Below, piece after piece: positions 1-64,000 of a stretch of 64,000 nt of DNA (positions are counted from its first letter, which is position 1; each line of letters starts with the position of its first letter). The position numbers were made by a program, and so were the translations under genes. Origin of the DNA: Saccharothrix sp. (lineage in GTDB: Bacteria; Actinomycetota; Actinomycetes; Mycobacteriales; Pseudonocardiaceae); the NCBI RefSeq assembly GCF_031180885.1, contig NZ_JAPSLK010000019.1, positions 1-64,000 of the forward strand, in the 5' to 3' direction. The notes under the pieces are model-generated. The model worked only from the letters and a program-made list of their open reading frames with translations, had not been told where the DNA came from and made no database searches.

Positions 1-130
1 TCCTGGGCGAGCATCTCCCCGTCGGGGTACGAGTCCCCCACCCTGTCCTGGGGGTTCCCGGCGTCGCGCCCCCTGGGGGGGGGGGGGGTGGCGGCCCTGC
101 GGCGCCACCCCCGCCGGCGGGGCACCTAGA
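1..130. other. Left edge, no assignable gene; poly-G run with hairpin
   Basis: No complete gene is visible. A run of 14 consecutive G occupies 75-88. It merges into an inverted repeat (84-93 pairing with 103-112, loop of 9) just upstream of the first gene. On the minus strand an open frame through 1-70 could belong to a gene running off the left edge, but it cannot be named. The homopolymer length is a place where sequencing errors are likely. Confidence 0.4.
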
Positions 131-526
131 GTGCACAGGATGAACGGACCCGCGGAGATGCTCGCCAAGGACGCCGCGTCCACCGCGCTCGGGATCAGAG
201 CCCTGGAGCTGGCGGACGGTTCCGCCACGCTCGCCATGACCGTCACCGACCGCATGATCAACGGCCACGGCATCGCGCACGGCGGGTACGTCTTCCTGCT
301 CGCCGACACCGCGTTCGCCTGCGCCTGCAACCGCCCCGGTTCGGTGACGGTCGCGGCGCAGGCGGAGATCGACTTCCTGGCCCCGGTCCAGTTGGGCGAC
401 GAGCTGGTCGCCACCGCCGTGGAGCGGGTCCGGCGCGGCCGCAGCGGCATCTACGACATCACCGTTCGTCGCGGGGACGAGGTCGTGGCGGAGTTCCGGG
501 GCCGCAGCCGGACGCTGACGCAGTGA
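131..526 (+). CDS. paaI: PaaI-type hotdog thioesterase
   Basis: Single hotdog-fold acyl-CoA thioesterase of about 130 residues. In the family it hydrolyses aryl-CoA or acyl-CoA esters, often hydroxyphenylacetyl-CoA in phenylacetate degradation. The segment NGHGIAHGGYVFLLADTAFA carries the family's HGG turn and the catalytic Asp at the start of the central helix, and a C-terminal strand pair ends the fold. The GTG at 131 is the first start; the ATG at 140 gives a protein three residues shorter and is equally likely. No other phenylacetate genes lie in the window, so substrate is unknown. A strong hairpin follows immediately. Confidence 0.85.
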   Translation: MHRMNGPAEMLAKDAASTALGIRALELADGSATLAMTVTDRMINGHGIAHGGYVFLLADTAFACACNRPGSVTVAAQAEIDFLAPVQLGDELVATAVERVRRGRSGIYDITVRRGDEVVAEFRGRSRTLTQ

Positions 527-555
527 AGGCGCGCGGCCCGTGAGCCGCGCGCCTT
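526..555. terminator. Bidirectional hairpin between convergent genes
   Basis: Perfect 12-bp inverted repeat AAGGCGCGCGGC / GCCGCGCGCCTT (526-537 with 544-555) with a 6-nt loop. It starts at the paaI stop codon and faces the end of the convergent gene at 571. There is no T-tract, as is usual for GC-rich actinobacterial terminators. Confidence 0.7.
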
Positions 556-570
556 GGGTCTACTCGGACG

Positions 571-948
571 TCACGCCGAGCGGCGCAGGCCGATCACCTG
601 GAGGGTGATGAAGCCGAGCACCGCGACCGCCTGGGCCACGATCAGGAAAACACCCAGCCCGGTCACCGGGTACCACCCGGCGAAAGCGGTCAGGAAGCTG
701 TCCACCACCCACACGAAATTGCCGACCACCACCACGCCGACGAGTGCCCGGACGGGGCGCGTGCCCAAGAAGAAAACACCCACGCCGTAAGCGACGAGGA
801 ATGCGCCCAGCCCGAGCACGAGACCGCGGGGCAGGCCCAGCGGCAGGTCGATCAGCAGGGCCATGAGGCCGAGCCCGCCCGAGGCGACACCGTCGAGCTT
901 GAGGGCGAAGCGGAGGAAACCGTCGTTGCGAACGCGAGTCGTCGTCAT
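571..948 (-). CDS. Small four-helix membrane protein, unknown function
   Basis: 125 residues with about four hydrophobic segments and very little loop. The N-terminus is short and basic (MTTTRVRNDGFLRFALK). An upstream in-frame start would add 18 residues, but the ATG at 948 sits 8 nt below a TAACTT -10-like hexamer, which fits a leaderless start. I do not recognise a named family; small actinobacterial integral membrane proteins of this type are common. It converges on paaI and is followed upstream by another membrane-protein gene on the same strand. Confidence 0.7.
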   Translation of the reverse strand: MTTTRVRNDGFLRFALKLDGVASGGLGLMALLIDLPLGLPRGLVLGLGAFLVAYGVGVFFLGTRPVRALVGVVVVGNFVWVVDSFLTAFAGWYPVTGLGVFLIVAQAVAVLGFITLQVIGLRRSA

Positions 949-1015
949 GGCCGGAGAAGTTAGGGCCGCGAGCACTGCCGGCACGACGTCAAACGCTGCC
1001 AACGGCTGCCAGTTC

Positions 1016-2191
1016 TCAGCCCGCGACCTGGGCGGACAGGTCGGCGGCCACCAACTTGGCCCCCGCGTTCTGCCAGTTGTGGAGGGTCCGCTCGGGCACC
1101 TGGTTGACGAACCACGCGAGCGCCTTGCGGGCGTCCGCGTCGAGGTCCTCCCGTTTCGTCCGGCGTGAATACGGCCGGATTCCCACCACGTAGTAGAAGT
1201 ACAGCGCGTTGTAATGCCGCCATTCGTCGCTGGTGCCGAAGTCGCCGTCCTTGGGCTTGAGCCGCTGGATGCTCTCCAACAACAACGACTTCAATTCGGC
1301 GGCGCGTTCCAGCGGTTGGTCGGGCGCACCCCGGGCGGCCAGTCGCGCGGAGATCACCGGCAGTTCCGTCAACGGGCTGGCCACCAGTCTCCCGAGGTCG
1401 CCGTAACTGCTCAACGCCCGCCGGGTCAGTTTCACGAAATCGGCGTCGGCGTCCAGCGGCGCGCGGCGCGGCAGGGCGTCGGCGGCCTCCCGCAACTCCG
1501 CCCGTTCCTCGGCGACCTCGGGCACGGCGACCCGGTCCACGACCGCCGCGAGCGGGTTGGCGAGCACCTGCAAAGCGACCGCCGCCGCGACCGTCCCGTA
1601 GAGCAGGGGCGTGAGCCGGTCGTCGAGGAACAGCGCCACCTGCCCGCCGAACACCGCCGCCATGCCCGCCGACACCAGCAGCGACCGCACCATGTCCGCG
1701 CGGATCGCCTCGCCCTCGTCGAACGCGTCCCGCACCGCTACGAGCACGCCGAACAGCATGAGGTCCACGCCGATCGCGCCCACCAGCCACACCGTCGGCA
1801 CGAAGTTCAGCAGCACCGCGCCCGACCCGAGCAGGAACATCAGCGTCGCCGCGCCCACCAGGGTCCGGTGCTCGCGCAGGTAAAGCACCAGGGCGGCGAC
1901 CAGCGGCACGAGCACGACGGGCGGGAAGAACCACGCCACCGCCACCAGCGGCACCGCGGACAGCCGCCACCACCGGTCGTAGCGCTCGGGCAGCCAGCAC
2001 GCGATGGCCCCCGTCCACGCGACCGCGGGCAGCGCCAGGACCACCGGCGGCACGGGCAGCGCGAGCGCCGCCGCGTAGGCCAGCAGACCGGCCGCGGCGC
2101 GTTGCAGGAGCGGCTTGCGCGGGTCGCGGAGCAGCAGGTACAGACCCAGCCACCAGGCCAGGCCGAAGGCGACGACGGACACCCCGATCAC
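1016..2191 (-). CDS. Polytopic membrane protein with soluble C-terminal domain
   Basis: 391 residues. The first about 215 residues hold roughly eight hydrophobic segments; the remaining about 170 are soluble and helical, ending in a Trp/Tyr-rich region (DEWRHYNALYFYYVVG). No catalytic motif is visible and I do not recognise the family. The GTG start at 2191 lies 6 nt downstream of TAGGAT on the same strand, a leaderless arrangement. It is divergent from the gene at 2224 with only 32 bp between them, so the two probably share a regulatory region. Confidence 0.75.
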   Translation of the reverse strand: MIGVSVVAFGLAWWLGLYLLLRDPRKPLLQRAAAGLLAYAAALALPVPPVVLALPAVAWTGAIACWLPERYDRWWRLSAVPLVAVAWFFPPVVLVPLVAALVLYLREHRTLVGAATLMFLLGSGAVLLNFVPTVWLVGAIGVDLMLFGVLVAVRDAFDEGEAIRADMVRSLLVSAGMAAVFGGQVALFLDDRLTPLLYGTVAAAVALQVLANPLAAVVDRVAVPEVAEERAELREAADALPRRAPLDADADFVKLTRRALSSYGDLGRLVASPLTELPVISARLAARGAPDQPLERAAELKSLLLESIQRLKPKDGDFGTSDEWRHYNALYFYYVVGIRPYSRRTKREDLDADARKALAWFVNQVPERTLHNWQNAGAKLVAADLSAQVAG

Positions 2192-2197
2192 CCGCCG

Positions 2198-2203
2198 ATC
2201 CTA
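2198..2203 (-). promoter_or_regulatory. -10 hexamer TAGGAT for leaderless gene 1016-2191
   Basis: Read on the minus strand, TAGGAT stands exactly 6 nt before the GTG start at 2191. This is the spacing that puts the transcript start at or next to the start codon. It was seen by eye only; no -35 is clear in the 32-bp divergent spacer. Confidence 0.4.
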
Positions 2204-2223
2204 CGGTTGCGTCGGCTGGGAAC

Positions 2224-2733
2224 ATGAGCGTCATGCCGGTGGAGCTGACGCTGCGCAAGGCCGCCGAGGAGCTGCGGCGCGGTGATCTGGCCAGCGTGCT
2301 GCGCGCCAGGCAGCGCCTCGTCGGGCTGGTCACCACCTACCCCGACCGGCTGGACCTGAGGGAGCGGCTGGCGGCGGTGTACCGGGTGCTCGGCGACCCG
2401 GTACAGGCGGGCCGGTGGAGTTACCTGTCCGAGGAGCGGGTCGAGGCGGAGGTGGCGGCCTTCGAACGCGCCTACCGCACGCCGCAGGCCCGGCTGGCCG
2501 CGTTGAACTGGGTCAGCGGCGAGCACACCACCGAGACCGCGCGGGTGCGGCTGGCGGCGTTGCAGAGCGCGGTGTCGGAGTCGCTGCGGGCGCGGCTGGC
2601 GGTGGCCGACGACCGGGACTCGTCGTGGGTCGCCAACGTGCTGGTCCTGCTCGGGCTCGTGGTCGTCCTGCTGTGCTTCGTGATCGGCGCGGTGACCGTG
2701 GTGGTGTGGGTGTACCGGTGGTTCGCCGGCTGA
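2224..2733 (+). CDS. DUF6584-like protein with C-terminal membrane anchor
   Basis: 169 residues. The first about 120 form helical, TPR-like sequence (LRRGDLASVLRARQRLVGLV, then LRERLAAVYRVLGDPVQAGR and AGRWSYLSEERV). A single hydrophobic segment near residues 140-165 ends the protein. This matches the actinobacterial DUF6584 pattern, in which the N-terminal half precedes one membrane helix; function is unknown. The first ATG is used; a second Met lies three codons on. It is divergent from the membrane protein at 1016-2191. Confidence 0.75.
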   Translation: MSVMPVELTLRKAAEELRRGDLASVLRARQRLVGLVTTYPDRLDLRERLAAVYRVLGDPVQAGRWSYLSEERVEAEVAAFERAYRTPQARLAALNWVSGEHTTETARVRLAALQSAVSESLRARLAVADDRDSSWVANVLVLLGLVVVLLCFVIGAVTVVVWVYRWFAG

Positions 2734-2752
2734 GTGGGCGCATCCTGGAGGC

Positions 2753-3613
2753 ATGGACGTCACCGCAGCAGCCGACCGCATCCGCCCCCACGTCCGCCGC
2801 ACCCCGTTGTGGCGCGTCTCCGTCGACGGCCGCCCGCTCGTGCTCAAGCTCGAACACCTCCAGCTCACCGGCTCGTTCAAGCTGCGCGGGGCGGTGAACA
2901 CGCTCCTGCTGGCGGACGTCCCCGACCGGGTCGTCACCGCGTCCGGCGGCAACCACGGCCTCGGCGTCGCGATGGCCGCCCGGTTGTTGGGCACGCAGGC
3001 GACCGTTTATGTGCCCGTGGGCGCACCGGAGGGCAAGGTGCGGCGGATCGAGGCGGCGGGCGCGAAGCTGATCCGGGCCGGAGACACCTACGCGGAGGCC
3101 GTGGTCGCCGCGCGGTCGGCCTCGGGCTTCTACGTGGAGGCCTACAACGACCCGGCCGTCATCGCCGGGCAGGGCACCGTGGCGCTGGAGGTGGTGGAGG
3201 AGGCGCCGGACGTGGACGTCATCGCGGTGGCCGCCGGGGGTGGCGGGTTGGCGGCGGGGACGGCGTTGTCCGGCCGGCACGTGGTCACGTGCGAGCCGGA
3301 GGGGTGTTGCTGCGTGCACAACGCTTTGATGGCCGGTGAGCCTGTGGATTCGCCGGTCGACTCGGTGGCCGCGTCCGCGTTGGGTGCCACCCGGGTGGGT
3401 GATGTGCCGTTCTCGGTGCTGCGGTCGTCGTCGGTGACGTCGACGTTGGTGAGCGAGGCCGAACTGGTGTCCGCCCGGGACCGGTTGTGGGAGGAGTTCC
3501 GGCTGGCGGTCGAGCCGGCGGCGGCGGTTCCCTTCGCGGCGTGGCTGCACGGGCGGGTGCCGGGTACGGCGTGCGTGGTGCTGTGCGGGGCGAACACGGA
3601 CTGGACGCCGTAG
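2753..3613 (+). CDS. PLP-dependent threonine/serine dehydratase-like enzyme
   Basis: 286 residues with fold-type II PLP-enzyme features: the PLP lysine in LTGSFKLRGA near residue 43, the substrate loop SGGNHG near residue 63, and a glycine-rich phosphate loop AAGGGGLAAG near residue 165. Known relatives deaminate threonine or serine, or act as racemases. The protein is short (usual 310-330) and has no ACT regulatory domain, so it is of the catabolic type. The ATG lies 6 nt after CATCCT and overlaps a GGAGG, so either leaderless or led initiation is possible. It sits alone between two membrane-protein genes. Confidence 0.85.
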   Translation: MDVTAAADRIRPHVRRTPLWRVSVDGRPLVLKLEHLQLTGSFKLRGAVNTLLLADVPDRVVTASGGNHGLGVAMAARLLGTQATVYVPVGAPEGKVRRIEAAGAKLIRAGDTYAEAVVAARSASGFYVEAYNDPAVIAGQGTVALEVVEEAPDVDVIAVAAGGGGLAAGTALSGRHVVTCEPEGCCCVHNALMAGEPVDSPVDSVAASALGATRVGDVPFSVLRSSSVTSTLVSEAELVSARDRLWEEFRLAVEPAAAVPFAAWLHGRVPGTACVVLCGANTDWTP

Positions 3614-3693
3614 CCGTACGCCTCTCGACGTACGTAACTGAGACGCCTGGCGGGGGACGCCGCCACGCGATCGGATGACCACCATCAGGTGCC

Positions 3694-4359
3694 ATGACTA
3701 CGCGCGTGGCGTACCGGGTGTCGGCGCTGCTGTTCCTGTCGGGGTTGGCGCACCTGGTGGTGTTCTTCGTCGACGGCGGGCCTTGGGAGGGTCCGGTGTC
3801 GTGGCGCAAGGCCGTGACGTTCGGGCTGTCGTTCGGCCTGACGCTGGCGTCCTACACGTGGGTGGCGGGGTTCGTACGCCTGCGGGCGGGGTGGCCGGCG
3901 GTGTTCACGGCCGCGTCGGTGGTGGAGGTGGCGCTGATCAGCGTCCAGGCTTGGCGGAAGGTGCCTTCGCACTTCAACGAGTCGACGCCCTTCGACACTG
4001 TGGTGACGCGGGCGTTGACGGTGGGCGGCGTCACGCTGGTCGTGTGCGTGCTGGCGCTCGGGGTGGCCGCACTGCGGACGCGCGACCTGACGCCCGCGAT
4101 GCGTCTAGCGGTTCGGGCGGGAGCGGGGACCCTGGTGGTGGCAATGGCCTTCGGTGGGCTCATGATCGCCGAACGGGGCGGTTCGTGGAAGCTCGCTCAC
4201 GGCGTCGCCATGCACGGCGTCCTGCTGCTGCCTCTTTTGGCTTGGCTGCTGGACTTCACCACATGGAACGACAGCCGCAAGGTTCGGACCGCGGCATTGG
4301 CCTCCGGTGCTTATGCGGCCCTGATCGCGGGTGCCGCGCTGGTCAACGCTCTCGCGTGA
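3694..4359 (+). CDS. Six-helix integral membrane protein, unknown function
   Basis: 221 residues with about six transmembrane segments. A conserved-looking stretch, GPVSWRKAVTFGLSFGLTLA, follows the first helix, and the last helices end at the C-terminus. Similar uncharacterised proteins are common in actinobacteria; I cannot assign a function. It ends one base before the stop of the convergent mnmA gene, so the two transcripts must run into each other. Confidence 0.75.
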   Translation: MTTRVAYRVSALLFLSGLAHLVVFFVDGGPWEGPVSWRKAVTFGLSFGLTLASYTWVAGFVRLRAGWPAVFTAASVVEVALISVQAWRKVPSHFNESTPFDTVVTRALTVGGVTLVVCVLALGVAALRTRDLTPAMRLAVRAGAGTLVVAMAFGGLMIAERGGSWKLAHGVAMHGVLLLPLLAWLLDFTTWNDSRKVRTAALASGAYAALIAGAALVNALA

Positions 4360-4360
4360 G

Positions 4361-5443
4361 TCAGCGGGTGGCGTCGATGGTGGCGCTGGCCAGGACCAGG
4401 TCGCCCGCGGGGTCCGGCCGGTACACCGCCACCGCCTGGCCCGGGGCGACGCCGCTCAGCGGCTCGCGCAGGTGCACGCGCAGCTCGCCGTCCACCAGCT
4501 CGGCCACCGCCGGGGCCAGGCCGCCGTGCGCCCGGACCTGGGCGACGCACTCCACCGGACCGGCGAAGGGCACCCGGGTGACCGGCCGCTGGGCCACGAT
4601 CTCGGTCACCGCCAGCTTCTCCGCCGAACCGACCCGCACGGTGCCGGTCACCGGCTCCAGGGACAGCACGTACCGGGGGCGGCCGTCCGCGGCGGGGGCG
4701 TCGATGCCCAGGCCGCGGCGCTGCCCCACGGTGAACTCGTGGACGCCCACGTGCCGGCCGAGGACCGCGCCGGTCTCGTCGTCGACCAGCAGGCCCGGCT
4801 GCTCGCCGAGCTTGCGGGTCAGGAAGCCGCGGGTGTCGCCGTCCGGGATGAAGCAGATGTCGTGGCTGTCCGGCTTCTCGGCCACCTGGAGGCCGCGCTC
4901 GGCCGCCTCGACCCGGACGTCGGCCTTGGTCGAGTCGCCCAGCGGGAACATGGCGTGCGACAGCTGCTCGTCGGTCAGCGAGGACAGCACGTAGGACTGG
5001 TCCTTGCCGTCGTCGGCCGAGCGGCGCAGCTCCAGCCGTCCGTCCACAGTGGACAGTCGAGCGTAGTGGCCGGTGCACACGGCGTCGAAGCCCAGGCCGA
5101 TGGCCTTGTCCAGCAACGCCTCGAACTTGATCCGCTCGTTGCAGCGCAGGCACGGGTTGGGCGTGCGGCCGGCGGCGTACTCGGCCACGAAGTCCTCGAC
5201 CACGTCCTCGGTGAAGCGCTCCGCGAAGTCCCAGACGTAGAACGGGATGCCCAGGACGTCGGCGGCCCGGCGGGCGTCACGCGCGTCCTCGATCGTGCAG
5301 CACCCGCGTGCCCCGGTGCGCAGCGTGCCCGGCTTGGCCGACAGCGCCAGGTGCACACCCGTCACGTCGTGCCCCGCCGCCACGGCCCGCGCCGCGGCCA
5401 CGGCGGAGTCCACGCCGCCGCTCATCGCCGCCAGCACCCGCAT
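4361..5443 (-). CDS. mnmA: tRNA 2-thiouridine(34) synthase MnmA
   Basis: 360 residues, normal length. MnmA activates U34 of tRNA Glu/Gln/Lys with ATP and thiolates it with sulfur passed on from a cysteine desulfurase. The N-terminal PP-loop is [13 protein letters not shown]. The catalytic Cys pair lies in [15 protein letters not shown] and in the [11 protein letters not shown] region, and the C-terminal beta-barrel is present. The ATG at 5443 gives the canonical N-terminus; a GTG at 5452 overlaps the desulfurase stop as GTGA. It lies directly downstream of the desulfurase gene, in the same order as Rv3025c-Rv3024c (iscS-trmU) in M. tuberculosis. Confidence 0.95.
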
Positions 5444-5448
5444 CCCGG

Positions 5449-6624
5449 TCACACCCCCGCCTTCGTCCGCTTCATCCCCGCGATGCCCGCCGTGCGGGCG
5501 CGTTCCACCACCGGTCCGATCGCCTCGGCCAGCTCCCGCACGTCGTCCAACGTGGAGGTGTGGCCCAGGGAGAACCGCAGCGACCCGCGTGCCAGCACCG
5601 GGTTCACGTCCATCGCCAGCAGCACGTGGCTCGGCTGGGCCACGCCCGCGGTGCACGCGGAGCCGGTCGAGCACTCGATCCCCTTGGCGTCCAACAGCAT
5701 CAGCAGGCTGTCGCCCTCGCAGCCGGGGAACGTCAGGTGCGCGTTGCCAGGCAGCCGGTGCACGGGGTCGCCGTTGAGCACCACGTCCGGCACGGCCCGC
5801 CGCACCGCCGCCACCAGCTCGTCGCGCAGCGCCGCCAGCTCCGCCGCCTCGGCCAGCTGCTCGGTCACCGCGTGGCGCACCGCCGCGGCCAGGCCGACGA
5901 TCGCCGGCACGTCGAGGGTGCCCGAGCGCACGTCCCGCTCCTGGCCACCGCCGTGCAGCACCGGCGTGGTCGACACGTCCCGGCCCAGCAGCAGCACGCC
6001 CACACCGTAGGGGCCGCCCAGCTTGTGGCCGGTGAGGGTGAGCGCGCTCGCGCCGGACTCCGTGAAGTCCACCGGCACGGCCCCGACCGCCTGGACGGCG
6101 TCGGTGTGGAACGGCACCCCGGCCTCGGCGGCCAGCTCGGCCAGCTCGCGCACCGGGTTGATGGTGCCGACCTCGTTGTTCGCCCACATCACGGTGGCCA
6201 GCGCCACGTCGTCGTCGAGCGCCTCGGCCAGCGCGTCGGGGTGGATGCGGCCGTGCCGGTCCGGCTCCAGCCAGGTGACCTCGGCGCCCTCGTGGTCGGC
6301 CAGCCACTGCACGGTGTCCAGCACGGCGTGGTGCTCGACGCTGGAGGCCACCACCCGGCGGCGGCGGTCCGTGCGGCGCGCCCAGTAGACGCCCTTGACG
6401 GCCAGGTTGTCGCTCTCCGTGCCACCGCTGGTGAAGATCACCTCGGACGGGCGGGTGCCGAGCGCGTCGGCGATGTCCTCCCGGGCCTCTTCGACCACGC
6501 GCCGCGCCTTGCGGCCGGAGGTGTGCAGCGACGAGGCGTTGCCCGTGGTGGACAACGCCTTGGTCATCGCCTCGATCGCCTCGGGGAGCATGGGCGTCGT
6601 GGCGGCATGGTCGAAGTAGGCCAT
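5449..6624 (-). CDS. iscS: Cysteine desulfurase (NifS/IscS family)
   Basis: 391 residues. This PLP enzyme takes sulfur from L-cysteine as a persulfide and here probably supplies MnmA. Visible features are N-terminal [11 protein letters not shown], the PLP lysine in [16 protein letters not shown], the loop [13 protein letters not shown], and the catalytic cysteine in [11 protein letters not shown] near residue 325. The ATG at 6624 shares its A with the stop codon of the upstream transporter (TGATG), so translation is probably coupled. The mnmA gene starts 5 nt after its stop. Confidence 0.95.
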
Positions 6625-7997
6625 CAGTCTTCCAGGGTAGCCCGGCCCAGCCGCCGGGTGAGCACGGCACCGAGCACCGCGATCCCGGCCATCAGCAGGT
6701 CGAACGGCACCACGGCGGCGGTCGGCGCGGCGGTCGAGGCGAGCGCCGACACCAGCACCCCGCCCAGGCCGACCAGCAGCGCCGAGCCCAGCATGTCGCT
6801 GATCTGCAGCGCCGACGAGTTGAAACCCCGGTCGACGTCGCTGGACGCGCCCAGCGTGAGCACGCTCAGGCTCGACATCGCGATCCCCATCCCCGCGCCG
6901 GCGACCGCCCACAGGACGGGCGTCAGCCACGCCGGACCCCACGAAGGTGCGATGAGCGTCACTCCCGCGATGCCCGTGGCGTTGAGCACGAAACCCCAGC
7001 GGACCAGCTTCTCGCGCGGGATGTGCGGGTTGCGGCCCTGCCACCAGGCGGCCGACGACCACCCCAGGGCGCTGAGCGTGAGCGGGATGCCCGCCCAGAT
7101 CGCGGAGTACCCGTGCACGGAGGTGAGGGTCAACGGGATGAACGCCTCGGCCGCGAAGAACGAGCCCGCGAGCAGCCCGCGGGAGAGGATCGTCGCGGGG
7201 AGTCCGGCCTTGGCCCGCAGCGTCCCCTTCGGCAGCAGGATGCGCAGGGCGGGGACGAGGATCGCGAGCCCCGCCGCGCCGATGAGCAGGTTGACCCCGC
7301 TCGGGTGCTGAGCCGCCCAACTGAGCCCCACAACCCCGACGCCGGCCGCCACGGCCGCCAACGGCAGTCCCTTGCGGGTCCCCTGGTCAGGCGTGTGCGG
7401 CGGCAGGTTCTTGAGTACCGGGACCAGCAGCAACACCCCGATGAGCACGAACGGCGCCAACCCCAGGAACACCCACCGCCACGACAGCGTCTCGGTCAGC
7501 CACCCCGAGAGCGCCGGACCGACCAGCGACGGCACCACCCAGGCGCTGGCGAGCAGGCCGAACACGGCGGGCCGGGAGCGCTCGGGGTAGACCAACGCGA
7601 TGAGCACGTACACCGCGACCACCTGCGCACCGCCGCCGAGCCCTTGGAGGACGCGGCCGAGGATGAGTTGCCCCATCTCCTGCGCGGTGCCCGCGACCAG
7701 CAGACCGACCAGGAAGAGCGCGGGCCCGATGAGCAGGCTGGGCCGGGGTCCGCGGAGGTCGCTCAGCCTGCCGGAGAGGACGGTGGCGATGACGCTCGCG
7801 GCGAGGAAGGACAGGAAGGGCCAGGCGTAGAGGTCGTTGCCGTCCAGTTCGGCGACCATGCTGGGCATCGCGGTGCTGACGCCCATGTTCTCGAACGCCA
7901 GGAGGGTGACGAGGAGGATGATCCCGATCGTCGGGCCGCGCCGGTCGGCGGTCCAGAGGTCGCCCTTCGGCGATTCGCGCTGCTCAGTCGTGGTCAC
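6624..7997 (-). CDS. MFS transporter (DHA2-like exporter)
   Basis: 457 residues with about 14 hydrophobic segments. The major facilitator signature is visible as [20 protein letters not shown] between helices 2 and 3, and motif C-like sequence [15 protein letters not shown] follows in helix 5. Drug:proton antiporters of the DHA2 group have this layout. Its stop overlaps the desulfurase start, giving a MFS-iscS-mnmA operon. The M. tuberculosis block lacks the transporter at this point. Substrate cannot be told from sequence. Confidence 0.85.
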
Positions 7998-8220
7998 GGG
8001 TCAATGGTTCAACCTCCAGCGGGGTCGAGGTCAAGGCCTTATGACACAAATCTGGCACGCCCGTACCGCCCGACTCCACCTGACCGCTCCGACCACCCAC
8101 CCCAGCCCCACCCACGCCGCACCCCACCGGCACACTCGCACGCCCCGCACTCCAACGACCGCCGCCCGCCAACCGCCGCCGCCCGCACACCAGCCACCAC
8201 CGCCTGCGCCAACGGGCACG

Positions 8221-8416
8221 GGCCGCACCCGGGCCACCGCCACCCGCCCACCAGCCACCCCGCCCACCAACGGCCGCCGGCCGCACCCCAGCCACCACCA
8301 CCCGCACGCCAACCGGCACGGGCCGCACCCGGGCCACCGCCGCCCACCAGCCACCCCGCCCACCAACGGCCGCCGGCCGCACCCCAGCCACCACCACCCG
8401 CACGCCAACCGGCACG
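8221..8416. repeat. Two-copy direct tandem repeat, about 98 bp unit
   Basis: The sequence starting GGCCGCACCCGGGCCACCGC at 8221 recurs at 8321 and continues nearly identically through CGGCCGCCGGCCGCACCCC to CCCGCACGCCAACCGGCACG. The first copy carries 4 extra bases near 8241-8250. The units are not part of any recognisable coding sequence. Confidence 0.85.
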
Positions 8417-8466
8417 GGCCGCCCGCTCGCCAAGCCGATCGGCACCCGCCGGCGACGAAGTCGCTC

Positions 8467-8500
8467 GCGGCGAAGCCGCGTGGCGGCGGCAGCGCCGCCG
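8467..8500. repeat. Adjacent short hairpins
   Basis: CGCGGC-GAA-GCCGCG is followed closely by a second GC inverted repeat around GGCGGCGGCAGCGCCGCC. They lie in the gene-free tract; role unknown. They may act as RNA structure or a transcription pause. Confidence 0.4.
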
Positions 8501-8576
8501 GGCTTGTGCCCACTCCGACTTGCCGACCGACCACCCAGCGAAACGGCCCTGAACAGCCGGAAATGCACGGCGGCGT

Positions 8577-8619
8577 GGCCTCCGGCCCCCGAGTCGATCA
8601 TCTCACGGGATACCGACAA
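8577..8619 (-). promoter_or_regulatory. PafBC/RecA-independent-type promoter motif with GC-box, copy 1
   Basis: On the minus strand TTGTCGGTA (8611-8619) is followed after exactly 8 nt by GATGAT (8597-8602) and then by GGGGGCCGGAGGCC (8577-8590). The first two parts resemble the actinobacterial RecA-independent DNA-damage promoter TTGTCRGTG-N8-TANNNT. It points through the repeat tract toward the MFS-iscS-mnmA operon 600 nt away. Confidence 0.45.
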
Positions 8620-8687
8620 CCCAGGCGGACCGACAGAGGGAAGCGCACCGAGGAGGCACAAAACCGCAGGCAGACCGGCGCGAGAGT

Positions 8688-8763
8688 GGAGCAGCGGCGA
8701 GGGGTGGCTCGGCGAGGTGGAGCGGCGAGGTGGAGCGGCGAGGGGCGGAGCGGCGAGGCAGCA
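8688..8763. repeat. Short GC-rich array of GTGGAGCGGCGAG units
   Basis: Two perfect adjacent copies of the 13-mer GTGGAGCGGCGAG are surrounded by degenerate copies (GGGGCGGAGCGGCGAGG and similar). No coding function is seen. Confidence 0.6.
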
Positions 8764-8855
8764 GAAGCGGAGTGGCCGAGGCCGCGGGAACTGGCAGGGC
8801 GGGGGTGCGTAGGCGACCGCACCCCCGCCGTGGTCTCTAGACGGCCTCAAACGAC

Positions 8856-9737
8856 CTAACGGCCTCGGACGGCCTGCCGCCGCACCCCCCACGGCACGTG
8901 CACCCGCTGCGCCGGCACCTGCACATCCCCGTACAAAGCCCGCTCCGACTCCTGCTGCACCAACTCCGCCAGCTCCCGCCGCCCCGCCGCACGCCCCGGA
9001 GCCACCTCGTCCAGGACGTGCACCTCGACCACCAACCCGCGCAACCGCAGCACCCGCCGCATCGAGTCGACCAACGTGTCCGACCCGATGAACGCCGCCC
9101 CCGTGGTCGTCCGCCCGTCCTGCACGTACCGCAGCACCACCGGCCGAACCGGCACACCGGCATCCAAAGCCGCCTGGAACAACGCCGGCCGGTACCGCCC
9201 CGACGCCATCCCGCACCAAGTGGTCCCCTCCGCATGGATGCCGACCGCAGCACCCGACCGCAAAGCACCCGCCAGCTCGGCCACCGTCCCCGGCAGCAAC
9301 GACAACCGCTCCCGGTCCAGGTACACCGTCCGCGCAGCCGTGATGAGCCACCCCAACACCGGCCACGACCGGATGTCCCGCTTGGCCACCATGCGGATCG
9401 GCTGAACGGCATCGATAGCCAACTCGTCCAACCACGACACGTGGTTGCTCACCACGAGCACCCCGCGCCCCGGCGTCGCCTGGAACACCGGCCCACCAAC
9501 CACCCGCAGCCGAGCACCGAACGCCCGCAGCAAAGCCCGGAACCACGAGCGCAGCAGCACCGAACGCACCCGCCCCCGCGACACCAGCACCGCCGGCACC
9601 ACCAGGACCCCGGTCAACAGCACGACGAGCGCGGCGACCACCCGCAGCACCACGCGGACGACACCGACCCGCGCCGACGAGTGGTCCACGCACCCGTCAC
9701 CGCACGGCGACACCGGCATCCACGGGTGGGCGCTCAC
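8856..9737 (-). CDS. 1-acyl-glycerol-3-phosphate / lyso-lipid acyltransferase (PlsC/OlsA family)
   Basis: 293 residues. An N-terminal membrane segment (about residues 22-45) precedes a PlsC domain with the catalytic NHVSWLDE (NHX4D) near residue 85 and the lysophospholipid-binding EGTTW near residue 160. The GTG at 9737 overlaps the stop of the upstream N-acyltransferase as GTGA, so the two are coupled. In M. tuberculosis the equivalent pair is Rv3026c-Rv3027c. Given an OlsB-like partner, O-acylation of lyso-ornithine lipid (OlsA role) is a reasonable inference, but phosphatidic acid synthesis is also possible. Confidence 0.85.
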   Translation of the reverse strand: MSAHPWMPVSPCGDGCVDHSSARVGVVRVVLRVVAALVVLLTGVLVVPAVLVSRGRVRSVLLRSWFRALLRAFGARLRVVGGPVFQATPGRGVLVVSNHVSWLDELAIDAVQPIRMVAKRDIRSWPVLGWLITAARTVYLDRERLSLLPGTVAELAGALRSGAAVGIHAEGTTWCGMASGRYRPALFQAALDAGVPVRPVVLRYVQDGRTTTGAAFIGSDTLVDSMRRVLRLRGLVVEVHVLDEVAPGRAAGRRELAELVQQESERALYGDVQVPAQRVHVPWGVRRQAVRGR

Positions 9738-10498
9738 GCCGTCTCCCCCAGGAAGAACTTCAGGTACCGCTGGTCCACGTGCTCCATGCCCAGCAGCACG
9801 AACAGGTCCGCCACGCCGAAGTCCGAGTCCAGCGCCGGCCGCCCGCACACCCAGGCCCCCAGCCGCAGATAACCCTTCAGCAGCGGCGGCAGGACGGTCC
9901 GAGCAGGGCGCGCAACAGCGTCCACGTCCCACGGGCGCAGCGGCGTCACCCGGTACTCCTCGGGCGCGTAGTGCTTGGCGTGCACCGTGTCCCACACGCC
10001 CGCCGCGTACGAGCCGCCGTCGTGCAGCGGCACGGAGGCGCAGCCCACCAGCCACGAGTGGCCGGACAGCAGCATGTACCGGGCGATGCCCGCCCACACC
10101 AGCGACACGACGGCGCCGTTGCGGTGGTCGGGATGCACGCAGGAGCGGCCCGTCTCGACCACGCTCGGGCGCAGCCCGGCCAGGTTGGTCAGGTCGAACT
10201 CCGTGTCGGAGTACAGCCGGCCCGCGTCGGCGGCCCGCTCCGGCGGGAGCATCCGGTAGGTGCCGACGATCTCGCCGGTCCGGTCGTCGCGGACCACGAG
10301 GTGGTCGCAGTGCTCGTCGAACTCGTCGACGTCGTGGCCCGCCACGGGCGAGTGGAGGGTGGCGCCCATCTCGCCGGCGAAGACCTGGTGGCGCAGCTTC
10401 TGCGCGGCCACCACCTCGGCGCTGTCGCGTGCGACGAGCAGCGAGTAGCGCGGTCCGGTGGCTTCCCCGGTGCTGACAAGCAGTTGAGGCTGCGTCAT
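9734..10498 (-). CDS. GNAT-type N-acyltransferase, OlsB-like
   Basis: 254 residues. The pattern LRHQVFAGEMGA...GHDVDEFDEHCDHLVV, VGTYRML and VETGRSCVHPDHRNGAV is that of the ornithine-acyl-ACP N-acyltransferase family (OlsB; Pfam acetyltransferase-5 type) rather than ordinary acetyltransferases. OlsB makes lyso-ornithine lipid from ornithine and a hydroxyacyl-ACP, and OlsA then adds the second acyl chain. The gene overlaps a PlsC-family gene, the expected OlsA partner. Rv3027c is the positional equivalent. The product is inferred from family and pairing, not shown. Confidence 0.8.
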   Translation of the reverse strand: MTQPQLLVSTGEATGPRYSLLVARDSAEVVAAQKLRHQVFAGEMGATLHSPVAGHDVDEFDEHCDHLVVRDDRTGEIVGTYRMLPPERAADAGRLYSDTEFDLTNLAGLRPSVVETGRSCVHPDHRNGAVVSLVWAGIARYMLLSGHSWLVGCASVPLHDGGSYAAGVWDTVHAKHYAPEEYRVTPLRPWDVDAVARPARTVLPPLLKGYLRLGAWVCGRPALDSDFGVADLFVLLGMEHVDQRYLKFFLGETA

Positions 10499-10591
10499 GG
10501 GGTCTGGTCTACCGACCGGATGGCGTCCTACAGCAGGTCGTTCCGATGACGCATTAGTGGCAGGTCGGTTAAACCCTGGTGTGGGCGAATA

Positions 10592-10631
10592 GTCCGAGGG
10601 CCGCCCCCAAGATCGGGGACGGCCCTCGGAC
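10592..10631 (-). terminator. Hairpin terminator downstream of etfA
   Basis: Perfect 11-bp stem GTCCGAGGGCC / GGCCCTCGGAC (10592-10602 with 10621-10631). A nested C5/G4 pairing lies inside the 18-nt loop. It lies 16 bp beyond the etfA stop and has no T-tract. Confidence 0.7.
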
Positions 10632-10646
10632 CAAAAGCGCTGGTGA

Positions 10647-11606
10647 TCAGCCCTTGCGCTTGTCGACCTCTTCGGTCAGCTGCGGGGCGACGTTGAACAG
10701 GTCGCCCACGACGCCGAAGTCGGCGATCTCGAAGATCGGCGCCTCCGGGTCCTTGTTGACCGCGACGATCGTCTTGGACGTCTGCATGCCGGCGCGGTGC
10801 TGGATCGCGCCCGAGATGCCCAGCGCGATGTAGAGCTGCGGCGACACGGTCTTGCCGGTCTGGCCGACCTGGAACTGGTGCGGGTAGTAGCCGGAGTCCA
10901 CCGCGGCGCGCGACGCGCCGACGGCCGCGCCCAGGCTGTCCGCCAGCTTCTCGACCACGGCGAAGCTCTCCGCCGAGCCGACGCCGCGGCCACCGGAGAC
11001 GACGACCGACGCCTCGGTCAGCTCCGGGCGGTCGCCGCCCACGACGGCCTCGCGGCCGGTGACCCGGGTCGCCTTGGCCGCGTCGGTGGCGGGCAGCTCC
11101 ACGGCCTCCTCGACGGCGTCGCCTGGGGCCTCCTCGGCCTCCACGCCGCCGGGGCGCACCGCGACGACCGGCGTGCCGTTGGTGACCTTGGACTTCACGA
11201 CGTACGCGCCACCGAAGACGGACTGCGTGCCGACACCCTCGCCGTCCAGGTCGACCACGTCGTAGAGCAGACCGGAGCCCAGGCGCACGGCGAGGCGGCC
11301 CGCGACCTCCTTGCCCTCCAGCGTGGCGGACACCAGCACGGCGGCCGGGGACTTGGCGCCCGCGATCGTCGCCAGGGCGTCGACCTTCGGGGTGACCAGG
11401 AAGTTGGCGGCGTCGTCGGACTCGACCGCGTAGACCTTGGCCGCGCCGTAGCGCGCCAGGGACTCCCTCACCTTGCCCGCGGTGCCGGGCGATCCGACCA
11501 CCACCGCGGACGGCTCGCCGAGACGGCGCGCGGCGGATAGAAGCTCAAAGGTGACCTTCTTGACCTCGCCGTCGACGTGGTCGACGAGGACCAGGACCTC
11601 AGACAT
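10647..11606 (-). CDS. etfA: Electron transfer flavoprotein alpha subunit
   Basis: 319 residues. EtfA binds FAD and, with EtfB, carries electrons from acyl-CoA dehydrogenases to ETF-quinone oxidoreductase. The C-terminal FAD domain is clear ([20 protein letters not shown], then AIQHRAGM, near residues 245-275). A well-spaced AGGAGGGAACAA precedes the ATG. It is the second gene of the etfBA operon, 17 bp after etfB, as in Rv3029c-Rv3028c (fixA-fixB). Confidence 0.95.
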
Positions 11607-11623
11607 TTGTTCCCTCCTCGCCT

Positions 11624-12406
11624 TCAGATGAGCTTCTGGCCGACCAGGTACTCGGCGATCTTCCGACCGCCGTCACCCGAGTCCTCGACGCGCTGACCGG
11701 CGCTGCGCGGCGGCTTCGGGGCCGCCTCCAGCACCTTGGACCACGCGGCGGAAAGACCGACCTCGCCCGCGTCCAGCCCGAGGTCGCTCACGGTGAGCGT
11801 GGTCACGGGCTTCTTCTTCGCCGCCATGATGCCCTTGAAGGACGGGTACCGCGGCTCGTTGATCTTCTCGGTCACCGAGACGACGGCGGGCAGGCTCGCC
11901 TCCAGGTGCGCCACGCCCTCGTCGGTCTCGCGCTCGGCCTTGATGGTGCCGCCCTCGACCGTCAGCTTGCGGACCTGGGTGACCTGCGGCAGGCCCAGCA
12001 GCTCGGCCAGGATGGCGGGCACGGCGCCCGCGCGGCCGTCGGTGGCCTCGTTGCCCGCGATGACCAGGTCGAAGCCCTCGACCGTGCCGATGGCCTTGGC
12101 CAGCACCTTGGCGGTGGTCAGCACGTCGGAGCCGTGCAGGGCCTCGTCGGAGACGTGGACGGCTTTGTCCGCACCCATCGACAGCGCCTTGCGGATCGCG
12201 TCGGTGGCCCGGTCGGGACCCATCGCCACGACGGTCACCTCGCCGCCGTGCGCCTCCTGGAGCAGCAGCGCTTCCTCCACCGCGCGCTCGTTGATCTCGT
12301 CGAGCACGGCGTCCGCGGACTCGCGGTCGAGGGTGTGGTCGGCGTCGGTGAGCTTGCGCTCGGACCAGGTGTCGGGCACCTGCTTGACCAGGACGACAAT
12401 GTTCAT
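11624..12406 (-). CDS. etfB: Electron transfer flavoprotein beta subunit
   Basis: 260 residues, usual length. EtfB binds AMP and forms the dimer with EtfA. Family features are MNIVVLVKQVPDTWSERKL at the N-terminus, the signature LVIAGNEATDGRAGAVPAI near residue 115, and the LPAVVSVTEKINEPRYPS region near residue 170. A GAGGA Shine-Dalgarno lies 6 nt before the ATG. It is first in the operon; a possible TetR-type operator lies at 12542-12557. Confidence 0.95.
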   Translation of the reverse strand: MNIVVLVKQVPDTWSERKLTDADHTLDRESADAVLDEINERAVEEALLLQEAHGGEVTVVAMGPDRATDAIRKALSMGADKAVHVSDEALHGSDVLTTAKVLAKAIGTVEGFDLVIAGNEATDGRAGAVPAILAELLGLPQVTQVRKLTVEGGTIKAERETDEGVAHLEASLPAVVSVTEKINEPRYPSFKGIMAAKKKPVTTLTVSDLGLDAGEVGLSAAWSKVLEAAPKPPRSAGQRVEDSGDGGRKIAEYLVGQKLI

Positions 12407-12691
12407 GGGTCCTCTTCGACCTCCTGCGGACGGGGCGGCGACGGATCAGGCGACGCTTTTCGCGTGCGATCCGGGTGTTACCAGATGTGGTGACCCTGCC
12501 ATGTCCTCGCCGCGTTGGCATGGTGGTGTCGGCCACCCGTATGTTACCCACCAGTAGCAGGGGTGCAAACGACAGCAAGCGCCTGTGCCGCGTGACGATG
12601 GACACAAGGGCCTTTGGGCCCAATCGGTTGGCATCGTACGGCCTGGTGGCGGCGTTACAGCCCCTCCCCCTACTGGGCTAGGGTCGGAACA
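12407..12691. promoter_or_regulatory. Divergent etfB / degV promoter region with FadR-like half-site motif
   Basis: 285-bp spacer. GTTACCCACCAGTAGC at 12542-12557 closely matches CTACCCGCCAGTAACC at 16252-16267 ahead of the methyltransferase gene, suggesting one regulator sees both. The form TTACC-N-AGTAG resembles TetR-family fatty-acid regulators' sites in actinobacteria; this is inference. On the degV side TTACAG (12655-12660), an 18-nt spacer and TAGGGT (12679-12684) form a promoter that would start transcription at or one base before the degV ATG. Confidence 0.4.
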
Positions 12692-13534
12692 ATGATCCGC
12701 CGGGTAGCGATCGTCACGGACTCCACCGCGTGCCTCCCGCCGCAGTTGACCGAGAAGCTCGGCATCACCGTCGCACAGATCCAGGTCCGCATCGGCGACT
12801 GGGTGGACGACGAGGCGCGCGTGCCCGTGCCCAAGCTGGTGGACGCCCTGCGCGACTCGGTCGAGGTGGCGACCTCCCCGCCCGACCCGGGCGCGTTCTT
12901 CTGGGCCTACGCCGACGCCGCGGCCGCCGGGGTGGAGGCGATCGTGTCGCTGCACGTCTCCACCGGGCTGTCGCAGACCGTGGAGATGGCGCGGCAGGCG
13001 GCCGGGCAGGTGGCGGTGCCGGTGCACGTCGTGGACACCCGGACGTGCGGCATGTCGCTGGGGTACGCGGTCGTGGCGGCGGCCACCGTGGCGTCGGCCG
13101 GCGGTGACGTGCAGCGGGTGCTCTCAGCGGCGCAGCACAGCTTCCACCGCAGCACCGAGCTGATCTACGTGGACACCCTGGAGTACCTGCGGCGCGGCGG
13201 CCGGATCGGCGCGGCGGCGGCCCTGCTCGGGTCGGCGCTGTCCATGAAGCCGCTGCTGACCATGGTGGACGGTCGGATCGCGCCGCTGGACAAGGTGCTC
13301 GGGACGGAACGGGCGGTGCGCAAGCTGGTGGACCTCGCGGTCAAGCGGGCCGGTGACGCGCCGGTGGACATCGCCGTGGAGCACTTCGACGCGCGGGAAC
13401 GGGCCGAGTCGGTGCTGGAGCAGTTGCGGACGAAGCTGCCGAACCTGCGGCGGTTCCTGGTGACCCAGGTCAGCTCGGCCATCGGGGCGCACGTGGGTCC
13501 GGGGGCCCTGGGCGTGACCGTTTCGCCGGTCTAG
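12692..13534 (+). CDS. DegV family fatty-acid-binding protein
   Basis: 280 residues. The DegV/EDD fold binds a fatty acid, and in Firmicutes the family (FakB) presents it to fatty-acid kinase. Visible features are IVTDSTACLPPQ at the N-terminus, SLHVSTGLSQT near residue 95, YVDTLEYLRRGGRIG near residue 165 and GPGALGV at the C-terminus. The ATG at 12692 lies 7 nt downstream of TAGGGT, so a leaderless start is likely; a longer upstream frame lacks homology. No FakA-like kinase is in the window. It lies divergent from etfBA. Confidence 0.9.
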   Translation: MIRRVAIVTDSTACLPPQLTEKLGITVAQIQVRIGDWVDDEARVPVPKLVDALRDSVEVATSPPDPGAFFWAYADAAAAGVEAIVSLHVSTGLSQTVEMARQAAGQVAVPVHVVDTRTCGMSLGYAVVAAATVASAGGDVQRVLSAAQHSFHRSTELIYVDTLEYLRRGGRIGAAAALLGSALSMKPLLTMVDGRIAPLDKVLGTERAVRKLVDLAVKRAGDAPVDIAVEHFDARERAESVLEQLRTKLPNLRRFLVTQVSSAIGAHVGPGALGVTVSPV

Positions 13535-13583
13535 GAACCCGCGGCTGCGTTTGCCCGTTGGCTGGACAGGGAAGGTGATGGTC

Positions 13584-13742
13584 ATGGCATCGCTGTTCAG
13601 CAAGATCAGTGCGTTCGCCCGCAGCCCGCAGGGGCGGCGGCTCACCGAGCAGATCAAGCACGCGGCCCGCGACCCGCGCACCAAGGCCAAGGCGCAGGAA
13701 CTGCTCCGCAAGTTCCGCGGCAAGCGGCCCGGGCACCACTAG
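13584..13742 (+). CDS. Small basic protein, unknown
   Basis: 52 residues, rich in Lys/Arg, probably one amphipathic helical unit (MASLFSKISAFARSPQGRR at the start; RKFRGKRPGHH at the end). GGAAGG at 13570-13575 is spaced 8 nt from the ATG at 13584, which favours this start over the ATG at 13578. Small proteins of this composition recur in actinobacteria without known function. It is co-directional with degV, 49 bp after it. Confidence 0.7.
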   Translation: MASLFSKISAFARSPQGRRLTEQIKHAARDPRTKAKAQELLRKFRGKRPGHH

Positions 13743-13756
13743 CCCGGGGTGCGGGA

Positions 13757-14383
13757 CTAGGTGCTCGTGCGCTTGCGGACTTCCTCGAAGCTGCGCAGGT
13801 AGCGCTGCCGGAACTCGCTGGGATCCGGCAGGTGGACCGGCTGGGCGGGCACGTCGGCGACCGGCTCCGGTTCCACCTGTTCGGGTAGCTCGACCACCAC
13901 GGGTTCCGGCTGCGCGGGCACTTCCGCTACGCGCTCGGGCTCCGGGCACTCGACCACGACCGGTTCCGGCTGCGCGGGCACCTCGACCACGACCGGCTCC
14001 GGCGCGACTTCGGGCTCCGCGGCCCCGGGCTCGGGCGCGATCTCCGGCTCAGCGGCCTCGGGTTCGGGCTCAGCGGCCTCGGGTTCGGGGTCGTCCAGGG
14101 TCGGTTCGAGTTCGGGGACCAGGGTGAGCGCCGGGCGCGACGGCTCGGCCGGGCGCTCGGTCACCGGCAGGCCCATCACCGGGTTGCGGTGGATGGGTTT
14201 GGTCGCGTAGTCCTCCGGCGGCCACACCACGTCGAGCTTCAACTCGACCGGCGGCGCCTCCGGAGCCGGTGCGGGCGGTCGCTCCGGCTCCGGCTCGCGT
14301 CTGAGCATGTACGCCGTCAGCACGCAGCCCGCCGCGAACGACAAGGCGCACAACCCGAACACCAACGCGACCGCACCGGACAT
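13757..14383 (-). CDS. Membrane-anchored Pro/Glu-rich protein
   Basis: 208 residues. One N-terminal membrane helix (about residues 5-25) is followed by an acidic, proline-rich region with repeats of the type VPAQPEPVVVE (three variants) and PEPEAAEPE. The C-terminus ends in a short basic segment. This architecture suits a spacer reaching across the cell wall or a scaffold; no enzyme domain is seen. It is the last gene of a three-gene operon, 7 bp after the OmpA-like gene. Confidence 0.75.
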   Translation of the reverse strand: MSGAVALVFGLCALSFAAGCVLTAYMLRREPEPERPPAPAPEAPPVELKLDVVWPPEDYATKPIHRNPVMGLPVTERPAEPSRPALTLVPELEPTLDDPEPEAAEPEPEAAEPEIAPEPGAAEPEVAPEPVVVEVPAQPEPVVVECPEPERVAEVPAQPEPVVVELPEQVEPEPVADVPAQPVHLPDPSEFRQRYLRSFEEVRKRTST

Positions 14384-14390
14384 ATCGCTC

Positions 14391-14966
14391 CTACCCGACG
14401 AGCACGTCGACTTGCGGACCAGCCTCGGACGGCGGCCCCCACACCGGGTCCACCACGACCTGCGTGCTGATCGCCTCCGCCGGCACCCCGCGGGCGACCA
14501 GGTAGTCCCGCACGAGCAGCGCCCGCCGCATCGCGAGCACGTCGCAGCGGTGCGAGGTGGTCTCGCCGTTCCACGCGTGCGCCACCAACGTCACGACCGC
14601 GCCGGGCACGCCGCCCAGCAGGTTGCCCACCCCGGTCTGCACGGCCTCGCCGCGTCCGATGTGGTCGGTGGTGCCGGGCGCGAACGTGATGCCCTTGACC
14701 GCGTTGCTCGCGAACAGGCTCGCCACGTTCTGGCGCGCCACCTCCGGAGAAGGCGGCGGTGCGACGACCTCGGGCGTGGCCGTCGGCCGGGACGGGATGG
14801 GCAGCTTCGAGGGCGGTCTGACCAGGTGGCTCGACGGCACGGCCGAGGAGGTGAACGGCAGCGCGCCGGTGATCTCGTCGCCGTACACGGTGAACCCGAA
14901 CGCGGTGACGGCCGTCGGGACGAGCACCCCGGCGACCACCAGCGGCAGGACCGGGCGACGGGCCAT
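14391..14966 (-). CDS. OmpA-like peptidoglycan-binding-type envelope protein
   Basis: 191 residues: an N-terminal signal anchor (about residues 5-25), a Ser/Pro-rich linker, and a C-terminal domain with the OmpA/MotB pattern GITFAPGTTDHIGRGEAVQT, then LVAHAWN and AMRRALLVRDYLVARGVP. OmpA-like domains bind diaminopimelate in peptidoglycan; the Asp/Arg pair of the classic motif is only partly kept, so binding is not certain. Its ATG overlaps the stop of the coiled-coil gene upstream (TGATG). Confidence 0.75.
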   Translation of the reverse strand: MARRPVLPLVVAGVLVPTAVTAFGFTVYGDEITGALPFTSSAVPSSHLVRPPSKLPIPSRPTATPEVVAPPPSPEVARQNVASLFASNAVKGITFAPGTTDHIGRGEAVQTGVGNLLGGVPGAVVTLVAHAWNGETTSHRCDVLAMRRALLVRDYLVARGVPAEAISTQVVVDPVWGPPSEAGPQVDVLVG

Positions 14967-15967
14967 CAGGCACCCAGCCGTTCCTCGTCGGAGACCACCT
15001 GCTCGACGTCGGAGACCACCTGCTCGACGCGGTCCTGCTCGGGGATCAGCCCGGGCACGCGGTCGGCGGCGGCGGCCAGGGCCGCGCGGGCGGCGTTGAG
15101 CTGGGCGACGACGGTGCGGCGCAGGTCGTGCAGCTCCTCGGTGCGCTCCTGGACCTCGGCGATCCGGCGCTGCGCCTCCCGGCACGCCATCTTGATCACG
15201 AACGCGGCCCGCGCCTTGGACAGCTCCTCCTGCTCGGTGAAGTGCAGGGCGGCCTCGTTGCGCCGGCGGGTCATCTGGAGTTCGAAGTAGTTCTGCGCCT
15301 TGACCCGCTTGGCCTCGGACTCGGCCTCCAGCTGGTTGCACTGCTCGGCGGTCTCGCGCAGCAGGCGGTCGGCGTCCTCCTGGGCCCGGGCCACCGCAGC
15401 GGCGCACTCGGCCTCCACCTCGGCGATCCGCGCCCGCAGGTGGTGCTCGTTCTCCGCCCGGCGGCGCTCCACGTCGACCTCGCGCTGGTCCAGCTCGGCG
15501 GCGCGGCGGGCGGCGGTCTCGCGCAGCTGGCGGGCGTGCGCCTGCGCCTCGGCGCGCAGCGCGGCGACCTCCTCCTCGGCGGCCCGGCGCTGCTCGGCCA
15601 GCTCCACGTCGGTGCGGGCGCGCAGCGACTCGACCTCGCGCTCGGCGCGCAGCCGCAGGTCGGCCGCCTCGTCCTCGGCGAGCACCAGCATCCGGTGCAG
15701 CCGCTCGGCCGCGCCGGTGGTGGTGTTCGGCGACATCTCCAGGCGTTCCACGCGGGCCCGCGCCTCGTCGAGGTCCCGGCGCGTGATCTCCAGGAGTTTG
15801 CGCAGGTCCGCGGCCTGGGCCAGGGCTTCCTCGCGGTCCATGCTGGTGTAGCGCAACTGCTCTTCGAGGTGTTCGAGCTGCTCGATCACCTGACGGCGGT
15901 GGAAACCGCGGTACACGACGTCGAAAGCCGCGTGCAGCGGAACAATCTCCGGCTCTTTCGCACTCAT
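14966..15967 (-). CDS. DivIVA-like coiled-coil protein
   Basis: 333 residues. An N-terminal DivIVA-type segment (FDVVYRGFHRRQVIEQLEHL, about residues 14-33) is followed by about 260 residues of heptad-rich Ala/Glu/Arg coiled coil. DivIVA-family proteins mark curved membrane and organise polar growth and septation in actinobacteria. The C-terminus carries a tandem repeat, VEQVVSD twice, from a 21-bp duplication (14987-15028). It is first of an operon with an OmpA-like and a proline-rich membrane protein, which suggests an envelope-positioning module. Confidence 0.75.
   Translation of the reverse strand: MSAKEPEIVPLHAAFDVVYRGFHRRQVIEQLEHLEEQLRYTSMDREEALAQAADLRKLLEITRRDLDEARARVERLEMSPNTTTGAAERLHRMLVLAEDEAADLRLRAEREVESLRARTDVELAEQRRAAEEEVAALRAEAQAHARQLRETAARRAAELDQREVDVERRRAENEHHLRARIAEVEAECAAAVARAQEDADRLLRETAEQCNQLEAESEAKRVKAQNYFELQMTRRRNEAALHFTEQEELSKARAAFVIKMACREAQRRIAEVQERTEELHDLRRTVVAQLNAARAALAAAADRVPGLIPEQDRVEQVVSDVEQVVSDEERLGA
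14987..15028. repeat. Perfect 21-bp tandem duplication inside the DivIVA-like gene
   Basis: GTCGGAGACCACCTGCTCGA plus C occurs twice in direct tandem (14987-15007 and 15008-15028), in frame, adding seven residues near the C-terminus. Confidence 0.9.
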
Positions 15968-16285
15968 AGCCGCCCCACTCGCTTGAAGATTCACCAGAGG
16001 ATACCCAGCGCGTGAGTGCCCAACCAGCGCGTTAGCGGGCCAGTCGAGAGCGGCCGGCGCAGTGTTGTGCGCACACCACGCAGCGCAAATATTCCAGTCA
16101 AAGATCAACAGATCGCGGCCTCGCGTCACCCGATGGTGTCATTTCGGGTTTGAAGCGCAACTTTTCGACAATGCGCGCACGACACGGCATCCGGTAATCA
16201 GATCCCGAGTGCTTAACCCGAAATAGTGACACTCGAACGGCGAGCCGATGGCTACCCGCCAGTAACCAGCGACTACGCTGGCCGG
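15968..16285. promoter_or_regulatory. Divergent promoter region with long-spaced inverted repeat
   Basis: 318 bp of lower GC than the genes around it, between the DivIVA-like gene and the Rv3030-like methyltransferase. GTGTCATTTCGGGTT (16136-16150) and AACCCGAAATAGTGACAC (16215-16232) form an inverted repeat with a 2-base bulge, separated by 64 nt. Such spacing fits a DNA-looping operator pair. CTACCCGCCAGTAACC at 16252-16267 resembles the site upstream of etfB. TACGCT at 16274-16279 is the likely -10. Confidence 0.45.
16274..16279 (+). promoter_or_regulatory. -10 hexamer TACGCT for leaderless methyltransferase gene
   Basis: TACGCT stands 6 nt ahead of the GTG at 16286, with no Shine-Dalgarno between them. 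This supports the GTG over the upstream ATG at 16226, whose extra 20 residues have no family resemblance. Confidence 0.4.
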
Positions 16286-17032
16286 GTGACCGTCGAGCCG
16301 CTGCCCCTCACCGGTGAGCGCACCGTGCCCGGGATCGCCGAGGAGAACTACTGGTTCCGCCGCCACGAGGCCGCCTACCTCGACCTCGTGCACCACTGCG
16401 CGGGCGCGGTGGTGCTGGAGGCCGGTTGCGGCGAGGGCTACGGCGCCGCGCTGATCGCCCGGCACGCCGCGCGGGTGGTGGCGCTGGACTACGACCAGCT
16501 CACCGCCGAGCACGCGGCCCGCGCCTACCCGGAGCTGGCCGTGCTGCGCGGCAACCTGGCGTCCCTGCCGTTGCGCGACGCGAGCGTCGACGTGGTGGCG
16601 AACCTCCAGGTCATCGAGCACCTGTGGGACCAGGCGGGCTTCCTCGCCGAGTGCGCGCGGGTGCTGCGGCCCGGCGGGCGGCTCATCGTCACCACGCCGA
16701 ACCGGATCACGTTCTCCCCCGGCCGCGACACCCCGCTCAACCCGTTCCACACCCGCGAGCTGAACCCGGCCGAGCTGGCCGAACTGGTGGTCGGCGCCGG
16801 GCTGGAGCTGGAGCTGCTGGCCGGGCTGCGGCACGGCCCCCGGCTGCGCGAGCTGGACGCCCGGTTCGGCGGGTCGATCATCGACGCGCAGGTCGCGGTG
16901 GTGGTCCAGGGGGACGAGTGGCCGCCGGACCTGCTCGCGGCCGTCGCGGACGTGCGCAGCGAGGACTTCGAGATCACCACCGACGACCTGGACGCGAGCC
17001 TCGACCTGGTCGCCGTGGCGGTGCGGACATGA
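16286..17032 (+). CDS. SAM-dependent methyltransferase, Rv3030-like
   Basis: 248 residues. Class I methyltransferase with the SAM loop VLEAGCGEGYGAALIA near residue 50, an acidic residue at the end of beta2 (VALDYDQ), and the post-motif LRPGGRLIVTTPNRI near residue 130. By position it equals Rv3030, the gene proposed to methylate glucose in the methylglucose polysaccharide of mycobacteria. It overlaps the GH57 gene as ATGA, giving the same three-gene order as Rv3030-Rv3032. O-methylation of a cytosolic glucan is inferred from this context. Confidence 0.85.
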   Translation: MTVEPLPLTGERTVPGIAEENYWFRRHEAAYLDLVHHCAGAVVLEAGCGEGYGAALIARHAARVVALDYDQLTAEHAARAYPELAVLRGNLASLPLRDASVDVVANLQVIEHLWDQAGFLAECARVLRPGGRLIVTTPNRITFSPGRDTPLNPFHTRELNPAELAELVVGAGLELELLAGLRHGPRLRELDARFGGSIIDAQVAVVVQGDEWPPDLLAAVADVRSEDFEITTDDLDASLDLVAVAVRT

Positions 17033-18516
17033 TCTCCCCGAACCCTTCGCGCGCCGAGGGGACGTTCTGCCTGGTGCTGCACAGCCACCTGCCCTGGCTC
17101 GCGCACCACGGGGCGTGGCCGGTGGGCGAGGAGTGGCTGTACCAGGCGTGGGCGCACTCGTACCTGCCCGTGGTGGACCTGCTGGAGCGGTTCGCCGCCG
17201 AGGGCCGCGAGGACGTGCTGACGCTCGGCGTCACGCCGATCCTGGCCGCGCAGCTGGACGACCCGTACTGCCTGCGCGGCGTCCACGACTGGCTGGGCAA
17301 CTGGCAGCTCCGCGCGCACAGCGCCAGCCCGCGCCTGCCGGACCTGGCCGCACGCGAGCACCGGGCGTCGAAGTGGGCGCTGGAGACCTTCGAGACCAAG
17401 TGGCGGCACGGGTTCTCGCCGCTCCTGCGGTCCCTTGTGGACAGTCGGGTGATCGAGCTGCTGGGCGGCCCGGCCGCGCACCCGTTCCAGCCGCTGCTCG
17501 ACCCCGGGCTGCGGGCGTTCTCGCTGCGCACCGGACTGGCCGACACGCGGCACCGCATCGGCTCCGCGCCCGAGGGCATCTGGGCCCCGGAGTGCGCCTA
17601 CGCGCCGGGCCTGGAGGACGGCTACGCGGCGGCGGGCGTGCGGCGGTTCCTGGTGGACGGCCCGTCCCTGCACGGCGACACCGCCGCGGCGCGCCCGGTC
17701 GGCGGCTCGGACGTGCTGGCGTTCGGGCGGGACCTGGAGGTGTCCTACCGGGTGTGGTCGCCCAAGGTCGGCTACCCCGGCGACCCGGCCTACCGGGACT
17801 TCCACACCTACGACCACCCCAGCGGGCTCAAGCCGTCCCGGGTGACCGGCAAGGGCGTCGCGCCCGAGGACAAGAAGCCCTACGACCCGGAGGCCGCCGC
17901 GGACGCCGTGCGCCGGCACGCCGCGGACTTCGTCGACCACGTGGTCAAGCGGCTGCGGGAGTTGAAGGAGCGGCACGGGAAGCCGTCGCTGGTGGTGGCC
18001 GCGTACGACACCGAGCTGTACGGGCACTGGTGGCACGAGGGTCCGCAGTGGCTGGAGGCCGTGCTTCGGGCGCTGCCGGAGGCGGGCGTGCGGGTGACCA
18101 CGCTGCGCGGCGCGGTGGAGGCCGGGCACGTGGGCGCGCCGGTCGAGATCCCGCCGTCGTCGTGGGGCGCGGGCAAGGACTGGCACGTGTGGAACGGCCC
18201 GCAGGTCTCCGACATCGTCGACCTCAACGCCCGCGTGCAGGAGGAGTTGCCGGGGCTGGACCTGGGCGGGACGACCCGCAACCCGGTCGCCGACCAGGCG
18301 GTGCGCGAGGCGCTGCTGGCGCTGTCCAGCGACTGGGCGTTCATGGTCACCAAGGACTCCGCCGCCGACTACGCCCGCTACCGCGCCAAGGTCCACGCGG
18401 ACCGCTTCGCCGAACTGGCCGCCGCCCTGCGCCACGGCCGGGGGCGGGCGCGGGCGGCCGAACTGCGCCGGGTCGACGGTCCGTTCGGCCACCTCGACGC
18501 GCGGGACCTGGTCTGA
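17029..18516 (+). CDS. GH57 1,4-alpha-glucan branching enzyme family, Rv3031-like
   Basis: 495 residues. GH57 features: VLHSHLPWLAHHG near the N-terminus (region 1 His), the nucleophile Glu in GIWAPECAYAPG near residue 186, the acid/base Asp in YDTELYGHWWHEG near residue 330, and a C-terminal helical domain (SSWGAGKDWHVWNG). The family includes branching enzymes; the mycobacterial homologue Rv3031 has also been described as a diglucosylglycerate synthase for methylglucose polysaccharide. The ATG overlaps the methyltransferase stop. A separate GH13 branching enzyme (44059-46254) exists for glycogen, so this one probably has a dedicated job. Confidence 0.88.
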   Translation: MISPNPSRAEGTFCLVLHSHLPWLAHHGAWPVGEEWLYQAWAHSYLPVVDLLERFAAEGREDVLTLGVTPILAAQLDDPYCLRGVHDWLGNWQLRAHSASPRLPDLAAREHRASKWALETFETKWRHGFSPLLRSLVDSRVIELLGGPAAHPFQPLLDPGLRAFSLRTGLADTRHRIGSAPEGIWAPECAYAPGLEDGYAAAGVRRFLVDGPSLHGDTAAARPVGGSDVLAFGRDLEVSYRVWSPKVGYPGDPAYRDFHTYDHPSGLKPSRVTGKGVAPEDKKPYDPEAAADAVRRHAADFVDHVVKRLRELKERHGKPSLVVAAYDTELYGHWWHEGPQWLEAVLRALPEAGVRVTTLRGAVEAGHVGAPVEIPPSSWGAGKDWHVWNGPQVSDIVDLNARVQEELPGLDLGGTTRNPVADQAVREALLALSSDWAFMVTKDSAADYARYRAKVHADRFAELAAALRHGRGRARAAELRRVDGPFGHLDARDLV

Positions 18517-18574
18517 TGCCGCATTGCCCATGGGCGACAATCAGCCCTCAACAGACACCGGAGGATGACGACCC

Positions 18575-19825
18575 ATGCGCGTGCTGATGTTGTCGTGGGA
18601 GTACCCGCCGGTCGTCGTGGGCGGCCTCGGCCGCCACGTGCACGCGCTGGCCACGCAGCTCGCCGCGCAGGGCCACGACGTCGTCGTGCTGTGCCGCCAG
18701 CCCGCGGGCACCGACGCCGTCACCCACCCCACCACCGACACCGTCGTGGAGGGCGTGCGGCTGGTCCGGGTCGCCGAGGACCCCGCGCACCTGGTGTTCG
18801 AGCGCGACCTGGTGGCGTGGACGCTGGCCATGGGCCACGCCATGACCCGCGCCGGCCTGGCGCTGCTGCGCGGGTGGCGGCCGGACGTGGTGCACGCCCA
18901 CGACTGGCTCGTCACGCACCCCGCGATCGCCCTGGCCGAGGCGTCCGGCGCGCCCCTGGTGGCGACCGTGCACGCGACCGAGGCGGGCCGGCACAGCGGG
19001 TGGCTGTCCCAGACGCTCAACCAGCAGGTGCACTCGGTGGAGTGGTGGCTGGCCAACCGCGCCGACTCGCTGATCACGTGCTCGTCGGCGATGCGCACCG
19101 AGGTGGCGCACCTGTTCGAAGTGGACGCCGACCAGGTCACCGTGCTGCACAACGGGATCGAGCCGCGCCGGTGGCGGGTGCGGTCCGACGACGTGGCGGC
19201 GGCGCGGGCCAAGTACAGCCCGGACGGCGCGCCGCTGCTGCTGTTCTTCGGCCGGCTGGAGTGGGAGAAGGGCGTGCAGGACCTGATCGCCGCCCTGCCC
19301 CGCATCCGGCGCGCGCACCGGGGCGCCCGGCTGGTCGTGGCCGGCGAGGGCACCCACGGGCAGTGGCTGGTCGAGCAGGCGCGCAAGCACAAGGTCCGGC
19401 GCGCGGTGGACTTCGTCGGCCACCTGTCCGACCGGGAGCTGGCGGGCGTGCTGGCCGCCGCCGACGCGGTCGTCCTGCCCAGCCGGTACGAGCCGTTCGG
19501 GATCGTCGCCCTGGAGGCCGCCGCCGCCGGGACGCCGCTGGTGGCGTCCACGGCCGGCGGGCTGGGCGAGGTCGTGCTGGACGGGGTCACCGGCCTGTCG
19601 TTCGCGCCCGGTGACGTGGAGGCGCTGGCCCGGGCCGTGCGGTCGGTGCTGGCCGACCGGCCGTCGGCGGTGCGCCGGGCGAAGGCCGCGAAGGCCCGGC
19701 TGGCCACCGACTTCGACTGGACCCGCATCGCCGGCGACACCGCGGCGGTCTACGAACGGGCCGTGGTGCGCGAGCACGGGCCGTTGGGCCGGCCGAAGAT
19801 CGCCACCGGCAACGCGTTCCTGTAG
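18575..19825 (+). CDS. GT4 alpha-1,4-glucosyltransferase, Rv3032-like
   Basis: 416 residues. GT4/GT5-like glycosyltransferase: the N-terminal loop SWEYPPVVVGGLGRHVHALA, HAHDWL near residue 110, and the nucleotide-sugar motif PSRYEPFGIVALEAAAAGT (E-X7-E) near residue 310. Rv3032 extends the glucan chain of methylglucose polysaccharide and contributes to glycogen, using ADP- or UDP-glucose. GGAGGA at 18560-18565 is spaced 9 nt from the ATG. It follows the GH57 gene by 58 bp and ends the Rv3030-Rv3032-like group. Confidence 0.88.
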   Translation: MRVLMLSWEYPPVVVGGLGRHVHALATQLAAQGHDVVVLCRQPAGTDAVTHPTTDTVVEGVRLVRVAEDPAHLVFERDLVAWTLAMGHAMTRAGLALLRGWRPDVVHAHDWLVTHPAIALAEASGAPLVATVHATEAGRHSGWLSQTLNQQVHSVEWWLANRADSLITCSSAMRTEVAHLFEVDADQVTVLHNGIEPRRWRVRSDDVAAARAKYSPDGAPLLLFFGRLEWEKGVQDLIAALPRIRRAHRGARLVVAGEGTHGQWLVEQARKHKVRRAVDFVGHLSDRELAGVLAAADAVVLPSRYEPFGIVALEAAAAGTPLVASTAGGLGEVVLDGVTGLSFAPGDVEALARAVRSVLADRPSAVRRAKAAKARLATDFDWTRIAGDTAAVYERAVVREHGPLGRPKIATGNAFL

Positions 19826-19849
19826 CTGTTCTCGGACGGTGTGGCCGCT

Positions 19850-20457
19850 TCAGACGGTCAGGACGACCTTGCCGGTGGTGCGGCCGGCCTCGCCGAGTTC
19901 GTGGGCCTTGCCGACGTCCTCCAGCGGGAACGTCTCGGCCACGACCACCCGCAGCTCGCCCTTGTCGACCAGGGCGGCCACGTGTTCCAGGACGGCGTGG
20001 TCGGCGGTCACCATGACGGTCTCGACGCGCACGCCGAACGGCTCCGCCCTGGGGCGGACCTCGTCGAGGACGAACGGGTTCACCACGGACACGTACGTGC
20101 CGCCGCGCTTGAGCACGCGCAGCGACCGCTCCACGTAGTCGTCGCCGCCGATGAGGTCCAGCACCACGTCCACGGGCTCGACGGTGGTGAAGTCCTCGGT
20201 CCGGTAGTCGATCAGCTCGTCCGCGCCCAGGTCGCGCAACAGCTCGTGCTTGCCCGCGCCGGCGGTCCCGACGACGTGCGCCCCGAGCGACTTGGCCAGC
20301 TGCACCGCGAGGTGCCCGACCCCGCCCGCGGCGGCGTGCACCAGGACCCGCTGCCCCGCCCGGAGGTTTCCGGCCTCGACCAGGGACTGCCAGGCGGTCA
20401 GCACGGCCAGCGGCAGCGCGGCGGCCCCGACGTGGTCGAGCCGGGCGGGCTTGCGGG
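19850..20457 (-). pseudogene. Truncated zinc-type alcohol dehydrogenase / quinone oxidoreductase
   Basis: Only the C-terminal about 200 residues of a medium-chain reductase are present: HVGAAALPLAVLTAWQSLVE, then the nucleotide-binding GQRVLVHAAAGGVGHLAVQL and DVVLDLIGGDDYVERSL. Family members are about 310 residues and begin with a GroES-like domain of about 110 residues. That domain is absent; upstream of KPARLDHV the frame reads the reverse of an HxlR regulator gene. The open frame continues to 20599 only by chance. A deletion has fused two divergent genes, so a working enzyme is unlikely. Confidence 0.85.
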
Positions 20458-20657
20458 CGGAGCGCGCCGGTCTGGTGCACCGGGACCTGTACCCGAGCGT
20501 GCCGCCGAAGGTCGAGTACAGCCTGACGCCGTTGGGGCAGGACGTGGGCGTGCTGATGGACGCGATCAGGGTGTGGGCGGAGGACCACATCGAGGACATC
20601 CGCAGCGCCCAAATCGCTTACGACGCCAAGGCCGGCGAAGAACTCCAGCCGGTCTGA
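20457..20657 (+). pseudogene. C-terminal half of an HxlR-family regulator
   Basis: About 67 residues match the HxlR winged-helix C-terminal half: RAGLVHRDLYPSVPPKVEYS, LTPLG, and an Asp/Trp-rich last helix. The N-terminal helices and recognition helix (about 60-80 residues) are missing. Immediately upstream the DNA encodes, on the other strand, the broken end of the oxidoreductase. HxlR regulators are often divergent from oxidoreductases they control, so both were probably damaged by a single deletion with its junction near 20452-20462. Confidence 0.85.
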
Positions 20658-20658
20658 G

Positions 20659-21402
20659 TCAGGCGTTCTGGGACTTTTCGAGGGCCTCGCGGGCTTTGCG
20701 GGCCATGTCGGCCACGGCCGCGCGGCGGACCGCGTCCGCCTCGTAGTCCTCGCGGCGGTCCTTCACGACCCTGGCCGGGATGCCGACCGCGATCTTGAAG
20801 TCCGGCACGTCCCCCCGCACCACCGCGTGCGCGCCCAGCACGCAACCCCGGCCGATCCGCGTGCCCCTGGTCACCGTGACCTTCGTGCCCAGCCAGCAGT
20901 CCGGGCCGATGCGGACCGGGGACTTCACGATGCCCTGGTCCTTGATGGGCAGGTTGATGTCCGAGGTCACGTGGTCGAAGTCGCAGATGTACACCCAGTC
21001 GGCGATCAGCGTGGCCGCGCCGATCTCGACGTCCAGGTAGCAGTTGACCGTGTTGTCCTTGCCGAACACGACCTTGTCGCCGATGCGCAGCGAACCCTCG
21101 TGGCAGCGGATGGCGTTGCCGTCGCCGATGTGCACCCAGCGGCCGATCTCCAGGCGGCCGTAACCGGGGCGGCAGTGCAGTTCCACGTTCTTGCCGAGGA
21201 ACACCATGCCCCGCAGCACCACGTGCGGGTTGGCCAGGCGGAAGCGGAGCAGGCGCCAGTAGCGGACCAGGTACCACGGGGTGTAGGCCCGGTGGCGCAG
21301 GACCCACTTCAGGGAGGCCACCGTGAGGAACCGCGCCTGCGCCGGGTCACGCCGGTTCCGACGCCACCTCGTCCACATCGGCGCACCCCACATGCTCGTC
21401 AC
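20659..21402 (-). CDS. Hexapeptide-repeat acyltransferase, Rv3034c-like
   Basis: 247 residues. The central part (about residues 60-205) is left-handed beta-helix sequence with hexapeptide periodicity (GRLEIGRWVHIGDGNAIRC, RIGPDCWLGTKVTVTRGTRI, GRGCVLGAHAVVRGDVPD) ending in the typical AVGIPARVVKDR. This family acetylates or succinylates sugars or antibiotics using acyl-CoA. Gene order puts it at the place of Rv3034c, proposed to acylate methylglucose polysaccharide in mycobacteria; acceptor here is inferred. It ends 1 bp past the HxlR remnant, convergent with it, and is divergent from the nucleoside hydrolase. Confidence 0.82.
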   Translation of the reverse strand: MTSMWGAPMWTRWRRNRRDPAQARFLTVASLKWVLRHRAYTPWYLVRYWRLLRFRLANPHVVLRGMVFLGKNVELHCRPGYGRLEIGRWVHIGDGNAIRCHEGSLRIGDKVVFGKDNTVNCYLDVEIGAATLIADWVYICDFDHVTSDINLPIKDQGIVKSPVRIGPDCWLGTKVTVTRGTRIGRGCVLGAHAVVRGDVPDFKIAVGIPARVVKDRREDYEADAVRRAAVADMARKAREALEKSQNA

Positions 21403-21437
21403 GCCCGCACTGTAACCCGCGGGGCAGGATGGGTGGC

Positions 21438-22385
21438 GTGACGATCCCCCTGATCATCGACACCGACCCGGGCGTGGACGACGCCCTCGCGCTCGCCGTG
21501 GCCGTGGCGAGCCCGGAGGTGGACCTGCTCGGCGTGACGACCGTGTTCGGCAACGTCGGGCTGGACAAGACCACGCGCAACGCCCTGCGCCTGATGACCC
21601 TGCTCGGCCGCGACGACGTCCCGGTGGCGGTGGGCGCGGAACGGCCGTTGGTGCACCCCCAGCCGCACGTCTCCCGCGCGCACGGCGCGGACGGGCTGTC
21701 CGGGTTCGCCGACACCCTGCCCGAAGCGACCGTCGAGCCGGACCCGAGGGACGCGGTGACGTTGCTGAAGGACCTGCTGGAGGCGTCCGAGGAGCCGGTG
21801 ACCATCGTCCCCATCGGACCCTTGACGAACATCGCGTTGCTCTTGGCCGCGCACCCGCGTCTTAAAGACCGCATTGCGCGTCTGGTGGTCATGGGAGGCG
21901 GCATCAGAGGCGGCAACATCACCGCTGCGGCCGAGTTCAACCTGTGGTGCGACCCCGAGGCGGCGCGGCGGGTGCTGGTCGAGGAACGGGTCCCGACCAC
22001 GCTGGTCACCATGGACCTGACCAAGCGGTGCGCGGTGAGCGCCGAGTGGCTCCAGCGGGTCGGCGAGTCGTCGGAGATCGGGGCCCGGCTGGTCGGGCTC
22101 ACCCCGGACTACCTGGCGACCTACCGCCAGTTCCTGGGCTGGGACGGCATGGCCGTGCACGACGCGGTCGCCGTGGCGGAGGCGGTCCGGCCGGGAATCC
22201 TGACCACGCAACGGTTCCCGGTCGAGGTGGAGTGCGCGTTCGGGCCGGGTCGCGGTGGGCTGCTGGTCGACGAACGGCTGGAGACGCCCAAGGAGGACGG
22301 GGTCGACATCGCCGTGGACACCGATCTCGACGTTCTGCGCGGGTTCCTCTTCGAGCGCCTAAGTGCGTTCGGCGTGCGCCAGTAG
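21438..22385 (+). CDS. Inosine-uridine-type nucleoside hydrolase
   Basis: 315 residues. The N-terminal DTDPGVDDALALAVA is the family's calcium-binding aspartate cluster. VVMGGGIRGGNITAAAEFN (near residue 155) and MAVHDAVAVAEAV (near residue 235) complete the active site. These enzymes cleave ribonucleosides to base and ribose for salvage. The GTG at 21438 lies 7 nt after CAGGAT, arguing for a leaderless start; an ATG at 21429 would add three residues. The 3' end overlaps the convergent gene by 27 bp. It is not part of the syntenic M. tuberculosis set that I can recall. Confidence 0.88.
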   Translation: MTIPLIIDTDPGVDDALALAVAVASPEVDLLGVTTVFGNVGLDKTTRNALRLMTLLGRDDVPVAVGAERPLVHPQPHVSRAHGADGLSGFADTLPEATVEPDPRDAVTLLKDLLEASEEPVTIVPIGPLTNIALLLAAHPRLKDRIARLVVMGGGIRGGNITAAAEFNLWCDPEAARRVLVEERVPTTLVTMDLTKRCAVSAEWLQRVGESSEIGARLVGLTPDYLATYRQFLGWDGMAVHDAVAVAEAVRPGILTTQRFPVEVECAFGPGRGGLLVDERLETPKEDGVDIAVDTDLDVLRGFLFERLSAFGVRQ

Positions 22386-23513
22386 GTACACCGGACGGCG
22401 GCCGATGCGGGTCAGCACGACCGTCATCGAGCCGCCACCGGACAGCTTCAGGCGCGGCCGCAGGGCGTTCGGGTCGATGTCCAAGCCCCGCACCAGGATC
22501 TCCAGCTTGCCCACGTCGTGCGCGCGCAGCACGGCCCGCAGCGTCTTCTCGCTGTAGTGACCGTGCTCGACGACCCGGAACGCGCGGATGCCGGGCGGCG
22601 GAGTGGGTCCGGTGAGGTAGGCGATCCGCTCGTCGAGCTGCGCCAGGCCGTGCTGGTGCGCGTACTGCCGCACCAGACCTGCCCGCACGACCGCGCCGTC
22701 CGGGTCGACCAGCCACTCCCGCGGCTCGGTGACGGGGCAGTCGTCGGGTTCGGCGTCGGTGATCGTCCAGTGCTCGCCGGTGGAGCGCAGCACGGACGCC
22801 CGTCGAGTCACGCCCGGGGTGGCCAGGCCCCGGGTCCACAGGCACGCCTCGCGCACGTGCCCGTCCAGCGACACCAGTTCGACCTCGTCGGCCCACGGCG
22901 CGACCGCGAAGTCCACGCCCGGCGCGCACTTCACCGCCAGGTCCCGGTCGGCGTAGGCGGCGGCCAGTTCGTCCAGCGACGGGGCGAAGTCCGAGGGTCG
23001 CCACGTCCGGCGCCCGCTGGAGTCCCGGCGCGCCGGGTCGGCCACCACGGGGACGTCCCGCGAGACCGGTTCGAGCGCGTCGGCGCGCAGCACCGCGTGC
23101 GATCCGGCCAGGTTGTGCCGGGCCATGGCCACCCGAACGGGGTCCAGGTCGGAGCCGAACGACCCCTCGGGCAGCGCGGCGAGGTCCGCCCCGATCGAGC
23201 ACGTCACGTCGTGCGCGACCCGCCCGGCGAACCGCCGCGCCCGGTGCGCGGCGACCTCGCGCGGGGTGGCCTGCTGGAGCGCGTCGTCGGTGAACAACCC
23301 CTCCGAAAAGTCCACTTTGGACACAGCTTTGCGGCGCAGCAGCACCGTTTCCAGCACCGCCCCCGAGTGGTCCGGGGACACCTGCCTGGCCCGCCGCACG
23401 TCGTCCAGCCGGGACGCGGGCGTCAGCGGCAGGTCCGCCAACGCCGACAACGCGGCGCACCCGGCGTCGGAACGCAGGTACGCCACGTCGTCCAGGCTGA
23501 ACGCGTAGCCCAT
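22359..23513 (-). CDS. Methyltransferase with THUMP-like domain, Rv3037c-like
   Basis: 384 residues. The N-terminal half contains a degenerate SAM-binding region (VAHDVTCSIGADLAALPEG, then GSDLDPVRVAMARHNL and DPARR). The C-terminal third (about residues 300-380) is the THUMP-like part. Relatives are widespread in actinobacteria; the M. tuberculosis positional equivalent is Rv3037c, which has been considered among methyltransferases for methylglucose polysaccharide, but the THUMP-like domain argues for an RNA substrate. The target is therefore open. The next gene upstream ends 1 bp before its start. Confidence 0.8.
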   Translation of the reverse strand: MGYAFSLDDVAYLRSDAGCAALSALADLPLTPASRLDDVRRARQVSPDHSGAVLETVLLRRKAVSKVDFSEGLFTDDALQQATPREVAAHRARRFAGRVAHDVTCSIGADLAALPEGSFGSDLDPVRVAMARHNLAGSHAVLRADALEPVSRDVPVVADPARRDSSGRRTWRPSDFAPSLDELAAAYADRDLAVKCAPGVDFAVAPWADEVELVSLDGHVREACLWTRGLATPGVTRRASVLRSTGEHWTITDAEPDDCPVTEPREWLVDPDGAVVRAGLVRQYAHQHGLAQLDERIAYLTGPTPPPGIRAFRVVEHGHYSEKTLRAVLRAHDVGKLEILVRGLDIDPNALRPRLKLSGGGSMTVVLTRIGRRPVYLLAHAERT

Positions 23514-23514
23514 G

Positions 23515-24471
23515 TCAGGAGACCGGTTTGCGGCCCGTCACCGACACGTTGTAGAAGACCTCCCGCGGCAGGACCTTCGCCAGCACGTTCTCGTCCACCC
23601 ACGACAGCCGCTGCCAGGTCCGGTAGGCGAACATCGCCCAGCCGAAGCCCAGCTTCTCGCGCGGCACGGCCGCCTCGAACGTGCGCACCGGCCACCCGAA
23701 CAGCGCCGCCGACAGCTCCTCGGTGACCGCCTTGACGTGCACCGCGCCCGCGCCGCGCGCCACCCGCTCCAGGTCGGACGGGTCGAACGTGTGCAGGTCC
23801 ACGACGGCTTCCAGGGCCGCCGCGCGGGACGACTCGTCCAGCTCCTCCTGCGGGCGCCGCCAGTCGTTGAGCGGGGCGAGCTTGGTGACGTTGGTGGTCA
23901 GCCACCAGGTCAGCCGGCCCAGCTTGCGGGCGTAGAAGTTGCCGATGTTGGTCGGGTCGCCCGCGAACACGAACTTCCCGCCCGGCTTGAGCACGCGCAG
24001 CACCTCGCGCATGGCGGCCGGCACGTCCGGGATGTGGTGCAGCACGGCGTGGCCCACCACCAGGTCGAACGTGTTGTCGTCGTACGGGATGCGCTCGGCG
24101 TCGGCGACCCGGCCGTCCACGTCCAGGTCCAGGTTCTTGGCGTTGCGCAGCGCCACCTCGACCATGCCCGGCGACAGGTCGGTCACCGAGCCCTTGCGGA
24201 TCACGTCACCCTGCATCAGGTTGAGCAGGAAGAACCCCGTGCCGCAGCCCAGTTCCAGGGCGTGCTCGTAGGGGCCGACCTCGCCCGCGACGGCCCGGAA
24301 CCGGTCCTTGGCGTAGGTGATGCAGCGCTCGTCGTAGGAGATCGACCACTTCTCGTCGTACGTGCCGGCTTCCCAGTCGTGGTAGAGCACGTTGGCGAGC
24401 TTGGGGTCCTGGTACGCCGCCTCGACCTCTTCAACGGTGGCGTGCGGGTTCGGCTTGGGATCAACGGCCAC
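23515..24471 (-). CDS. SAM-dependent methyltransferase, Rv3038c-like
   Basis: 318 residues. Class I methyltransferase with motif I ALELGCGTGFFLLNLMQGD near residue 92, SVTDLSPGMVEVA, an acidic motif II (GRVADAERIPYDD) and LRVLKPGGKFVFAGDPTN near residue 165. The C-terminal about 130 residues are a family-specific cap (FGWPVRTFEAAVPREKLGFG). Equivalent by position to Rv3038c. Its start overlaps the enoyl-CoA hydratase stop by 11 bp, so the two are co-transcribed. Substrate unknown. Confidence 0.85.
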   Translation of the reverse strand: MAVDPKPNPHATVEEVEAAYQDPKLANVLYHDWEAGTYDEKWSISYDERCITYAKDRFRAVAGEVGPYEHALELGCGTGFFLLNLMQGDVIRKGSVTDLSPGMVEVALRNAKNLDLDVDGRVADAERIPYDDNTFDLVVGHAVLHHIPDVPAAMREVLRVLKPGGKFVFAGDPTNIGNFYARKLGRLTWWLTTNVTKLAPLNDWRRPQEELDESSRAAALEAVVDLHTFDPSDLERVARGAGAVHVKAVTEELSAALFGWPVRTFEAAVPREKLGFGWAMFAYRTWQRLSWVDENVLAKVLPREVFYNVSVTGRKPVS

Positions 24472-25240
24472 TGAACTTCGCCTTCCCCGGGCCGTTCTCG
24501 ATGAACGACGCCATGCCGGTCTTCTGGTCCTCGGTCGCGAACATCGCGGCGAACAGCTGGCTCTCCAGCTTCAGGCCGTTGCCGAGGTCGGTGTCCAGCC
24601 CGCCGTCGATCGCGGCCTTGGCGGCGGCGTAGGCGACCACCGGACCGTTGACGAACTGGCCGGCCCACCGCTTGGCCGCCTCGTACACGTCGTCCGGCGC
24701 GACGACCTCGTCCACCATGCCGATCCGCAGGGCCTCCTCGGCGCCCACGAACCGACCGGTGTAGATCAGGTCCTTGGCCTTCGACGGGCCGATCAGCCGG
24801 GGCAGGCGCTGCGTGCCGCCCATGCCCGGGATGACGCCGAGCAGGATCTCCGGCTGGCCCACCTTGGCGTTGTCGCCCGCGATGCGCCGGTCCGCGCACA
24901 GCGCCAGCTCGAACCCGCCGCCCAGCGCGTACCCGGTGATCGCGGCCACGGTCGGCTTCGGGATCTCCTCGACCGCGCGCAGCGACGACTGGAAGGCGCT
25001 GACCTTGGCCGCCATCTCGACGTAGGACTGGTCGGCCATCTCCTTGATGTCCGCGCCGGCCGCGAACACCTTCGGCCCGCCGTAGACGATCACCGAGTAG
25101 ACGTCGGCCCGCCGCGCGGCCTCCTGCGCGGCGGCCCGGATCTCCTCCTGGACCTGCCGGTTCAGCGCGTTCATCGGCGGGCGGTCCAGCCGGATGGTGC
25201 CGATGCCGTCCTCGACATCGAGCCTCACGAACTCAGCCAC
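24461..25240 (-). CDS. Enoyl-CoA hydratase/isomerase (EchA17-like)
   Basis: 259 residues, crotonase fold. The oxyanion hole is at FAAGADIKEM (near residue 63) and ALGGGFELALCADRRIAG (near residue 105). The catalytic glutamates are expected at GGGFELALCADR and in the QPEILLGVIPGMGGTQRL loop, both of which contain Glu. Hydratases add water to trans-2-enoyl-CoA in beta-oxidation. It is the positional equivalent of Rv3039c (echA17) and heads the run of Rv3037c-Rv3039c-like genes. Upstream lies the first 100-bp palindromic element. Confidence 0.9.
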   Translation of the reverse strand: MAEFVRLDVEDGIGTIRLDRPPMNALNRQVQEEIRAAAQEAARRADVYSVIVYGGPKVFAAGADIKEMADQSYVEMAAKVSAFQSSLRAVEEIPKPTVAAITGYALGGGFELALCADRRIAGDNAKVGQPEILLGVIPGMGGTQRLPRLIGPSKAKDLIYTGRFVGAEEALRIGMVDEVVAPDDVYEAAKRWAGQFVNGPVVAYAAAKAAIDGGLDTDLGNGLKLESQLFAAMFATEDQKTGMASFIENGPGKAKFSGR

Positions 25241-25280
25241 GAAACACCCTCCGTGTCTTTGGCCGCGACTCCGTCGCGGC

Positions 25281-25380
25281 GGCTCGGCCGCCTGAAAGTC
25301 GGCTCATCGCGCCGGTTCCCGACGATCGGAAGAGCTGATCGTCGGGAAACCGGCGCGACAAGCCGACGCGGCCTCGCGGG
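25281..25380. repeat. 100-bp palindromic element, copy A
   Basis: The core is a 20-bp-arm hairpin: GCGCCGGTTCCCGACGATC (25309-25327) pairs with GATCGTCGGGAAACCGGCGC (25337-25356), loop of 9. Outer arms (25281-25308 and 25357-25380) also pair imperfectly through GTCGGCT and GGCCGC. Copy B at 26250 has the same length and design, and both are preceded by CTYCGTCGCGGCGGC. It lies between echA17-like and ABC genes, so it may end the ABC transcript. Confidence 0.75.
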
Positions 25381-25400
25381 TGGTCGGTCACCAGAGGAGG

Positions 25401-26204
25401 TTACCCCTGGGTAGCTTTGCGGCGCGCGAAGTACCGGTCGCCCGCCTTCTGCAGCTCCAGGGGCTGGTCGAACGTCTTGGACAGGTTCTCCTCGGTCAGG
25501 ACGTCCTCCAGCAGGCCCTGCGCCACGATCGCACCCTCGCGCAGCAGCAGCACGTGCGTGAAGCCCGGCGGGATCTCCTCCACGTGGTGCGTGACCAGCA
25601 CCGTCGCCGGCGCGTCCGGGTCCAGGGCCAGCTCGGACAGCCGCGCCACCAGGTCCTCCCGGCCACCCAGGTCCAGACCCGCGGCCGGCTCGTCGAGCAG
25701 CAGCATCTCCGGGTCGGTCATCAGGGCCCGCGCGATCAGCGTGCGCTTGCGCTCGCCCTCGGAGAGTGTGCCGAACGTGCGGTCGGCCAGGTGGTCGATG
25801 CCGAACTGCGCCAGCAGCTCCTTCGCGCGGCCCGTGTCGAGCTGGTCGTACTCCTCGCGCCAGCGGCCCAGCACCGCGTACCCGGCGCTCACGACCAGGT
25901 CGGACACCTTCTCGTCGGCCGGGATGCGCCCGTTGAGCGCCGCCGACGACAGGCCGATGCGCGGGCGCAGCTCGAACACGTCGGTCTTGCCGATGCGCTC
26001 GCCCAGCAGGCGCACCTTGCCCTTGGTGGGGTGCAGTTCGGCGGCGGCCAGCCGGAGCAGGGTCGTCTTGCCCGCGCCGTTCGGCCCGAGCACCACCCAC
26101 CGCTCGTCCAGCTCCACGCTCCAGTCGACGTCCCCCACCAGCGTGGTCTTGCCCCGTCGAACCGAAACACCCTGCATGTGGATGACCAGATCTTCGTTTT
26201 CCAC
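25401..26204 (-). CDS. ABC transporter ATP-binding protein, Rv3041c-like
   Basis: 267 residues, single ABC domain: Walker A GPNGAGKTTLLRL near residue 45, Q-loop region, signature LSEGERKRTLIARALM near residue 142, Walker B PEMLLLDEPAAGLDL near residue 162, and switch His in VTHHVEEI. No permease gene is adjacent, as for Rv3041c, so the partner is unknown. The GTG at 26204 is chosen; an ATG at 26177 would remove nine residues. It is bracketed by two 100-bp palindromic elements. Confidence 0.85.
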   Translation of the reverse strand: MENEDLVIHMQGVSVRRGKTTLVGDVDWSVELDERWVVLGPNGAGKTTLLRLAAAELHPTKGKVRLLGERIGKTDVFELRPRIGLSSAALNGRIPADEKVSDLVVSAGYAVLGRWREEYDQLDTGRAKELLAQFGIDHLADRTFGTLSEGERKRTLIARALMTDPEMLLLDEPAAGLDLGGREDLVARLSELALDPDAPATVLVTHHVEEIPPGFTHVLLLREGAIVAQGLLEDVLTEENLSKTFDQPLELQKAGDRYFARRKATQG

Positions 26205-26249
26205 GCTACCCTCGCCGCTCTGTCCGATCGCCGCTCCTTCGTCGCGGCG

Positions 26250-26349
26250 GCGAGGTCGCCTGGCAGTCGGCGGGTCGCGCCTGATTCCGCGGTGATCGAA
26301 AAGCGTGATCACCGCGACATGAGCCCCGACCCACCGACGCGACCTCGCG
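26250..26349. repeat. 100-bp palindromic element, copy B
   Basis: Core hairpin CGCGGTGATC / GATCACCGCG (26288-26297 with 26307-26316), loop of 9. The outer arms GCGAGGTCGC plus GTCGGCGGGTCG pair with CGACCCACCGAC plus GCGACCTCGC (26250-26277 with 26328-26349). The overall plan and flanking sequence match copy A, but the central stem differs, as if stems vary while arms are kept. Confidence 0.75.
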
Positions 26350-26418
26350 CGCGGACAGTCTTCCATTGCCGCCCTCCGCGGCAGGACGAGAGGTCCGGTC
26401 CGGGTCGCCATCCCCACT

Positions 26419-26441
26419 TTGTCGGTGGTCCCTGGGAAGAT
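26419..26441 (+). promoter_or_regulatory. PafBC/RecA-independent-type promoter motif ahead of glgX, copy 2
   Basis: TTGTCGGTG (26419-26427), 8 nt, then GAAGAT (26436-26441). The glgX ATG follows 7 nt later, so the transcript would be leaderless. This is the only copy in the window placed directly ahead of a gene. GGGGGC from the GC-box is present but the rest is replaced by the glgX start. Confidence 0.5.
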
Positions 26442-26448
26442 CGGGGGC

Positions 26449-28569
<2,121 letters not shown>

Positions 28570-29180
28570 CCAGCTAAAACGGGTGGGCGCGGCAATCACC
28601 CGATCGAGCGACATACAGAATCCGCGACCAACCCACCCCCCACACGTCCCGAGATATGGAGGAACCCGCGGGCCGGCCCCACACCCACAGCCCCCACCAC
28701 CCACCCACCCGCCGCCCCCGCCAACCGCCCCAGCCCCGGCTCCCGGCCACCCGCCACGCCTCCGGGCCACCCGCCCGCCGCAGCCGCAGGCCCGCCGCAG
28801 CCGCACCGCGCGCCCTAAACCCACCTTCGCGCACCCCCTGCCGCATGCCGGCACCGCAGCCCGCCGCCTGCCCACCCGCCACCGCACACCCGCCAGCCGC
28901 CGCATGCCCGCCGCCACGCGCAAGCCGCACGCCGCACGCCGCCGCTAAGCGCCCGTCACCGCACGACCACGGCCGCACGCAAGCCCCGCCGCGTGCCTGT
29001 CACCGCCCCACCCCCCGCCACACACCCACCACCACACGCGAGCCGCCACACGCCCGCTGCCGTGCCGAGCGCCCCCGTTGCGGGCGGTGATCGGCAACTG
29101 CCCGCGAGTGAGGGCCGGGGGCGCAGCGGTGTGTCTGGAGCCGAGGGAATCTTGGCTGGTGGGAGCGGGTGCGGCCATCC
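28570..29180. other. Gene-free low-complexity CG-rich tract
   Basis: About 600 bp. From 28640 to about 29060 the plus strand is dominated by C-rich pentamers and hexamers (CCACCC, CGCACGC, GCCGC), giving long open frames with Pro/His/Arg-rich or Gly-rich products that look like base-bias artefacts. No Shine-Dalgarno, family motif or good hairpin was found. From about 29060 composition returns to normal toward the cysteine dioxygenase leader. Confidence 0.65.
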
Positions 29181-29321
29181 ATGCGGTCGTGGCACCATGC
29201 GGGCGTGGACCGTCCGTTGCTCACCTGGTGTGACCGCACGATCGACCTCCTCCTGGTCGCGTCGTGCGCGTGTAGCCGGACGCGGCGTGGTGGCCCGTCT
29301 CCCGACACCCCGGTGGGTTGA
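29181..29321 (+). CDS. Candidate cysteine-codon leader peptide upstream of cysteine dioxygenase
   Basis: A 46-residue frame from the ATG at 29181 (38 residues from the GTG at 29205), ending 69 bp before the dioxygenase start. It contains TWCDRTIDLLLVASCACSRT. The stretch DLLLVASCAC resembles actinobacterial leader peptides of sulfur-metabolism genes, which carry a VDLxRVxSxxC-like core. Three Cys codons occur within 15 codons. Translation here could report cysteine supply to the downstream genes. The frame is too short for certainty. Confidence 0.4.
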   Translation: MRSWHHAGVDRPLLTWCDRTIDLLLVASCACSRTRRGGPSPDTPVG

Positions 29322-29390
29322 TCCCCGCTCCGCCACGTCGCGTCGTGATCGCTACCCAAGCCCGACCGTAGCCATCAGGAGCGACACCCC

Positions 29391-29969
29391 GTGACTTCCG
29401 CACTCGCACGTGCCGACCTGCACCCAGCGCTCGACGTCCCCCTCCTGCGCGACCTCATCCACCCCGACCGCGCCCTCTGGACCCCGCGCGAACTGCGCGA
29501 ACTGACCTCCGTCGTGGCCGGCGAACTGACCACCCCACTCCTGTCGATCCTCGAGTACGACCCCGCCCGCCGCTGGTGGGCACGCCTCGGCCTCACCGAA
29601 GGCGTCGAACTGTGGCTCCTCTCCTGGCTCCCCAACCAGGGCACCGAACCGCACGACCACGGCGGCGCGGCCGGCTCGTTCACCGTCCTCACCGGCCGGC
29701 TCGCCGAGGACTACCGCTACCCCGGCGGCCCGATCCGCTCCGTCACCCGCGAAGTCGGGGACGCCATCGGGTTCGGGGCCGGACGGGCGCACCAGGTCAA
29801 GAACCTCGGTACCGTCGGCGCGGCCAGCGTGCACGCCTACTCGCCGCCGCTCGTCCCCACCCGCGAATACCCGAGCCTGCTCGACATCCCACCCGAGATC
29901 CCGCCGCTGCCCGCGCACCGCCTGCCGCTGGAACGGCTGCGGGAACTGGCCGACCAGGAGGGCCCGTGA
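29391..29969 (+). CDS. Cysteine dioxygenase family protein
   Basis: 192 residues, cupin fold. Cysteine dioxygenase oxidises L-cysteine to cysteine sulfinate with non-heme iron. The iron ligands are visible as GTEPHDHGGAAGSFTVL (HXH, near residue 87) and VHAYSPPL (third His, near residue 146). The actinobacterial members of the family have this length. The GTG start follows an AGGAG. Its stop overlaps the rhodanese start as GTGA, so the two act together, probably in cysteine sulfur catabolism. Confidence 0.88.
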   Translation: MTSALARADLHPALDVPLLRDLIHPDRALWTPRELRELTSVVAGELTTPLLSILEYDPARRWWARLGLTEGVELWLLSWLPNQGTEPHDHGGAAGSFTVLTGRLAEDYRYPGGPIRSVTREVGDAIGFGAGRAHQVKNLGTVGAASVHAYSPPLVPTREYPSLLDIPPEIPPLPAHRLPLERLRELADQEGP

Positions 29970-30352
29970 GCGCCGAAGCGCTGCTCGACGAAGCGAGGCG
30001 CAGCCTGCGCCGGGTCACACCGACCGAACTCGTCCACCTCGACAACGCGCTCGTCATCGACATCCGCCCCCGCCACAACCGGGCGGCCGAGGGCGAGATC
30101 CCGGGATCCATCCCGGTCGAGCGGATCGTGCTGGAGTGGCGGCTGGACCCCAACGGCGACCACCGCATCCCCGGGTTCGACGCCGACACCACGGTCGTCG
30201 TGCTGTGCAACGAGGGTTACGCCTCCAGCCTCGCCGCCCGCGACCTCCAGCGCGTCGGACTGCCCAACGCGACCGACCTCGTCGGCGGGTTCCGCGCGTA
30301 CGCCGCCGCCGGGTTGCCGGTTCGCGAAGGGGCGAGCGAAGCCGTTACCTGA
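29966..30352 (+). CDS. Rhodanese-like sulfurtransferase
   Basis: 128 residues, one rhodanese domain. The active-site cysteine is in VVVLCNEGYASSLAARDLQ near residue 75, and the fold starts with LVIDIRPRHNRAAEGEIPG. Single-domain rhodaneses carry sulfane sulfur as a cysteine persulfide. Coupled to cysteine dioxygenase by a 4-bp overlap, it probably handles sulfur from cysteine breakdown; acceptor unknown. Confidence 0.88.
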   Translation: MSAEALLDEARRSLRRVTPTELVHLDNALVIDIRPRHNRAAEGEIPGSIPVERIVLEWRLDPNGDHRIPGFDADTTVVVLCNEGYASSLAARDLQRVGLPNATDLVGGFRAYAAAGLPVREGASEAVT

Positions 30353-30391
30353 CCACGGAACCGGCGGCGGGGCGGTAGCGTCTTCAGGCTT

Positions 30392-31501
30392 GTGTGGAAG
30401 GTGCTGACGGCGGTCGTCGTCCTCGTCCTGGTGGTCTGGGACTACCGCGCTGCCCCGGTCGGCCTCGCGGGTGCCGCGTGCGGTGCGCTCGCCGCGATGG
30501 CGTTGCTGGAGATCGGGCTGCTGCTCGGGGCGCTGGTGTGGCGGACGCGCGTGACGGCGGTGGTGATCGGCGTCGGCGGCGAGGTCCGCACGTGGAACCG
30601 GCCGGGGCTGCGGGTCGTGCTGCGGAACGTCCCCGTGCTCATGTCGGTCGGCATCACCGCCGGACGCGCGCCCGTTCGACGACGGCTCTGGCTGACGTCC
30701 TGCACCTCGGTGCTCCTGACCGCCGCGGTCGTCGCCGCAAGTTGGCTCCTCGACGGTCCCTTCGCCCGTGGTCTGGCCGTGGCCGGGACAGCCGTGCTGG
30801 TCAAGGCCCTGGTGCCACGCCGGGGCGCCGGTGGGACGTCCGCGGGCTGGTTCCTCTTCACCCTGCCGCGCCTGAAGGGCCGGGTCGTCGCCGAACTGGA
30901 GGCCGCACCGCTGGTGACCGCCGCGTCGGACGCGCTGGAAGCCGGTGACTTGGAACGCGCCGAGGAGGTCGCGGAGCGCCTGATGGCCGCGCACCCGACA
31001 TTGCTGTCAGCGATCGGGACGAAGGTCTCCGTGCTGACGATGCGGACCCGGTACGCCGAGGCGCTGCACATGGTGAGCAACCTGGTCGGGCGGACCGATC
31101 TGGACCAGCGGGACATGGCGTTCGTGATGGCGCAGATGGCCAGTTCGACCGCGAACGCCATGGAGGCCGGTCAGTTGCCGCTGGAGGTCGGGCTGGGTGC
31201 GGCGAAGCGGGCGTCGGACGGGGCGGTGCAGCTCGGGTACCCGCGGTACCGGGCGACGGCGACGCTGGCACAGCTCGCGCTGCTGGAGGACGACCTGCCG
31301 CGGGCGATCGCGCTGGCCGGGCAGGCGCGGCAGACCGCGGAGACGTCCCTGAGCCGAGCCGACGCACTGGCGACCCTGGCCCGGGCGCAGATGGCCTCCG
31401 GCGACAACGCGGCGGCCCGGCGGACCTTGGAGGAGGCCCGCGCACTGGCGGGCTGGATGCCGCGGGTGGCCGAGGTCAGCGCCCGCCTCGACATCACCTG
31501 A
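30392..31501 (+). CDS. Membrane protein with cytoplasmic TPR region
   Basis: 369 residues. The first half has about four hydrophobic segments (residues 5-50, 108-145), with a soluble loop GGEVRTWNRPGLRVVLRNVP between pairs. The second half (about 180-365) is alpha-helical with TPR-like spacing (LEAGDLERAEEVAERLMAAH, DDLPRAIALAGQARQTAE, ASGDNAAARRTLEEARALAG). I do not recognise a named family. The GTG at 30392 lies 10 nt after TAGCGT, close to leaderless. Transcription from the opposite side (motif copy 3) would run into its 3' end. Confidence 0.7.
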   Translation: MWKVLTAVVVLVLVVWDYRAAPVGLAGAACGALAAMALLEIGLLLGALVWRTRVTAVVIGVGGEVRTWNRPGLRVVLRNVPVLMSVGITAGRAPVRRRLWLTSCTSVLLTAAVVAASWLLDGPFARGLAVAGTAVLVKALVPRRGAGGTSAGWFLFTLPRLKGRVVAELEAAPLVTAASDALEAGDLERAEEVAERLMAAHPTLLSAIGTKVSVLTMRTRYAEALHMVSNLVGRTDLDQRDMAFVMAQMASSTANAMEAGQLPLEVGLGAAKRASDGAVQLGYPRYRATATLAQLALLEDDLPRAIALAGQARQTAETSLSRADALATLARAQMASGDNAAARRTLEEARALAGWMPRVAEVSARLDIT

Positions 31502-31794
31502 CCCAACCCGCACGACCTGACGCCACACCACCGCACCGCGCTGGGCCTCACCGGACGGGGCCGCGCAGCCCCGCCAGCGGCACGAAGCCAGGCGACACCA
31601 CGCCGAGCCACACCACGCCGGACCGAGTCGCGGGGACTGCATCGAGTCGCGCCCCGCCAAGCCGGCCACGCCGAGGCCGGGCTGGCCGGGCCGTGGCGCG
31701 CCGAGCCACGCCGGGGCGCGCCGAGCCAGGTCAAGCCGCGTCGAGCCAGGTCAGGCCGCGCCACGCCACGCGGGGCGGGCCGGGCCAAGCCGGG

Positions 31795-31880
31795 TCCGCG
31801 CCACGCCACGCCACGCCGCGCCACGCCACGCCGCGCCACGCCACGCCGCGCCACGCCGCGCCGGGCCAGCCGCGCCACGC
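31795..31880. repeat. Tandem array of CGCGCCACGCCACGC-type units
   Basis: A 15-bp unit, CGCGCCACGCCACGC, repeats about three times with 5-bp and 10-bp variants, all built of CACGC and CGCGC pentamers. On the minus strand it reads as Ala-Trp-Arg-Gly repeats, a base-composition effect rather than a known protein. Confidence 0.8.
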
Positions 31881-31930
31881 CGCGCCGCGCCGGGCATGCC
31901 GGGCCGCGCGTCGCCGAGCCGAGCCGGGCC

Positions 31931-31966
31931 GGGGCCGGGGCCGGGGCCGGGGCCGGGGCCGGGGCC
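31931..31966. repeat. (GGGGCC)6 hexanucleotide repeat
   Basis: Six perfect GGGGCC units, with partial units on both sides. Four or more G4 runs at 2-nt spacing can form a G-quadruplex on the plus strand. On the minus strand the tract reads as Gly-Pro dipeptides in one frame. Confidence 0.9.
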
Positions 31967-32016
31967 GACCGTGCGGCACCAAGCCTCACCGGCCATGGGG
32001 CCGGCCACAGGGGCCG

Positions 32017-32059
32017 GCCTCCGGCCCCCGGTTTCCATTCTCCCACCCGGGTACGACAA
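32017..32059 (-). promoter_or_regulatory. PafBC/RecA-independent-type promoter motif with GC-box, copy 3
   Basis: On the minus strand TTGTCGTAC (32051-32059) is followed after 8 nt by GAGAAT (32037-32042), then GGGGGCCGGAGGCC. TTGTCGTAC departs from the consensus in its last three bases. It reads into the GGGGCC and pentamer arrays. An ATG overlaps the -10-like hexamer, so it cannot be the start of a transcript made from it. Confidence 0.4.
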
Positions 32060-32315
32060 TTTCCGGCGTGCGGGGAATGGGGAATGCGAATGGGGATGGG
32101 CCGGGGACGGCGCGTGTCCCCGGCCCCCGCGCCCCGGTCCTGCACAAGCCGACCGGTCCACCTGACATTACTCACAAATTGCGGGTACGGGGTGAACTAT
32201 CGCCCGGAGGAGTGGCGCGCAAAGGTTCCGCTCACATATCGCGAGCGGTGTACGAGCGCTCCGTCCGCATTGGCCGCCGATGCGCGGTGATCATCGGGTG
32301 ACGCCGGCCGCGGGA

Positions 32316-32334
32316 CGATCACGAGATGTGATCG
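32316..32334. promoter_or_regulatory. Short palindrome CGATCAC-N5-GTGATCG
   Basis: Perfect 7-bp arms with a 5-nt spacer, directly next to the terminator hairpin of the secreted-protein gene. It could be a dimeric regulator's site or an extension of the terminator. No gene starts beside it. Confidence 0.3.
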
Positions 32335-32368
32335 TGCGGAGTGGCACCAGCGGCGGTGCCACTCCGCA
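32335..32368 (-). terminator. Hairpin terminator of the secreted-protein gene
   Basis: Perfect 14-bp stem TGCGGAGTGGCACC / GGTGCCACTCCGCA with a 6-nt loop, 11 bp beyond the stop at 32380. Confidence 0.75.
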
Positions 32369-32379
32369 CCCTGATCCGG

Positions 32380-32907
32380 CTACACGGGCAGGCTGGGGAC
32401 GGTTGGCAGGCCGCCGGCGGGCTCCGGCAGGCCGCAGTTCTTCAAAGCCTCACCCAGGTTCTTCAGCAGCGCGCCCACCTGCTTGAGCAACGCCGGGACG
32501 TCCGCCACCGCAGGGGCACCGGGCACCACAGCGGCAAGCGTCCCGAACACGGCCGCGAACACGTTCATCGTGTTGGACAAGCACTGCTCCGACGCCCGGT
32601 GCGCGATCGGCACGGCCGCCGCCGAACCGACCGACGGGGTCGGCAGGCACTTCGCGCCCTGCAACGCCGTCAGCAGACCCAGGGCCTCACCCAGCGGCAC
32701 GACGGTCGCGGACGGAGCCGGCGGGACGCCTGTCAGTGCGCTGACGACTTTCTTCAGGGTGTCCGACAACTGCTGCACCAGGCCCGCGCACGCGACTGGT
32801 GGCGCCGGCGCGGCGGACTCTTCGGCCGTCGCGGCCGGAACGACCGCCGCGGCGACCAGGACTACGAGCAACGAGGCGGTTGACGCGAATTTCTTCACCG
32901 GGCCCAC
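32380..32907 (-). CDS. Small secreted protein with four cysteines, unknown
   Basis: 175 residues. The N-terminus has a basic start, a hydrophobic core (SLLVVLVAAAVVPAATA) and a likely signal peptidase I site near residue 25. The mature part is Ala/Val/Pro-rich with four Cys (in VACAGL, AKCLP, EQCLS, KNCGL), probably two disulfides, and amphipathic helices such as LVQQLSDTLKKVVSAL. No enzyme motif. The GTG at 32907 is preceded by GAGAGGAAG; a GTG three codons later is possible. Similar short secreted helical proteins occur in actinobacteria without assigned function. Confidence 0.7.
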   Translation of the reverse strand: MGPVKKFASTASLLVVLVAAAVVPAATAEESAAPAPPVACAGLVQQLSDTLKKVVSALTGVPPAPSATVVPLGEALGLLTALQGAKCLPTPSVGSAAAVPIAHRASEQCLSNTMNVFAAVFGTLAAVVPGAPAVADVPALLKQVGALLKNLGEALKNCGLPEPAGGLPTVPSLPV

Positions 32908-33081
32908 GCTTCCTCTCGCGGTTCTGCACTGCACCGGGGGACCAGGGCTGCACCGGGAGGGGAACAAAGTGCTATTCCACGCGAAAAAAGCGTAAGCCCG
33001 TGCACGTCGTCCCGGCTCCCGCACCACCGCGAGTTCACCGGATGGCATAACGCGGCACCGACGGATGAAACCGAGGACGGC

Positions 33082-33117
33082 TCGGATGACCGCCGGTCAC
33101 CACCGGCGGTCATCCGA
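33082..33117 (-). terminator. Hairpin terminator of glgP
   Basis: Perfect 16-bp stem: TCGGATGACCGCCGGT (33082-33097) with ACCGGCGGTCATCCGA (33102-33117), 4-nt loop, 10 bp beyond the glgP stop. Confidence 0.8.
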
Positions 33118-33126
33118 CCAGGTGAC

Positions 33127-35697
33127 TCAGCCCGCGAGCACGACCCGGCCCAGCTCAGCCGGTGACGCGAGCAGGTCGTGGCGCGGCAGCACGCGCACGG
33201 TGTAGCCCACCGCACCCGCGTGCGGCAGCGGCACCTCGATGTCGTAGTTGCCGTTGCCCGAGTAGTGCATGGTGTGCGTGACCACGTCGTACAGCTCGTC
33301 CGAGTCGCCGACCTTGCCGAGCACCACCTGCACGTCCACCTCGGACGGCTCCAGCCCGGCCAGCTCGATCCGCGCCCGCACCCCGACCGGCGTGCCCAGC
33401 AACGGCGCGGCGGACCCGTTCAGCGTCAGGTCCGAGTCCAGCACGCGCACCCGGGTCCACGACGCCCTCAGCCGCTGCCGGTAGGCCGCCAACTCCTTCG
33501 CACCCCGGAACCCCTCGCCCACCACGGACGCGGCGGACGACGCGGCGGGCGCGTACAGGTTCTCCACGTACTCCCGCACCATCCGCGACGCCTGCACCGC
33601 CGGCCCCAGCGACGCCAGCGTGTGCCGCACCATGGACAGCCACCGCGTCGGCACCCCGTTGTCGGACCGGTCGTAGAACAGCGGCGCGACCTGGTTGCCC
33701 AGCAGGTCGTAGAGGGCCGCCGCCTCCAGGTCGTCGCGGCGGGTCGGGTCGGTGACGCCGTCCGCGGTCGGGATGGCCCAGCCGTTGCTGCCGTCGTACA
33801 GCTCGTCCCACCACCCGTCCCGGATCGACAGGTTGAGACCGCCGTTCAACGCGGACTTCATGCCGGACGTGCCGCACGCCTCCAGCGGGCGCATCGGGTT
33901 GTTCAGCCACACGTCGCAGCCCCAGTACAGGTACCGCGCCATGGACATGTCGTAGTCGGGCAGGAAGACGATCCGGTGCCGCACGCCCGCGTCGTCGGCG
34001 AACCGCACGATCTGCTGGATCAGGGCCTTGCCGCCGTCGTCGGCCGGGTGCGACTTGCCCGCCACGACCAGCTGAACCGGCCGCTCCGGGTGCAGCAGCA
34101 GGGTCCGCAGCCGCTCCGGGTCGCGCAGCATCAGCGTCAGGCGCTTGTAGGTGGGGACGCGGCGGGCGAAGCCGACGGTGAGCACGTCCGGGTCGAACAC
34201 GGAGTCCGTCCAGCCCAGCTCCAACGCCGACGCGCCGCGCTGGAGCCACGACGCGCGGGTCCGCCGACGCACCTCGTCCACCAGCTTGCCGCGCAGGTCG
34301 TTGCGCAGCTCCCACAACCGCTGGTCGGTGACCGGTTCGAAGCCGCGCAGGCCCGCGCCCGCGTCGTCGGACTCGCCGAGCAGCCGGCTCATCTCGGTGG
34401 CCGCCCACGTCGGCCCGTGGACGCCGTTGGTGACCGACCCGATCGGCACCTCGGTGACGTCGAAGCCCGGCCACAGGCCGCGGAACATGTCCCGGCTGAC
34501 CTTGCCGTGCAGCTTGGACACGCCGTTGGCGCGCTGGGCGAGCCGCAGGCCCATGTGCGCCATGTTGAACAGGCCCGGGTTCTCCTCGGCGCCGAGCGCC
34601 AGGATGCGCTGGGTGTTCACGCCGGGCAGCAGGGTCTCGGAGCCGAAGTAGTGCTGCACGAGGTCCACGGGGAACCGGTCGATGCCCGCCGGAACCGGGG
34701 TGTGCGTGGTGAACACGGTGCCGGCGCGGACCGCGGCGAGCGCCTGGTCGAAGTCGAGGCCTTCACCGGTGACCAGCTCGCGGATGCGCTCCAGGCCGAG
34801 GAACCCGGCGTGGCCCTCGTTGGTGTGGAACACCTCGGGGCTCTGGTGCCCGGTGAGGTCGCAGAACGTCCGCACCGCGCGCACGCCGCCGATGCCGGCC
34901 AGGATCTCCTGGCGGATGCGGTGGTCCTGGTCGCCGCCGTAGAGCCGGTCGGTGACGCCGCGCAGGTCCTCGTCGTTCTCCTCGACGTCGGAGTCGAGCA
35001 GGAGCAGCGGGATGCGGCCGACCTGGGCCTTCCAGATCTTGGCGCGCAGGACCCGGTCGCCGGGCATGGCCACGTGGACCAGGATCGGCGCGCCGGACGG
35101 CTCGGTGAGCAGCTCCAGCGGCAGGCCGCGCGGGTCGAGCACCGGGTAGTGCTCGATCTGCCAGCCGTCCAGCGACAGCGCCTGGCGGAAGTAGCCGGAC
35201 CGGTAGAGCAGGCCGACCGCGATCAGCGGGACGCCGAGGTCCGAGGCCGCCTTGAGGTGGTCGCCCGCGAGCACGCCGAGACCGCCGGAGTAGTTGGGCA
35301 GGGCCTCGGTGACGCCGAACTCCATCGAGAAGTAGGCGATGGCCGACGGCAGCGGGCTCAGGTCGTAGTTGCCGTGCTCACGCCGCTGCTGCACCTCGTC
35401 CTGCCGCCGCTGGAACCACCGGGGCCCGGTGAGGTAGCGGTGCAGGTCGTCGGCGAGCGCGCGGGTGTGCGCGAGGAACTGCTCGTCCCGCGCCAACCCC
35501 TCCAGCCGCTCCGGGTCGACCGTGGACAGCAGCCGCAGCGGGTCGGCGCTGTCCGACCACCGGTCGGGGTCGATCGAGGCGAACAGGTCCTGCGTCGGCT
35601 GGTGCCAGGTCCAGCGCAGGTTCAGGGCGAGCGTGCCCAGTGCGGACAGCGGCTCTGGCAGGCTGGCTCGGACGGTGAACCGGCGGAGTGCTCGCAT
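33127..35697 (-). CDS. glgP: Alpha-glucan phosphorylase (GT35)
   Basis: 856 residues, the size of the short bacterial alpha-glucan phosphorylases. It releases glucose 1-phosphate from non-reducing ends of glycogen. Seen: FHTNEGHAGFLGLERIREL, VTNGVHGPTWAATEM, and the PLP/phosphate region ACGTSGMKSALNGGLNLS near residue 605. The ATG at 35697 fits the family N-terminus MRALRRFTVRASLPEPL and lies 8 nt after TAAGGT. In M. tuberculosis glgP (Rv1328) is divergent from glgE (Rv1327c); here a NACHT NTPase gene lies between them, transcribed toward glgP. Confidence 0.93.
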   Translation of the reverse strand: MRALRRFTVRASLPEPLSALGTLALNLRWTWHQPTQDLFASIDPDRWSDSADPLRLLSTVDPERLEGLARDEQFLAHTRALADDLHRYLTGPRWFQRRQDEVQQRREHGNYDLSPLPSAIAYFSMEFGVTEALPNYSGGLGVLAGDHLKAASDLGVPLIAVGLLYRSGYFRQALSLDGWQIEHYPVLDPRGLPLELLTEPSGAPILVHVAMPGDRVLRAKIWKAQVGRIPLLLLDSDVEENDEDLRGVTDRLYGGDQDHRIRQEILAGIGGVRAVRTFCDLTGHQSPEVFHTNEGHAGFLGLERIRELVTGEGLDFDQALAAVRAGTVFTTHTPVPAGIDRFPVDLVQHYFGSETLLPGVNTQRILALGAEENPGLFNMAHMGLRLAQRANGVSKLHGKVSRDMFRGLWPGFDVTEVPIGSVTNGVHGPTWAATEMSRLLGESDDAGAGLRGFEPVTDQRLWELRNDLRGKLVDEVRRRTRASWLQRGASALELGWTDSVFDPDVLTVGFARRVPTYKRLTLMLRDPERLRTLLLHPERPVQLVVAGKSHPADDGGKALIQQIVRFADDAGVRHRIVFLPDYDMSMARYLYWGCDVWLNNPMRPLEACGTSGMKSALNGGLNLSIRDGWWDELYDGSNGWAIPTADGVTDPTRRDDLEAAALYDLLGNQVAPLFYDRSDNGVPTRWLSMVRHTLASLGPAVQASRMVREYVENLYAPAASSAASVVGEGFRGAKELAAYRQRLRASWTRVRVLDSDLTLNGSAAPLLGTPVGVRARIELAGLEPSEVDVQVVLGKVGDSDELYDVVTHTMHYSGNGNYDIEVPLPHAGAVGYTVRVLPRHDLLASPAELGRVVLAG

Positions 35698-35835
35698 GGC
35701 GTCGGACCTTATCCCCCATCCAGCGGTGTCGAGCAACGGTCACCCGAACCGATGCAGGTACCGATCCAGCTCTACCAGCACAGAAGGCCCCGCGCGTGTT
35801 CTTTCGTACACAGTTGGCGGCCGACCGGGCAACCC

Positions 35836-38484
35836 TCACCCGTTCCGCCGATCGACGGCCGGCACGATCGTCTCGTCCGCCGGCTCGTCCCCGGACGCCC
35901 GCCGCTCCAGCAACGTGATCCCGGCCGCCATCCGCCAGTACCGGAGCGAGTCGTCCGACCCGTGGAACTCCACGGCCAACATCGCCGCACCCACCCGGAT
36001 GGCCGTGGCCAGCTTCGGAGCAACCGCCTGCCGCCCACTGAAAACCGGCTCCGCGACCGCCCGCAGGCGCTCGGGCAATCCGATGTCCCAGGCGACGGTC
36101 TTGTCCGGGGTCCGGCGCGCGTCGTCGACCAGCGTCGAGGGCCGCAGTTCGAGGACCGCGGGGATGCCGACGAGGGTCGCGGCGAACCCGACGCGCTCCA
36201 TGATCGACCTGTGCAGCGAGCGCCCGACCGGCGACTCCTCGAACGGTGTGCCCCGACTCCCGCCGGCGGGCAAACGCTCGGCACCGGTGAGTTCGCGGGT
36301 CAACCCCAGCACCGCCACGACCGGCTCGTCCGAGCGCCACCGGCCCACCAGCAGCCGCGCGCGGTGGAGGGCGAACTGGAGTTCTTCGGCCGCCCGGAGG
36401 GCGGTGCGCGGTGACACGGCCACGGCGAGCGCGCCGAGTGCGGTGCCCACCCCGGTCAACTCCAAGTTCGGCGGAAGGTGGTCGAGGGCTCGCCGGAACA
36501 CCGCCGCGACCGGCCGCGGGGCACCGACCGCGACCTGATGACCGCGCAAGGTCGCGACATGGGACGAGGCCACCGTCTCCAGGTAGAGCATGACCAGGAG
36601 GTGCTGCCACTCGGCGGAGGCCAGGTCGTCCCGCAGGTGTTGTGCCACGACCGCGCCCGGGTACTTCGAGGGGAACGCCGGCTCGCGCTCACCCGAGTCG
36701 AGCCAGAACCGGTGCCCCGCACCGCCGACCACCCGCCGCACCGCCGGGTGCCCCACTTCGGTCTTCGCGGGCAGCCGGTACCGGGTCGAGCCGCCCACCA
36801 CCTCGGTCGCCCACCGGACGAAGTCCTCCGCCTCGGTGGCCCACACGCCGCGCACGGGCGCGTCCGGGTCCAGCCCGTCCGGCACCGGGCGGTCGTGGTC
36901 GAGCAGGTAGAGGCGGTGGAGGGCGTCGGGGACCGGGCGGGCGCACACCGCCACCCCGTCGCCCACGACGACCCGCTCCCGCATGAGCCTGGTCAACGCG
37001 ATACCCGCGGCCAGTCGGCGCTTCTCCGGGTCGTCGGTGTTCGCGATGCCGTCCAGTCGGTCCCTCAGTTCCGGGGACAGTTCCGAGCACACCTCGGCGC
37101 ACTCGAACGCCAGGGACAGCGCCGCCACCGTCCCCGACTCCAGGCACGCCTGCACCACCGGGTCGGCGAACGTCCGGGCCACCGCCAGCACCGTCGTCTC
37201 GCGCCACCAGTCGTCGTCCACCACCGCCGCCAACGACAACAAATCAGCCGACCGCACGTGGACCGAAGCCAGGTACTCCTGGAAGGTCTGGTGGGCGAAC
37301 GAGAACGTCCCGCTCTCCCGCTCCACCAGCAACCCGTTCGAACTCACGTCCTCCAGCAGCAGCTCCTCCGTCATCGACGTCGACATCCGCCGCAACACCG
37401 GCCTGAACACCGCGAGCACGTCATCCCGAGGCAGGTCACGCACCCGCCGGCTCATCATCGTGAAAGCCAAGGTCTGCAACACCACCTCCTTCCGGTGGCC
37501 GTCCAATCGCACCGGCAGGTCCTTGGCCTCGTGCCGCCGCCACAGCACGACCTCGCAGATCTCCCGGTACAACTCCGCCCGGCTGTCGGGCAGCTTGCTG
37601 CCGAACCGGTGCACGTTGGCCACCATGGTCAACAGCAACGGGTTCGCGGAGAGGTCGTACAGGGTCGGGGTGGCGTGGAGCTTGTCCAGGAGTTCGTCGG
37701 CGGCCTTGTCCGCGCGCAGGCGCACGGCCTCGTCGTCGTCGCGGGTGCTGAGCCGTTCCATCGCCCCGTACCAACCTCGCACGAACCGAACCACCTGCTC
37801 GTCGGTGAAGTCCCGCACCTGGAGGACCGTGGCCCCGGACACCGGTGCGCTGCGGTAGCCCTGCGGGCGGGAGGTGAGGACGAAGTCGTTGCGCGGGTAC
37901 TGCCTGGTCTGGCGTTCGACCCACGCCGACACCCGCCGGCGGTCCTCGGGCAGGGCCACCTCGTCCAAGCCGTCCAGCAGGACCACGCAGTCGCCGGCGC
38001 GCAGCCGCTGCTCGAACCACCCGGGCGGCTCCTGCTCGGGGAACCGGACGAGCGAGGCGCGGACCAGGTCGGGCAGGGCGGTGTCGGCGACGATGGCGGG
38101 CACGTGGTCCCGCAGGTACAGCACAAGGGGGATGCGCCGCCGAACCCGTCGAGAGCCGGCGACGGCGAGGGCGACGTGGCGCAGCAGGGTCGTCTTGCCG
38201 CTCCCCGGGACCCCGATCACGGCCAGCACCACCGGCTCCGGGTGGCCCAGGAGATCCGTCAGGGCGTGCCGGTCGCCCCCGGGTAATCGGGCCAGCAGGG
38301 ACGTCGGCGCGTTGTGCGGGGTCTGGAGGGCCAGGCCGACGTCCACGAAGACCTCGTCGAACCTCGGCGTGTGGAACCCGACCACGAACAGTCCCTTGAG
38401 GTCGACGTACCTGAACGAGGTCAACATGTACCGCCGGTAATGGCGACCGAAACGGCTCACTCCACGGCGAAGCCCGGAATCCAC
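35836..38484 (-). CDS. NACHT-domain STAND NTPase with C-terminal FGE/lectin-like segment
   Basis: 882 residues from the GTG at 38484. Residues about 1-75 are a basic N-terminal segment (FGRHYRRYMLTSFRYVDLKG, TPRFDEVFVDVGL) typical of actinobacterial NACHT proteins. The NACHT core has Walker A IGVPGSGKTTLL (about 90-101), Walker B CVVLLDGLDEVALP (about 166-180) and TSRPQGYR, with a helical arm ending in FSFAHQTFQEYLAS near 400. Around residues 546-598, GVWATEAEDFVRWATEVVGG then YRLPAKTE recalls the formylglycine-generating-enzyme / C-type-lectin fold (degenerate). Bacterial NACHT proteins often act in phage defence, but that is inference here. A possible lost membrane anchor lies upstream in another frame. 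No toxin gene is adjacent. Confidence 0.8.
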   Translation of the reverse strand: MDSGLRRGVSRFGRHYRRYMLTSFRYVDLKGLFVVGFHTPRFDEVFVDVGLALQTPHNAPTSLLARLPGGDRHALTDLLGHPEPVVLAVIGVPGSGKTTLLRHVALAVAGSRRVRRRIPLVLYLRDHVPAIVADTALPDLVRASLVRFPEQEPPGWFEQRLRAGDCVVLLDGLDEVALPEDRRRVSAWVERQTRQYPRNDFVLTSRPQGYRSAPVSGATVLQVRDFTDEQVVRFVRGWYGAMERLSTRDDDEAVRLRADKAADELLDKLHATPTLYDLSANPLLLTMVANVHRFGSKLPDSRAELYREICEVVLWRRHEAKDLPVRLDGHRKEVVLQTLAFTMMSRRVRDLPRDDVLAVFRPVLRRMSTSMTEELLLEDVSSNGLLVERESGTFSFAHQTFQEYLASVHVRSADLLSLAAVVDDDWWRETTVLAVARTFADPVVQACLESGTVAALSLAFECAEVCSELSPELRDRLDGIANTDDPEKRRLAAGIALTRLMRERVVVGDGVAVCARPVPDALHRLYLLDHDRPVPDGLDPDAPVRGVWATEAEDFVRWATEVVGGSTRYRLPAKTEVGHPAVRRVVGGAGHRFWLDSGEREPAFPSKYPGAVVAQHLRDDLASAEWQHLLVMLYLETVASSHVATLRGHQVAVGAPRPVAAVFRRALDHLPPNLELTGVGTALGALAVAVSPRTALRAAEELQFALHRARLLVGRWRSDEPVVAVLGLTRELTGAERLPAGGSRGTPFEESPVGRSLHRSIMERVGFAATLVGIPAVLELRPSTLVDDARRTPDKTVAWDIGLPERLRAVAEPVFSGRQAVAPKLATAIRVGAAMLAVEFHGSDDSLRYWRMAAGITLLERRASGDEPADETIVPAVDRRNG

Positions 38485-38500
38485 CCGTTCGACAACCCGG

Positions 38501-38593
38501 TCACGCCACCGCCGCCACAGCGCGCGGCACGAACAGCAGTGCGGCGACAACGGGGGTGATCAGCGCGGCGGACCAGCCGAGGTTGGTGAGCAC
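38501..38593 (-). CDS. Transmembrane segment in another frame just before the NACHT gene
   Basis: A 30-residue frame (GTG at 38593) of one hydrophobic helix, ending LITPVVAALLFVPRAVAAVA, stops 16 nt before the NACHT GTG. One frame over, the same DNA gives ALWRRWRDRVVERVDSGLRR, a basic juxtamembrane-like stretch that runs straight into the NACHT protein. Many actinobacterial NACHT proteins start with such a helix. Either a 1-nt insertion has broken one gene, the ribosome shifts frame, or this is a short separate gene. Confidence 0.4.
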   Translation of the reverse strand: MLTNLGWSAALITPVVAALLFVPRAVAAVA

Positions 38594-38823
38594 CCGGGAA
38601 GTCAAGTGGAGCCCGGGTTGACGTTCACTCCCCCGGCCGTGTGACACACGATCCGGTATGTGGGACGGGTGTCTGCATCGCGGGAATCGATCAAGTCCCC
38701 AAGTGTGCGATCCAACCAGAGGGGGTAGGAACTGCAGGTGGGAGTCCCCGGTGACAGCGCGCGCGACCGAGCCGGGCAAACTTGACCGTGCAAGCGTCAC
38801 ACCAGGTGAGAGGGGCGCTGCCG

Positions 38824-40803
<1,980 letters not shown>

Positions 40804-40824
40804 CAGGGCAAGCCCGGCTACTCA

Positions 40825-40852
40825 CGTCCCCCGCGGCCGCACGCGGGGGACG
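40825..40852. terminator. Intercistronic hairpin between glgE and treS
   Basis: Perfect 11-bp stem CGTCCCCCGCG / CGCGGGGGACG with a 6-nt loop, in the 89-bp gap between glgE and treS. As the genes are co-directional, it may adjust the amounts of upstream and downstream message (partial terminator or 3' stabiliser) rather than end the operon. Confidence 0.55.
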
Positions 40853-40892
40853 GTCGAACGCACCCCCGACGAGGTGGGACGAGGTGGAGCAC

Positions 40893-42700
<1,808 letters not shown>

Positions 42701-42704
<4 letters not shown>

Positions 42705-44062
42705 GCACCGAGATGAACCCGCGGACGAACACCGACCCCCGCGCGCTGGTGGACGAGGTGGTGGCCGAACTGCCCGGGTGGCTGCCCGCCCAGCGCTGGT
42801 TCGGCGGCAAGGACCGGCCGGTCACCGGCGTCCGCGCACTCCGGACCACCGTGCTGAGCGAGGCCGACCCGGTGCTGGTGCACCTGGTGGTCGAGGTCTC
42901 TCAGCCCGACCGCCGCGAGCCATACCAGCTGCTGGTCAGCGACACCGTGGACAACCACGACGCGACCGGCGACCCGGAGCTGGCCGGGCGGCTGCTGGAC
43001 CTGCTGGCCGACGGCGCGACCGTGGACGGGCTGGCGTTCGAGCACGAGCCGGACGTGGAGCTGAACAAGGGCCTGCGCGCCCGGCCGATCACCGCCGAGC
43101 AGTCCAACACGTCGCTGGTGTTCGGCAGCCAGTACATCCTCAAGCTGTTCCGCAAGCTGACCCTGGGCGAGAACCCGGACCTGGTCCTGCAACGCGCCCT
43201 GCACCGGGTGGGCTGCGACCACATCGCCCGGCCGCTGGGCTCCATCACCGGCCGGTTGAACGGGGAGGTCACCACGGTCGGGATGCTCCAGCAGTTCCTG
43301 CCCGACGCGGTGGACGGCTGGGCCATGGCCACCACGAGCGTGCGGGACCTGATGGCCGAGGGCGACCTGCACGCCGACGAGGTCGGCGGCGACTTCGCGG
43401 GCGAGGCGCAGCGGCTGGGCCAGGCCGTGGCGACCGTGCACGCCGACCTGGAGCGCGCCCTGGGCACGCAGCACGCCGACGCCGACGACATCGACAAGAC
43501 CGTGCGGGCGATGACCGCGCGGCTGGACTCGGTGGTGGCGGCGGTGCCGGAGCTGCGGCCGTACGTGCCGGCGCTGCGCGAGGCGTTCGAGGCGGCCCGG
43601 GACACGCCCGGCGCGATCGCGATCCAGCACATCCACGGCGACCTGCACCTGGGCCAGGTGCTGCGGACCGTCCACGGCTGGCTGCTGATCGACTTCGAGG
43701 GCGAGCCGGGCGCCCCGATCGCCGAGCGGACGGCGTTGCGCTCGCCGTTGCGGGACGTGGCGGGCATGCTGCGGTCGTTCGACTACGCGGCCCACCAGCT
43801 GCTGGTCGGGCAGCCGGAGGACCACCAGCTCGCGGTGCGCGCGCTGGAGTGGTCGCGGCGCAACCGGGCGGCCTTCACCGAGGGCTACGCGGAGGCCGCC
43901 GCGTCCTCGGTGGGCGACCCGCGCGAGCGGGGCTACCTGCTGCGGGCCTTCGAGCTGGACAAGGCGGTGTACGAGGTGTCCTACGAGCACGCGAACCGGC
44001 CGGAGTGGTTGACGGTGCCGCTGTCGTCGATCGCGCGGATCACGGGAGAGGGAAAGCGATGA
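42701..44062 (+). CDS. pep2: Maltokinase Pep2
   Basis: 453 residues. Pep2 phosphorylates maltose with ATP to maltose 1-phosphate, the GlgE substrate. The N-terminal cap has [17 protein letters not shown]; the kinase-like C-terminal domain carries [20 protein letters not shown] (catalytic Asp, near residue 310) and IDFEGEP (metal-binding Asp). The GTG start is preceded by GGGGAGGCGAG. It overlaps treS by 4 bp and glgB by 4 bp (ATGA), so the four proteins of the pathway are translated from one message. Confidence 0.94.
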
Positions 44063-46254
44063 ACCCACAGGACATCGACCGGCTGCTCGCGGGCGCGCAC
44101 CACGACCCCCACTCGGTGCTCGGCGTGCACCACCTGGCCTCCGGCGAGGTGGTGGCGCGGGCGTTCCGGCCCGGGGCGACGGCGGTGTCCCTGGTGGCCG
44201 GGGACAAGACGTGGGAGCTGGACCGCGTCACCGACGGCCTGTTCGAGGGCGGCCTGCCCGAGCACCCGGGCGACTACCGGCTGGAGGTCGCCTACCCCGG
44301 CGCGACGGTCGAGGTCGACGACCCCTACCGGTGGCTGCCCACGGTCGGCGAGCTGGACCTCCACCTGATCGGCGAAGGCCGGCACGAGCGGCTGTGGGAC
44401 GTGCTCGGCGCGCACGTCCGGACGTACGAGACCGCGTCCGGGTCGGTGAGCGGCGTGTCGTTCGCCGTGTGGGCGCCGACGGCTCGTGGCGTGCGGGTGT
44501 GCGGTGACTTCGACGGCTGGGACGGGCGGGCGAACCCGTTGCGGTCGCTGGGGTCTTCGGGGGTGTGGGAGATCTTCATCCCCGGCATCCCGGCTGGGAC
44601 GCGGTACAAGTTCCGGATCCTGGGGCGGGACGGGGCTTGGCACGAGAAGGCCGACCCGATGGCGTTCGCCACCGAGACGCCACCCCAGACCGCGTCCGTG
44701 GTGACCCGCTCGACGTACGAGTGGGGCGATGGCGAGTGGACGGCCCGGCGTGACGCCACGGCGTGGATCAACGCGCCGATGAGCGTCTACGAGGTGCACC
44801 TGGGGTCGTGGAAGCCGGGGTTGGGGTATCGGGAGCTGGCGGACGAGCTGGCGTCGTACGTGGTGGAGAACGGGTTCACGCACGTCGAGCTGATGCCCAT
44901 CGCCGAGCACCCGTTCGGCGGCTCGTGGGGCTACCAGGTGACGTCGTACTACGCGCCGACGTCGAGGTTCGGGTCACCGGACGACTTCCGGTACTTCGTC
45001 GACGTGCTGCACAGCCATGGGATCGGCGTGATCATGGACTGGGTGCCGGCGCACTTCCCGAGGGATTCGTGGGCGTTGGCCCGGTTCGACGGCACCGCGC
45101 TGTACGAGCACGAGGACCCGAGGCGGGGCGAGCACCCCGACTGGGGCACGCTGGTGTTCGACTTCGGGCGCAACGAGGTGCGGAACTTCCTGGTCGCGAA
45201 CGCCCTGTACTGGATCGAGGAGTTCCACATCGACGGCCTGCGGGTCGACGCCGTGGCCTCGATGCTGTACCTGGACTACTCGCGGCAGGAAGGGCAGTGG
45301 CTGCCCAACCAGTACGGCGGGCGGGAGAACCTGGACGCCGTGCGGTTCCTGCAGGAGCTGAACGCGACCGTCTACAAGCGACACCCCGGTGTCGTGATGG
45401 TCGCGGAGGAGTCGACGGCGTGGCCCGGCGTCACGCGGCCCACGCACTTGGGTGGGTTGGGCTTCGGGTTCAAGTGGAACATGGGCTGGATGCACGACAC
45501 CCTGCACTACTTGTCGCGTGAGCCCGTGCACCGGTCGTACCACCACAACGAGATCACGTTCTCGCTGGTGTACGCGTGGAGCGAGAACTTCGTCCTGCCG
45601 CTGTCGCACGACGAGGTGGTGCACGGGAAGGGGTCGTTGTGGGCCCGGATGCCCGGGGACGACTGGAACAAGGCGGCCGGGCTGCGGTCGTTGCTGGCGT
45701 TCATGTGGGCGCACCCGGGCAAGCAGTTGTTGTTCATGGGTGGCGAGTTCGGGCAGCAGGGTGAGTGGTCCGAGTCGCGGTCGTTGGACTGGCACTTGTT
45801 GGAGAGCCCGTACCACGCCGGGATTCGGGCGTTGGTGGCGGATTTGAACGGGGTGTATCGCGAGTCGCCTGCCTTGTACAGCCAGGACAACCGGCCCGAG
45901 GGGTTCTCGTGGATCGACGCGAACGACTCGGCCGGGAACGTGCTGAGTTTCGTCCGGGTGGGTGAGGACGGGTCGCTGCTCGCGTGCATCGCCAACTTCG
46001 CCGGGATGCCGCACCACGACTACCGGGTGGGGTTGCCGGTGGCGGGTCGGTGGCGTGAGGTCGTGAACACGGATTCGACGGTGTACGGCGGGTCGGGTGT
46101 GGGGAACCTGGGCGGGGTGGAGGCCGAGAAGAAGCCTTGGCACGGGCGACCGGCTTCGGCGGTGCTGCAACTGCCTCCGGCGGGGGTGTTGTGGTTGGTG
46201 CCGGAGGCGGAAGCTGTCGAGGACTTGGAGCCGGAGGACGCCGAGCAGCTCTGA
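44059..46254 (+). CDS. glgB: 1,4-alpha-glucan branching enzyme (GH13)
   Basis: 731 residues, normal for actinobacterial GlgB. It makes alpha-1,6 branches on the GlgE product. An N-terminal extra beta domain and CBM48 ([20 protein letters not shown]) precede the barrel with [26 protein letters not shown] (nucleophile Asp), [14 protein letters not shown] (acid/base Glu) and [15 protein letters not shown]. The ATG overlaps the pep2 stop. Equivalent to Rv1326c. The stop is only 8 bp from the stop of the convergent TolB-like pseudogene. Confidence 0.95.
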
Positions 46255-46262
46255 CCAGCGGG

Positions 46263-47044
46263 TCAGCTCGGGGTCGGGGTGCCGGTGCCGTTGGCCGGGG
46301 TTTGCCACGTTTGGCCGTTCAGGCTGTAGGTGACTGTGTCGTTGGTGATCCAGGCGGCTTGGTCGTCCACGCTCCGGGTTTCCGCCAGTGGTGTCTCCGC
46401 CATCGTGTTGAGGTCCAGGGCGTGCAATTGCCATGGGCCGGGGGCTACTCGCTTCTTGAACACCAGGCGGGTGTTGTCGGGGGATAGTGAGGGGCACTCC
46501 ACGTTTTCTCGCAGGGCTGTTGCTTCCCACGTCGTGTATGCGGCTCGGATCAGGTGCGTTTGTTCTGGCTGGCGGCGGTGGCGTAGAAGGTGGTGTCGTC
46601 GGAGGCGAAGGTGACGCCCCAGAAGTTGAGGTCAGGGGCGTAGTAGCGGGAGCCGTTGATGGTGAGCGGGATGTCTTCGACGGACTTTCTGACCTCGTTC
46701 GTGGTGGTGTCCAGGATGCCGGTTCGGGTGGAGAAGCCTGCTGTGTTGTAGGAGTCGCCGGAGACGAAGACGGTCCAGGACACCATTCGGCCGCTGCGGG
46801 ACACCTGTAGACGGCTGGGGATGCCGGGGATTTGGTGGGTCTGCGCTTGACCGTTGGTCGTTACTTTCAGTTCTGCCATGGGAGGTAGGCCTGGGAGGGC
46901 GGTCAGGCGGGGCTGTCGTGGTGGCTGCGGACGAGTGGCGGGCGCAGGGGTGGGCTCGCCTGTTCTTCCGCGTGCGTGGAGGACGTAGCCGACGGCGCAG
47001 GCGGTCAGGAGGACGGCGACTGCTGCAACGGCCGCAACACGCAC
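46263..47044 (-). pseudogene. Frameshifted TolB-like beta-propeller membrane protein
   Basis: The N-terminal frame (from a GTG at 47044) encodes a membrane anchor (AAVAAVAVLLTACAVGYVLH), a proline linker, then propeller-like sequence ending FASDDTTFYATAASQNK before a stop near 46550. Sequence continuing the same family reads in another frame: TWEATALRENVECPSLSPD, then KKRVAPGPWQLHALDL and ETRSVDDQAAW. The break is at an A-run (AACAAACGCACC) where one missing base restores N-K-T-H-L. The C-terminus also ends early. Either a true pseudogene or a single-base sequencing error. Confidence 0.75.
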
Positions 47045-47186
47045 GCGCCCGCGAGCACCAGGCCGAGGGCCGTCAGCGAGGCCAGGACTGCTGTTGGCAT
47101 TCCCCAGATCGTCCACAACGCTCCAAACAGGACGGATGACACCAATTTGGCCAGCGCTTGGCCGGTTTGCAGCACGGCCAGGCCGC
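47005..47186 (-). pseudogene. C-terminal remnant of an MFS transporter
   Basis: About 60 residues from the last two helices of a transporter: GLAVLQTGQALAKLVSSVLF, GALWTIWGMPTAVLASLTAL and GLVLAGACVLRP, with a natural stop at 47005. The other 10 or more helices are absent: upstream of Gly the frame is broken fn3-domain DNA. Its end overlaps the start of the TolB-like gene by 40 bp, suggesting the two once formed an operon. Confidence 0.75.
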
Positions 47187-47815
47187 GGTTACGGCGATGT
47201 TGTCGGTGGACGGGGACCAGGTGAGGGACGCGCTGTTGGCGGTGGTGCCGGTCACCTGGAGGCCGGTGGGGGCGCTTGGCGGAGTGGTGTCGTTGCTGTT
47301 CCGGACGCCGAAGACCTCCAGTTCCCAGATCGAGTAGCCCCACTCGGTGGCCCGCTGGGTGCCGAGGATGCGCAGGTAGCGGCCGGTGGCGTTGAGGCCG
47401 CCGTGCGTGTCGGTGTCACCGTCGCCGCTGGTCCGGCCGCTGATGTCGGTCCACGACGTGCCGTCGGTGGAGAGTTGGACCTTGTACTGGCTCGCGTACG
47501 CGGCCTCCCAGTGGACGAGCACCTGGTGCACCTCGGCCGCGCCGCCGAGGTCGACGGTGAGCCACTGGGGGTCGAGACCGGGCGCGCCGGCCCAGCGGGT
47601 GTCGGAACGGCCGTCGACGGCGAACTGGCCGGCCAGTGTCGGGTCCTCGGTCGAGGACGTGGTGGTGGGCCTGCCCTGGGGAGAGCAGGACGTCGGCGGG
47701 TGCGCTGGCGGCCGTCAGCGGGACGACCAGGAGCAGCGCTGCCGCCGCGGCGAAGGGTGCGACTCGGCGCGCGGGTTCTCCTCGCGGTCCGGGGCGGCGG
47801 TCCGAAAGGGTAATC
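47187..47815 (-). pseudogene. Remnant of a secreted F5/8C (discoidin) plus fn3 protein
   Basis: A signal-peptide-like frame (PFAAAAALLLVVPLTAAS) leads in a different frame to an F5/8 type C carbohydrate-binding domain (DGRSDTRWAGAPGLDPQWLT, VDLGGAAEVHQVLVHWEAAY, RYLRILGTQRATEWGYSIWE) and the start of an fn3 domain (PPSAPTGLQVTGTTANSASL) that breaks off after STDNIAV at the MFS remnant. One extra C in a CCCC run near 47685 explains the first frame change. Such tails occur on secreted glycoside hydrolases. No usable start codon remains. Confidence 0.75.
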
Positions 47816-47833
47816 GTAAAGATTGTTTACGAT
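47813..47833. promoter_or_regulatory. Palindromic operator-like site ATCGTAAA-N5-TTTACGAT
   Basis: Perfect 8-bp arms with a 5-bp spacer (47813-47820 and 47826-47833), in AT-rich DNA just upstream of the broken F5/8C gene. This is the form of a dimeric repressor site for a carbohydrate-utilisation gene. It now lies between a pseudogene and the start region of the metallopeptidase gene. Confidence 0.55.
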
Positions 47834-47929
47834 CGGCAGGTTAACGGGCGCTGAACAGGGGTGTCAACGGGGCGACCGGGAAGTGCCGTAACCGGCCCCT
47901 TAGGGGTGCGGAGGCGGCACAATGGGCAG

Positions 47930-49303
47930 ATGCGGCTCGCATCGGCTCGGCTGGTCCTGCTCGTGGCGGTGGCCCTGGTGGCCTCCGGGTGCGCCCAACT
48001 GGTCGACGGACGCCCGGTCGCGGGCAAGGTCGTGACCAAGGACGGGGTGGACACCGGGTTCATCCGGGGCACCGACGGCGGACCCATCGACCAGCTCGCG
48101 GCCACCGCGATCACCGACGTGGACGCGTTCTGGCAGGAGACCTTCCCGGCCACGTTCGGCGAGAAGTGGCAGCCGATCGAGGGCGGCATCTACTCGGTCG
48201 ACACCGCCGACCCGGCCGCCAAGCCGCCGCCGTGCACCGAGAAGGCCAGCGACGTCGAGGGCAACGCGTTCTACTGCCCGAGCGCGGACGCCATCGCCTG
48301 GGACCGGGCGGCGCTGCTGCCCGTGCTCAAGGACCGGTTCGGCGACGCGGCCGTGGTGATCGTGCTGGCCCACGAGATGGGGCACGCGGTGCAGCGGCGC
48401 ATGGGCATCACGCCCGAGGCCGAGCGGCGCGACCCGGACAGGTACCCGACCATCCTCACCGAGGCGATGGCCGACTGCTTCGCCGGCGCGTTCGTCAAGT
48501 GGGTCAACGACGGCAAGTCCGAGCACCTGGACATCGGCACCGACACCCTGGACTCGGCGCTGGGCGCGCTGATCACGTTCAAAGACCCGGTGGGCACGTC
48601 CCCCGACGACAACTCCGCGCACGGCAACGCGTTCGACCGGGTGTCGGCCTTCCAGGACGGCTACCTGAAGGACGCGAAGTTCTGCGCGGCGATGACCGTG
48701 CAGAACCGGCCGTTCACCCAGCAGGCGTTCACCAGCCTCGACGACAAGGAACGGGGCGGCAACCTGCCGTTCGACGAGATGCTCGACGCCATCGCGCCGG
48801 ACCTGAACAACTACTACAAGGCACTGGTGGCCACCAAGGGCAAGACGTGGACCGAGCCGAAGGCCACCGCGGTCCGCGAGGAGCCCGCGTGCTCGGGCGA
48901 CCAGGGGCCGGTGGCGTTCTGCCCGGCGGACAAGTCGGTCGAGGTGGACGTGGCAGAGGACCTGCCCGAACTGCACGCCAAGATCGGCGACTACGCGACC
49001 GGTGTGCTGTTGGCGAGCCGGTACGGGTTGGCGGCGCGCGCGGCGGCGGGGTTGAAGGTCGAGGGGTCCGAGGCGGCGGAGGGCGCGTTGTGCCTGGCGG
49101 GGGCTTACACGCGCGAGGTGTTCACGCGGCAGCAGGGGTTCGGGTTGTCGCCGGGTGACTTGGACGAGGCCGTTCAGGTGTTGTTGGCCTACGACTTCGC
49201 GGCGCGGGACGCGTCGGGCGAGAACGCGGTGGACCCGGGGTTCAAGCGGGTGGACCTGTTCCGCAACGGTGTCTTCACGGGTGTCTCGGCCTGCGGGTTC
49301 TGA
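47930..49303 (+). CDS. Neutral zinc metallopeptidase lipoprotein (YpfJ family), copy 1
   Basis: 457 residues. Lipoprotein signal peptide with lipobox LVASGC (Cys near residue 22), so it is membrane-anchored outside the cell. The zinc motif HEMGH is in VVIVLAHEMGHAVQRRMG near residue 145, followed by TEAMADCFAGAFVKW with the likely third ligand Asp/Glu. Catalytic type as in the putative neutral zinc metallopeptidases (COG2321). A second, Cys-containing C-terminal half (CSGDQGPVAFCPADKSVEVD onward) repeats the shape of the peptidase without HEXXH, suggesting an internal inactive domain. The next gene is its paralogue. Confidence 0.85.
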   Translation: MRLASARLVLLVAVALVASGCAQLVDGRPVAGKVVTKDGVDTGFIRGTDGGPIDQLAATAITDVDAFWQETFPATFGEKWQPIEGGIYSVDTADPAAKPPPCTEKASDVEGNAFYCPSADAIAWDRAALLPVLKDRFGDAAVVIVLAHEMGHAVQRRMGITPEAERRDPDRYPTILTEAMADCFAGAFVKWVNDGKSEHLDIGTDTLDSALGALITFKDPVGTSPDDNSAHGNAFDRVSAFQDGYLKDAKFCAAMTVQNRPFTQQAFTSLDDKERGGNLPFDEMLDAIAPDLNNYYKALVATKGKTWTEPKATAVREEPACSGDQGPVAFCPADKSVEVDVAEDLPELHAKIGDYATGVLLASRYGLAARAAAGLKVEGSEAAEGALCLAGAYTREVFTRQQGFGLSPGDLDEAVQVLLAYDFAARDASGENAVDPGFKRVDLFRNGVFTGVSACGF

Positions 49304-49686
49304 GACGCGCGTGCGCTGAGCGCTTTCAAGATCAAAAGCTTGAAAGATCAAAGATCAAAAGCTACAAACGGCGCTCGCCGCGCGGCAGGCCCCCGGGGGT
49401 GGAAGGGCGTCGGTTCGTCCCCCGTACGGCCTGCCGGAGGCAACCACCCTTTTGGTCTTCTCCGCCAGCGGTGAAGCGTGCTTGCGGAGAAGACCAAAGC
49501 GTGGTTGGGCTGCGCCCAGGCCGTACGGGGGACGAACCGAGGCCCTTCCTGTGGCTTGGCAGCCCTGGGCGCGCCTGCGGCGCGGAATGCGGCGGCTGTG
49601 GGGTGGTGGTTGGTGTGGTTCCGCCACGGTGGAGTGGGGTCGTTAAGTAGGGTTCGGGCGGACGGCTCGGTGGTTCGGCTCGGTGG
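49304..49686. other. Intergenic region with GATCAAA direct repeats and long palindrome
   Basis: 383 bp between the two paralogous peptidase genes. 49325-49370 holds repeated GATCAAA units; 49401-49549 is a large inverted repeat. From 49560 to 49680 no feature beyond the next promoter is seen. No coding region with homology was found. Confidence 0.65.
49401..49549. repeat. 149-bp imperfect palindrome
   Basis: The left arm starts GGAAGGGCGTCGGTTCGTCC and includes CCCGTACGGCCTG; the right arm carries its reverse complement with one mismatch in 33 bp. After an unpaired patch the inner arm TTGGTCTTCTCCGC (left) pairs with GCGGAGAAGACCAA (right) around a loop of about 18 nt. Arms are about 65 bp each. 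It could serve as a terminator for copy 1, but it is much larger than needed, so a mobile or dispersed palindromic element is likely. Confidence 0.8.
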
Positions 49687-51138
49687 ATGGGGCGTGGCAT
49701 GGCTCGACGGGTGGTGGGGGTTGCGGCGCTCGTCCTGGTCTCGGCGTTGACCAGCGCGTGCACGCAGGCGGTGGACGGGCTCGCCAAGGCGGTGCAGCCC
49801 GACGTCACCAAGGTCTCCGGGCTGGAGATCACCACCGGGGAGAGCGGCCCCAAGCCCGGCGTGCCCGACGCCGACCTCCGGGTCGAGAACGCCGACGGCG
49901 GCGAGATGGACCGGCTCGCGATCAACACCCTCGCCGACGTCTCGGAGTACTGGACCGAGAAGATGCCCGAGCACTTCGACGGCAAGAAGTTCGAGCCGGT
50001 GAAGCGCCTGGTGTCCTACGACTCGACCGGCGCGGGCGTGGAGATCTGCCGGACCAACACCGCCGGTGTCGCGAACGCGTTCTACTGCTCGCTGGACGAC
50101 AGCATCGCCTGGGACCGCGGCGACCTGCTGCCCATGCTGGACGACGCGTTCGGCCCGATGTCCGTGGTGACCGTGCTGGCGCACGAGATGGGCCACGCCG
50201 TGCAGTACAAGCTCGGCGCGCAGGGCGGGGTCAACCAGGCCACCCCGTCGATCATCAAGGAGCAGCAGGCGGACTGCTACGCGGGCAACTTCTTCCGCTG
50301 GGTCGCGGAGGGCAAGTCCAAGCACTTCCGCATCTCCACCGGTCCCGGCCTGAACCAGGTCCTCGCGACCATGTTCTTCATCCGCGACGCGGCGGGCACG
50401 TCCGCCGAGAAGCAGGGTGCGCACGGCAGCGCGTTCGACCGGGTGGCGGCCTTCCAGTTCGGTTTCGCGGGCGACCCGAAGCGGTGCGCGGAGATCGACG
50501 AGCAGGAGATCAAGGACCGCATCACCCAGCAGAAGTTCGACGCCCAGGACGTGGACACCGGCCAGGGCAAGGGCAACCTGAAGGTCGACGACCGCAAGTA
50601 CCTGCAACTGCTGGAGGAAAGCCTCCGCGAGGCCTTCAAGCAGAGCGGCGCGACCCCGCCGACCTTCAAGCAGGGCGACGTCGCCTGCACCGACGCCAAG
50701 GTGACCTCGCCGGCCACCTACTGCCCGGCCACCAACACCGTCGGCATCGACCTGCAGGACCTGGTCAAGATCGGCACCCCGCCCAAGCGCGGCCAGAAGG
50801 GCGGGATCGGCGACTTCGCGGCCTTCGCCGAGATCGCCTCGCGCTTCGCGCTGTCCATCCAGAAGGCCACCGGCTACCCGTTGGAGGGCCCGGCGGCGGG
50901 GCTGCGCACGGCGTGCCTGACCGGGGCGTGGGCGGGCACGACCACGGACCAGAAGGCCAAGCTCCGGCTGTCCTCGGGCGATCTGGACGAGGCGGTGGCG
51001 GAGCTGCTGGCCGACCGGAGCCTGATCGCCGCCGACGTCAACGGCACCGTGGTGCCCTCCGGTTTCGCCCGCGTCGAGGCGTTCCGGGACGGCTTCTTCG
51101 ACGGCAGCGGGCTCTGCACCCGGAAGTACTCCGGGTGA
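49687..51138 (+). CDS. Neutral zinc metallopeptidase lipoprotein (YpfJ family), copy 2
   Basis: 483 residues (471 from the MARR Met at 49699). Lipobox LTSAC near residue 25. The zinc motif is in VVTVLAHEMGHAVQYKLG, followed by KEQQADCYAGNFFRWVAEGK. Later Cys-rich sequence (VACTDAKVTSPATYCPATNT) again marks a second, HEXXH-free half. It shares many blocks with the preceding gene (AIAWDRAALLP versus SIAWDRGDLLP; AHGNAFDRVSAFQ versus AHGSAFDRVAAFQ), so the pair arose by tandem duplication. Substrates unknown. Confidence 0.85.
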   Translation: MGRGMARRVVGVAALVLVSALTSACTQAVDGLAKAVQPDVTKVSGLEITTGESGPKPGVPDADLRVENADGGEMDRLAINTLADVSEYWTEKMPEHFDGKKFEPVKRLVSYDSTGAGVEICRTNTAGVANAFYCSLDDSIAWDRGDLLPMLDDAFGPMSVVTVLAHEMGHAVQYKLGAQGGVNQATPSIIKEQQADCYAGNFFRWVAEGKSKHFRISTGPGLNQVLATMFFIRDAAGTSAEKQGAHGSAFDRVAAFQFGFAGDPKRCAEIDEQEIKDRITQQKFDAQDVDTGQGKGNLKVDDRKYLQLLEESLREAFKQSGATPPTFKQGDVACTDAKVTSPATYCPATNTVGIDLQDLVKIGTPPKRGQKGGIGDFAAFAEIASRFALSIQKATGYPLEGPAAGLRTACLTGAWAGTTTDQKAKLRLSSGDLDEAVAELLADRSLIAADVNGTVVPSGFARVEAFRDGFFDGSGLCTRKYSG

Positions 51139-51140
51139 CC

Positions 51141-51171
51141 CCGTAGGCGCTCCGGGTGGGAGCGCCTACGG
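51141..51171. terminator. Bidirectional hairpin terminator
   Basis: Perfect 13-bp stem CCGTAGGCGCTCC / GGAGCGCCTACGG (51141-51153 with 51159-51171), 5-nt loop, between convergent genes ending at 51138 and 51181. Confidence 0.8.
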
Positions 51172-51180
51172 CCCCAGGCG

Positions 51181-52149
51181 TCAGTAGAGGGCGCTGGCGA
51201 GGGAGCGGCGAGCCGCGGAAACGCGCTGGTCGTCGGCGGGGAACAGCTCGAACAGGCCCACCAGGTGCTCGCGGACCCGGTCCCGGTCGTCGCCGTAGAC
51301 GCGCCGGACGGTGTCGATGAGCCGCTTGAACGCGGCCTCGACGTCCTGGGTGGCCAGTTCGACGTCGGCCGCGGCCAGTTGGGCGTCGAGGTCGTCCGGG
51401 TTGGCGTCGGCCTTGGCCACCGCGTCCGGGCTCAGGCTCTCCGCGCGGGCGGTGAAGCGGACCTGGGCGAGGGCGGCCTTGGCGTCGGCGTTGCCGGGTT
51501 CGGTCGCCAGGATCGCCTCGTACGCGGCCTCGGCGGCGGCGAAGTCGCCCCGTTCGAACGCGTCCTCGGCGGCGGTGAACCGCTCGTCCTCGGGCTCCGC
51601 GACCGGCTCACCCGCCGCGCCCCGGTTGGCCTCGGCGGCGCGGATGCCGGGCAGGCGGTCGCGCAGGGCGTCCAGCAGGCGGTTGATCCACTTGGTGAAC
51701 TCGGCTTCGGGCAGCGGACCGGCGAACGCGTCCACCGGCTGCCCGGCGGCGACGGCGACCACGGTCGGCACCGACTGCACGCCGAACACCTGGCCGACGC
51801 GCGGGCTCACGTCGAGGTCGACCCGGGCGAGCAGCCACGCGCCACCGGCCGCGCGGGCGGCCTTCTCCAAGATCGGCGACAGCTGACCCGCCTCGGGGCT
51901 CCAGGACGCGGTCAGCTCGACCACGACCGGGACCTCCAGCGAGCGCTCCACGACCGACTGGAACGTCGCCTCGGTGACGTCGAGCACCCACGGGCTGGGC
52001 CCCTCGGCGGCCGGACCACCGGCGGCGGGGGGCGGTGTGGCGGCGCGCTGGCGGGCGGCGTCGGCCCGGGCCTTCAGCGCGCCGAGGTCGACCGCCCCGG
52101 AGAGCGCGGCGGACAGTGCAGCGGACTTGCGAGGGTCTGGCCTTGTCAC
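51181..52149 (-). CDS. Thioredoxin-fold protein with TPR tail (CnoX/YbbN-like), Rv1324-like
   Basis: 322 residues: a thioredoxin domain (about 60-165; [36 protein letters not shown]) and a C-terminal TPR-like region (about 190-320; [20 protein letters not shown]). Chaperedoxin CnoX has this plan and guards proteins from over-oxidation. Here the active-site CXXC is missing: the position reads W-S-P-E-A, so it cannot act as a dithiol reductase and probably only binds clients. The GTG at 52149 is favoured by homology. Rv1324 lies near glgB in M. tuberculosis, as here. Confidence 0.85.
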
Positions 52150-52218
52150 GCTCCCATCCTGGCACGGCACCGGCCGGTCGCGACGGCAGCCCGGCCGGAC
52201 GCGCCCGGGCGTCCCTCG

Positions 52219-53064
52219 TCACCCCGCGATCTGGGCGACCGGGTCGATCGCCATCGGGTTGGTCCGCATGGCGTCGTTCTGCCGGCCCAGCGCCAGCGCG
52301 AGTGGTGTCATCAGCTCCAGGAACCGGGCCGTGCCCTCCTCGCCGAGCGCCTGCCACGGGTGCCGGGCGGCCGCGTCGGTCCGGCGCTCGACTTCCTCCC
52401 GGAGGGTGCGCCCGGCCGGCGTGAGCCCGCGGTCGAAGAGCCCGCGCTCGGTCAGGGACCGCTCCGCCTGTGCCCACTCCTCCTCGGACCATCCGCGCGC
52501 CTGCCGCAGGTAGGAGCCCTCCAATCCCTTGTCCGCGCCGAACAGCACGAGCGTTTCGCACGGGGTGAGGTCGGCCGCCACCAGGGCCGCGACGTGCCCG
52601 TCCCCGCGTGACTCGCGCAAGGTCGTGCACGCCTGCCACAACTTCAGGTGCGGCTCGTCGGGCACCGGGAGCGCCGCGTTGGCCGCTCCCAGCACCCGCC
52701 CGGCCACCGGCGCGGCAGCCGCCGCCCGGACCGCGAGGTCGGCCGCCTCCGCCACGTCCAGGGTCGGCAGCATCCGCCGCAACGCCCCGTCCACGCCCTC
52801 CAGCCGTGCCGCCAGGAAGCGCTCCGGCGGGGCGACCTCCCACGCGTCGGGCAGCGCACGCGCCACCATCCGCGGGTGGAAGCTGTAGAACGCGGCCGTC
52901 ACGGTCTGCGGCGCCGCGGCGCCGAGCGGTGCCGCGCGCATGGCGAAGTAGCCCATCCAGCCGCCCTTGCAGCCCAGCGCGTCGGTCACCGCGCGGGACT
53001 CCGGCGTGAAGTACGTGACGTCGTGGTACGGCTCGAAGCGCAGCCACAGGGCGCGAGGGTCCAT
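52219..53064 (-). CDS. SCO6745-family protein (SalK-like, winged-helix tail)
   Basis: 281 residues. The N-terminus RALWLRFEPYHDVTYFTPES with later GWMGYFAMRAAPLG is typical of the SCO6745/SalK group. The C-terminal about 110 residues look like a MarR-type helix-turn-helix (LTERGLFDRGLTPAGRTLRE). Function is unproven; some members sit by antibiotic or aromatic gene clusters. A near-perfect 18-bp palindrome lies just upstream (53075-53092), so the gene is probably under a TetR-type repressor or autoregulated. Confidence 0.8.
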   Translation of the reverse strand: MDPRALWLRFEPYHDVTYFTPESRAVTDALGCKGGWMGYFAMRAAPLGAAAPQTVTAAFYSFHPRMVARALPDAWEVAPPERFLAARLEGVDGALRRMLPTLDVAEAADLAVRAAAAAPVAGRVLGAANAALPVPDEPHLKLWQACTTLRESRGDGHVAALVAADLTPCETLVLFGADKGLEGSYLRQARGWSEEEWAQAERSLTERGLFDRGLTPAGRTLREEVERRTDAAARHPWQALGEEGTARFLELMTPLALALGRQNDAMRTNPMAIDPVAQIAG

Positions 53065-53074
53065 GCCGACAAAT

Positions 53075-53092
53075 TAGTAGGACGTCCGACTA
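53075..53092. promoter_or_regulatory. 18-bp operator-like palindrome TAGTAGGACGTCCGACTA
   Basis: TAGTAGGAC|GTCCGACTA has one mismatch between half-sites. It starts 11 bp upstream of the SCO6745-family ATG and overlaps the stop codon of the thiamine-binding gene. The form AGGACGTCCT is a common TetR-family operator core. Confidence 0.6.
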
Positions 53093-53392
53093 TTCGGAAG
53101 GGTTGAGGTGCTGCTCGATCCGGTCGACCTTGGCGGTCAGCTGCCCGGTGTACCCCGGTCGGATGTCGGCCTTGAGCACGAGGCCGACCCGCGGCGCCGT
53201 GGCCTGCACGACCTCGGTCGCCTTCTTCACCACCGCCATCACCTCGTCCCACTCGCCCTCGACCAGCGTGAACATCGCGTTGGTCTGGTTGGGCAGCCCG
53301 GACTCCCGGACCACCCGCACCGCCTCCGCGACGGCCGCGGCCACGCTGTCGGACTCCCCGCCGAGCGGGCTGACGCTGAACGCGACGAGCAC
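53090..53392 (-). CDS. MTH1187-family thiamine-binding protein
   Basis: 100 residues. Ferredoxin-like fold of the YkoF/MTH1187 family, which binds thiamine or its pyrimidine. Seen: [20 protein letters not shown] at the N-terminus, a central [17 protein letters not shown], and the C-terminal [20 protein letters not shown]. The GTG at 53392 has AGGAGGG about 5 nt upstream, and longer frames lack homology. It is divergent from the MarR gene with 43 bp between starts. Confidence 0.85.
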
Positions 53393-53423
53393 AGTTCCCT
53401 CCTCTTGGTCGGGTACCCACTGG

Positions 53424-53429
53424 TAGCTT
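53424..53429 (+). promoter_or_regulatory. -10 hexamer TAGCTT for leaderless marR
   Basis: TAGCTT ends 6 nt before the ATG at 53436, with no Shine-Dalgarno, so initiation is probably leaderless. Confidence 0.4.
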
Positions 53430-53435
53430 CGGCGC

Positions 53436-53939
53436 ATGACGTCCCAACCGCTGCCGTTCGACCCCATCGCGCGCGCCGCCGAGCTGTGGGAGAAGCGGAT
53501 CGGACCGTCGACGGCGATGGCGGCGGTCACGAGCGTCATGCGAGTACAGCAGATCATCCAGTCCTCGGTGGACTCCGCCCTCAAACCGCACGGTCTGACC
53601 TTCGCCCGGTTCGAGGCGCTGGTGCTGCTGACGTTCTCGCGCACCGGCAGCCTGCCCATGCGGGTGATGGGCGAGCGGCTCCAGCTGCACCCGACCAGCG
53701 TGACCAACATCGTGGACCGCCTGGAGGCCGACGGCCTGGTCCGCCGCAACCCGCACCCGACCGACCGGCGGACGACCCTGGTGGAGATCACCGAGGCCGG
53801 TCACGCGCGGCGGGAGGCGGCGACGGAGGCGGTGACCGAGGTCGAGTTCGGCCTGCGCGGGCTGACCGACCGGCAGACCGAGCAGCTGACCGACCTGCTC
53901 GCCAAGGTCCGCCGCGCGGTCGGCGACTTCAAGGACTGA
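53436..53939 (+). CDS. MarR family transcriptional regulator
   Basis: 167 residues, one winged-helix MarR domain: [20 protein letters not shown], recognition helix [20 protein letters not shown], and wing [20 protein letters not shown]. It probably represses itself or the divergent thiamine-binding gene. Ligand unknown. Confidence 0.9.
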
Positions 53940-54009
53940 TCCGCTCGACGCGGTGTTCGAGGGCTAATCCGCTCGACCGGAACCTGGCCAGTCGGCCACG
54001 CTGTGCGCC

Positions 54010-55047
54010 GTGCGAACCGTAGTCGCCTTGGTGACCGTGGGTGGCCGGCACGTGGGGACCCTGCCGGAGTTCACCGTGGCGAGCCCGTGGTGGAACGACG
54101 TCGAGCCGGTGACCGCGCACCTCGACCGGGTGCTGGGCGTGCCGACGAGCGTGCTGCGGCTGGTGTCCGCGAGGGGTTCGGGGATGCGCGGCGGGACGGT
54201 GAGCTACCAGGTCGAGGCGTCCGAGCCGGTCGCTTTGTCCACTGTGGACCCGGTGGAGTTCCCGGATGACTTGTTGCGGATGCCGTGGGCGCGACCGGGT
54301 GGGCCGGCGGCGCTGGTGGAGTGGGCGGACGGGCACGTGCGGCGGGTCGAGCCGGCGGTGCAGGTGAAGACGTGGAACCTGTCGTGCCTGTACCGGTTGC
54401 GCACCAGGGCGGGGGTGGTGTGGGCGAAGGAGGTCCCGCCGTTCCCGGCGCCCGAGGGGCCGGTGATCGAACTGGTGCGGTCGGTCGACCCGTCGCTGGT
54501 GCCGGGCGTGCCGGCGGCCGAGGGCAGGAGGATCCTGCTGGAGGACGTGCCCGGGACGGACTGCTGGTCACCGAGTGCGGAGATGATCGAACACATGGTC
54601 CCCCGCTGGGTCGCCGTGCAACACGCCCTGGCGGGATTTTTCCCGCCGGTCCGGTTGCGGCGTCGCGGGGTGACGGTGCCGTCGTTCGGCCTGCCGGACT
54701 CGTTGCTGCACGGTGACTTCCACCCGGGCAACTGGCGGTCGAGCGGGGTCGTGCTGGACTGGGGCGAGGCGCACTGGGGTCACCCGGCACTGGACGCGGC
54801 CAAGCTGGTCGACTTCGTCGGCCCGGACCTGGGGCCGCTGGTCGAGCGCGTCTGGTGCGAGGCGTGGCTGAGGCACTGCCCGGACAGCGACCCGTGGAGC
54901 GCCCTGAGGCAGGGTCGACCGGCGGCACACCTGCTGGGGGCGGAGGTGTACCAGGAGTTCCTCGACAACATCGAGGAGAGCGAGCGCGTGTACCACCGGG
55001 GTGACCCGGAGGAGCAGTTGGCGCTGGCTCAGTCTTTCGCGGTCTGA
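54010..55047 (+). CDS. Aminoglycoside-phosphotransferase-fold protein
   Basis: 345 residues. An N-terminal region of about 120 residues with NUDIX-like or unrelated beta sequence (TVASPWWNDVEPVTAHLDRV) precedes an APH-type kinase domain with SLLHGDFHPGNWRSSGVVLD and WGEAHWGHPALDAAKLVDFV (catalytic Asp and metal Asp, near residues 235-255). Such proteins phosphorylate small hydroxylated molecules; substrate unknown. The GTG at 54010 lies 7 nt after CACGCT. Its 3' end overlaps the convergent DUF3817 gene by 19 bp. Confidence 0.75.
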   Translation: MRTVVALVTVGGRHVGTLPEFTVASPWWNDVEPVTAHLDRVLGVPTSVLRLVSARGSGMRGGTVSYQVEASEPVALSTVDPVEFPDDLLRMPWARPGGPAALVEWADGHVRRVEPAVQVKTWNLSCLYRLRTRAGVVWAKEVPPFPAPEGPVIELVRSVDPSLVPGVPAAEGRRILLEDVPGTDCWSPSAEMIEHMVPRWVAVQHALAGFFPPVRLRRRGVTVPSFGLPDSLLHGDFHPGNWRSSGVVLDWGEAHWGHPALDAAKLVDFVGPDLGPLVERVWCEAWLRHCPDSDPWSALRQGRPAAHLLGAEVYQEFLDNIEESERVYHRGDPEEQLALAQSFAV

Positions 55048-55367
55048 ACCTCGGTCTGAACGTCGTCGTCGAGCTTCCCGTTCTTCGCGGCCCAGCGCTC
55101 GAAGATCACGGTGCCGAACGGCGGGATGCCGGCGACGAGGGCCCAGATGGTGGTGGCCTTGTTCCAGCGGTGGGCGAGCATGAGGGTGACGAGCACGTAG
55201 CCGACGAAGACGACCCCGTGGATCGGGCCGAAGATCTTCACGCCGACTTCGTTCTCGACGACGACGTACTTGAAGAACATGCCGATCAGCAGACCGGCCC
55301 AGGACACGGCCTCGGCGAGCGCGAAGAGGCGGAAACGGCCAACGGGGCTGCTAAGCATGTCACCCAT
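55029..55367 (-). CDS. DUF3817 membrane protein
   Basis: 112 residues with about three transmembrane helices. The motif RLFALAEAVSWAGLLIGMFF, then FGPIHGVVFVGYVLVTLMLA and FGTVIFERW, marks DUF3817 (as in Rv1342c). Function unknown. Either the ATG at 55367 or that at 55358 may be used. Confidence 0.85.
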   Translation of the reverse strand: MGDMLSSPVGRFRLFALAEAVSWAGLLIGMFFKYVVVENEVGVKIFGPIHGVVFVGYVLVTLMLAHRWNKATTIWALVAGIPPFGTVIFERWAAKNGKLDDDVQTEVQTAKD

Positions 55368-55408
55368 TGTGGTGAGTGATCCCGGTCACCTGTCCGTTGG
55401 GTCCGTTT

Positions 55409-55451
55409 TTGTCGGTGGTCGCTGGGAAAATGGTGATCGGGGGCCGGCGGC
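55409..55451 (+). promoter_or_regulatory. PafBC/RecA-independent-type promoter motif with GC-box, copy 4
   Basis: TTGTCGGTG (55409-55417), 8 nt, GAAAAT (55426-55431), then GGGGGCCGGCGGCC (55438-55451). It points into the low-complexity tract. Confidence 0.45.
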
Positions 55452-55679
55452 CGGCGCTCGGTGGTTCGCGGTTCTCGGCGGGCGGCGGGCGGTTTGCCGG
55501 CGGACGGCCGGGGGCGGGCAACGACGGCGGGCAGTGGCGCGGGCGGCCGGGCGGCGGCAGGCAGCAGCGGCGGGGCAGCCGGCAGCGGCGACAACTGCGG
55601 CGGGTGGCACCGATCGGCGGCGGCGCGCGGCGAGTGAGTGGTGGCGGCGGGTTTGCCCAGGTGAGACGTGTGTGTGGTT

Positions 55680-55722
55680 GGCCTCCGGCCCCCGTCTCCA
55701 TTGTCCCATGAGCCACCGACAA
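55680..55722 (-). promoter_or_regulatory. PafBC/RecA-independent-type promoter motif with GC-box, copy 5
   Basis: On the minus strand TTGTCGGTG (55714-55722), 8 nt, GACAAT (55700-55705), then GGGGGCCGGAGGCC. It faces copy 4. Confidence 0.45.
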
Positions 55723-55779
55723 TTCGGGGTGAGCACGGCGCTCCACCCGCCAGGTAGCGGGTGGAGCGACCCACCCGGC

Positions 55780-56823
55780 TCAATCCTCCCAGCGGAACAC
55801 GCGGGCGGCGATGAAGCCGACGACCAGGGTAAAAGCGATCAGCACCGCCGAAGGCAGCAGCAGCGCCTCCACGCCCTTCCCCCGCACCAGCACGTCCAGC
55901 ATCCCGTCGTTCATGTGCCGCAACGGGAAAGCGTTCGACACCGCCTGCAACCACCCGGGCGCCTTCTCCAGCGGGAAGAACGTCCCGGACAGGAACGCCA
56001 TCGGCATGATCACGATGTTCGCCGCCCCGCTCGCCGCCTCCTCCGTCTTGCAGAACGCCCCCACCAGCATCCCGATCGCGAAGAACGCCGTCGTCCCCAG
56101 CACCAGCAACGGCAGCGCCAGCCACCACGACCCGGTCAGCTCCAGCCCGAACAGCGGGGTCAGGGCCACCGCGACGAAAACCACGCCCTGCGCCACGGCC
56201 GTCCCGATGCTGACCAGGATTCGCGACGACAGCACCACCGTCGGCCCCACCGGCGCCAGCCGGATCCGCCGCAGCACCTGCTTCTTGCGCCATGACACCA
56301 ACGTCAGCGCCGCCCCGAACACCCCCGAGATCGACACCGCCCACGACAGGATCCCCGGCGTCAGGTACTGGATCGGCTTCAGCGAAGCGTCCTCGACCGG
56401 CTGCGCCTTGAACGAGAACGCAGGCACAACGCCAGTCGCCGCCAGGTTCACCTTGTCCACGGTCCCCGACACGACGCCCAGCACGGTTTGCGCCTGCGTC
56501 TGGTCGCCGGCCGCGAACGTCAGCTCCACCGCCCCACCGCGCGCGACGATCACCGCCGGCAGGTCGCCGTCGTCCACCTTGCGCCGCGCCGCCTCGAAGT
56601 CGTCGTGCTTCTCCAGCTCCAGCGCGCCCGACTCGGCCAGCGCGCTCACCACCGGGCCGTCGCCGACGACCGCGACCTTGGTCTTCTCCGCGCCGGAATC
56701 CCGGAACAGCAAGCCGAACACGACCAGGAACATCAGCGGGAACACGAAGACGAAGAACAGGGTCAGCCGGTCGCGCAGGAAACCCTTCACCATCGCGGCG
56801 GACAGGCTCTTGAACGCGGTCAT
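55780..56823 (-). CDS. ABC-2 type transporter permease
   Basis: 347 residues. One N-terminal helix, an extracellular domain (about 45-175), then five helices, with FLSGTFFPLEKAPGWLQAVS near residue 265 typical of ABC-2 exporters (DrrB/NodJ-like). Its ATG overlaps the stop of the ATPase gene as ATGA. The pair probably exports a drug or lipid; substrate unknown. Confidence 0.88.
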   Translation of the reverse strand: MTAFKSLSAAMVKGFLRDRLTLFFVFVFPLMFLVVFGLLFRDSGAEKTKVAVVGDGPVVSALAESGALELEKHDDFEAARRKVDDGDLPAVIVARGGAVELTFAAGDQTQAQTVLGVVSGTVDKVNLAATGVVPAFSFKAQPVEDASLKPIQYLTPGILSWAVSISGVFGAALTLVSWRKKQVLRRIRLAPVGPTVVLSSRILVSIGTAVAQGVVFVAVALTPLFGLELTGSWWLALPLLVLGTTAFFAIGMLVGAFCKTEEAASGAANIVIMPMAFLSGTFFPLEKAPGWLQAVSNAFPLRHMNDGMLDVLVRGKGVEALLLPSAVLIAFTLVVGFIAARVFRWED

Positions 56824-57731
56824 GCGCGGTACTCCCGTCCGGTCAGGCTGAGGAACACGTCCTCGAGCGTCGCCGTGCGGACCTGGAGGCCGTCGAGCGT
56901 GCCGCGCTCGGCCAGGGCGGACAGCACGGGTGCCGGACGGCGGGTCGCGATGGTCAGGGACACCTCGTCCTCCTGCACCTGCTCGACGCCGGTGATCGCG
57001 CGGGCGTCGTCGACGGTCATCGCACCGCGTTGGAGCACGACGTGCGTGGGCGCGTCCAAGCCCCGGACCAACGTCGCCGGGGCGTCCATGGCCAGGATCC
57101 GCCCCTTGTCCATGATCGCCACGCGATCACACAGGATCTCGGCCTCGTCCAGGTAGTGCGTGGTGTAGACGATGGTCTTGCCGCGCTGCTGGATCGCGCG
57201 CAGCACGTCCCACAGGTTGCGCCGGGCCTGCGGGTCCAGCGCGGCGGTCGGCTCGTCGAGGAACACCACGTCCGGGTCGTGCACGAGCGCGCACGCGATG
57301 GACAGCCGCTGCCGCTGGCCGCCGGACAACTTGTTCTCCCGCACGTCGGCCTTGTCGGTGAGCCCGACCAGCTCCAGCATCTCCGCCGCACGGGACGCCG
57401 GCACGCCGTAGAGCGAGCCGAACGTCTCCAACTGCTCCTTGGCGGTGAGCTTCTCGAAGAAGCTGGACGCCTGGAGCTGCACGCCGATCCGGGGCAGCAG
57501 CGCGGGGTTGCGCGGCCACGGGTCCTCGTCGAGCAGGCGCACGCGGCCGGAGTCGGCCTTGCGCAGCCCTTCCACGATCTCCAGCGTGGTGGTCTTGCCC
57601 GCCCCGTTCGGGCCGAGGATGCCGAAGAACTCGCCTTCGGCGACGGTGAACGAGACGCCGTCCACCGCCTTGAGGTCGCCGTAGTGCTTGCGGATGTCGC
57701 TGACCACGACCGCCGCTCTCTCCCCAGTCAT
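56820..57731 (-). CDS. ABC transporter ATP-binding protein (DrrA-like)
   Basis: 303 residues. Walker A FGILGPNGAGKTTTLEIVEG near residue 37, signature NKLSGGQRQRLSIACALVHD near residue 135, Walker B VVFLDEPTAALDPQ, switch YTTHYLDEAEI, and a C-terminal extension of about 80 residues typical of DrrA-type ATPases. ACCGTA on the plus strand (57738-57743; TACGGT on the gene's strand) lies 6 nt before the ATG, fitting leaderless transcription of the two-gene operon. Confidence 0.9.
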   Translation of the reverse strand: MTGERAAVVVSDIRKHYGDLKAVDGVSFTVAEGEFFGILGPNGAGKTTTLEIVEGLRKADSGRVRLLDEDPWPRNPALLPRIGVQLQASSFFEKLTAKEQLETFGSLYGVPASRAAEMLELVGLTDKADVRENKLSGGQRQRLSIACALVHDPDVVFLDEPTAALDPQARRNLWDVLRAIQQRGKTIVYTTHYLDEAEILCDRVAIMDKGRILAMDAPATLVRGLDAPTHVVLQRGAMTVDDARAITGVEQVQEDEVSLTIATRRPAPVLSALAERGTLDGLQVRTATLEDVFLSLTGREYRA

Positions 57732-57737
57732 GGGGAG

Positions 57738-57743
57738 ACCGTA
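57738..57743 (-). promoter_or_regulatory. -10 hexamer TACGGT for the leaderless ABC exporter operon
   Basis: TACGGT on the minus strand ends 6 nt ahead of the ATG at 57731. Confidence 0.4.
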
Positions 57744-57838
57744 GGGCCGTGCACAGAGGCCCACGACGGTTTCCGGCGCGGTCACCACCAAAGTAGATCT
57801 GTCCGCAATGCTTTCGTAGGACGTCGATCGCTGTGCGG

Positions 57839-60052
57839 TCAGCCGTCCGCGCACGGTGACGGCGGCGGGGTGCCCCAATCGGTCGGGTCGTCGGCGAGCG
57901 TCACTCCCACGTCTGCGCCGGCGACGAGGCGGTCGTAGTCGATCCACGTGTCGTCATGGGTGACGCCGTTCAGCTCAACCGCACTGATGTACTGGAGCTT
58001 GGCCGGCGTCGCGCCCGGCGCGGTGATCTTGATGGACCGGCCGTTGGCCAGGTGGATGGTCGACTCGGGGTAGCGCGGCGCGTGCAGGAGGAACCGGCCG
58101 GTGCCGGGCGTCGCCGGGTACAGGCCCAAGGCGCTGAACACGTACCAGGCGGACATGGTGCCGAGGTCGTCGTTGCCGGTGACCCCGTTGGGGGCGTTGA
58201 CGAACAGGGTCTGCGCGGCGCGGTTGACCGCCGAGGTCTTCCACGGCTGGCCGATCAGCACGTACATCCAGGGCGCGTGCAGGTCGGGTTCGTTGTTGGG
58301 GTTGTAGCGGAACTGGTTGTAGTAGTTGTACGGGCCGACCACCCACTTCTCGCGGACCGTGCGCGCCGGGTCGGCGACCAGGTCGGCGTAGGCGAAGAAG
58401 TCGTCCAGCCGCGCGGCGGCCTGCTCCTTGCCGCCCAACGACTCCACCAGGCCCGGCACGTCCTGCTGGACCAGCCACTGGTACTGCCACGCCGTGCCCT
58501 CGTGGAACCCGTCCTGCCCCTGGGGCGTGAACTCGGCCAGCCACCGGCCGTCCGCGGTCTTGGGCCTCGGGAACCCGGTGAACCCGCGATCGGTGACCGT
58601 CCCGTCCCACAACGTCCGGTAGTTGCGTCCACGTCGGCGCAGGACTTCCGCGTCTTCCTTGTGCCCCAACGCTTCCGCCATGATCGACAACGAGGCGTCG
58701 GCCAGCGCGTACTCGAAGGTCGCGGACGCCCCGTGGTGCGGGTCGACGTCCTGCCCCTTCTTGCGGTGGTGCGGGTCGAACTGCACGAACCCGCTGTCCA
58801 GGTACGACCGGACACCCGCCCGCCCCTCGAACGGAGACTCCGCCGGCGGCAGTTGCGTGGCGTTCTGCAGTAGCGCGCGATACGCCTGCTCCTCCAGCCC
58901 TTCGAGCGCGCCGAACCGCCACAGGTCCACCAGGAACGGGGTGACCGGGTCGCCGGTCATCGTGTTGGTCTCCTGGTTGGCGTAGGCCCAGCGGGGCAAC
59001 CAGCCGCCCTGTTCGTGGATCGCGAGCAGGGACCGGGCCACGTCACGGGCGCGGTCGGGGCGCAGGAGGGCGAGGAGTTGGTTGTGGGCGCGGTAGGTGT
59101 CCCACAGCGAGAAGTACTCGTAGTAGGTCCACCCTTCGGCCGTGTGAACGCGGTCGTCGAACCCCCGGTACCGGCCGTCGATGTCGTTGCCCGTCAAGGG
59201 TTGCAGCAGCACGTGGTAGAGCGCGGTGCAGAAGACCGTCTCGTCGTCCGCCGACGCCGGCGCGATCTCCACCGACGACAACTCCGCCCGCCACACGTCC
59301 TGCGCAGCTTCCCGCAGGCCGTCGAACGACTTCCCGCGCGCCTCCGCCAGGTTCCGCAGGGCACCCTCGGCATCGACGTGGGACAACGCGGTCGCCACCG
59401 TCACCGGCCCGTCCGCGAACGCCACCCACTGCCCCCGCAACCCCGCCCCACCCGACGCGCCACCCCAGTTCCCGGTCCGGGTGAAGGGCCGGTCGAAGGT
59501 CGTGGCGAAGTAGGTCGTGTAGGGCTTGCCGCCGCAGAACGCCTGGGACGTCACCGATCCCGCGAGCGTGCGGTCGTCCACCACCCGGATGGAACTCGCG
59601 AACACCGGCTCCTTGTCGTTGGCCTGCCCCACGTTCACCAACACGTGCGGGGTCACCCCGGCGGGGAACGTGAACCTCTCGACCCCCGTGCGCAGCGTGG
59701 CCGTGCTCTCGACGGTGATACCCCCGTCGAGCCGAACCCGGTAGTACCCCGCCTCCCCGACCTCGCCGTCATGGCTGTACCGCGCCCCGTACCGCCGGTG
59801 GTCGAACACACGCGGCAACCCGGCCACCGGCAACACCGACACCAGCCCGCCCTGCTCCCAGCACCCCGCGCCGGACAGGAAGAAGTGGCCGAAACCCCGG
59901 ATCACCTGGTCGTCGTACCGGTACCCGGCGTAGTGCGACCCGATGGGACTCGAATGCGCCATACCGAACGGCATGGACGCGCCGGGGAACGTGTTGCCGT
60001 CGTCCTTGGTCCCGATGAACGTGTTCACAGCCCGCACCGGATCAGTCGTCAC
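57839..60052 (-). CDS. GH92 alpha-1,2-mannosidase-like protein
   Basis: 737 residues. GH92 enzymes are calcium-dependent exo-alpha-mannosidases. Seen: VNTFIGTKDDGNTFPGASMP and GMAHSSPIG at the start, GFGHFFLSGAGC, SLWDTYRAHNQLLALLRPD, GWLPRWAYANQETNTMTGDP, WQYQWLVQQDVPGL, and GNDDLGTMSAWYVFSALGLY. The GTG at 60052 lies 7 nt after TAGGGT. No signal peptide is visible at this start, unlike most GH92 proteins, so it may act inside the cell on transported oligosaccharides. It is divergent from the MocR gene by 63 bp. Confidence 0.88.
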   Translation of the reverse strand: MTTDPVRAVNTFIGTKDDGNTFPGASMPFGMAHSSPIGSHYAGYRYDDQVIRGFGHFFLSGAGCWEQGGLVSVLPVAGLPRVFDHRRYGARYSHDGEVGEAGYYRVRLDGGITVESTATLRTGVERFTFPAGVTPHVLVNVGQANDKEPVFASSIRVVDDRTLAGSVTSQAFCGGKPYTTYFATTFDRPFTRTGNWGGASGGAGLRGQWVAFADGPVTVATALSHVDAEGALRNLAEARGKSFDGLREAAQDVWRAELSSVEIAPASADDETVFCTALYHVLLQPLTGNDIDGRYRGFDDRVHTAEGWTYYEYFSLWDTYRAHNQLLALLRPDRARDVARSLLAIHEQGGWLPRWAYANQETNTMTGDPVTPFLVDLWRFGALEGLEEQAYRALLQNATQLPPAESPFEGRAGVRSYLDSGFVQFDPHHRKKGQDVDPHHGASATFEYALADASLSIMAEALGHKEDAEVLRRRGRNYRTLWDGTVTDRGFTGFPRPKTADGRWLAEFTPQGQDGFHEGTAWQYQWLVQQDVPGLVESLGGKEQAAARLDDFFAYADLVADPARTVREKWVVGPYNYYNQFRYNPNNEPDLHAPWMYVLIGQPWKTSAVNRAAQTLFVNAPNGVTGNDDLGTMSAWYVFSALGLYPATPGTGRFLLHAPRYPESTIHLANGRSIKITAPGATPAKLQYISAVELNGVTHDDTWIDYDRLVAGADVGVTLADDPTDWGTPPPSPCADG

Positions 60053-60059
60053 CCTCCCC

Positions 60060-60065
60060 ACCCTA
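60060..60065 (-). promoter_or_regulatory. -10 hexamer TAGGGT for the GH92 gene
   Basis: TAGGGT on the minus strand lies 7 nt ahead of the GTG at 60052, in the 63-bp divergent spacer shared with the MocR gene. Confidence 0.35.
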
Positions 60066-60102
60066 GGGCCGCGGCCCGCCTGCACCACCCGACGAGCGCA
60101 CC

Positions 60103-60108
60103 TATCCT
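60103..60108 (+). promoter_or_regulatory. -10 hexamer TATCCT for the MocR gene
   Basis: TATCCT ends 7 nt ahead of the GTG at 60116, with no ribosome binding site between. Confidence 0.4.
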
Positions 60109-60115
60109 GGGGCCG

Positions 60116-61534
60116 GTGTCGACCGGCTCGGACTTCCTGCTCCTCGACGCCGCCGACGCGCCCGCTCGCGGCCTCGCCGACTGGCTGGCCGCGCGGCTGC
60201 GCGCGGCCATCGCCGATCGCCGCCTGTCCGTGGGCGAACGCCTGCCCGCGACCCGCGTCCTGGCCGCCGAGTTGGGGGTCTCGCGCGGCGTCGTGACCGA
60301 GGCGTACCGGCGGCTGGCCGAAGAGGGCCACGTCGCAGGCCGGGGTCGGGCGGGCACCGTGGTCGTCGCCGTCCCCGCGCTCCCGATCCCAGGCCGCCAC
60401 ACCTCGACCACCAAAGCGATCTTCCCCCGAACGCCCGGCGCCGACGTGTTCGACGTGCTGCGCGAAGCCCCCGCCCGGATCGACCTGTCACCCGGCGTGC
60501 CGGACCTCACCGCGTTCCCCCGCGCCGCCTGGCTGCGCGCCGAACGCGCCGTCCTGACCCGCCTGTCCTCCCCCGACTTCGGCTACGGCGACCCACGCGG
60601 CGCGCCCGCCCTCCGCACCGCCATCACCCGCTGGCTGGCCCGCACCCGCGGGATCGTCGCCGAACCCACCGACGTCGTCGTGGTGACCGGGGTCGCCCAG
60701 GCACTGGCCCTGCTCGCCGAAGCCCTCCAAGCGCACGACATCCACGAGATCGCCGTCGAAGACCCCGGTTCCCTGGGCGTGCGCCGGCACCTCAACCACC
60801 ACGGCATGGCCACCCCACCCGTACCGGTCGACGACCTGGGGCTCCAAGTCGCCGAACTCCGCACCGACGCCGTCCTGGTGACCCCCGCGCACCAGTTCCC
60901 GACCGGCGTCGTGCTGGCCCCCGAACGTCGGCGCGAGCTGGCCACGTGGGGCGGCCTGATCGTCGAAGACGACTACGACGCCGAGCACCGCTACGACCGC
61001 CCACCCGTCCCCGCGTTGAAAGCGACCCTGCCCGACCAGGTCTGCTACGCGGGCAGCGTGTCGAAACTGCTGGCACCCGCCCTCCGCACGGGCTGGCTGG
61101 TCGTCCCCGAGCGGTACCGGGAGGCCGTGGTGGTCGCCAAGAGGTTCGCCGACCTGGGCAGCACCGCCCTCCCCCAACTGGTCCTCGCCGAACTGATGGA
61201 CTCCGGCGAGCTGGAACGGCACCTGCGGCTCCTTCGCCGCCGCCACGTCCGCCGCCGCGACGCCATGACCCGCGCCATCGCCGACCACCTGCCCGGCGCA
61301 CGCGTGCACGGCGTGGCGGCCGGCCTCTACCTCACCGTCACGTTCGACACCGACGTGCCCGACACCGCCCTCGCCGCCGCAGCCCTCGACCTCGGGGTCA
61401 AGGCCCAACCCCTCTCCTGGCACGCCCAACGCCCCACCCGCCCCGGCCTGGTGCTGGGCTACGCCGCCAACCCCGCCACCGTGCTGGCCGAGGGCATCGC
61501 GGCGATCGCCAAGGCACTACACCAGCTCGGCTAG
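60116..61534 (+). CDS. MocR/PdxR-type regulator (GntR HTH plus aminotransferase domain)
   Basis: 472 residues. The GntR winged helix (about 25-85: GERLPATRVLAAELGVSRGV, VTEAYRRLAEEGHVAGR) is joined to a fold-type I aminotransferase-like domain with GYGDPRGAPALRTAITRWLA, the Asp in VEDDYDAEHRYDR, and the PLP lysine in YAGSVSKLLAPALRTGW near residue 315. MocR proteins sense PLP or amino compounds and often control themselves and a neighbour, here possibly the GH92 or PrnB-like gene. It overlaps the convergent PrnB-like gene by 18 bp. Confidence 0.9.
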   Translation: MSTGSDFLLLDAADAPARGLADWLAARLRAAIADRRLSVGERLPATRVLAAELGVSRGVVTEAYRRLAEEGHVAGRGRAGTVVVAVPALPIPGRHTSTTKAIFPRTPGADVFDVLREAPARIDLSPGVPDLTAFPRAAWLRAERAVLTRLSSPDFGYGDPRGAPALRTAITRWLARTRGIVAEPTDVVVVTGVAQALALLAEALQAHDIHEIAVEDPGSLGVRRHLNHHGMATPPVPVDDLGLQVAELRTDAVLVTPAHQFPTGVVLAPERRRELATWGGLIVEDDYDAEHRYDRPPVPALKATLPDQVCYAGSVSKLLAPALRTGWLVVPERYREAVVVAKRFADLGSTALPQLVLAELMDSGELERHLRLLRRRHVRRRDAMTRAIADHLPGARVHGVAAGLYLTVTFDTDVPDTALAAAALDLGVKAQPLSWHAQRPTRPGLVLGYAANPATVLAEGIAAIAKALHQLG

Positions 61535-62575
61535 CCGCCGGAGTTCCTCGTGCGCGCCGAACGCCCCCGCGCGCGGCCGAGCCGTGCGGAGGTCCACCAG
61601 GTGCGCCAACTCCGCCACCACCACGCTCAACGGCGGACCGCTCGCCGTGACGTCCTGCTCCGCCCCCGCCTGCGCCTCCAGGAACGGCTTCACCAGCCGC
61701 CCGTGGTGCAGCGCGTATGCCGCGCCATGCGCTCGGCACACGTCGAGGAACAGCCCGGCGTACAAAGGCTCCCGCAGGAACCGGTGCAGGAGCGGCTCAA
61801 CCAGCACGGCTTGGTGCAGGCGGGTCTGGTGGTCCGGAGGCACATAAGGCAGCTTCTCCGCCACAATCCGCTGGTAGAACGGGTCGTCCGCACGACACAG
61901 CCCCAACAGCAGGTCGATCTCGTTCACAGCCGCGAAATCGCCGGCGTTCACGCCCCGGTACACCTGCGTACCCACCCGGTGCGACCGGAAGTACGGCCGG
62001 ATGCCCAGATAGAACCGTTGCGGGTCAACGGTTTCCGCCAACACCCGGTTGAACGACAGGACGTCCTCCAGCGCCCTCCGAGCCTCCCCCAGCAAGTGCT
62101 CCACCACCGGGCTGTCCACACCCGTCGTCGCGACCAGCCGCAGCGCGTGCGCCGCACGCTCGTAAGCGACCACCGCCAACCCGTTGAGCCGCACGAAAGC
62201 CTGCTCGTCGGGCAACGACGTGAACGTCCGGAACCCGTACAGGCTCTGGTGCGCGAACACGTACCGCGGCGCGACCCCCAGCGACGTGCCCAGCCGCGTC
62301 GCCAGTGCCCACGCCGGGGCCAGCACCTCCTCGTCCTCCACCCGGTGCCGCGCGCACGCCGCCAGGTACAGCCCGACCGACCCCAGCAGCCGGTACCGGT
62401 CCCCCTCCAGGCTGTGTTCCCGCTCCAGGCCGGGCAGCCGCTTGGCCCCCTCGTGCAGGACCTCCTCCTGCCCCAGGTCGGGCGCGTACTCCTGCCCGGC
62501 CGCGAAGTAGGCCTCCTCGAACACCGTGTTGAGCTGGACGAACCCCTCACCCAGCCACCGCTCGAACTCCGTCAT
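61517..62575 (-). CDS. PrnB-like (DUF1864) protein
   Basis: 352 residues (355 from the ATG at 62584). Helical sequence with ARHRVEDEEVLAPAWALATR, VFAHQSLYGFRTFTSLPDEQ and GIRPYFRSHRVGTQVYRGVN, matching the monodechloroaminopyrrolnitrin synthase PrnB / DUF1864 group, a branch of the indoleamine and tryptophan 2,3-dioxygenase superfamily. PrnB rearranges chlorotryptophan; orphans outside pyrrolnitrin clusters have unknown substrates. No halogenase or other Prn gene is near. It lies between the MocR gene and the second GH92. Confidence 0.75.
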   Translation of the reverse strand: MTEFERWLGEGFVQLNTVFEEAYFAAGQEYAPDLGQEEVLHEGAKRLPGLEREHSLEGDRYRLLGSVGLYLAACARHRVEDEEVLAPAWALATRLGTSLGVAPRYVFAHQSLYGFRTFTSLPDEQAFVRLNGLAVVAYERAAHALRLVATTGVDSPVVEHLLGEARRALEDVLSFNRVLAETVDPQRFYLGIRPYFRSHRVGTQVYRGVNAGDFAAVNEIDLLLGLCRADDPFYQRIVAEKLPYVPPDHQTRLHQAVLVEPLLHRFLREPLYAGLFLDVCRAHGAAYALHHGRLVKPFLEAQAGAEQDVTASGPPLSVVVAELAHLVDLRTARPRAGAFGAHEELRRLAELV

Positions 62576-62643
62576 GACCGCCATGCTGCTCGGCGGCCAC
62601 GACGGGGTTCCAGGTCCATTCCACGCGTGTCGAACAGGTCCAA

Positions 62644-64000
62644 TCAGGCAAGGCCGATCGCGAACACGTGGAACGTGCCGCCGGTGACCGACGCGGGCAG
62701 CGTCACCGACCGGATCGGCTTGTCCTCCACCGTGATCGGCGCGGTCGCGAACACGAACACCTTGAGCTGCTGCGCCTCGCCGCTGGTGTTGTTGCGGTAC
62801 GGCGTGGTCACCACGATGCGGTTGTCGAACGACGGGGGCGTGGACGGGTTGCCGCCCAACGCCCAGTCGGAGAACCCGACGTCCGCGGTCTGCGTGGTGC
62901 CGTCGGCGTAGGTCACGGTGAGCCGCCCGGACGACCGGCCGCCCGCGCCGCTGCCCAGCAGGCCGAGCTTCGTGCCGGTCGCGTTGACGGTCACGGTCTG
63001 GCCGGTGGTGTTGACGTTGTCCGGCTCCCCGACCGGCGAGGTCGGCCAGGTGTAGGTGATGCCGTCCGAGGTGAGCACCGCACCGGGTGTGACACCCTGC
63101 TCCGCCAACGCCTTGCGCGAGTAGCTCCACCCGCCGCCGTCGAAGTTGCCGATGGCCTGGTCGTCGTCCGGTGACGTGCCGACGTTGTTGAACGCCGCCC
63201 GCAGGCTGCCCGGTTCGGCGACCAGCACGGAGATGGTGCTGCGCTGGCCGTTCCCGAACAGCACCGGCACGCGGTGGGTCTGCTCGGCGGCGTTCGCGGC
63301 CACCGCCACGGTCACCGACTGCCCGGCCTTCTCCCCCGGCGACACGGTGACCTCGCCGCTCACCGGGGTCATGGTGATCCCCGGCGGCGGCTGGGCCGTC
63401 CAGGTCACCTTGCCGCCGCGTCCGGAGAAGTCTTGCGCGCCAACGGTCACCGTGCCGCTGCCGCCGGCGGGCAGCACGAGCCGGCCGGGCTCGACGTAGG
63501 ACTGCTGGGCGATCTCGCCGTCCCGGAACGACGGCGGTGCGTCATTTTCACCGGTTCCCCAGGCCGTCGGGGTGGCGGACAGGCCGAACTCCAGCGTGCC
63601 GCCGTTGGCCACGAACGACTCCGGCAGCCAGGTCCGGGTCTGCGCACGGCCGTTCAACGCCAACCCCGACACGTACTTCCCCTCACCCGAGGCCTTGATC
63701 ACGATCGGCGCCCCGTTCGGCCGGGTGATGGCGACCTCGGGGAACAGCGGGCTGTTGACGACCAGTTCGGCCCGGCCGGGGATCACCGGGTACAGGCCCA
63801 GCGCCGCCCACACGTACCAGGACGACATCTGGCCGAGGTCGTCGTTGCCCATCAACCCGTTCGGACCCGGCCCGAACAGCTCGTCCACCGCCTTGCGCAC
63901 CACCGCTTGGGTCTTGTCGGGCGCACCGGCCCAGTTGTAGAGCCACAGGGTGTGCATGATCGGCTCGTTGCCCAGGAACGCGTGCGGCTCGTGCGGTCCG
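62644..64000 (-). CDS. GH92 alpha-mannosidase-like protein with C-terminal beta domains, partial
   Basis: The right window edge cuts the N-terminal part; about 450 C-terminal residues are present. The GH92 end is clear (PHAFLGNEPIMHTLWLYNWA, NGLMGNDDLGQMSSWYVWAA, LGLYPVIPGRAELVVNSPLF). It is followed by an alpha-galactosidase-NEW3-like domain (GGSGTVTVGAQDFSGRGGKV) and a last beta-sandwich (FNNVGTSPDDDQAIGNFDGG, GFSDWALGG). Such accessory domains point to a large secreted enzyme, unlike the shorter GH92 at 57839. The two flank the MocR and PrnB-like genes. Confidence 0.85.
   Translation of the reverse strand, partial: GPHEPHAFLGNEPIMHTLWLYNWAGAPDKTQAVVRKAVDELFGPGPNGLMGNDDLGQMSSWYVWAALGLYPVIPGRAELVVNSPLFPEVAITRPNGAPIVIKASGEGKYVSGLALNGRAQTRTWLPESFVANGGTLEFGLSATPTAWGTGENDAPPSFRDGEIAQQSYVEPGRLVLPAGGSGTVTVGAQDFSGRGGKVTWTAQPPPGITMTPVSGEVTVSPGEKAGQSVTVAVAANAAEQTHRVPVLFGNGQRSTISVLVAEPGSLRAAFNNVGTSPDDDQAIGNFDGGGWSYSRKALAEQGVTPGAVLTSDGITYTWPTSPVGEPDNVNTTGQTVTVNATGTKLGLLGSGAGGRSSGRLTVTYADGTTQTADVGFSDWALGGNPSTPPSFDNRIVVTTPYRNNTSGEAQQLKVFVFATAPITVEDKPIRSVTLPASVTGGTFHVFAIGLA

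Follow-up and report, generated by a model that had tools for sequence, protein, structure and literature searches.

The window, that is, the whole 64-kb stretch of Saccharothrix DNA analysed here, contains five matches to TTGTCGGTG-N8-GANNAT, and our scan recovered all of them on the strands and at the coordinates reported by the first-pass annotation of this DNA. Three of them carry no mismatch (26419, 55409 and 55700), one carries a single mismatch (8597) and one carries three (32037); when up to 3 mismatches are allowed, the 64 kb hold 46 matches for 9 expected. Four of the sites are indeed followed by a 14-bp GC-box (8577-8590, 32016-32029 and 55680-55693 on the minus strand and, with one change, 55439-55452 on the plus strand), but the distance is 6 or 7 nt and not the 6-8 nt initially described. 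The features discussed below are the following, copies being of the B unit type defined later in the text and G016 being the closest relative, from the same genus.

8051-8825, no strand: low-complexity tract around copy 1 (window tract scan)
8577-8619, minus strand: B copy 1, TTGTCGGTATCCCGTGAGATGAT, 6 nt, GGGGGCCGGAGGCC; 27 of 27 conserved positions
26419-26441, plus strand: motif match that is not a family member, in the promoter region of a glgX-like gene (ATG at 26449)
31576-32075, no strand: low-complexity tract beside copy 2 (window tract scan)
32016-32059, minus strand: B copy 2, TAC type, 7-nt spacing; 27 of 27 conserved positions
55401-55675, no strand: low-complexity tract between copies 3 and 4 (window tract scan)
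55409-55452, plus strand: B copy 3, GC-box GGGGGCCGGCGGCC, 7-nt spacing; 26 of 27 conserved positions
55409-55770, no strand: stretch with copies 3 and 4 and their low-complexity middle; G016 has 3 bp instead
55680-55722, minus strand: B copy 4, facing copy 3; 27 of 27 conserved positions

A fuzzy scan of the window retrieved only these four family copies, with 26-27 of the 27 conserved positions, the next best sequence reaching 19. The site at 26419, previously counted as a fifth copy, lacks the GC-box and lies outside the repeat family.

The first-pass annotation had proposed a dispersed unit, and had called for a genome-wide count against a control and for a search of relatives. In the genome to which the window belongs (G000, 9.46 Mb in 125 contigs), we found 98 copies of the composite of motif and GC-box (45 + 53) and none of the same pattern read backwards, while the motif without the box requirement gave 158 matches for 6 in the control. 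This indicates that the composite is a dispersed repeat rather than the product of chance, as had been anticipated. The unit is about 48 bp long and reads GGAA-TTGTCG-N11-GANNAT-GGANNC-GGGGGCCGGAGGCC. In an alignment of 93 copies, conservation sets in about 5 bases ahead of TTGTCG, extends through the GC-box and stops at about position 48. Twenty-seven positions are nearly fixed (1-6, 16, 18, 19, 22, 23, 25 and 29-43) and 16 are variable (7-15, 17, 20, 21, 24 and 26-28).

Units also occur in tandem with a spacing of 47-49 bp, in arrays of the form A(n)-B, where one to three A units, with a GAGCCCCAGGGGGCGCTC-like second half, precede a B unit with GGGGGCCGGAGGCC. Among the loci centred on copies and 14 array loci, a script identified 21 arrays (12 AB, 5 AAB, 1 AAAB, 2 AA and 1 BB), so that 18 of the 21 follow the A(n)B order; concerning the exceptions, the BB array has an A-like first unit, and in both AA arrays a third unit follows that is degenerate or masked by N. 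The unit contains a dyad, TTGTC-N12-GACAA, that is paired in 85-100% of the copies, with one-sided changes only. No compensatory change was found in the dyad of the B unit and the four B copies of the window have no fold excess (z 0.15, -1.38, 0.51 and -0.49), and we rejected a stable hairpin of this unit. For three A units, DNA folding yielded z values of -0.13, -2.05 and -2.84. Finally, Rfam returned nothing at gathering level for the window, and 8 matches for eight repeat loci, all below the gathering score and 6 of them to microRNA models.

The search of relatives was positive inside the genus and negative outside it. Out of 60 genomes (25 Saccharothrix including G000, and 35 others), the loose composite pattern is present in eight, with 98 copies in G000, 41 in G016, 17 in G009, 7 in G010, 6 in G006, 5 in G015 and one each in G023 and G005; the single G005 match, which has an odd spacing, is likely due to chance. 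The composite is absent from all 35 relatives of other genera. The strict A-unit pattern was detected in 5 of the 60 genomes (15 in G000, 2 in G016 and one each in G006, G010 and G015). In a larger sample of 397 genomes of the order, six of them Saccharothrix, the strict pattern is present in two, both Saccharothrix, and in none of the 391 genomes of other genera. The repeat is confined to part of the genus Saccharothrix, i.e. to a clade. A contig scan with the loose pattern returned at least 82 stretches; among the matches listed, five come from named Saccharothrix, and the rest, from other taxa, we take as chance as a group rather than after inspection of each. The idea that the copies are chance matches in GC-rich low-complexity DNA can invoke the GC-box alone, which is not over-represented in the 64 kb (4 for 6.3 expected at up to 2 mismatches). 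However, the 98 copies against none in the reversed control, together with the empty result in the 391 genomes, make this explanation practically negligible. We also considered a phage or plasmid origin and rejected it, as the strict pattern had no match in viral contigs and positions 55404-55727 had no plasmid match.

The loci occupied differ among carriers. The copies examined in G009, G006, G010, G015 and G023 mostly lie at loci non-homologous to those of G000 and G016, although for a small number of intergenic regions the genomes seem to have the locus in common (L407 with L024, L422 with L069). With G016, 35 of the 98 copies could be compared with flanks present on both sides: the element is kept at 19 sites and absent at 16, proportions that do not represent a random sample because the G016 DNA was chosen by exact match (38 stretches) or by synteny (20 stretches). 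In the window, the orthologous G016 site of copy 1 is without element, whereas copy 2 is common to both genomes and differs at one conserved position. The GH4 gene (L010) offers a broader view: two elements flank a repeat tract in G000, G016 has one, and 22 of the 24 congeners have none, G019 having given no reading. Mobility of the repeat thus appears well supported by these comparisons of sequences.

Where both genomes have the element (19 sites), the paired copies disagree in 7 of 513 cells at conserved positions and in 71 of 304 at variable ones, bearing in mind that the search itself imposed 18 of the 27 conserved positions in the exact-match group, which makes up most of the sample. The positions left free by the search are equally constant (94-98 of the 98 copies of G000 and 38-41 of the 41 of G016), and on reading the eight free positions (16, 25, 29 and 39-43) across the 19 pairs only 1 of 152 differs. 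This suggests that something reads the sequence of the repeat, or that the copies keep one another uniform. Moreover, random pairs of G000 and G016 copies differ at 7.0 of the 16 variable positions and orthologous pairs at 3.7, indicating that most shared copies go back to a single insertion and have since drifted at certain positions only. The contrast between stable and drifting positions is the same at intergenic and in-gene copies.

Such strong conservation at fixed old sites exceeds what a passive selfish repeat would predict, and it also fits a site selected by the host. The copies could then be dispersed binding sites of a nucleoid, segregation, repair or regulatory protein, tolerated within genes since only DNA binding would matter, and the clade would have evolved the site with its protein. 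The constancy of the 27 positions next to diverging neighbours, in genes as well as between them, and the dyad with its one-sided changes are in accordance with this proposal. However, 16 of the 35 compared sites differ between close relatives, units form tandem A(n)B arrays, and genomes of the carrier clade have anything between 1 and 98 copies, so we regard host selection as an unlikely account.

We then consider the gene context, for which coding calls were made with our own coding-potential script. Eighteen of the 98 copies lie inside genes (8 along and 10 against the direction of the gene) and four at edges of a contig or locus. The 76 intergenic copies with both neighbours are distributed between convergent (35), divergent (3) and tandem genes (38, 21 along and 17 against), and the next gene has the same direction in 24 cases and the opposite one in 52. 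This placement, independent of the neighbouring genes, indicates that the copies have not spread as promoters of these genes would. Length differences from G016 are divisible by three in 11 of 12 in-gene rows and in 9 of 23 intergenic rows, two of the 12 representing a single GH4 site, the sole exception (L095) being possibly outside a gene, and L006 being counted as intergenic even though a SpoIIE frame spans its element. The unit itself is largely free of stop codons: all six frames are open in 50 of the 98 units, five in 34 and four in 14. Pfam-supported frames run across the element in NRPS-type (L003, L025, L090 and L104), PKS (L016 and L346), SbcC-like (L107), DEAD helicase (L005), LuxR-type (L009) and SpoIIE (L006) genes, and one NRPS frame contains three elements, one of which is a four-unit array. 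In the GH4 gene, the frame stays open across the elements and both GH4 Pfam domains were found. Separately, the L089 NRPS translation has about 13 RD dipeptides near the end of its frame, an in-frame low-complexity expansion with no element beside it.

The annotation had interpreted the unit as a PafBC-type DNA-damage promoter. The published motif, as excerpts of its source give it, is tTGTCRgtg-8nt-TannnT (PMC5656591), and many copies of the repeat do share with it the TTGTCGGTG half and the 8-nt spacing. However, the repeat has GANNAT in place of TAnnnT throughout the family, a conserved 14-bp GC-box and insertion polymorphism, and no link with gene starts: the 76 intergenic copies are not, as a set, placed upstream of them and pointing at them. 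Regular sites of the TTGTCRGTG-N8-TANNNT form constitute a separate set, with 15 in G000, 14 in G016, 14 in G009, 15 in G001, 11 in G006 and 12 in G018 for 0 in the controls, and two of these genomes, G001 and G018, have no composite repeat. Since this set exists with or without the repeat, the genus possesses PafBC-type promoters of the usual kind, and the repeat is a different thing. Together with the copies inside reading frames, whose orientation like that of the others does not track genes, and with a conservation extending through the GC-box, the altered -10 led us to abandon the promoter interpretation, which we consider highly improbable.

The excluded site at 26419 may be a different matter. 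There, 22 of 25 loci have TGGRARGAT ahead of the glgX-like gene. Only G000 and G016 show the complete TTGTCGGTG, and its GTCGGTG core is found in six more loci, which suggests that part of the -35-like sequence may be real at this gene. We also observed a hairpin upstream of glgX (26225-26365, z -4.4; matches were sought for 26250-26354), of which about 100 bp recur, among the matches listed, at dozens of places in the genus with about 80-86% identity. With a loop (GAAAAGCGT) similar to that of the family described next, this hairpin may be an older branch of it.

Several copies of G009 are followed by a small hairpin and a large one of about 107 bp. The large hairpins make up a second repeat family, which has 26 members in G000, 65 in G016, 53 in G006, 44 in G010, 40 in G023, 23 in G009, 19 in G015 and one in G019, and none in the other 52 of the 60 genomes, a distribution nearly identical to that of the 48-bp repeat. 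Two length classes of it display both-sided changes at 16 and 17 of 29 pairs. For 7 of the 17 strict G009 copies, the hairpin starts 140-225 bp after the first base of the element; in G000, the hairpins of the examined loci do not adjoin the element, except for an interrupted one at L012. Large hairpins were accordingly rejected as a part of the element, this being true for some G009 copies only. The hairpins behind the G009 copies nevertheless leave some room for a noncoding-RNA role of the repeat: the unit could be a promoter with the first bases of a structured RNA, many copies of G000 being decayed or truncated. The shared clade distribution and paired changes of the hairpins are compatible with this possibility, as is the similar extended -10-like sequence at glgX. 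Against it stand the separation of hairpin and element in G000, the four window copies without fold excess and the copies lying inside genes in both orientations, and we judge it quite improbable.

Some further hairpins deserve description. Positions 49401-49549 of the window form a very long hairpin of the second clade-specific family, with 33-bp outer arms and a z of -13.9; among its relatives (at L391, L392, L402, L404 and L408, and at places in G006, G015 and G009) the terminal loop is conserved and the two arms both vary from copy to copy. In G009 (L396) as in G000 (L012), sequence of one kind (CAATGCCGCTAAG...) breaks the large hairpin at about the same place, and at L396 a transposase-like reading frame follows.

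Low-complexity DNA does adjoin the copies, as had been noted, but the description of a purely downstream tail could not be retained: in G000, six-mer diversity is lowered on both sides of the element, from about -250 to +450. The same holds for G016 and for G006, G015 and G010, while in G009 low complexity is mainly upstream. The window has eight low-complexity tracts; the four copies lie in three of them, including the two strongest, and five have no copy. Element and tract are both present in G000 and both absent in G016 at L003, L009 and L019, and G016 has tracts without element at L017 and L021. In the region of copy 1, the element-free tract of G016 measures 160 bp versus 724 bp in G000. 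The relation between element and tract is an association only, and the element-free tracts do not support a dependence of the tract on the element. A long C-rich intergenic tract without copy (28376-29075) lies right after the glgX-like gene.

Taken together, the four sites of the window are probably copies of a clade-specific, small interspersed DNA repeat that is mobile by undescribed means and whose conserved positions are still read. The unit would be, or have been, non-autonomous and moved by an enzyme acting in trans. In-gene copies would survive because a unit of 48 bp adds 16 codons and seldom brings in a stop. What still reads the conserved positions would be a protein, ongoing movement or conversion between copies, and slippage or repair might lengthen and shorten the adjoining low-complexity DNA. 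On this view, the resemblance to a PafBC promoter would be a coincidence or a remnant.

In open-licence papers, we found no earlier description of such a repeat in Saccharothrix, which seems to be a small element, mobile or recognised by a protein, of an undescribed kind. According to the excerpted literature, Rickettsia palindromic elements (RPE) are short repeats found in intergenic DNA and also, in frame, within unrelated genes (PMC10969869, PMC3733652), working genes of Rickettsia being affected at high frequency (PMC10969869). The Saccharothrix repeat shares both locations, and its in-frame insertions into genes have empty sites in relatives, so it is nearest to RPE in behaviour. It differs from them by its phylum, its size (about 48 versus about 150 bp), its A(n)-B arrays and the absence of fold excess, no stable palindrome being found in the B copies of the window (z from -1.38 to 0.51). 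MIRU elements are also actinobacterial, roughly 50-100 bp long, and both dispersed and tandem. The repeat is like them in these traits, but it also resides inside genes, in loops and linkers, and has two unit types in a fixed order. REP/RAYT systems and MITEs resemble it in their many short, non-coding, clade-specific copies and in insertion polymorphism; the B unit, however, has no stable palindrome. None of the six genomes that have at least five copies encodes a Y1 transposase (PF01797), which was found in 5 of the 25 Saccharothrix genomes, including G023, a carrier of one copy; REP/RAYT was rejected for want of this transposase in the main carriers. Neither terminal inverted repeats nor target-site duplications were recognised by eye at the sites compared between G000 and G016.

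A bolder version is possible, though we would not expect it to hold: the 48 bp would be an actively recognised element of an undescribed class, nicked, copied or converted by a trans-acting factor of the clade, which would keep the 27 positions uniform, move the units, extend them in tandem into A(n)-B arrays and destabilise the adjoining DNA. If so, the element would generate intergenic low-complexity DNA and disordered in-frame linkers in large enzymes such as NRPSs. As a probable mobile repeat, it already extends in-frame repeat insertion to actinomycetes, inside NRPS and PKS genes and with empty sites in close relatives, and offers an origin that can be tested for new disordered protein segments and for low-complexity DNA. 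It also warns against inferring promoters from resemblance to a short motif.

Finally, four contigs of the draft genome (C11, C14, C80 and C84) have a repeat copy within about 280 bases of their start (in the first 310 bases), and one repeat array (L332) runs into N, so that low-complexity tracts seem to break the assembly.
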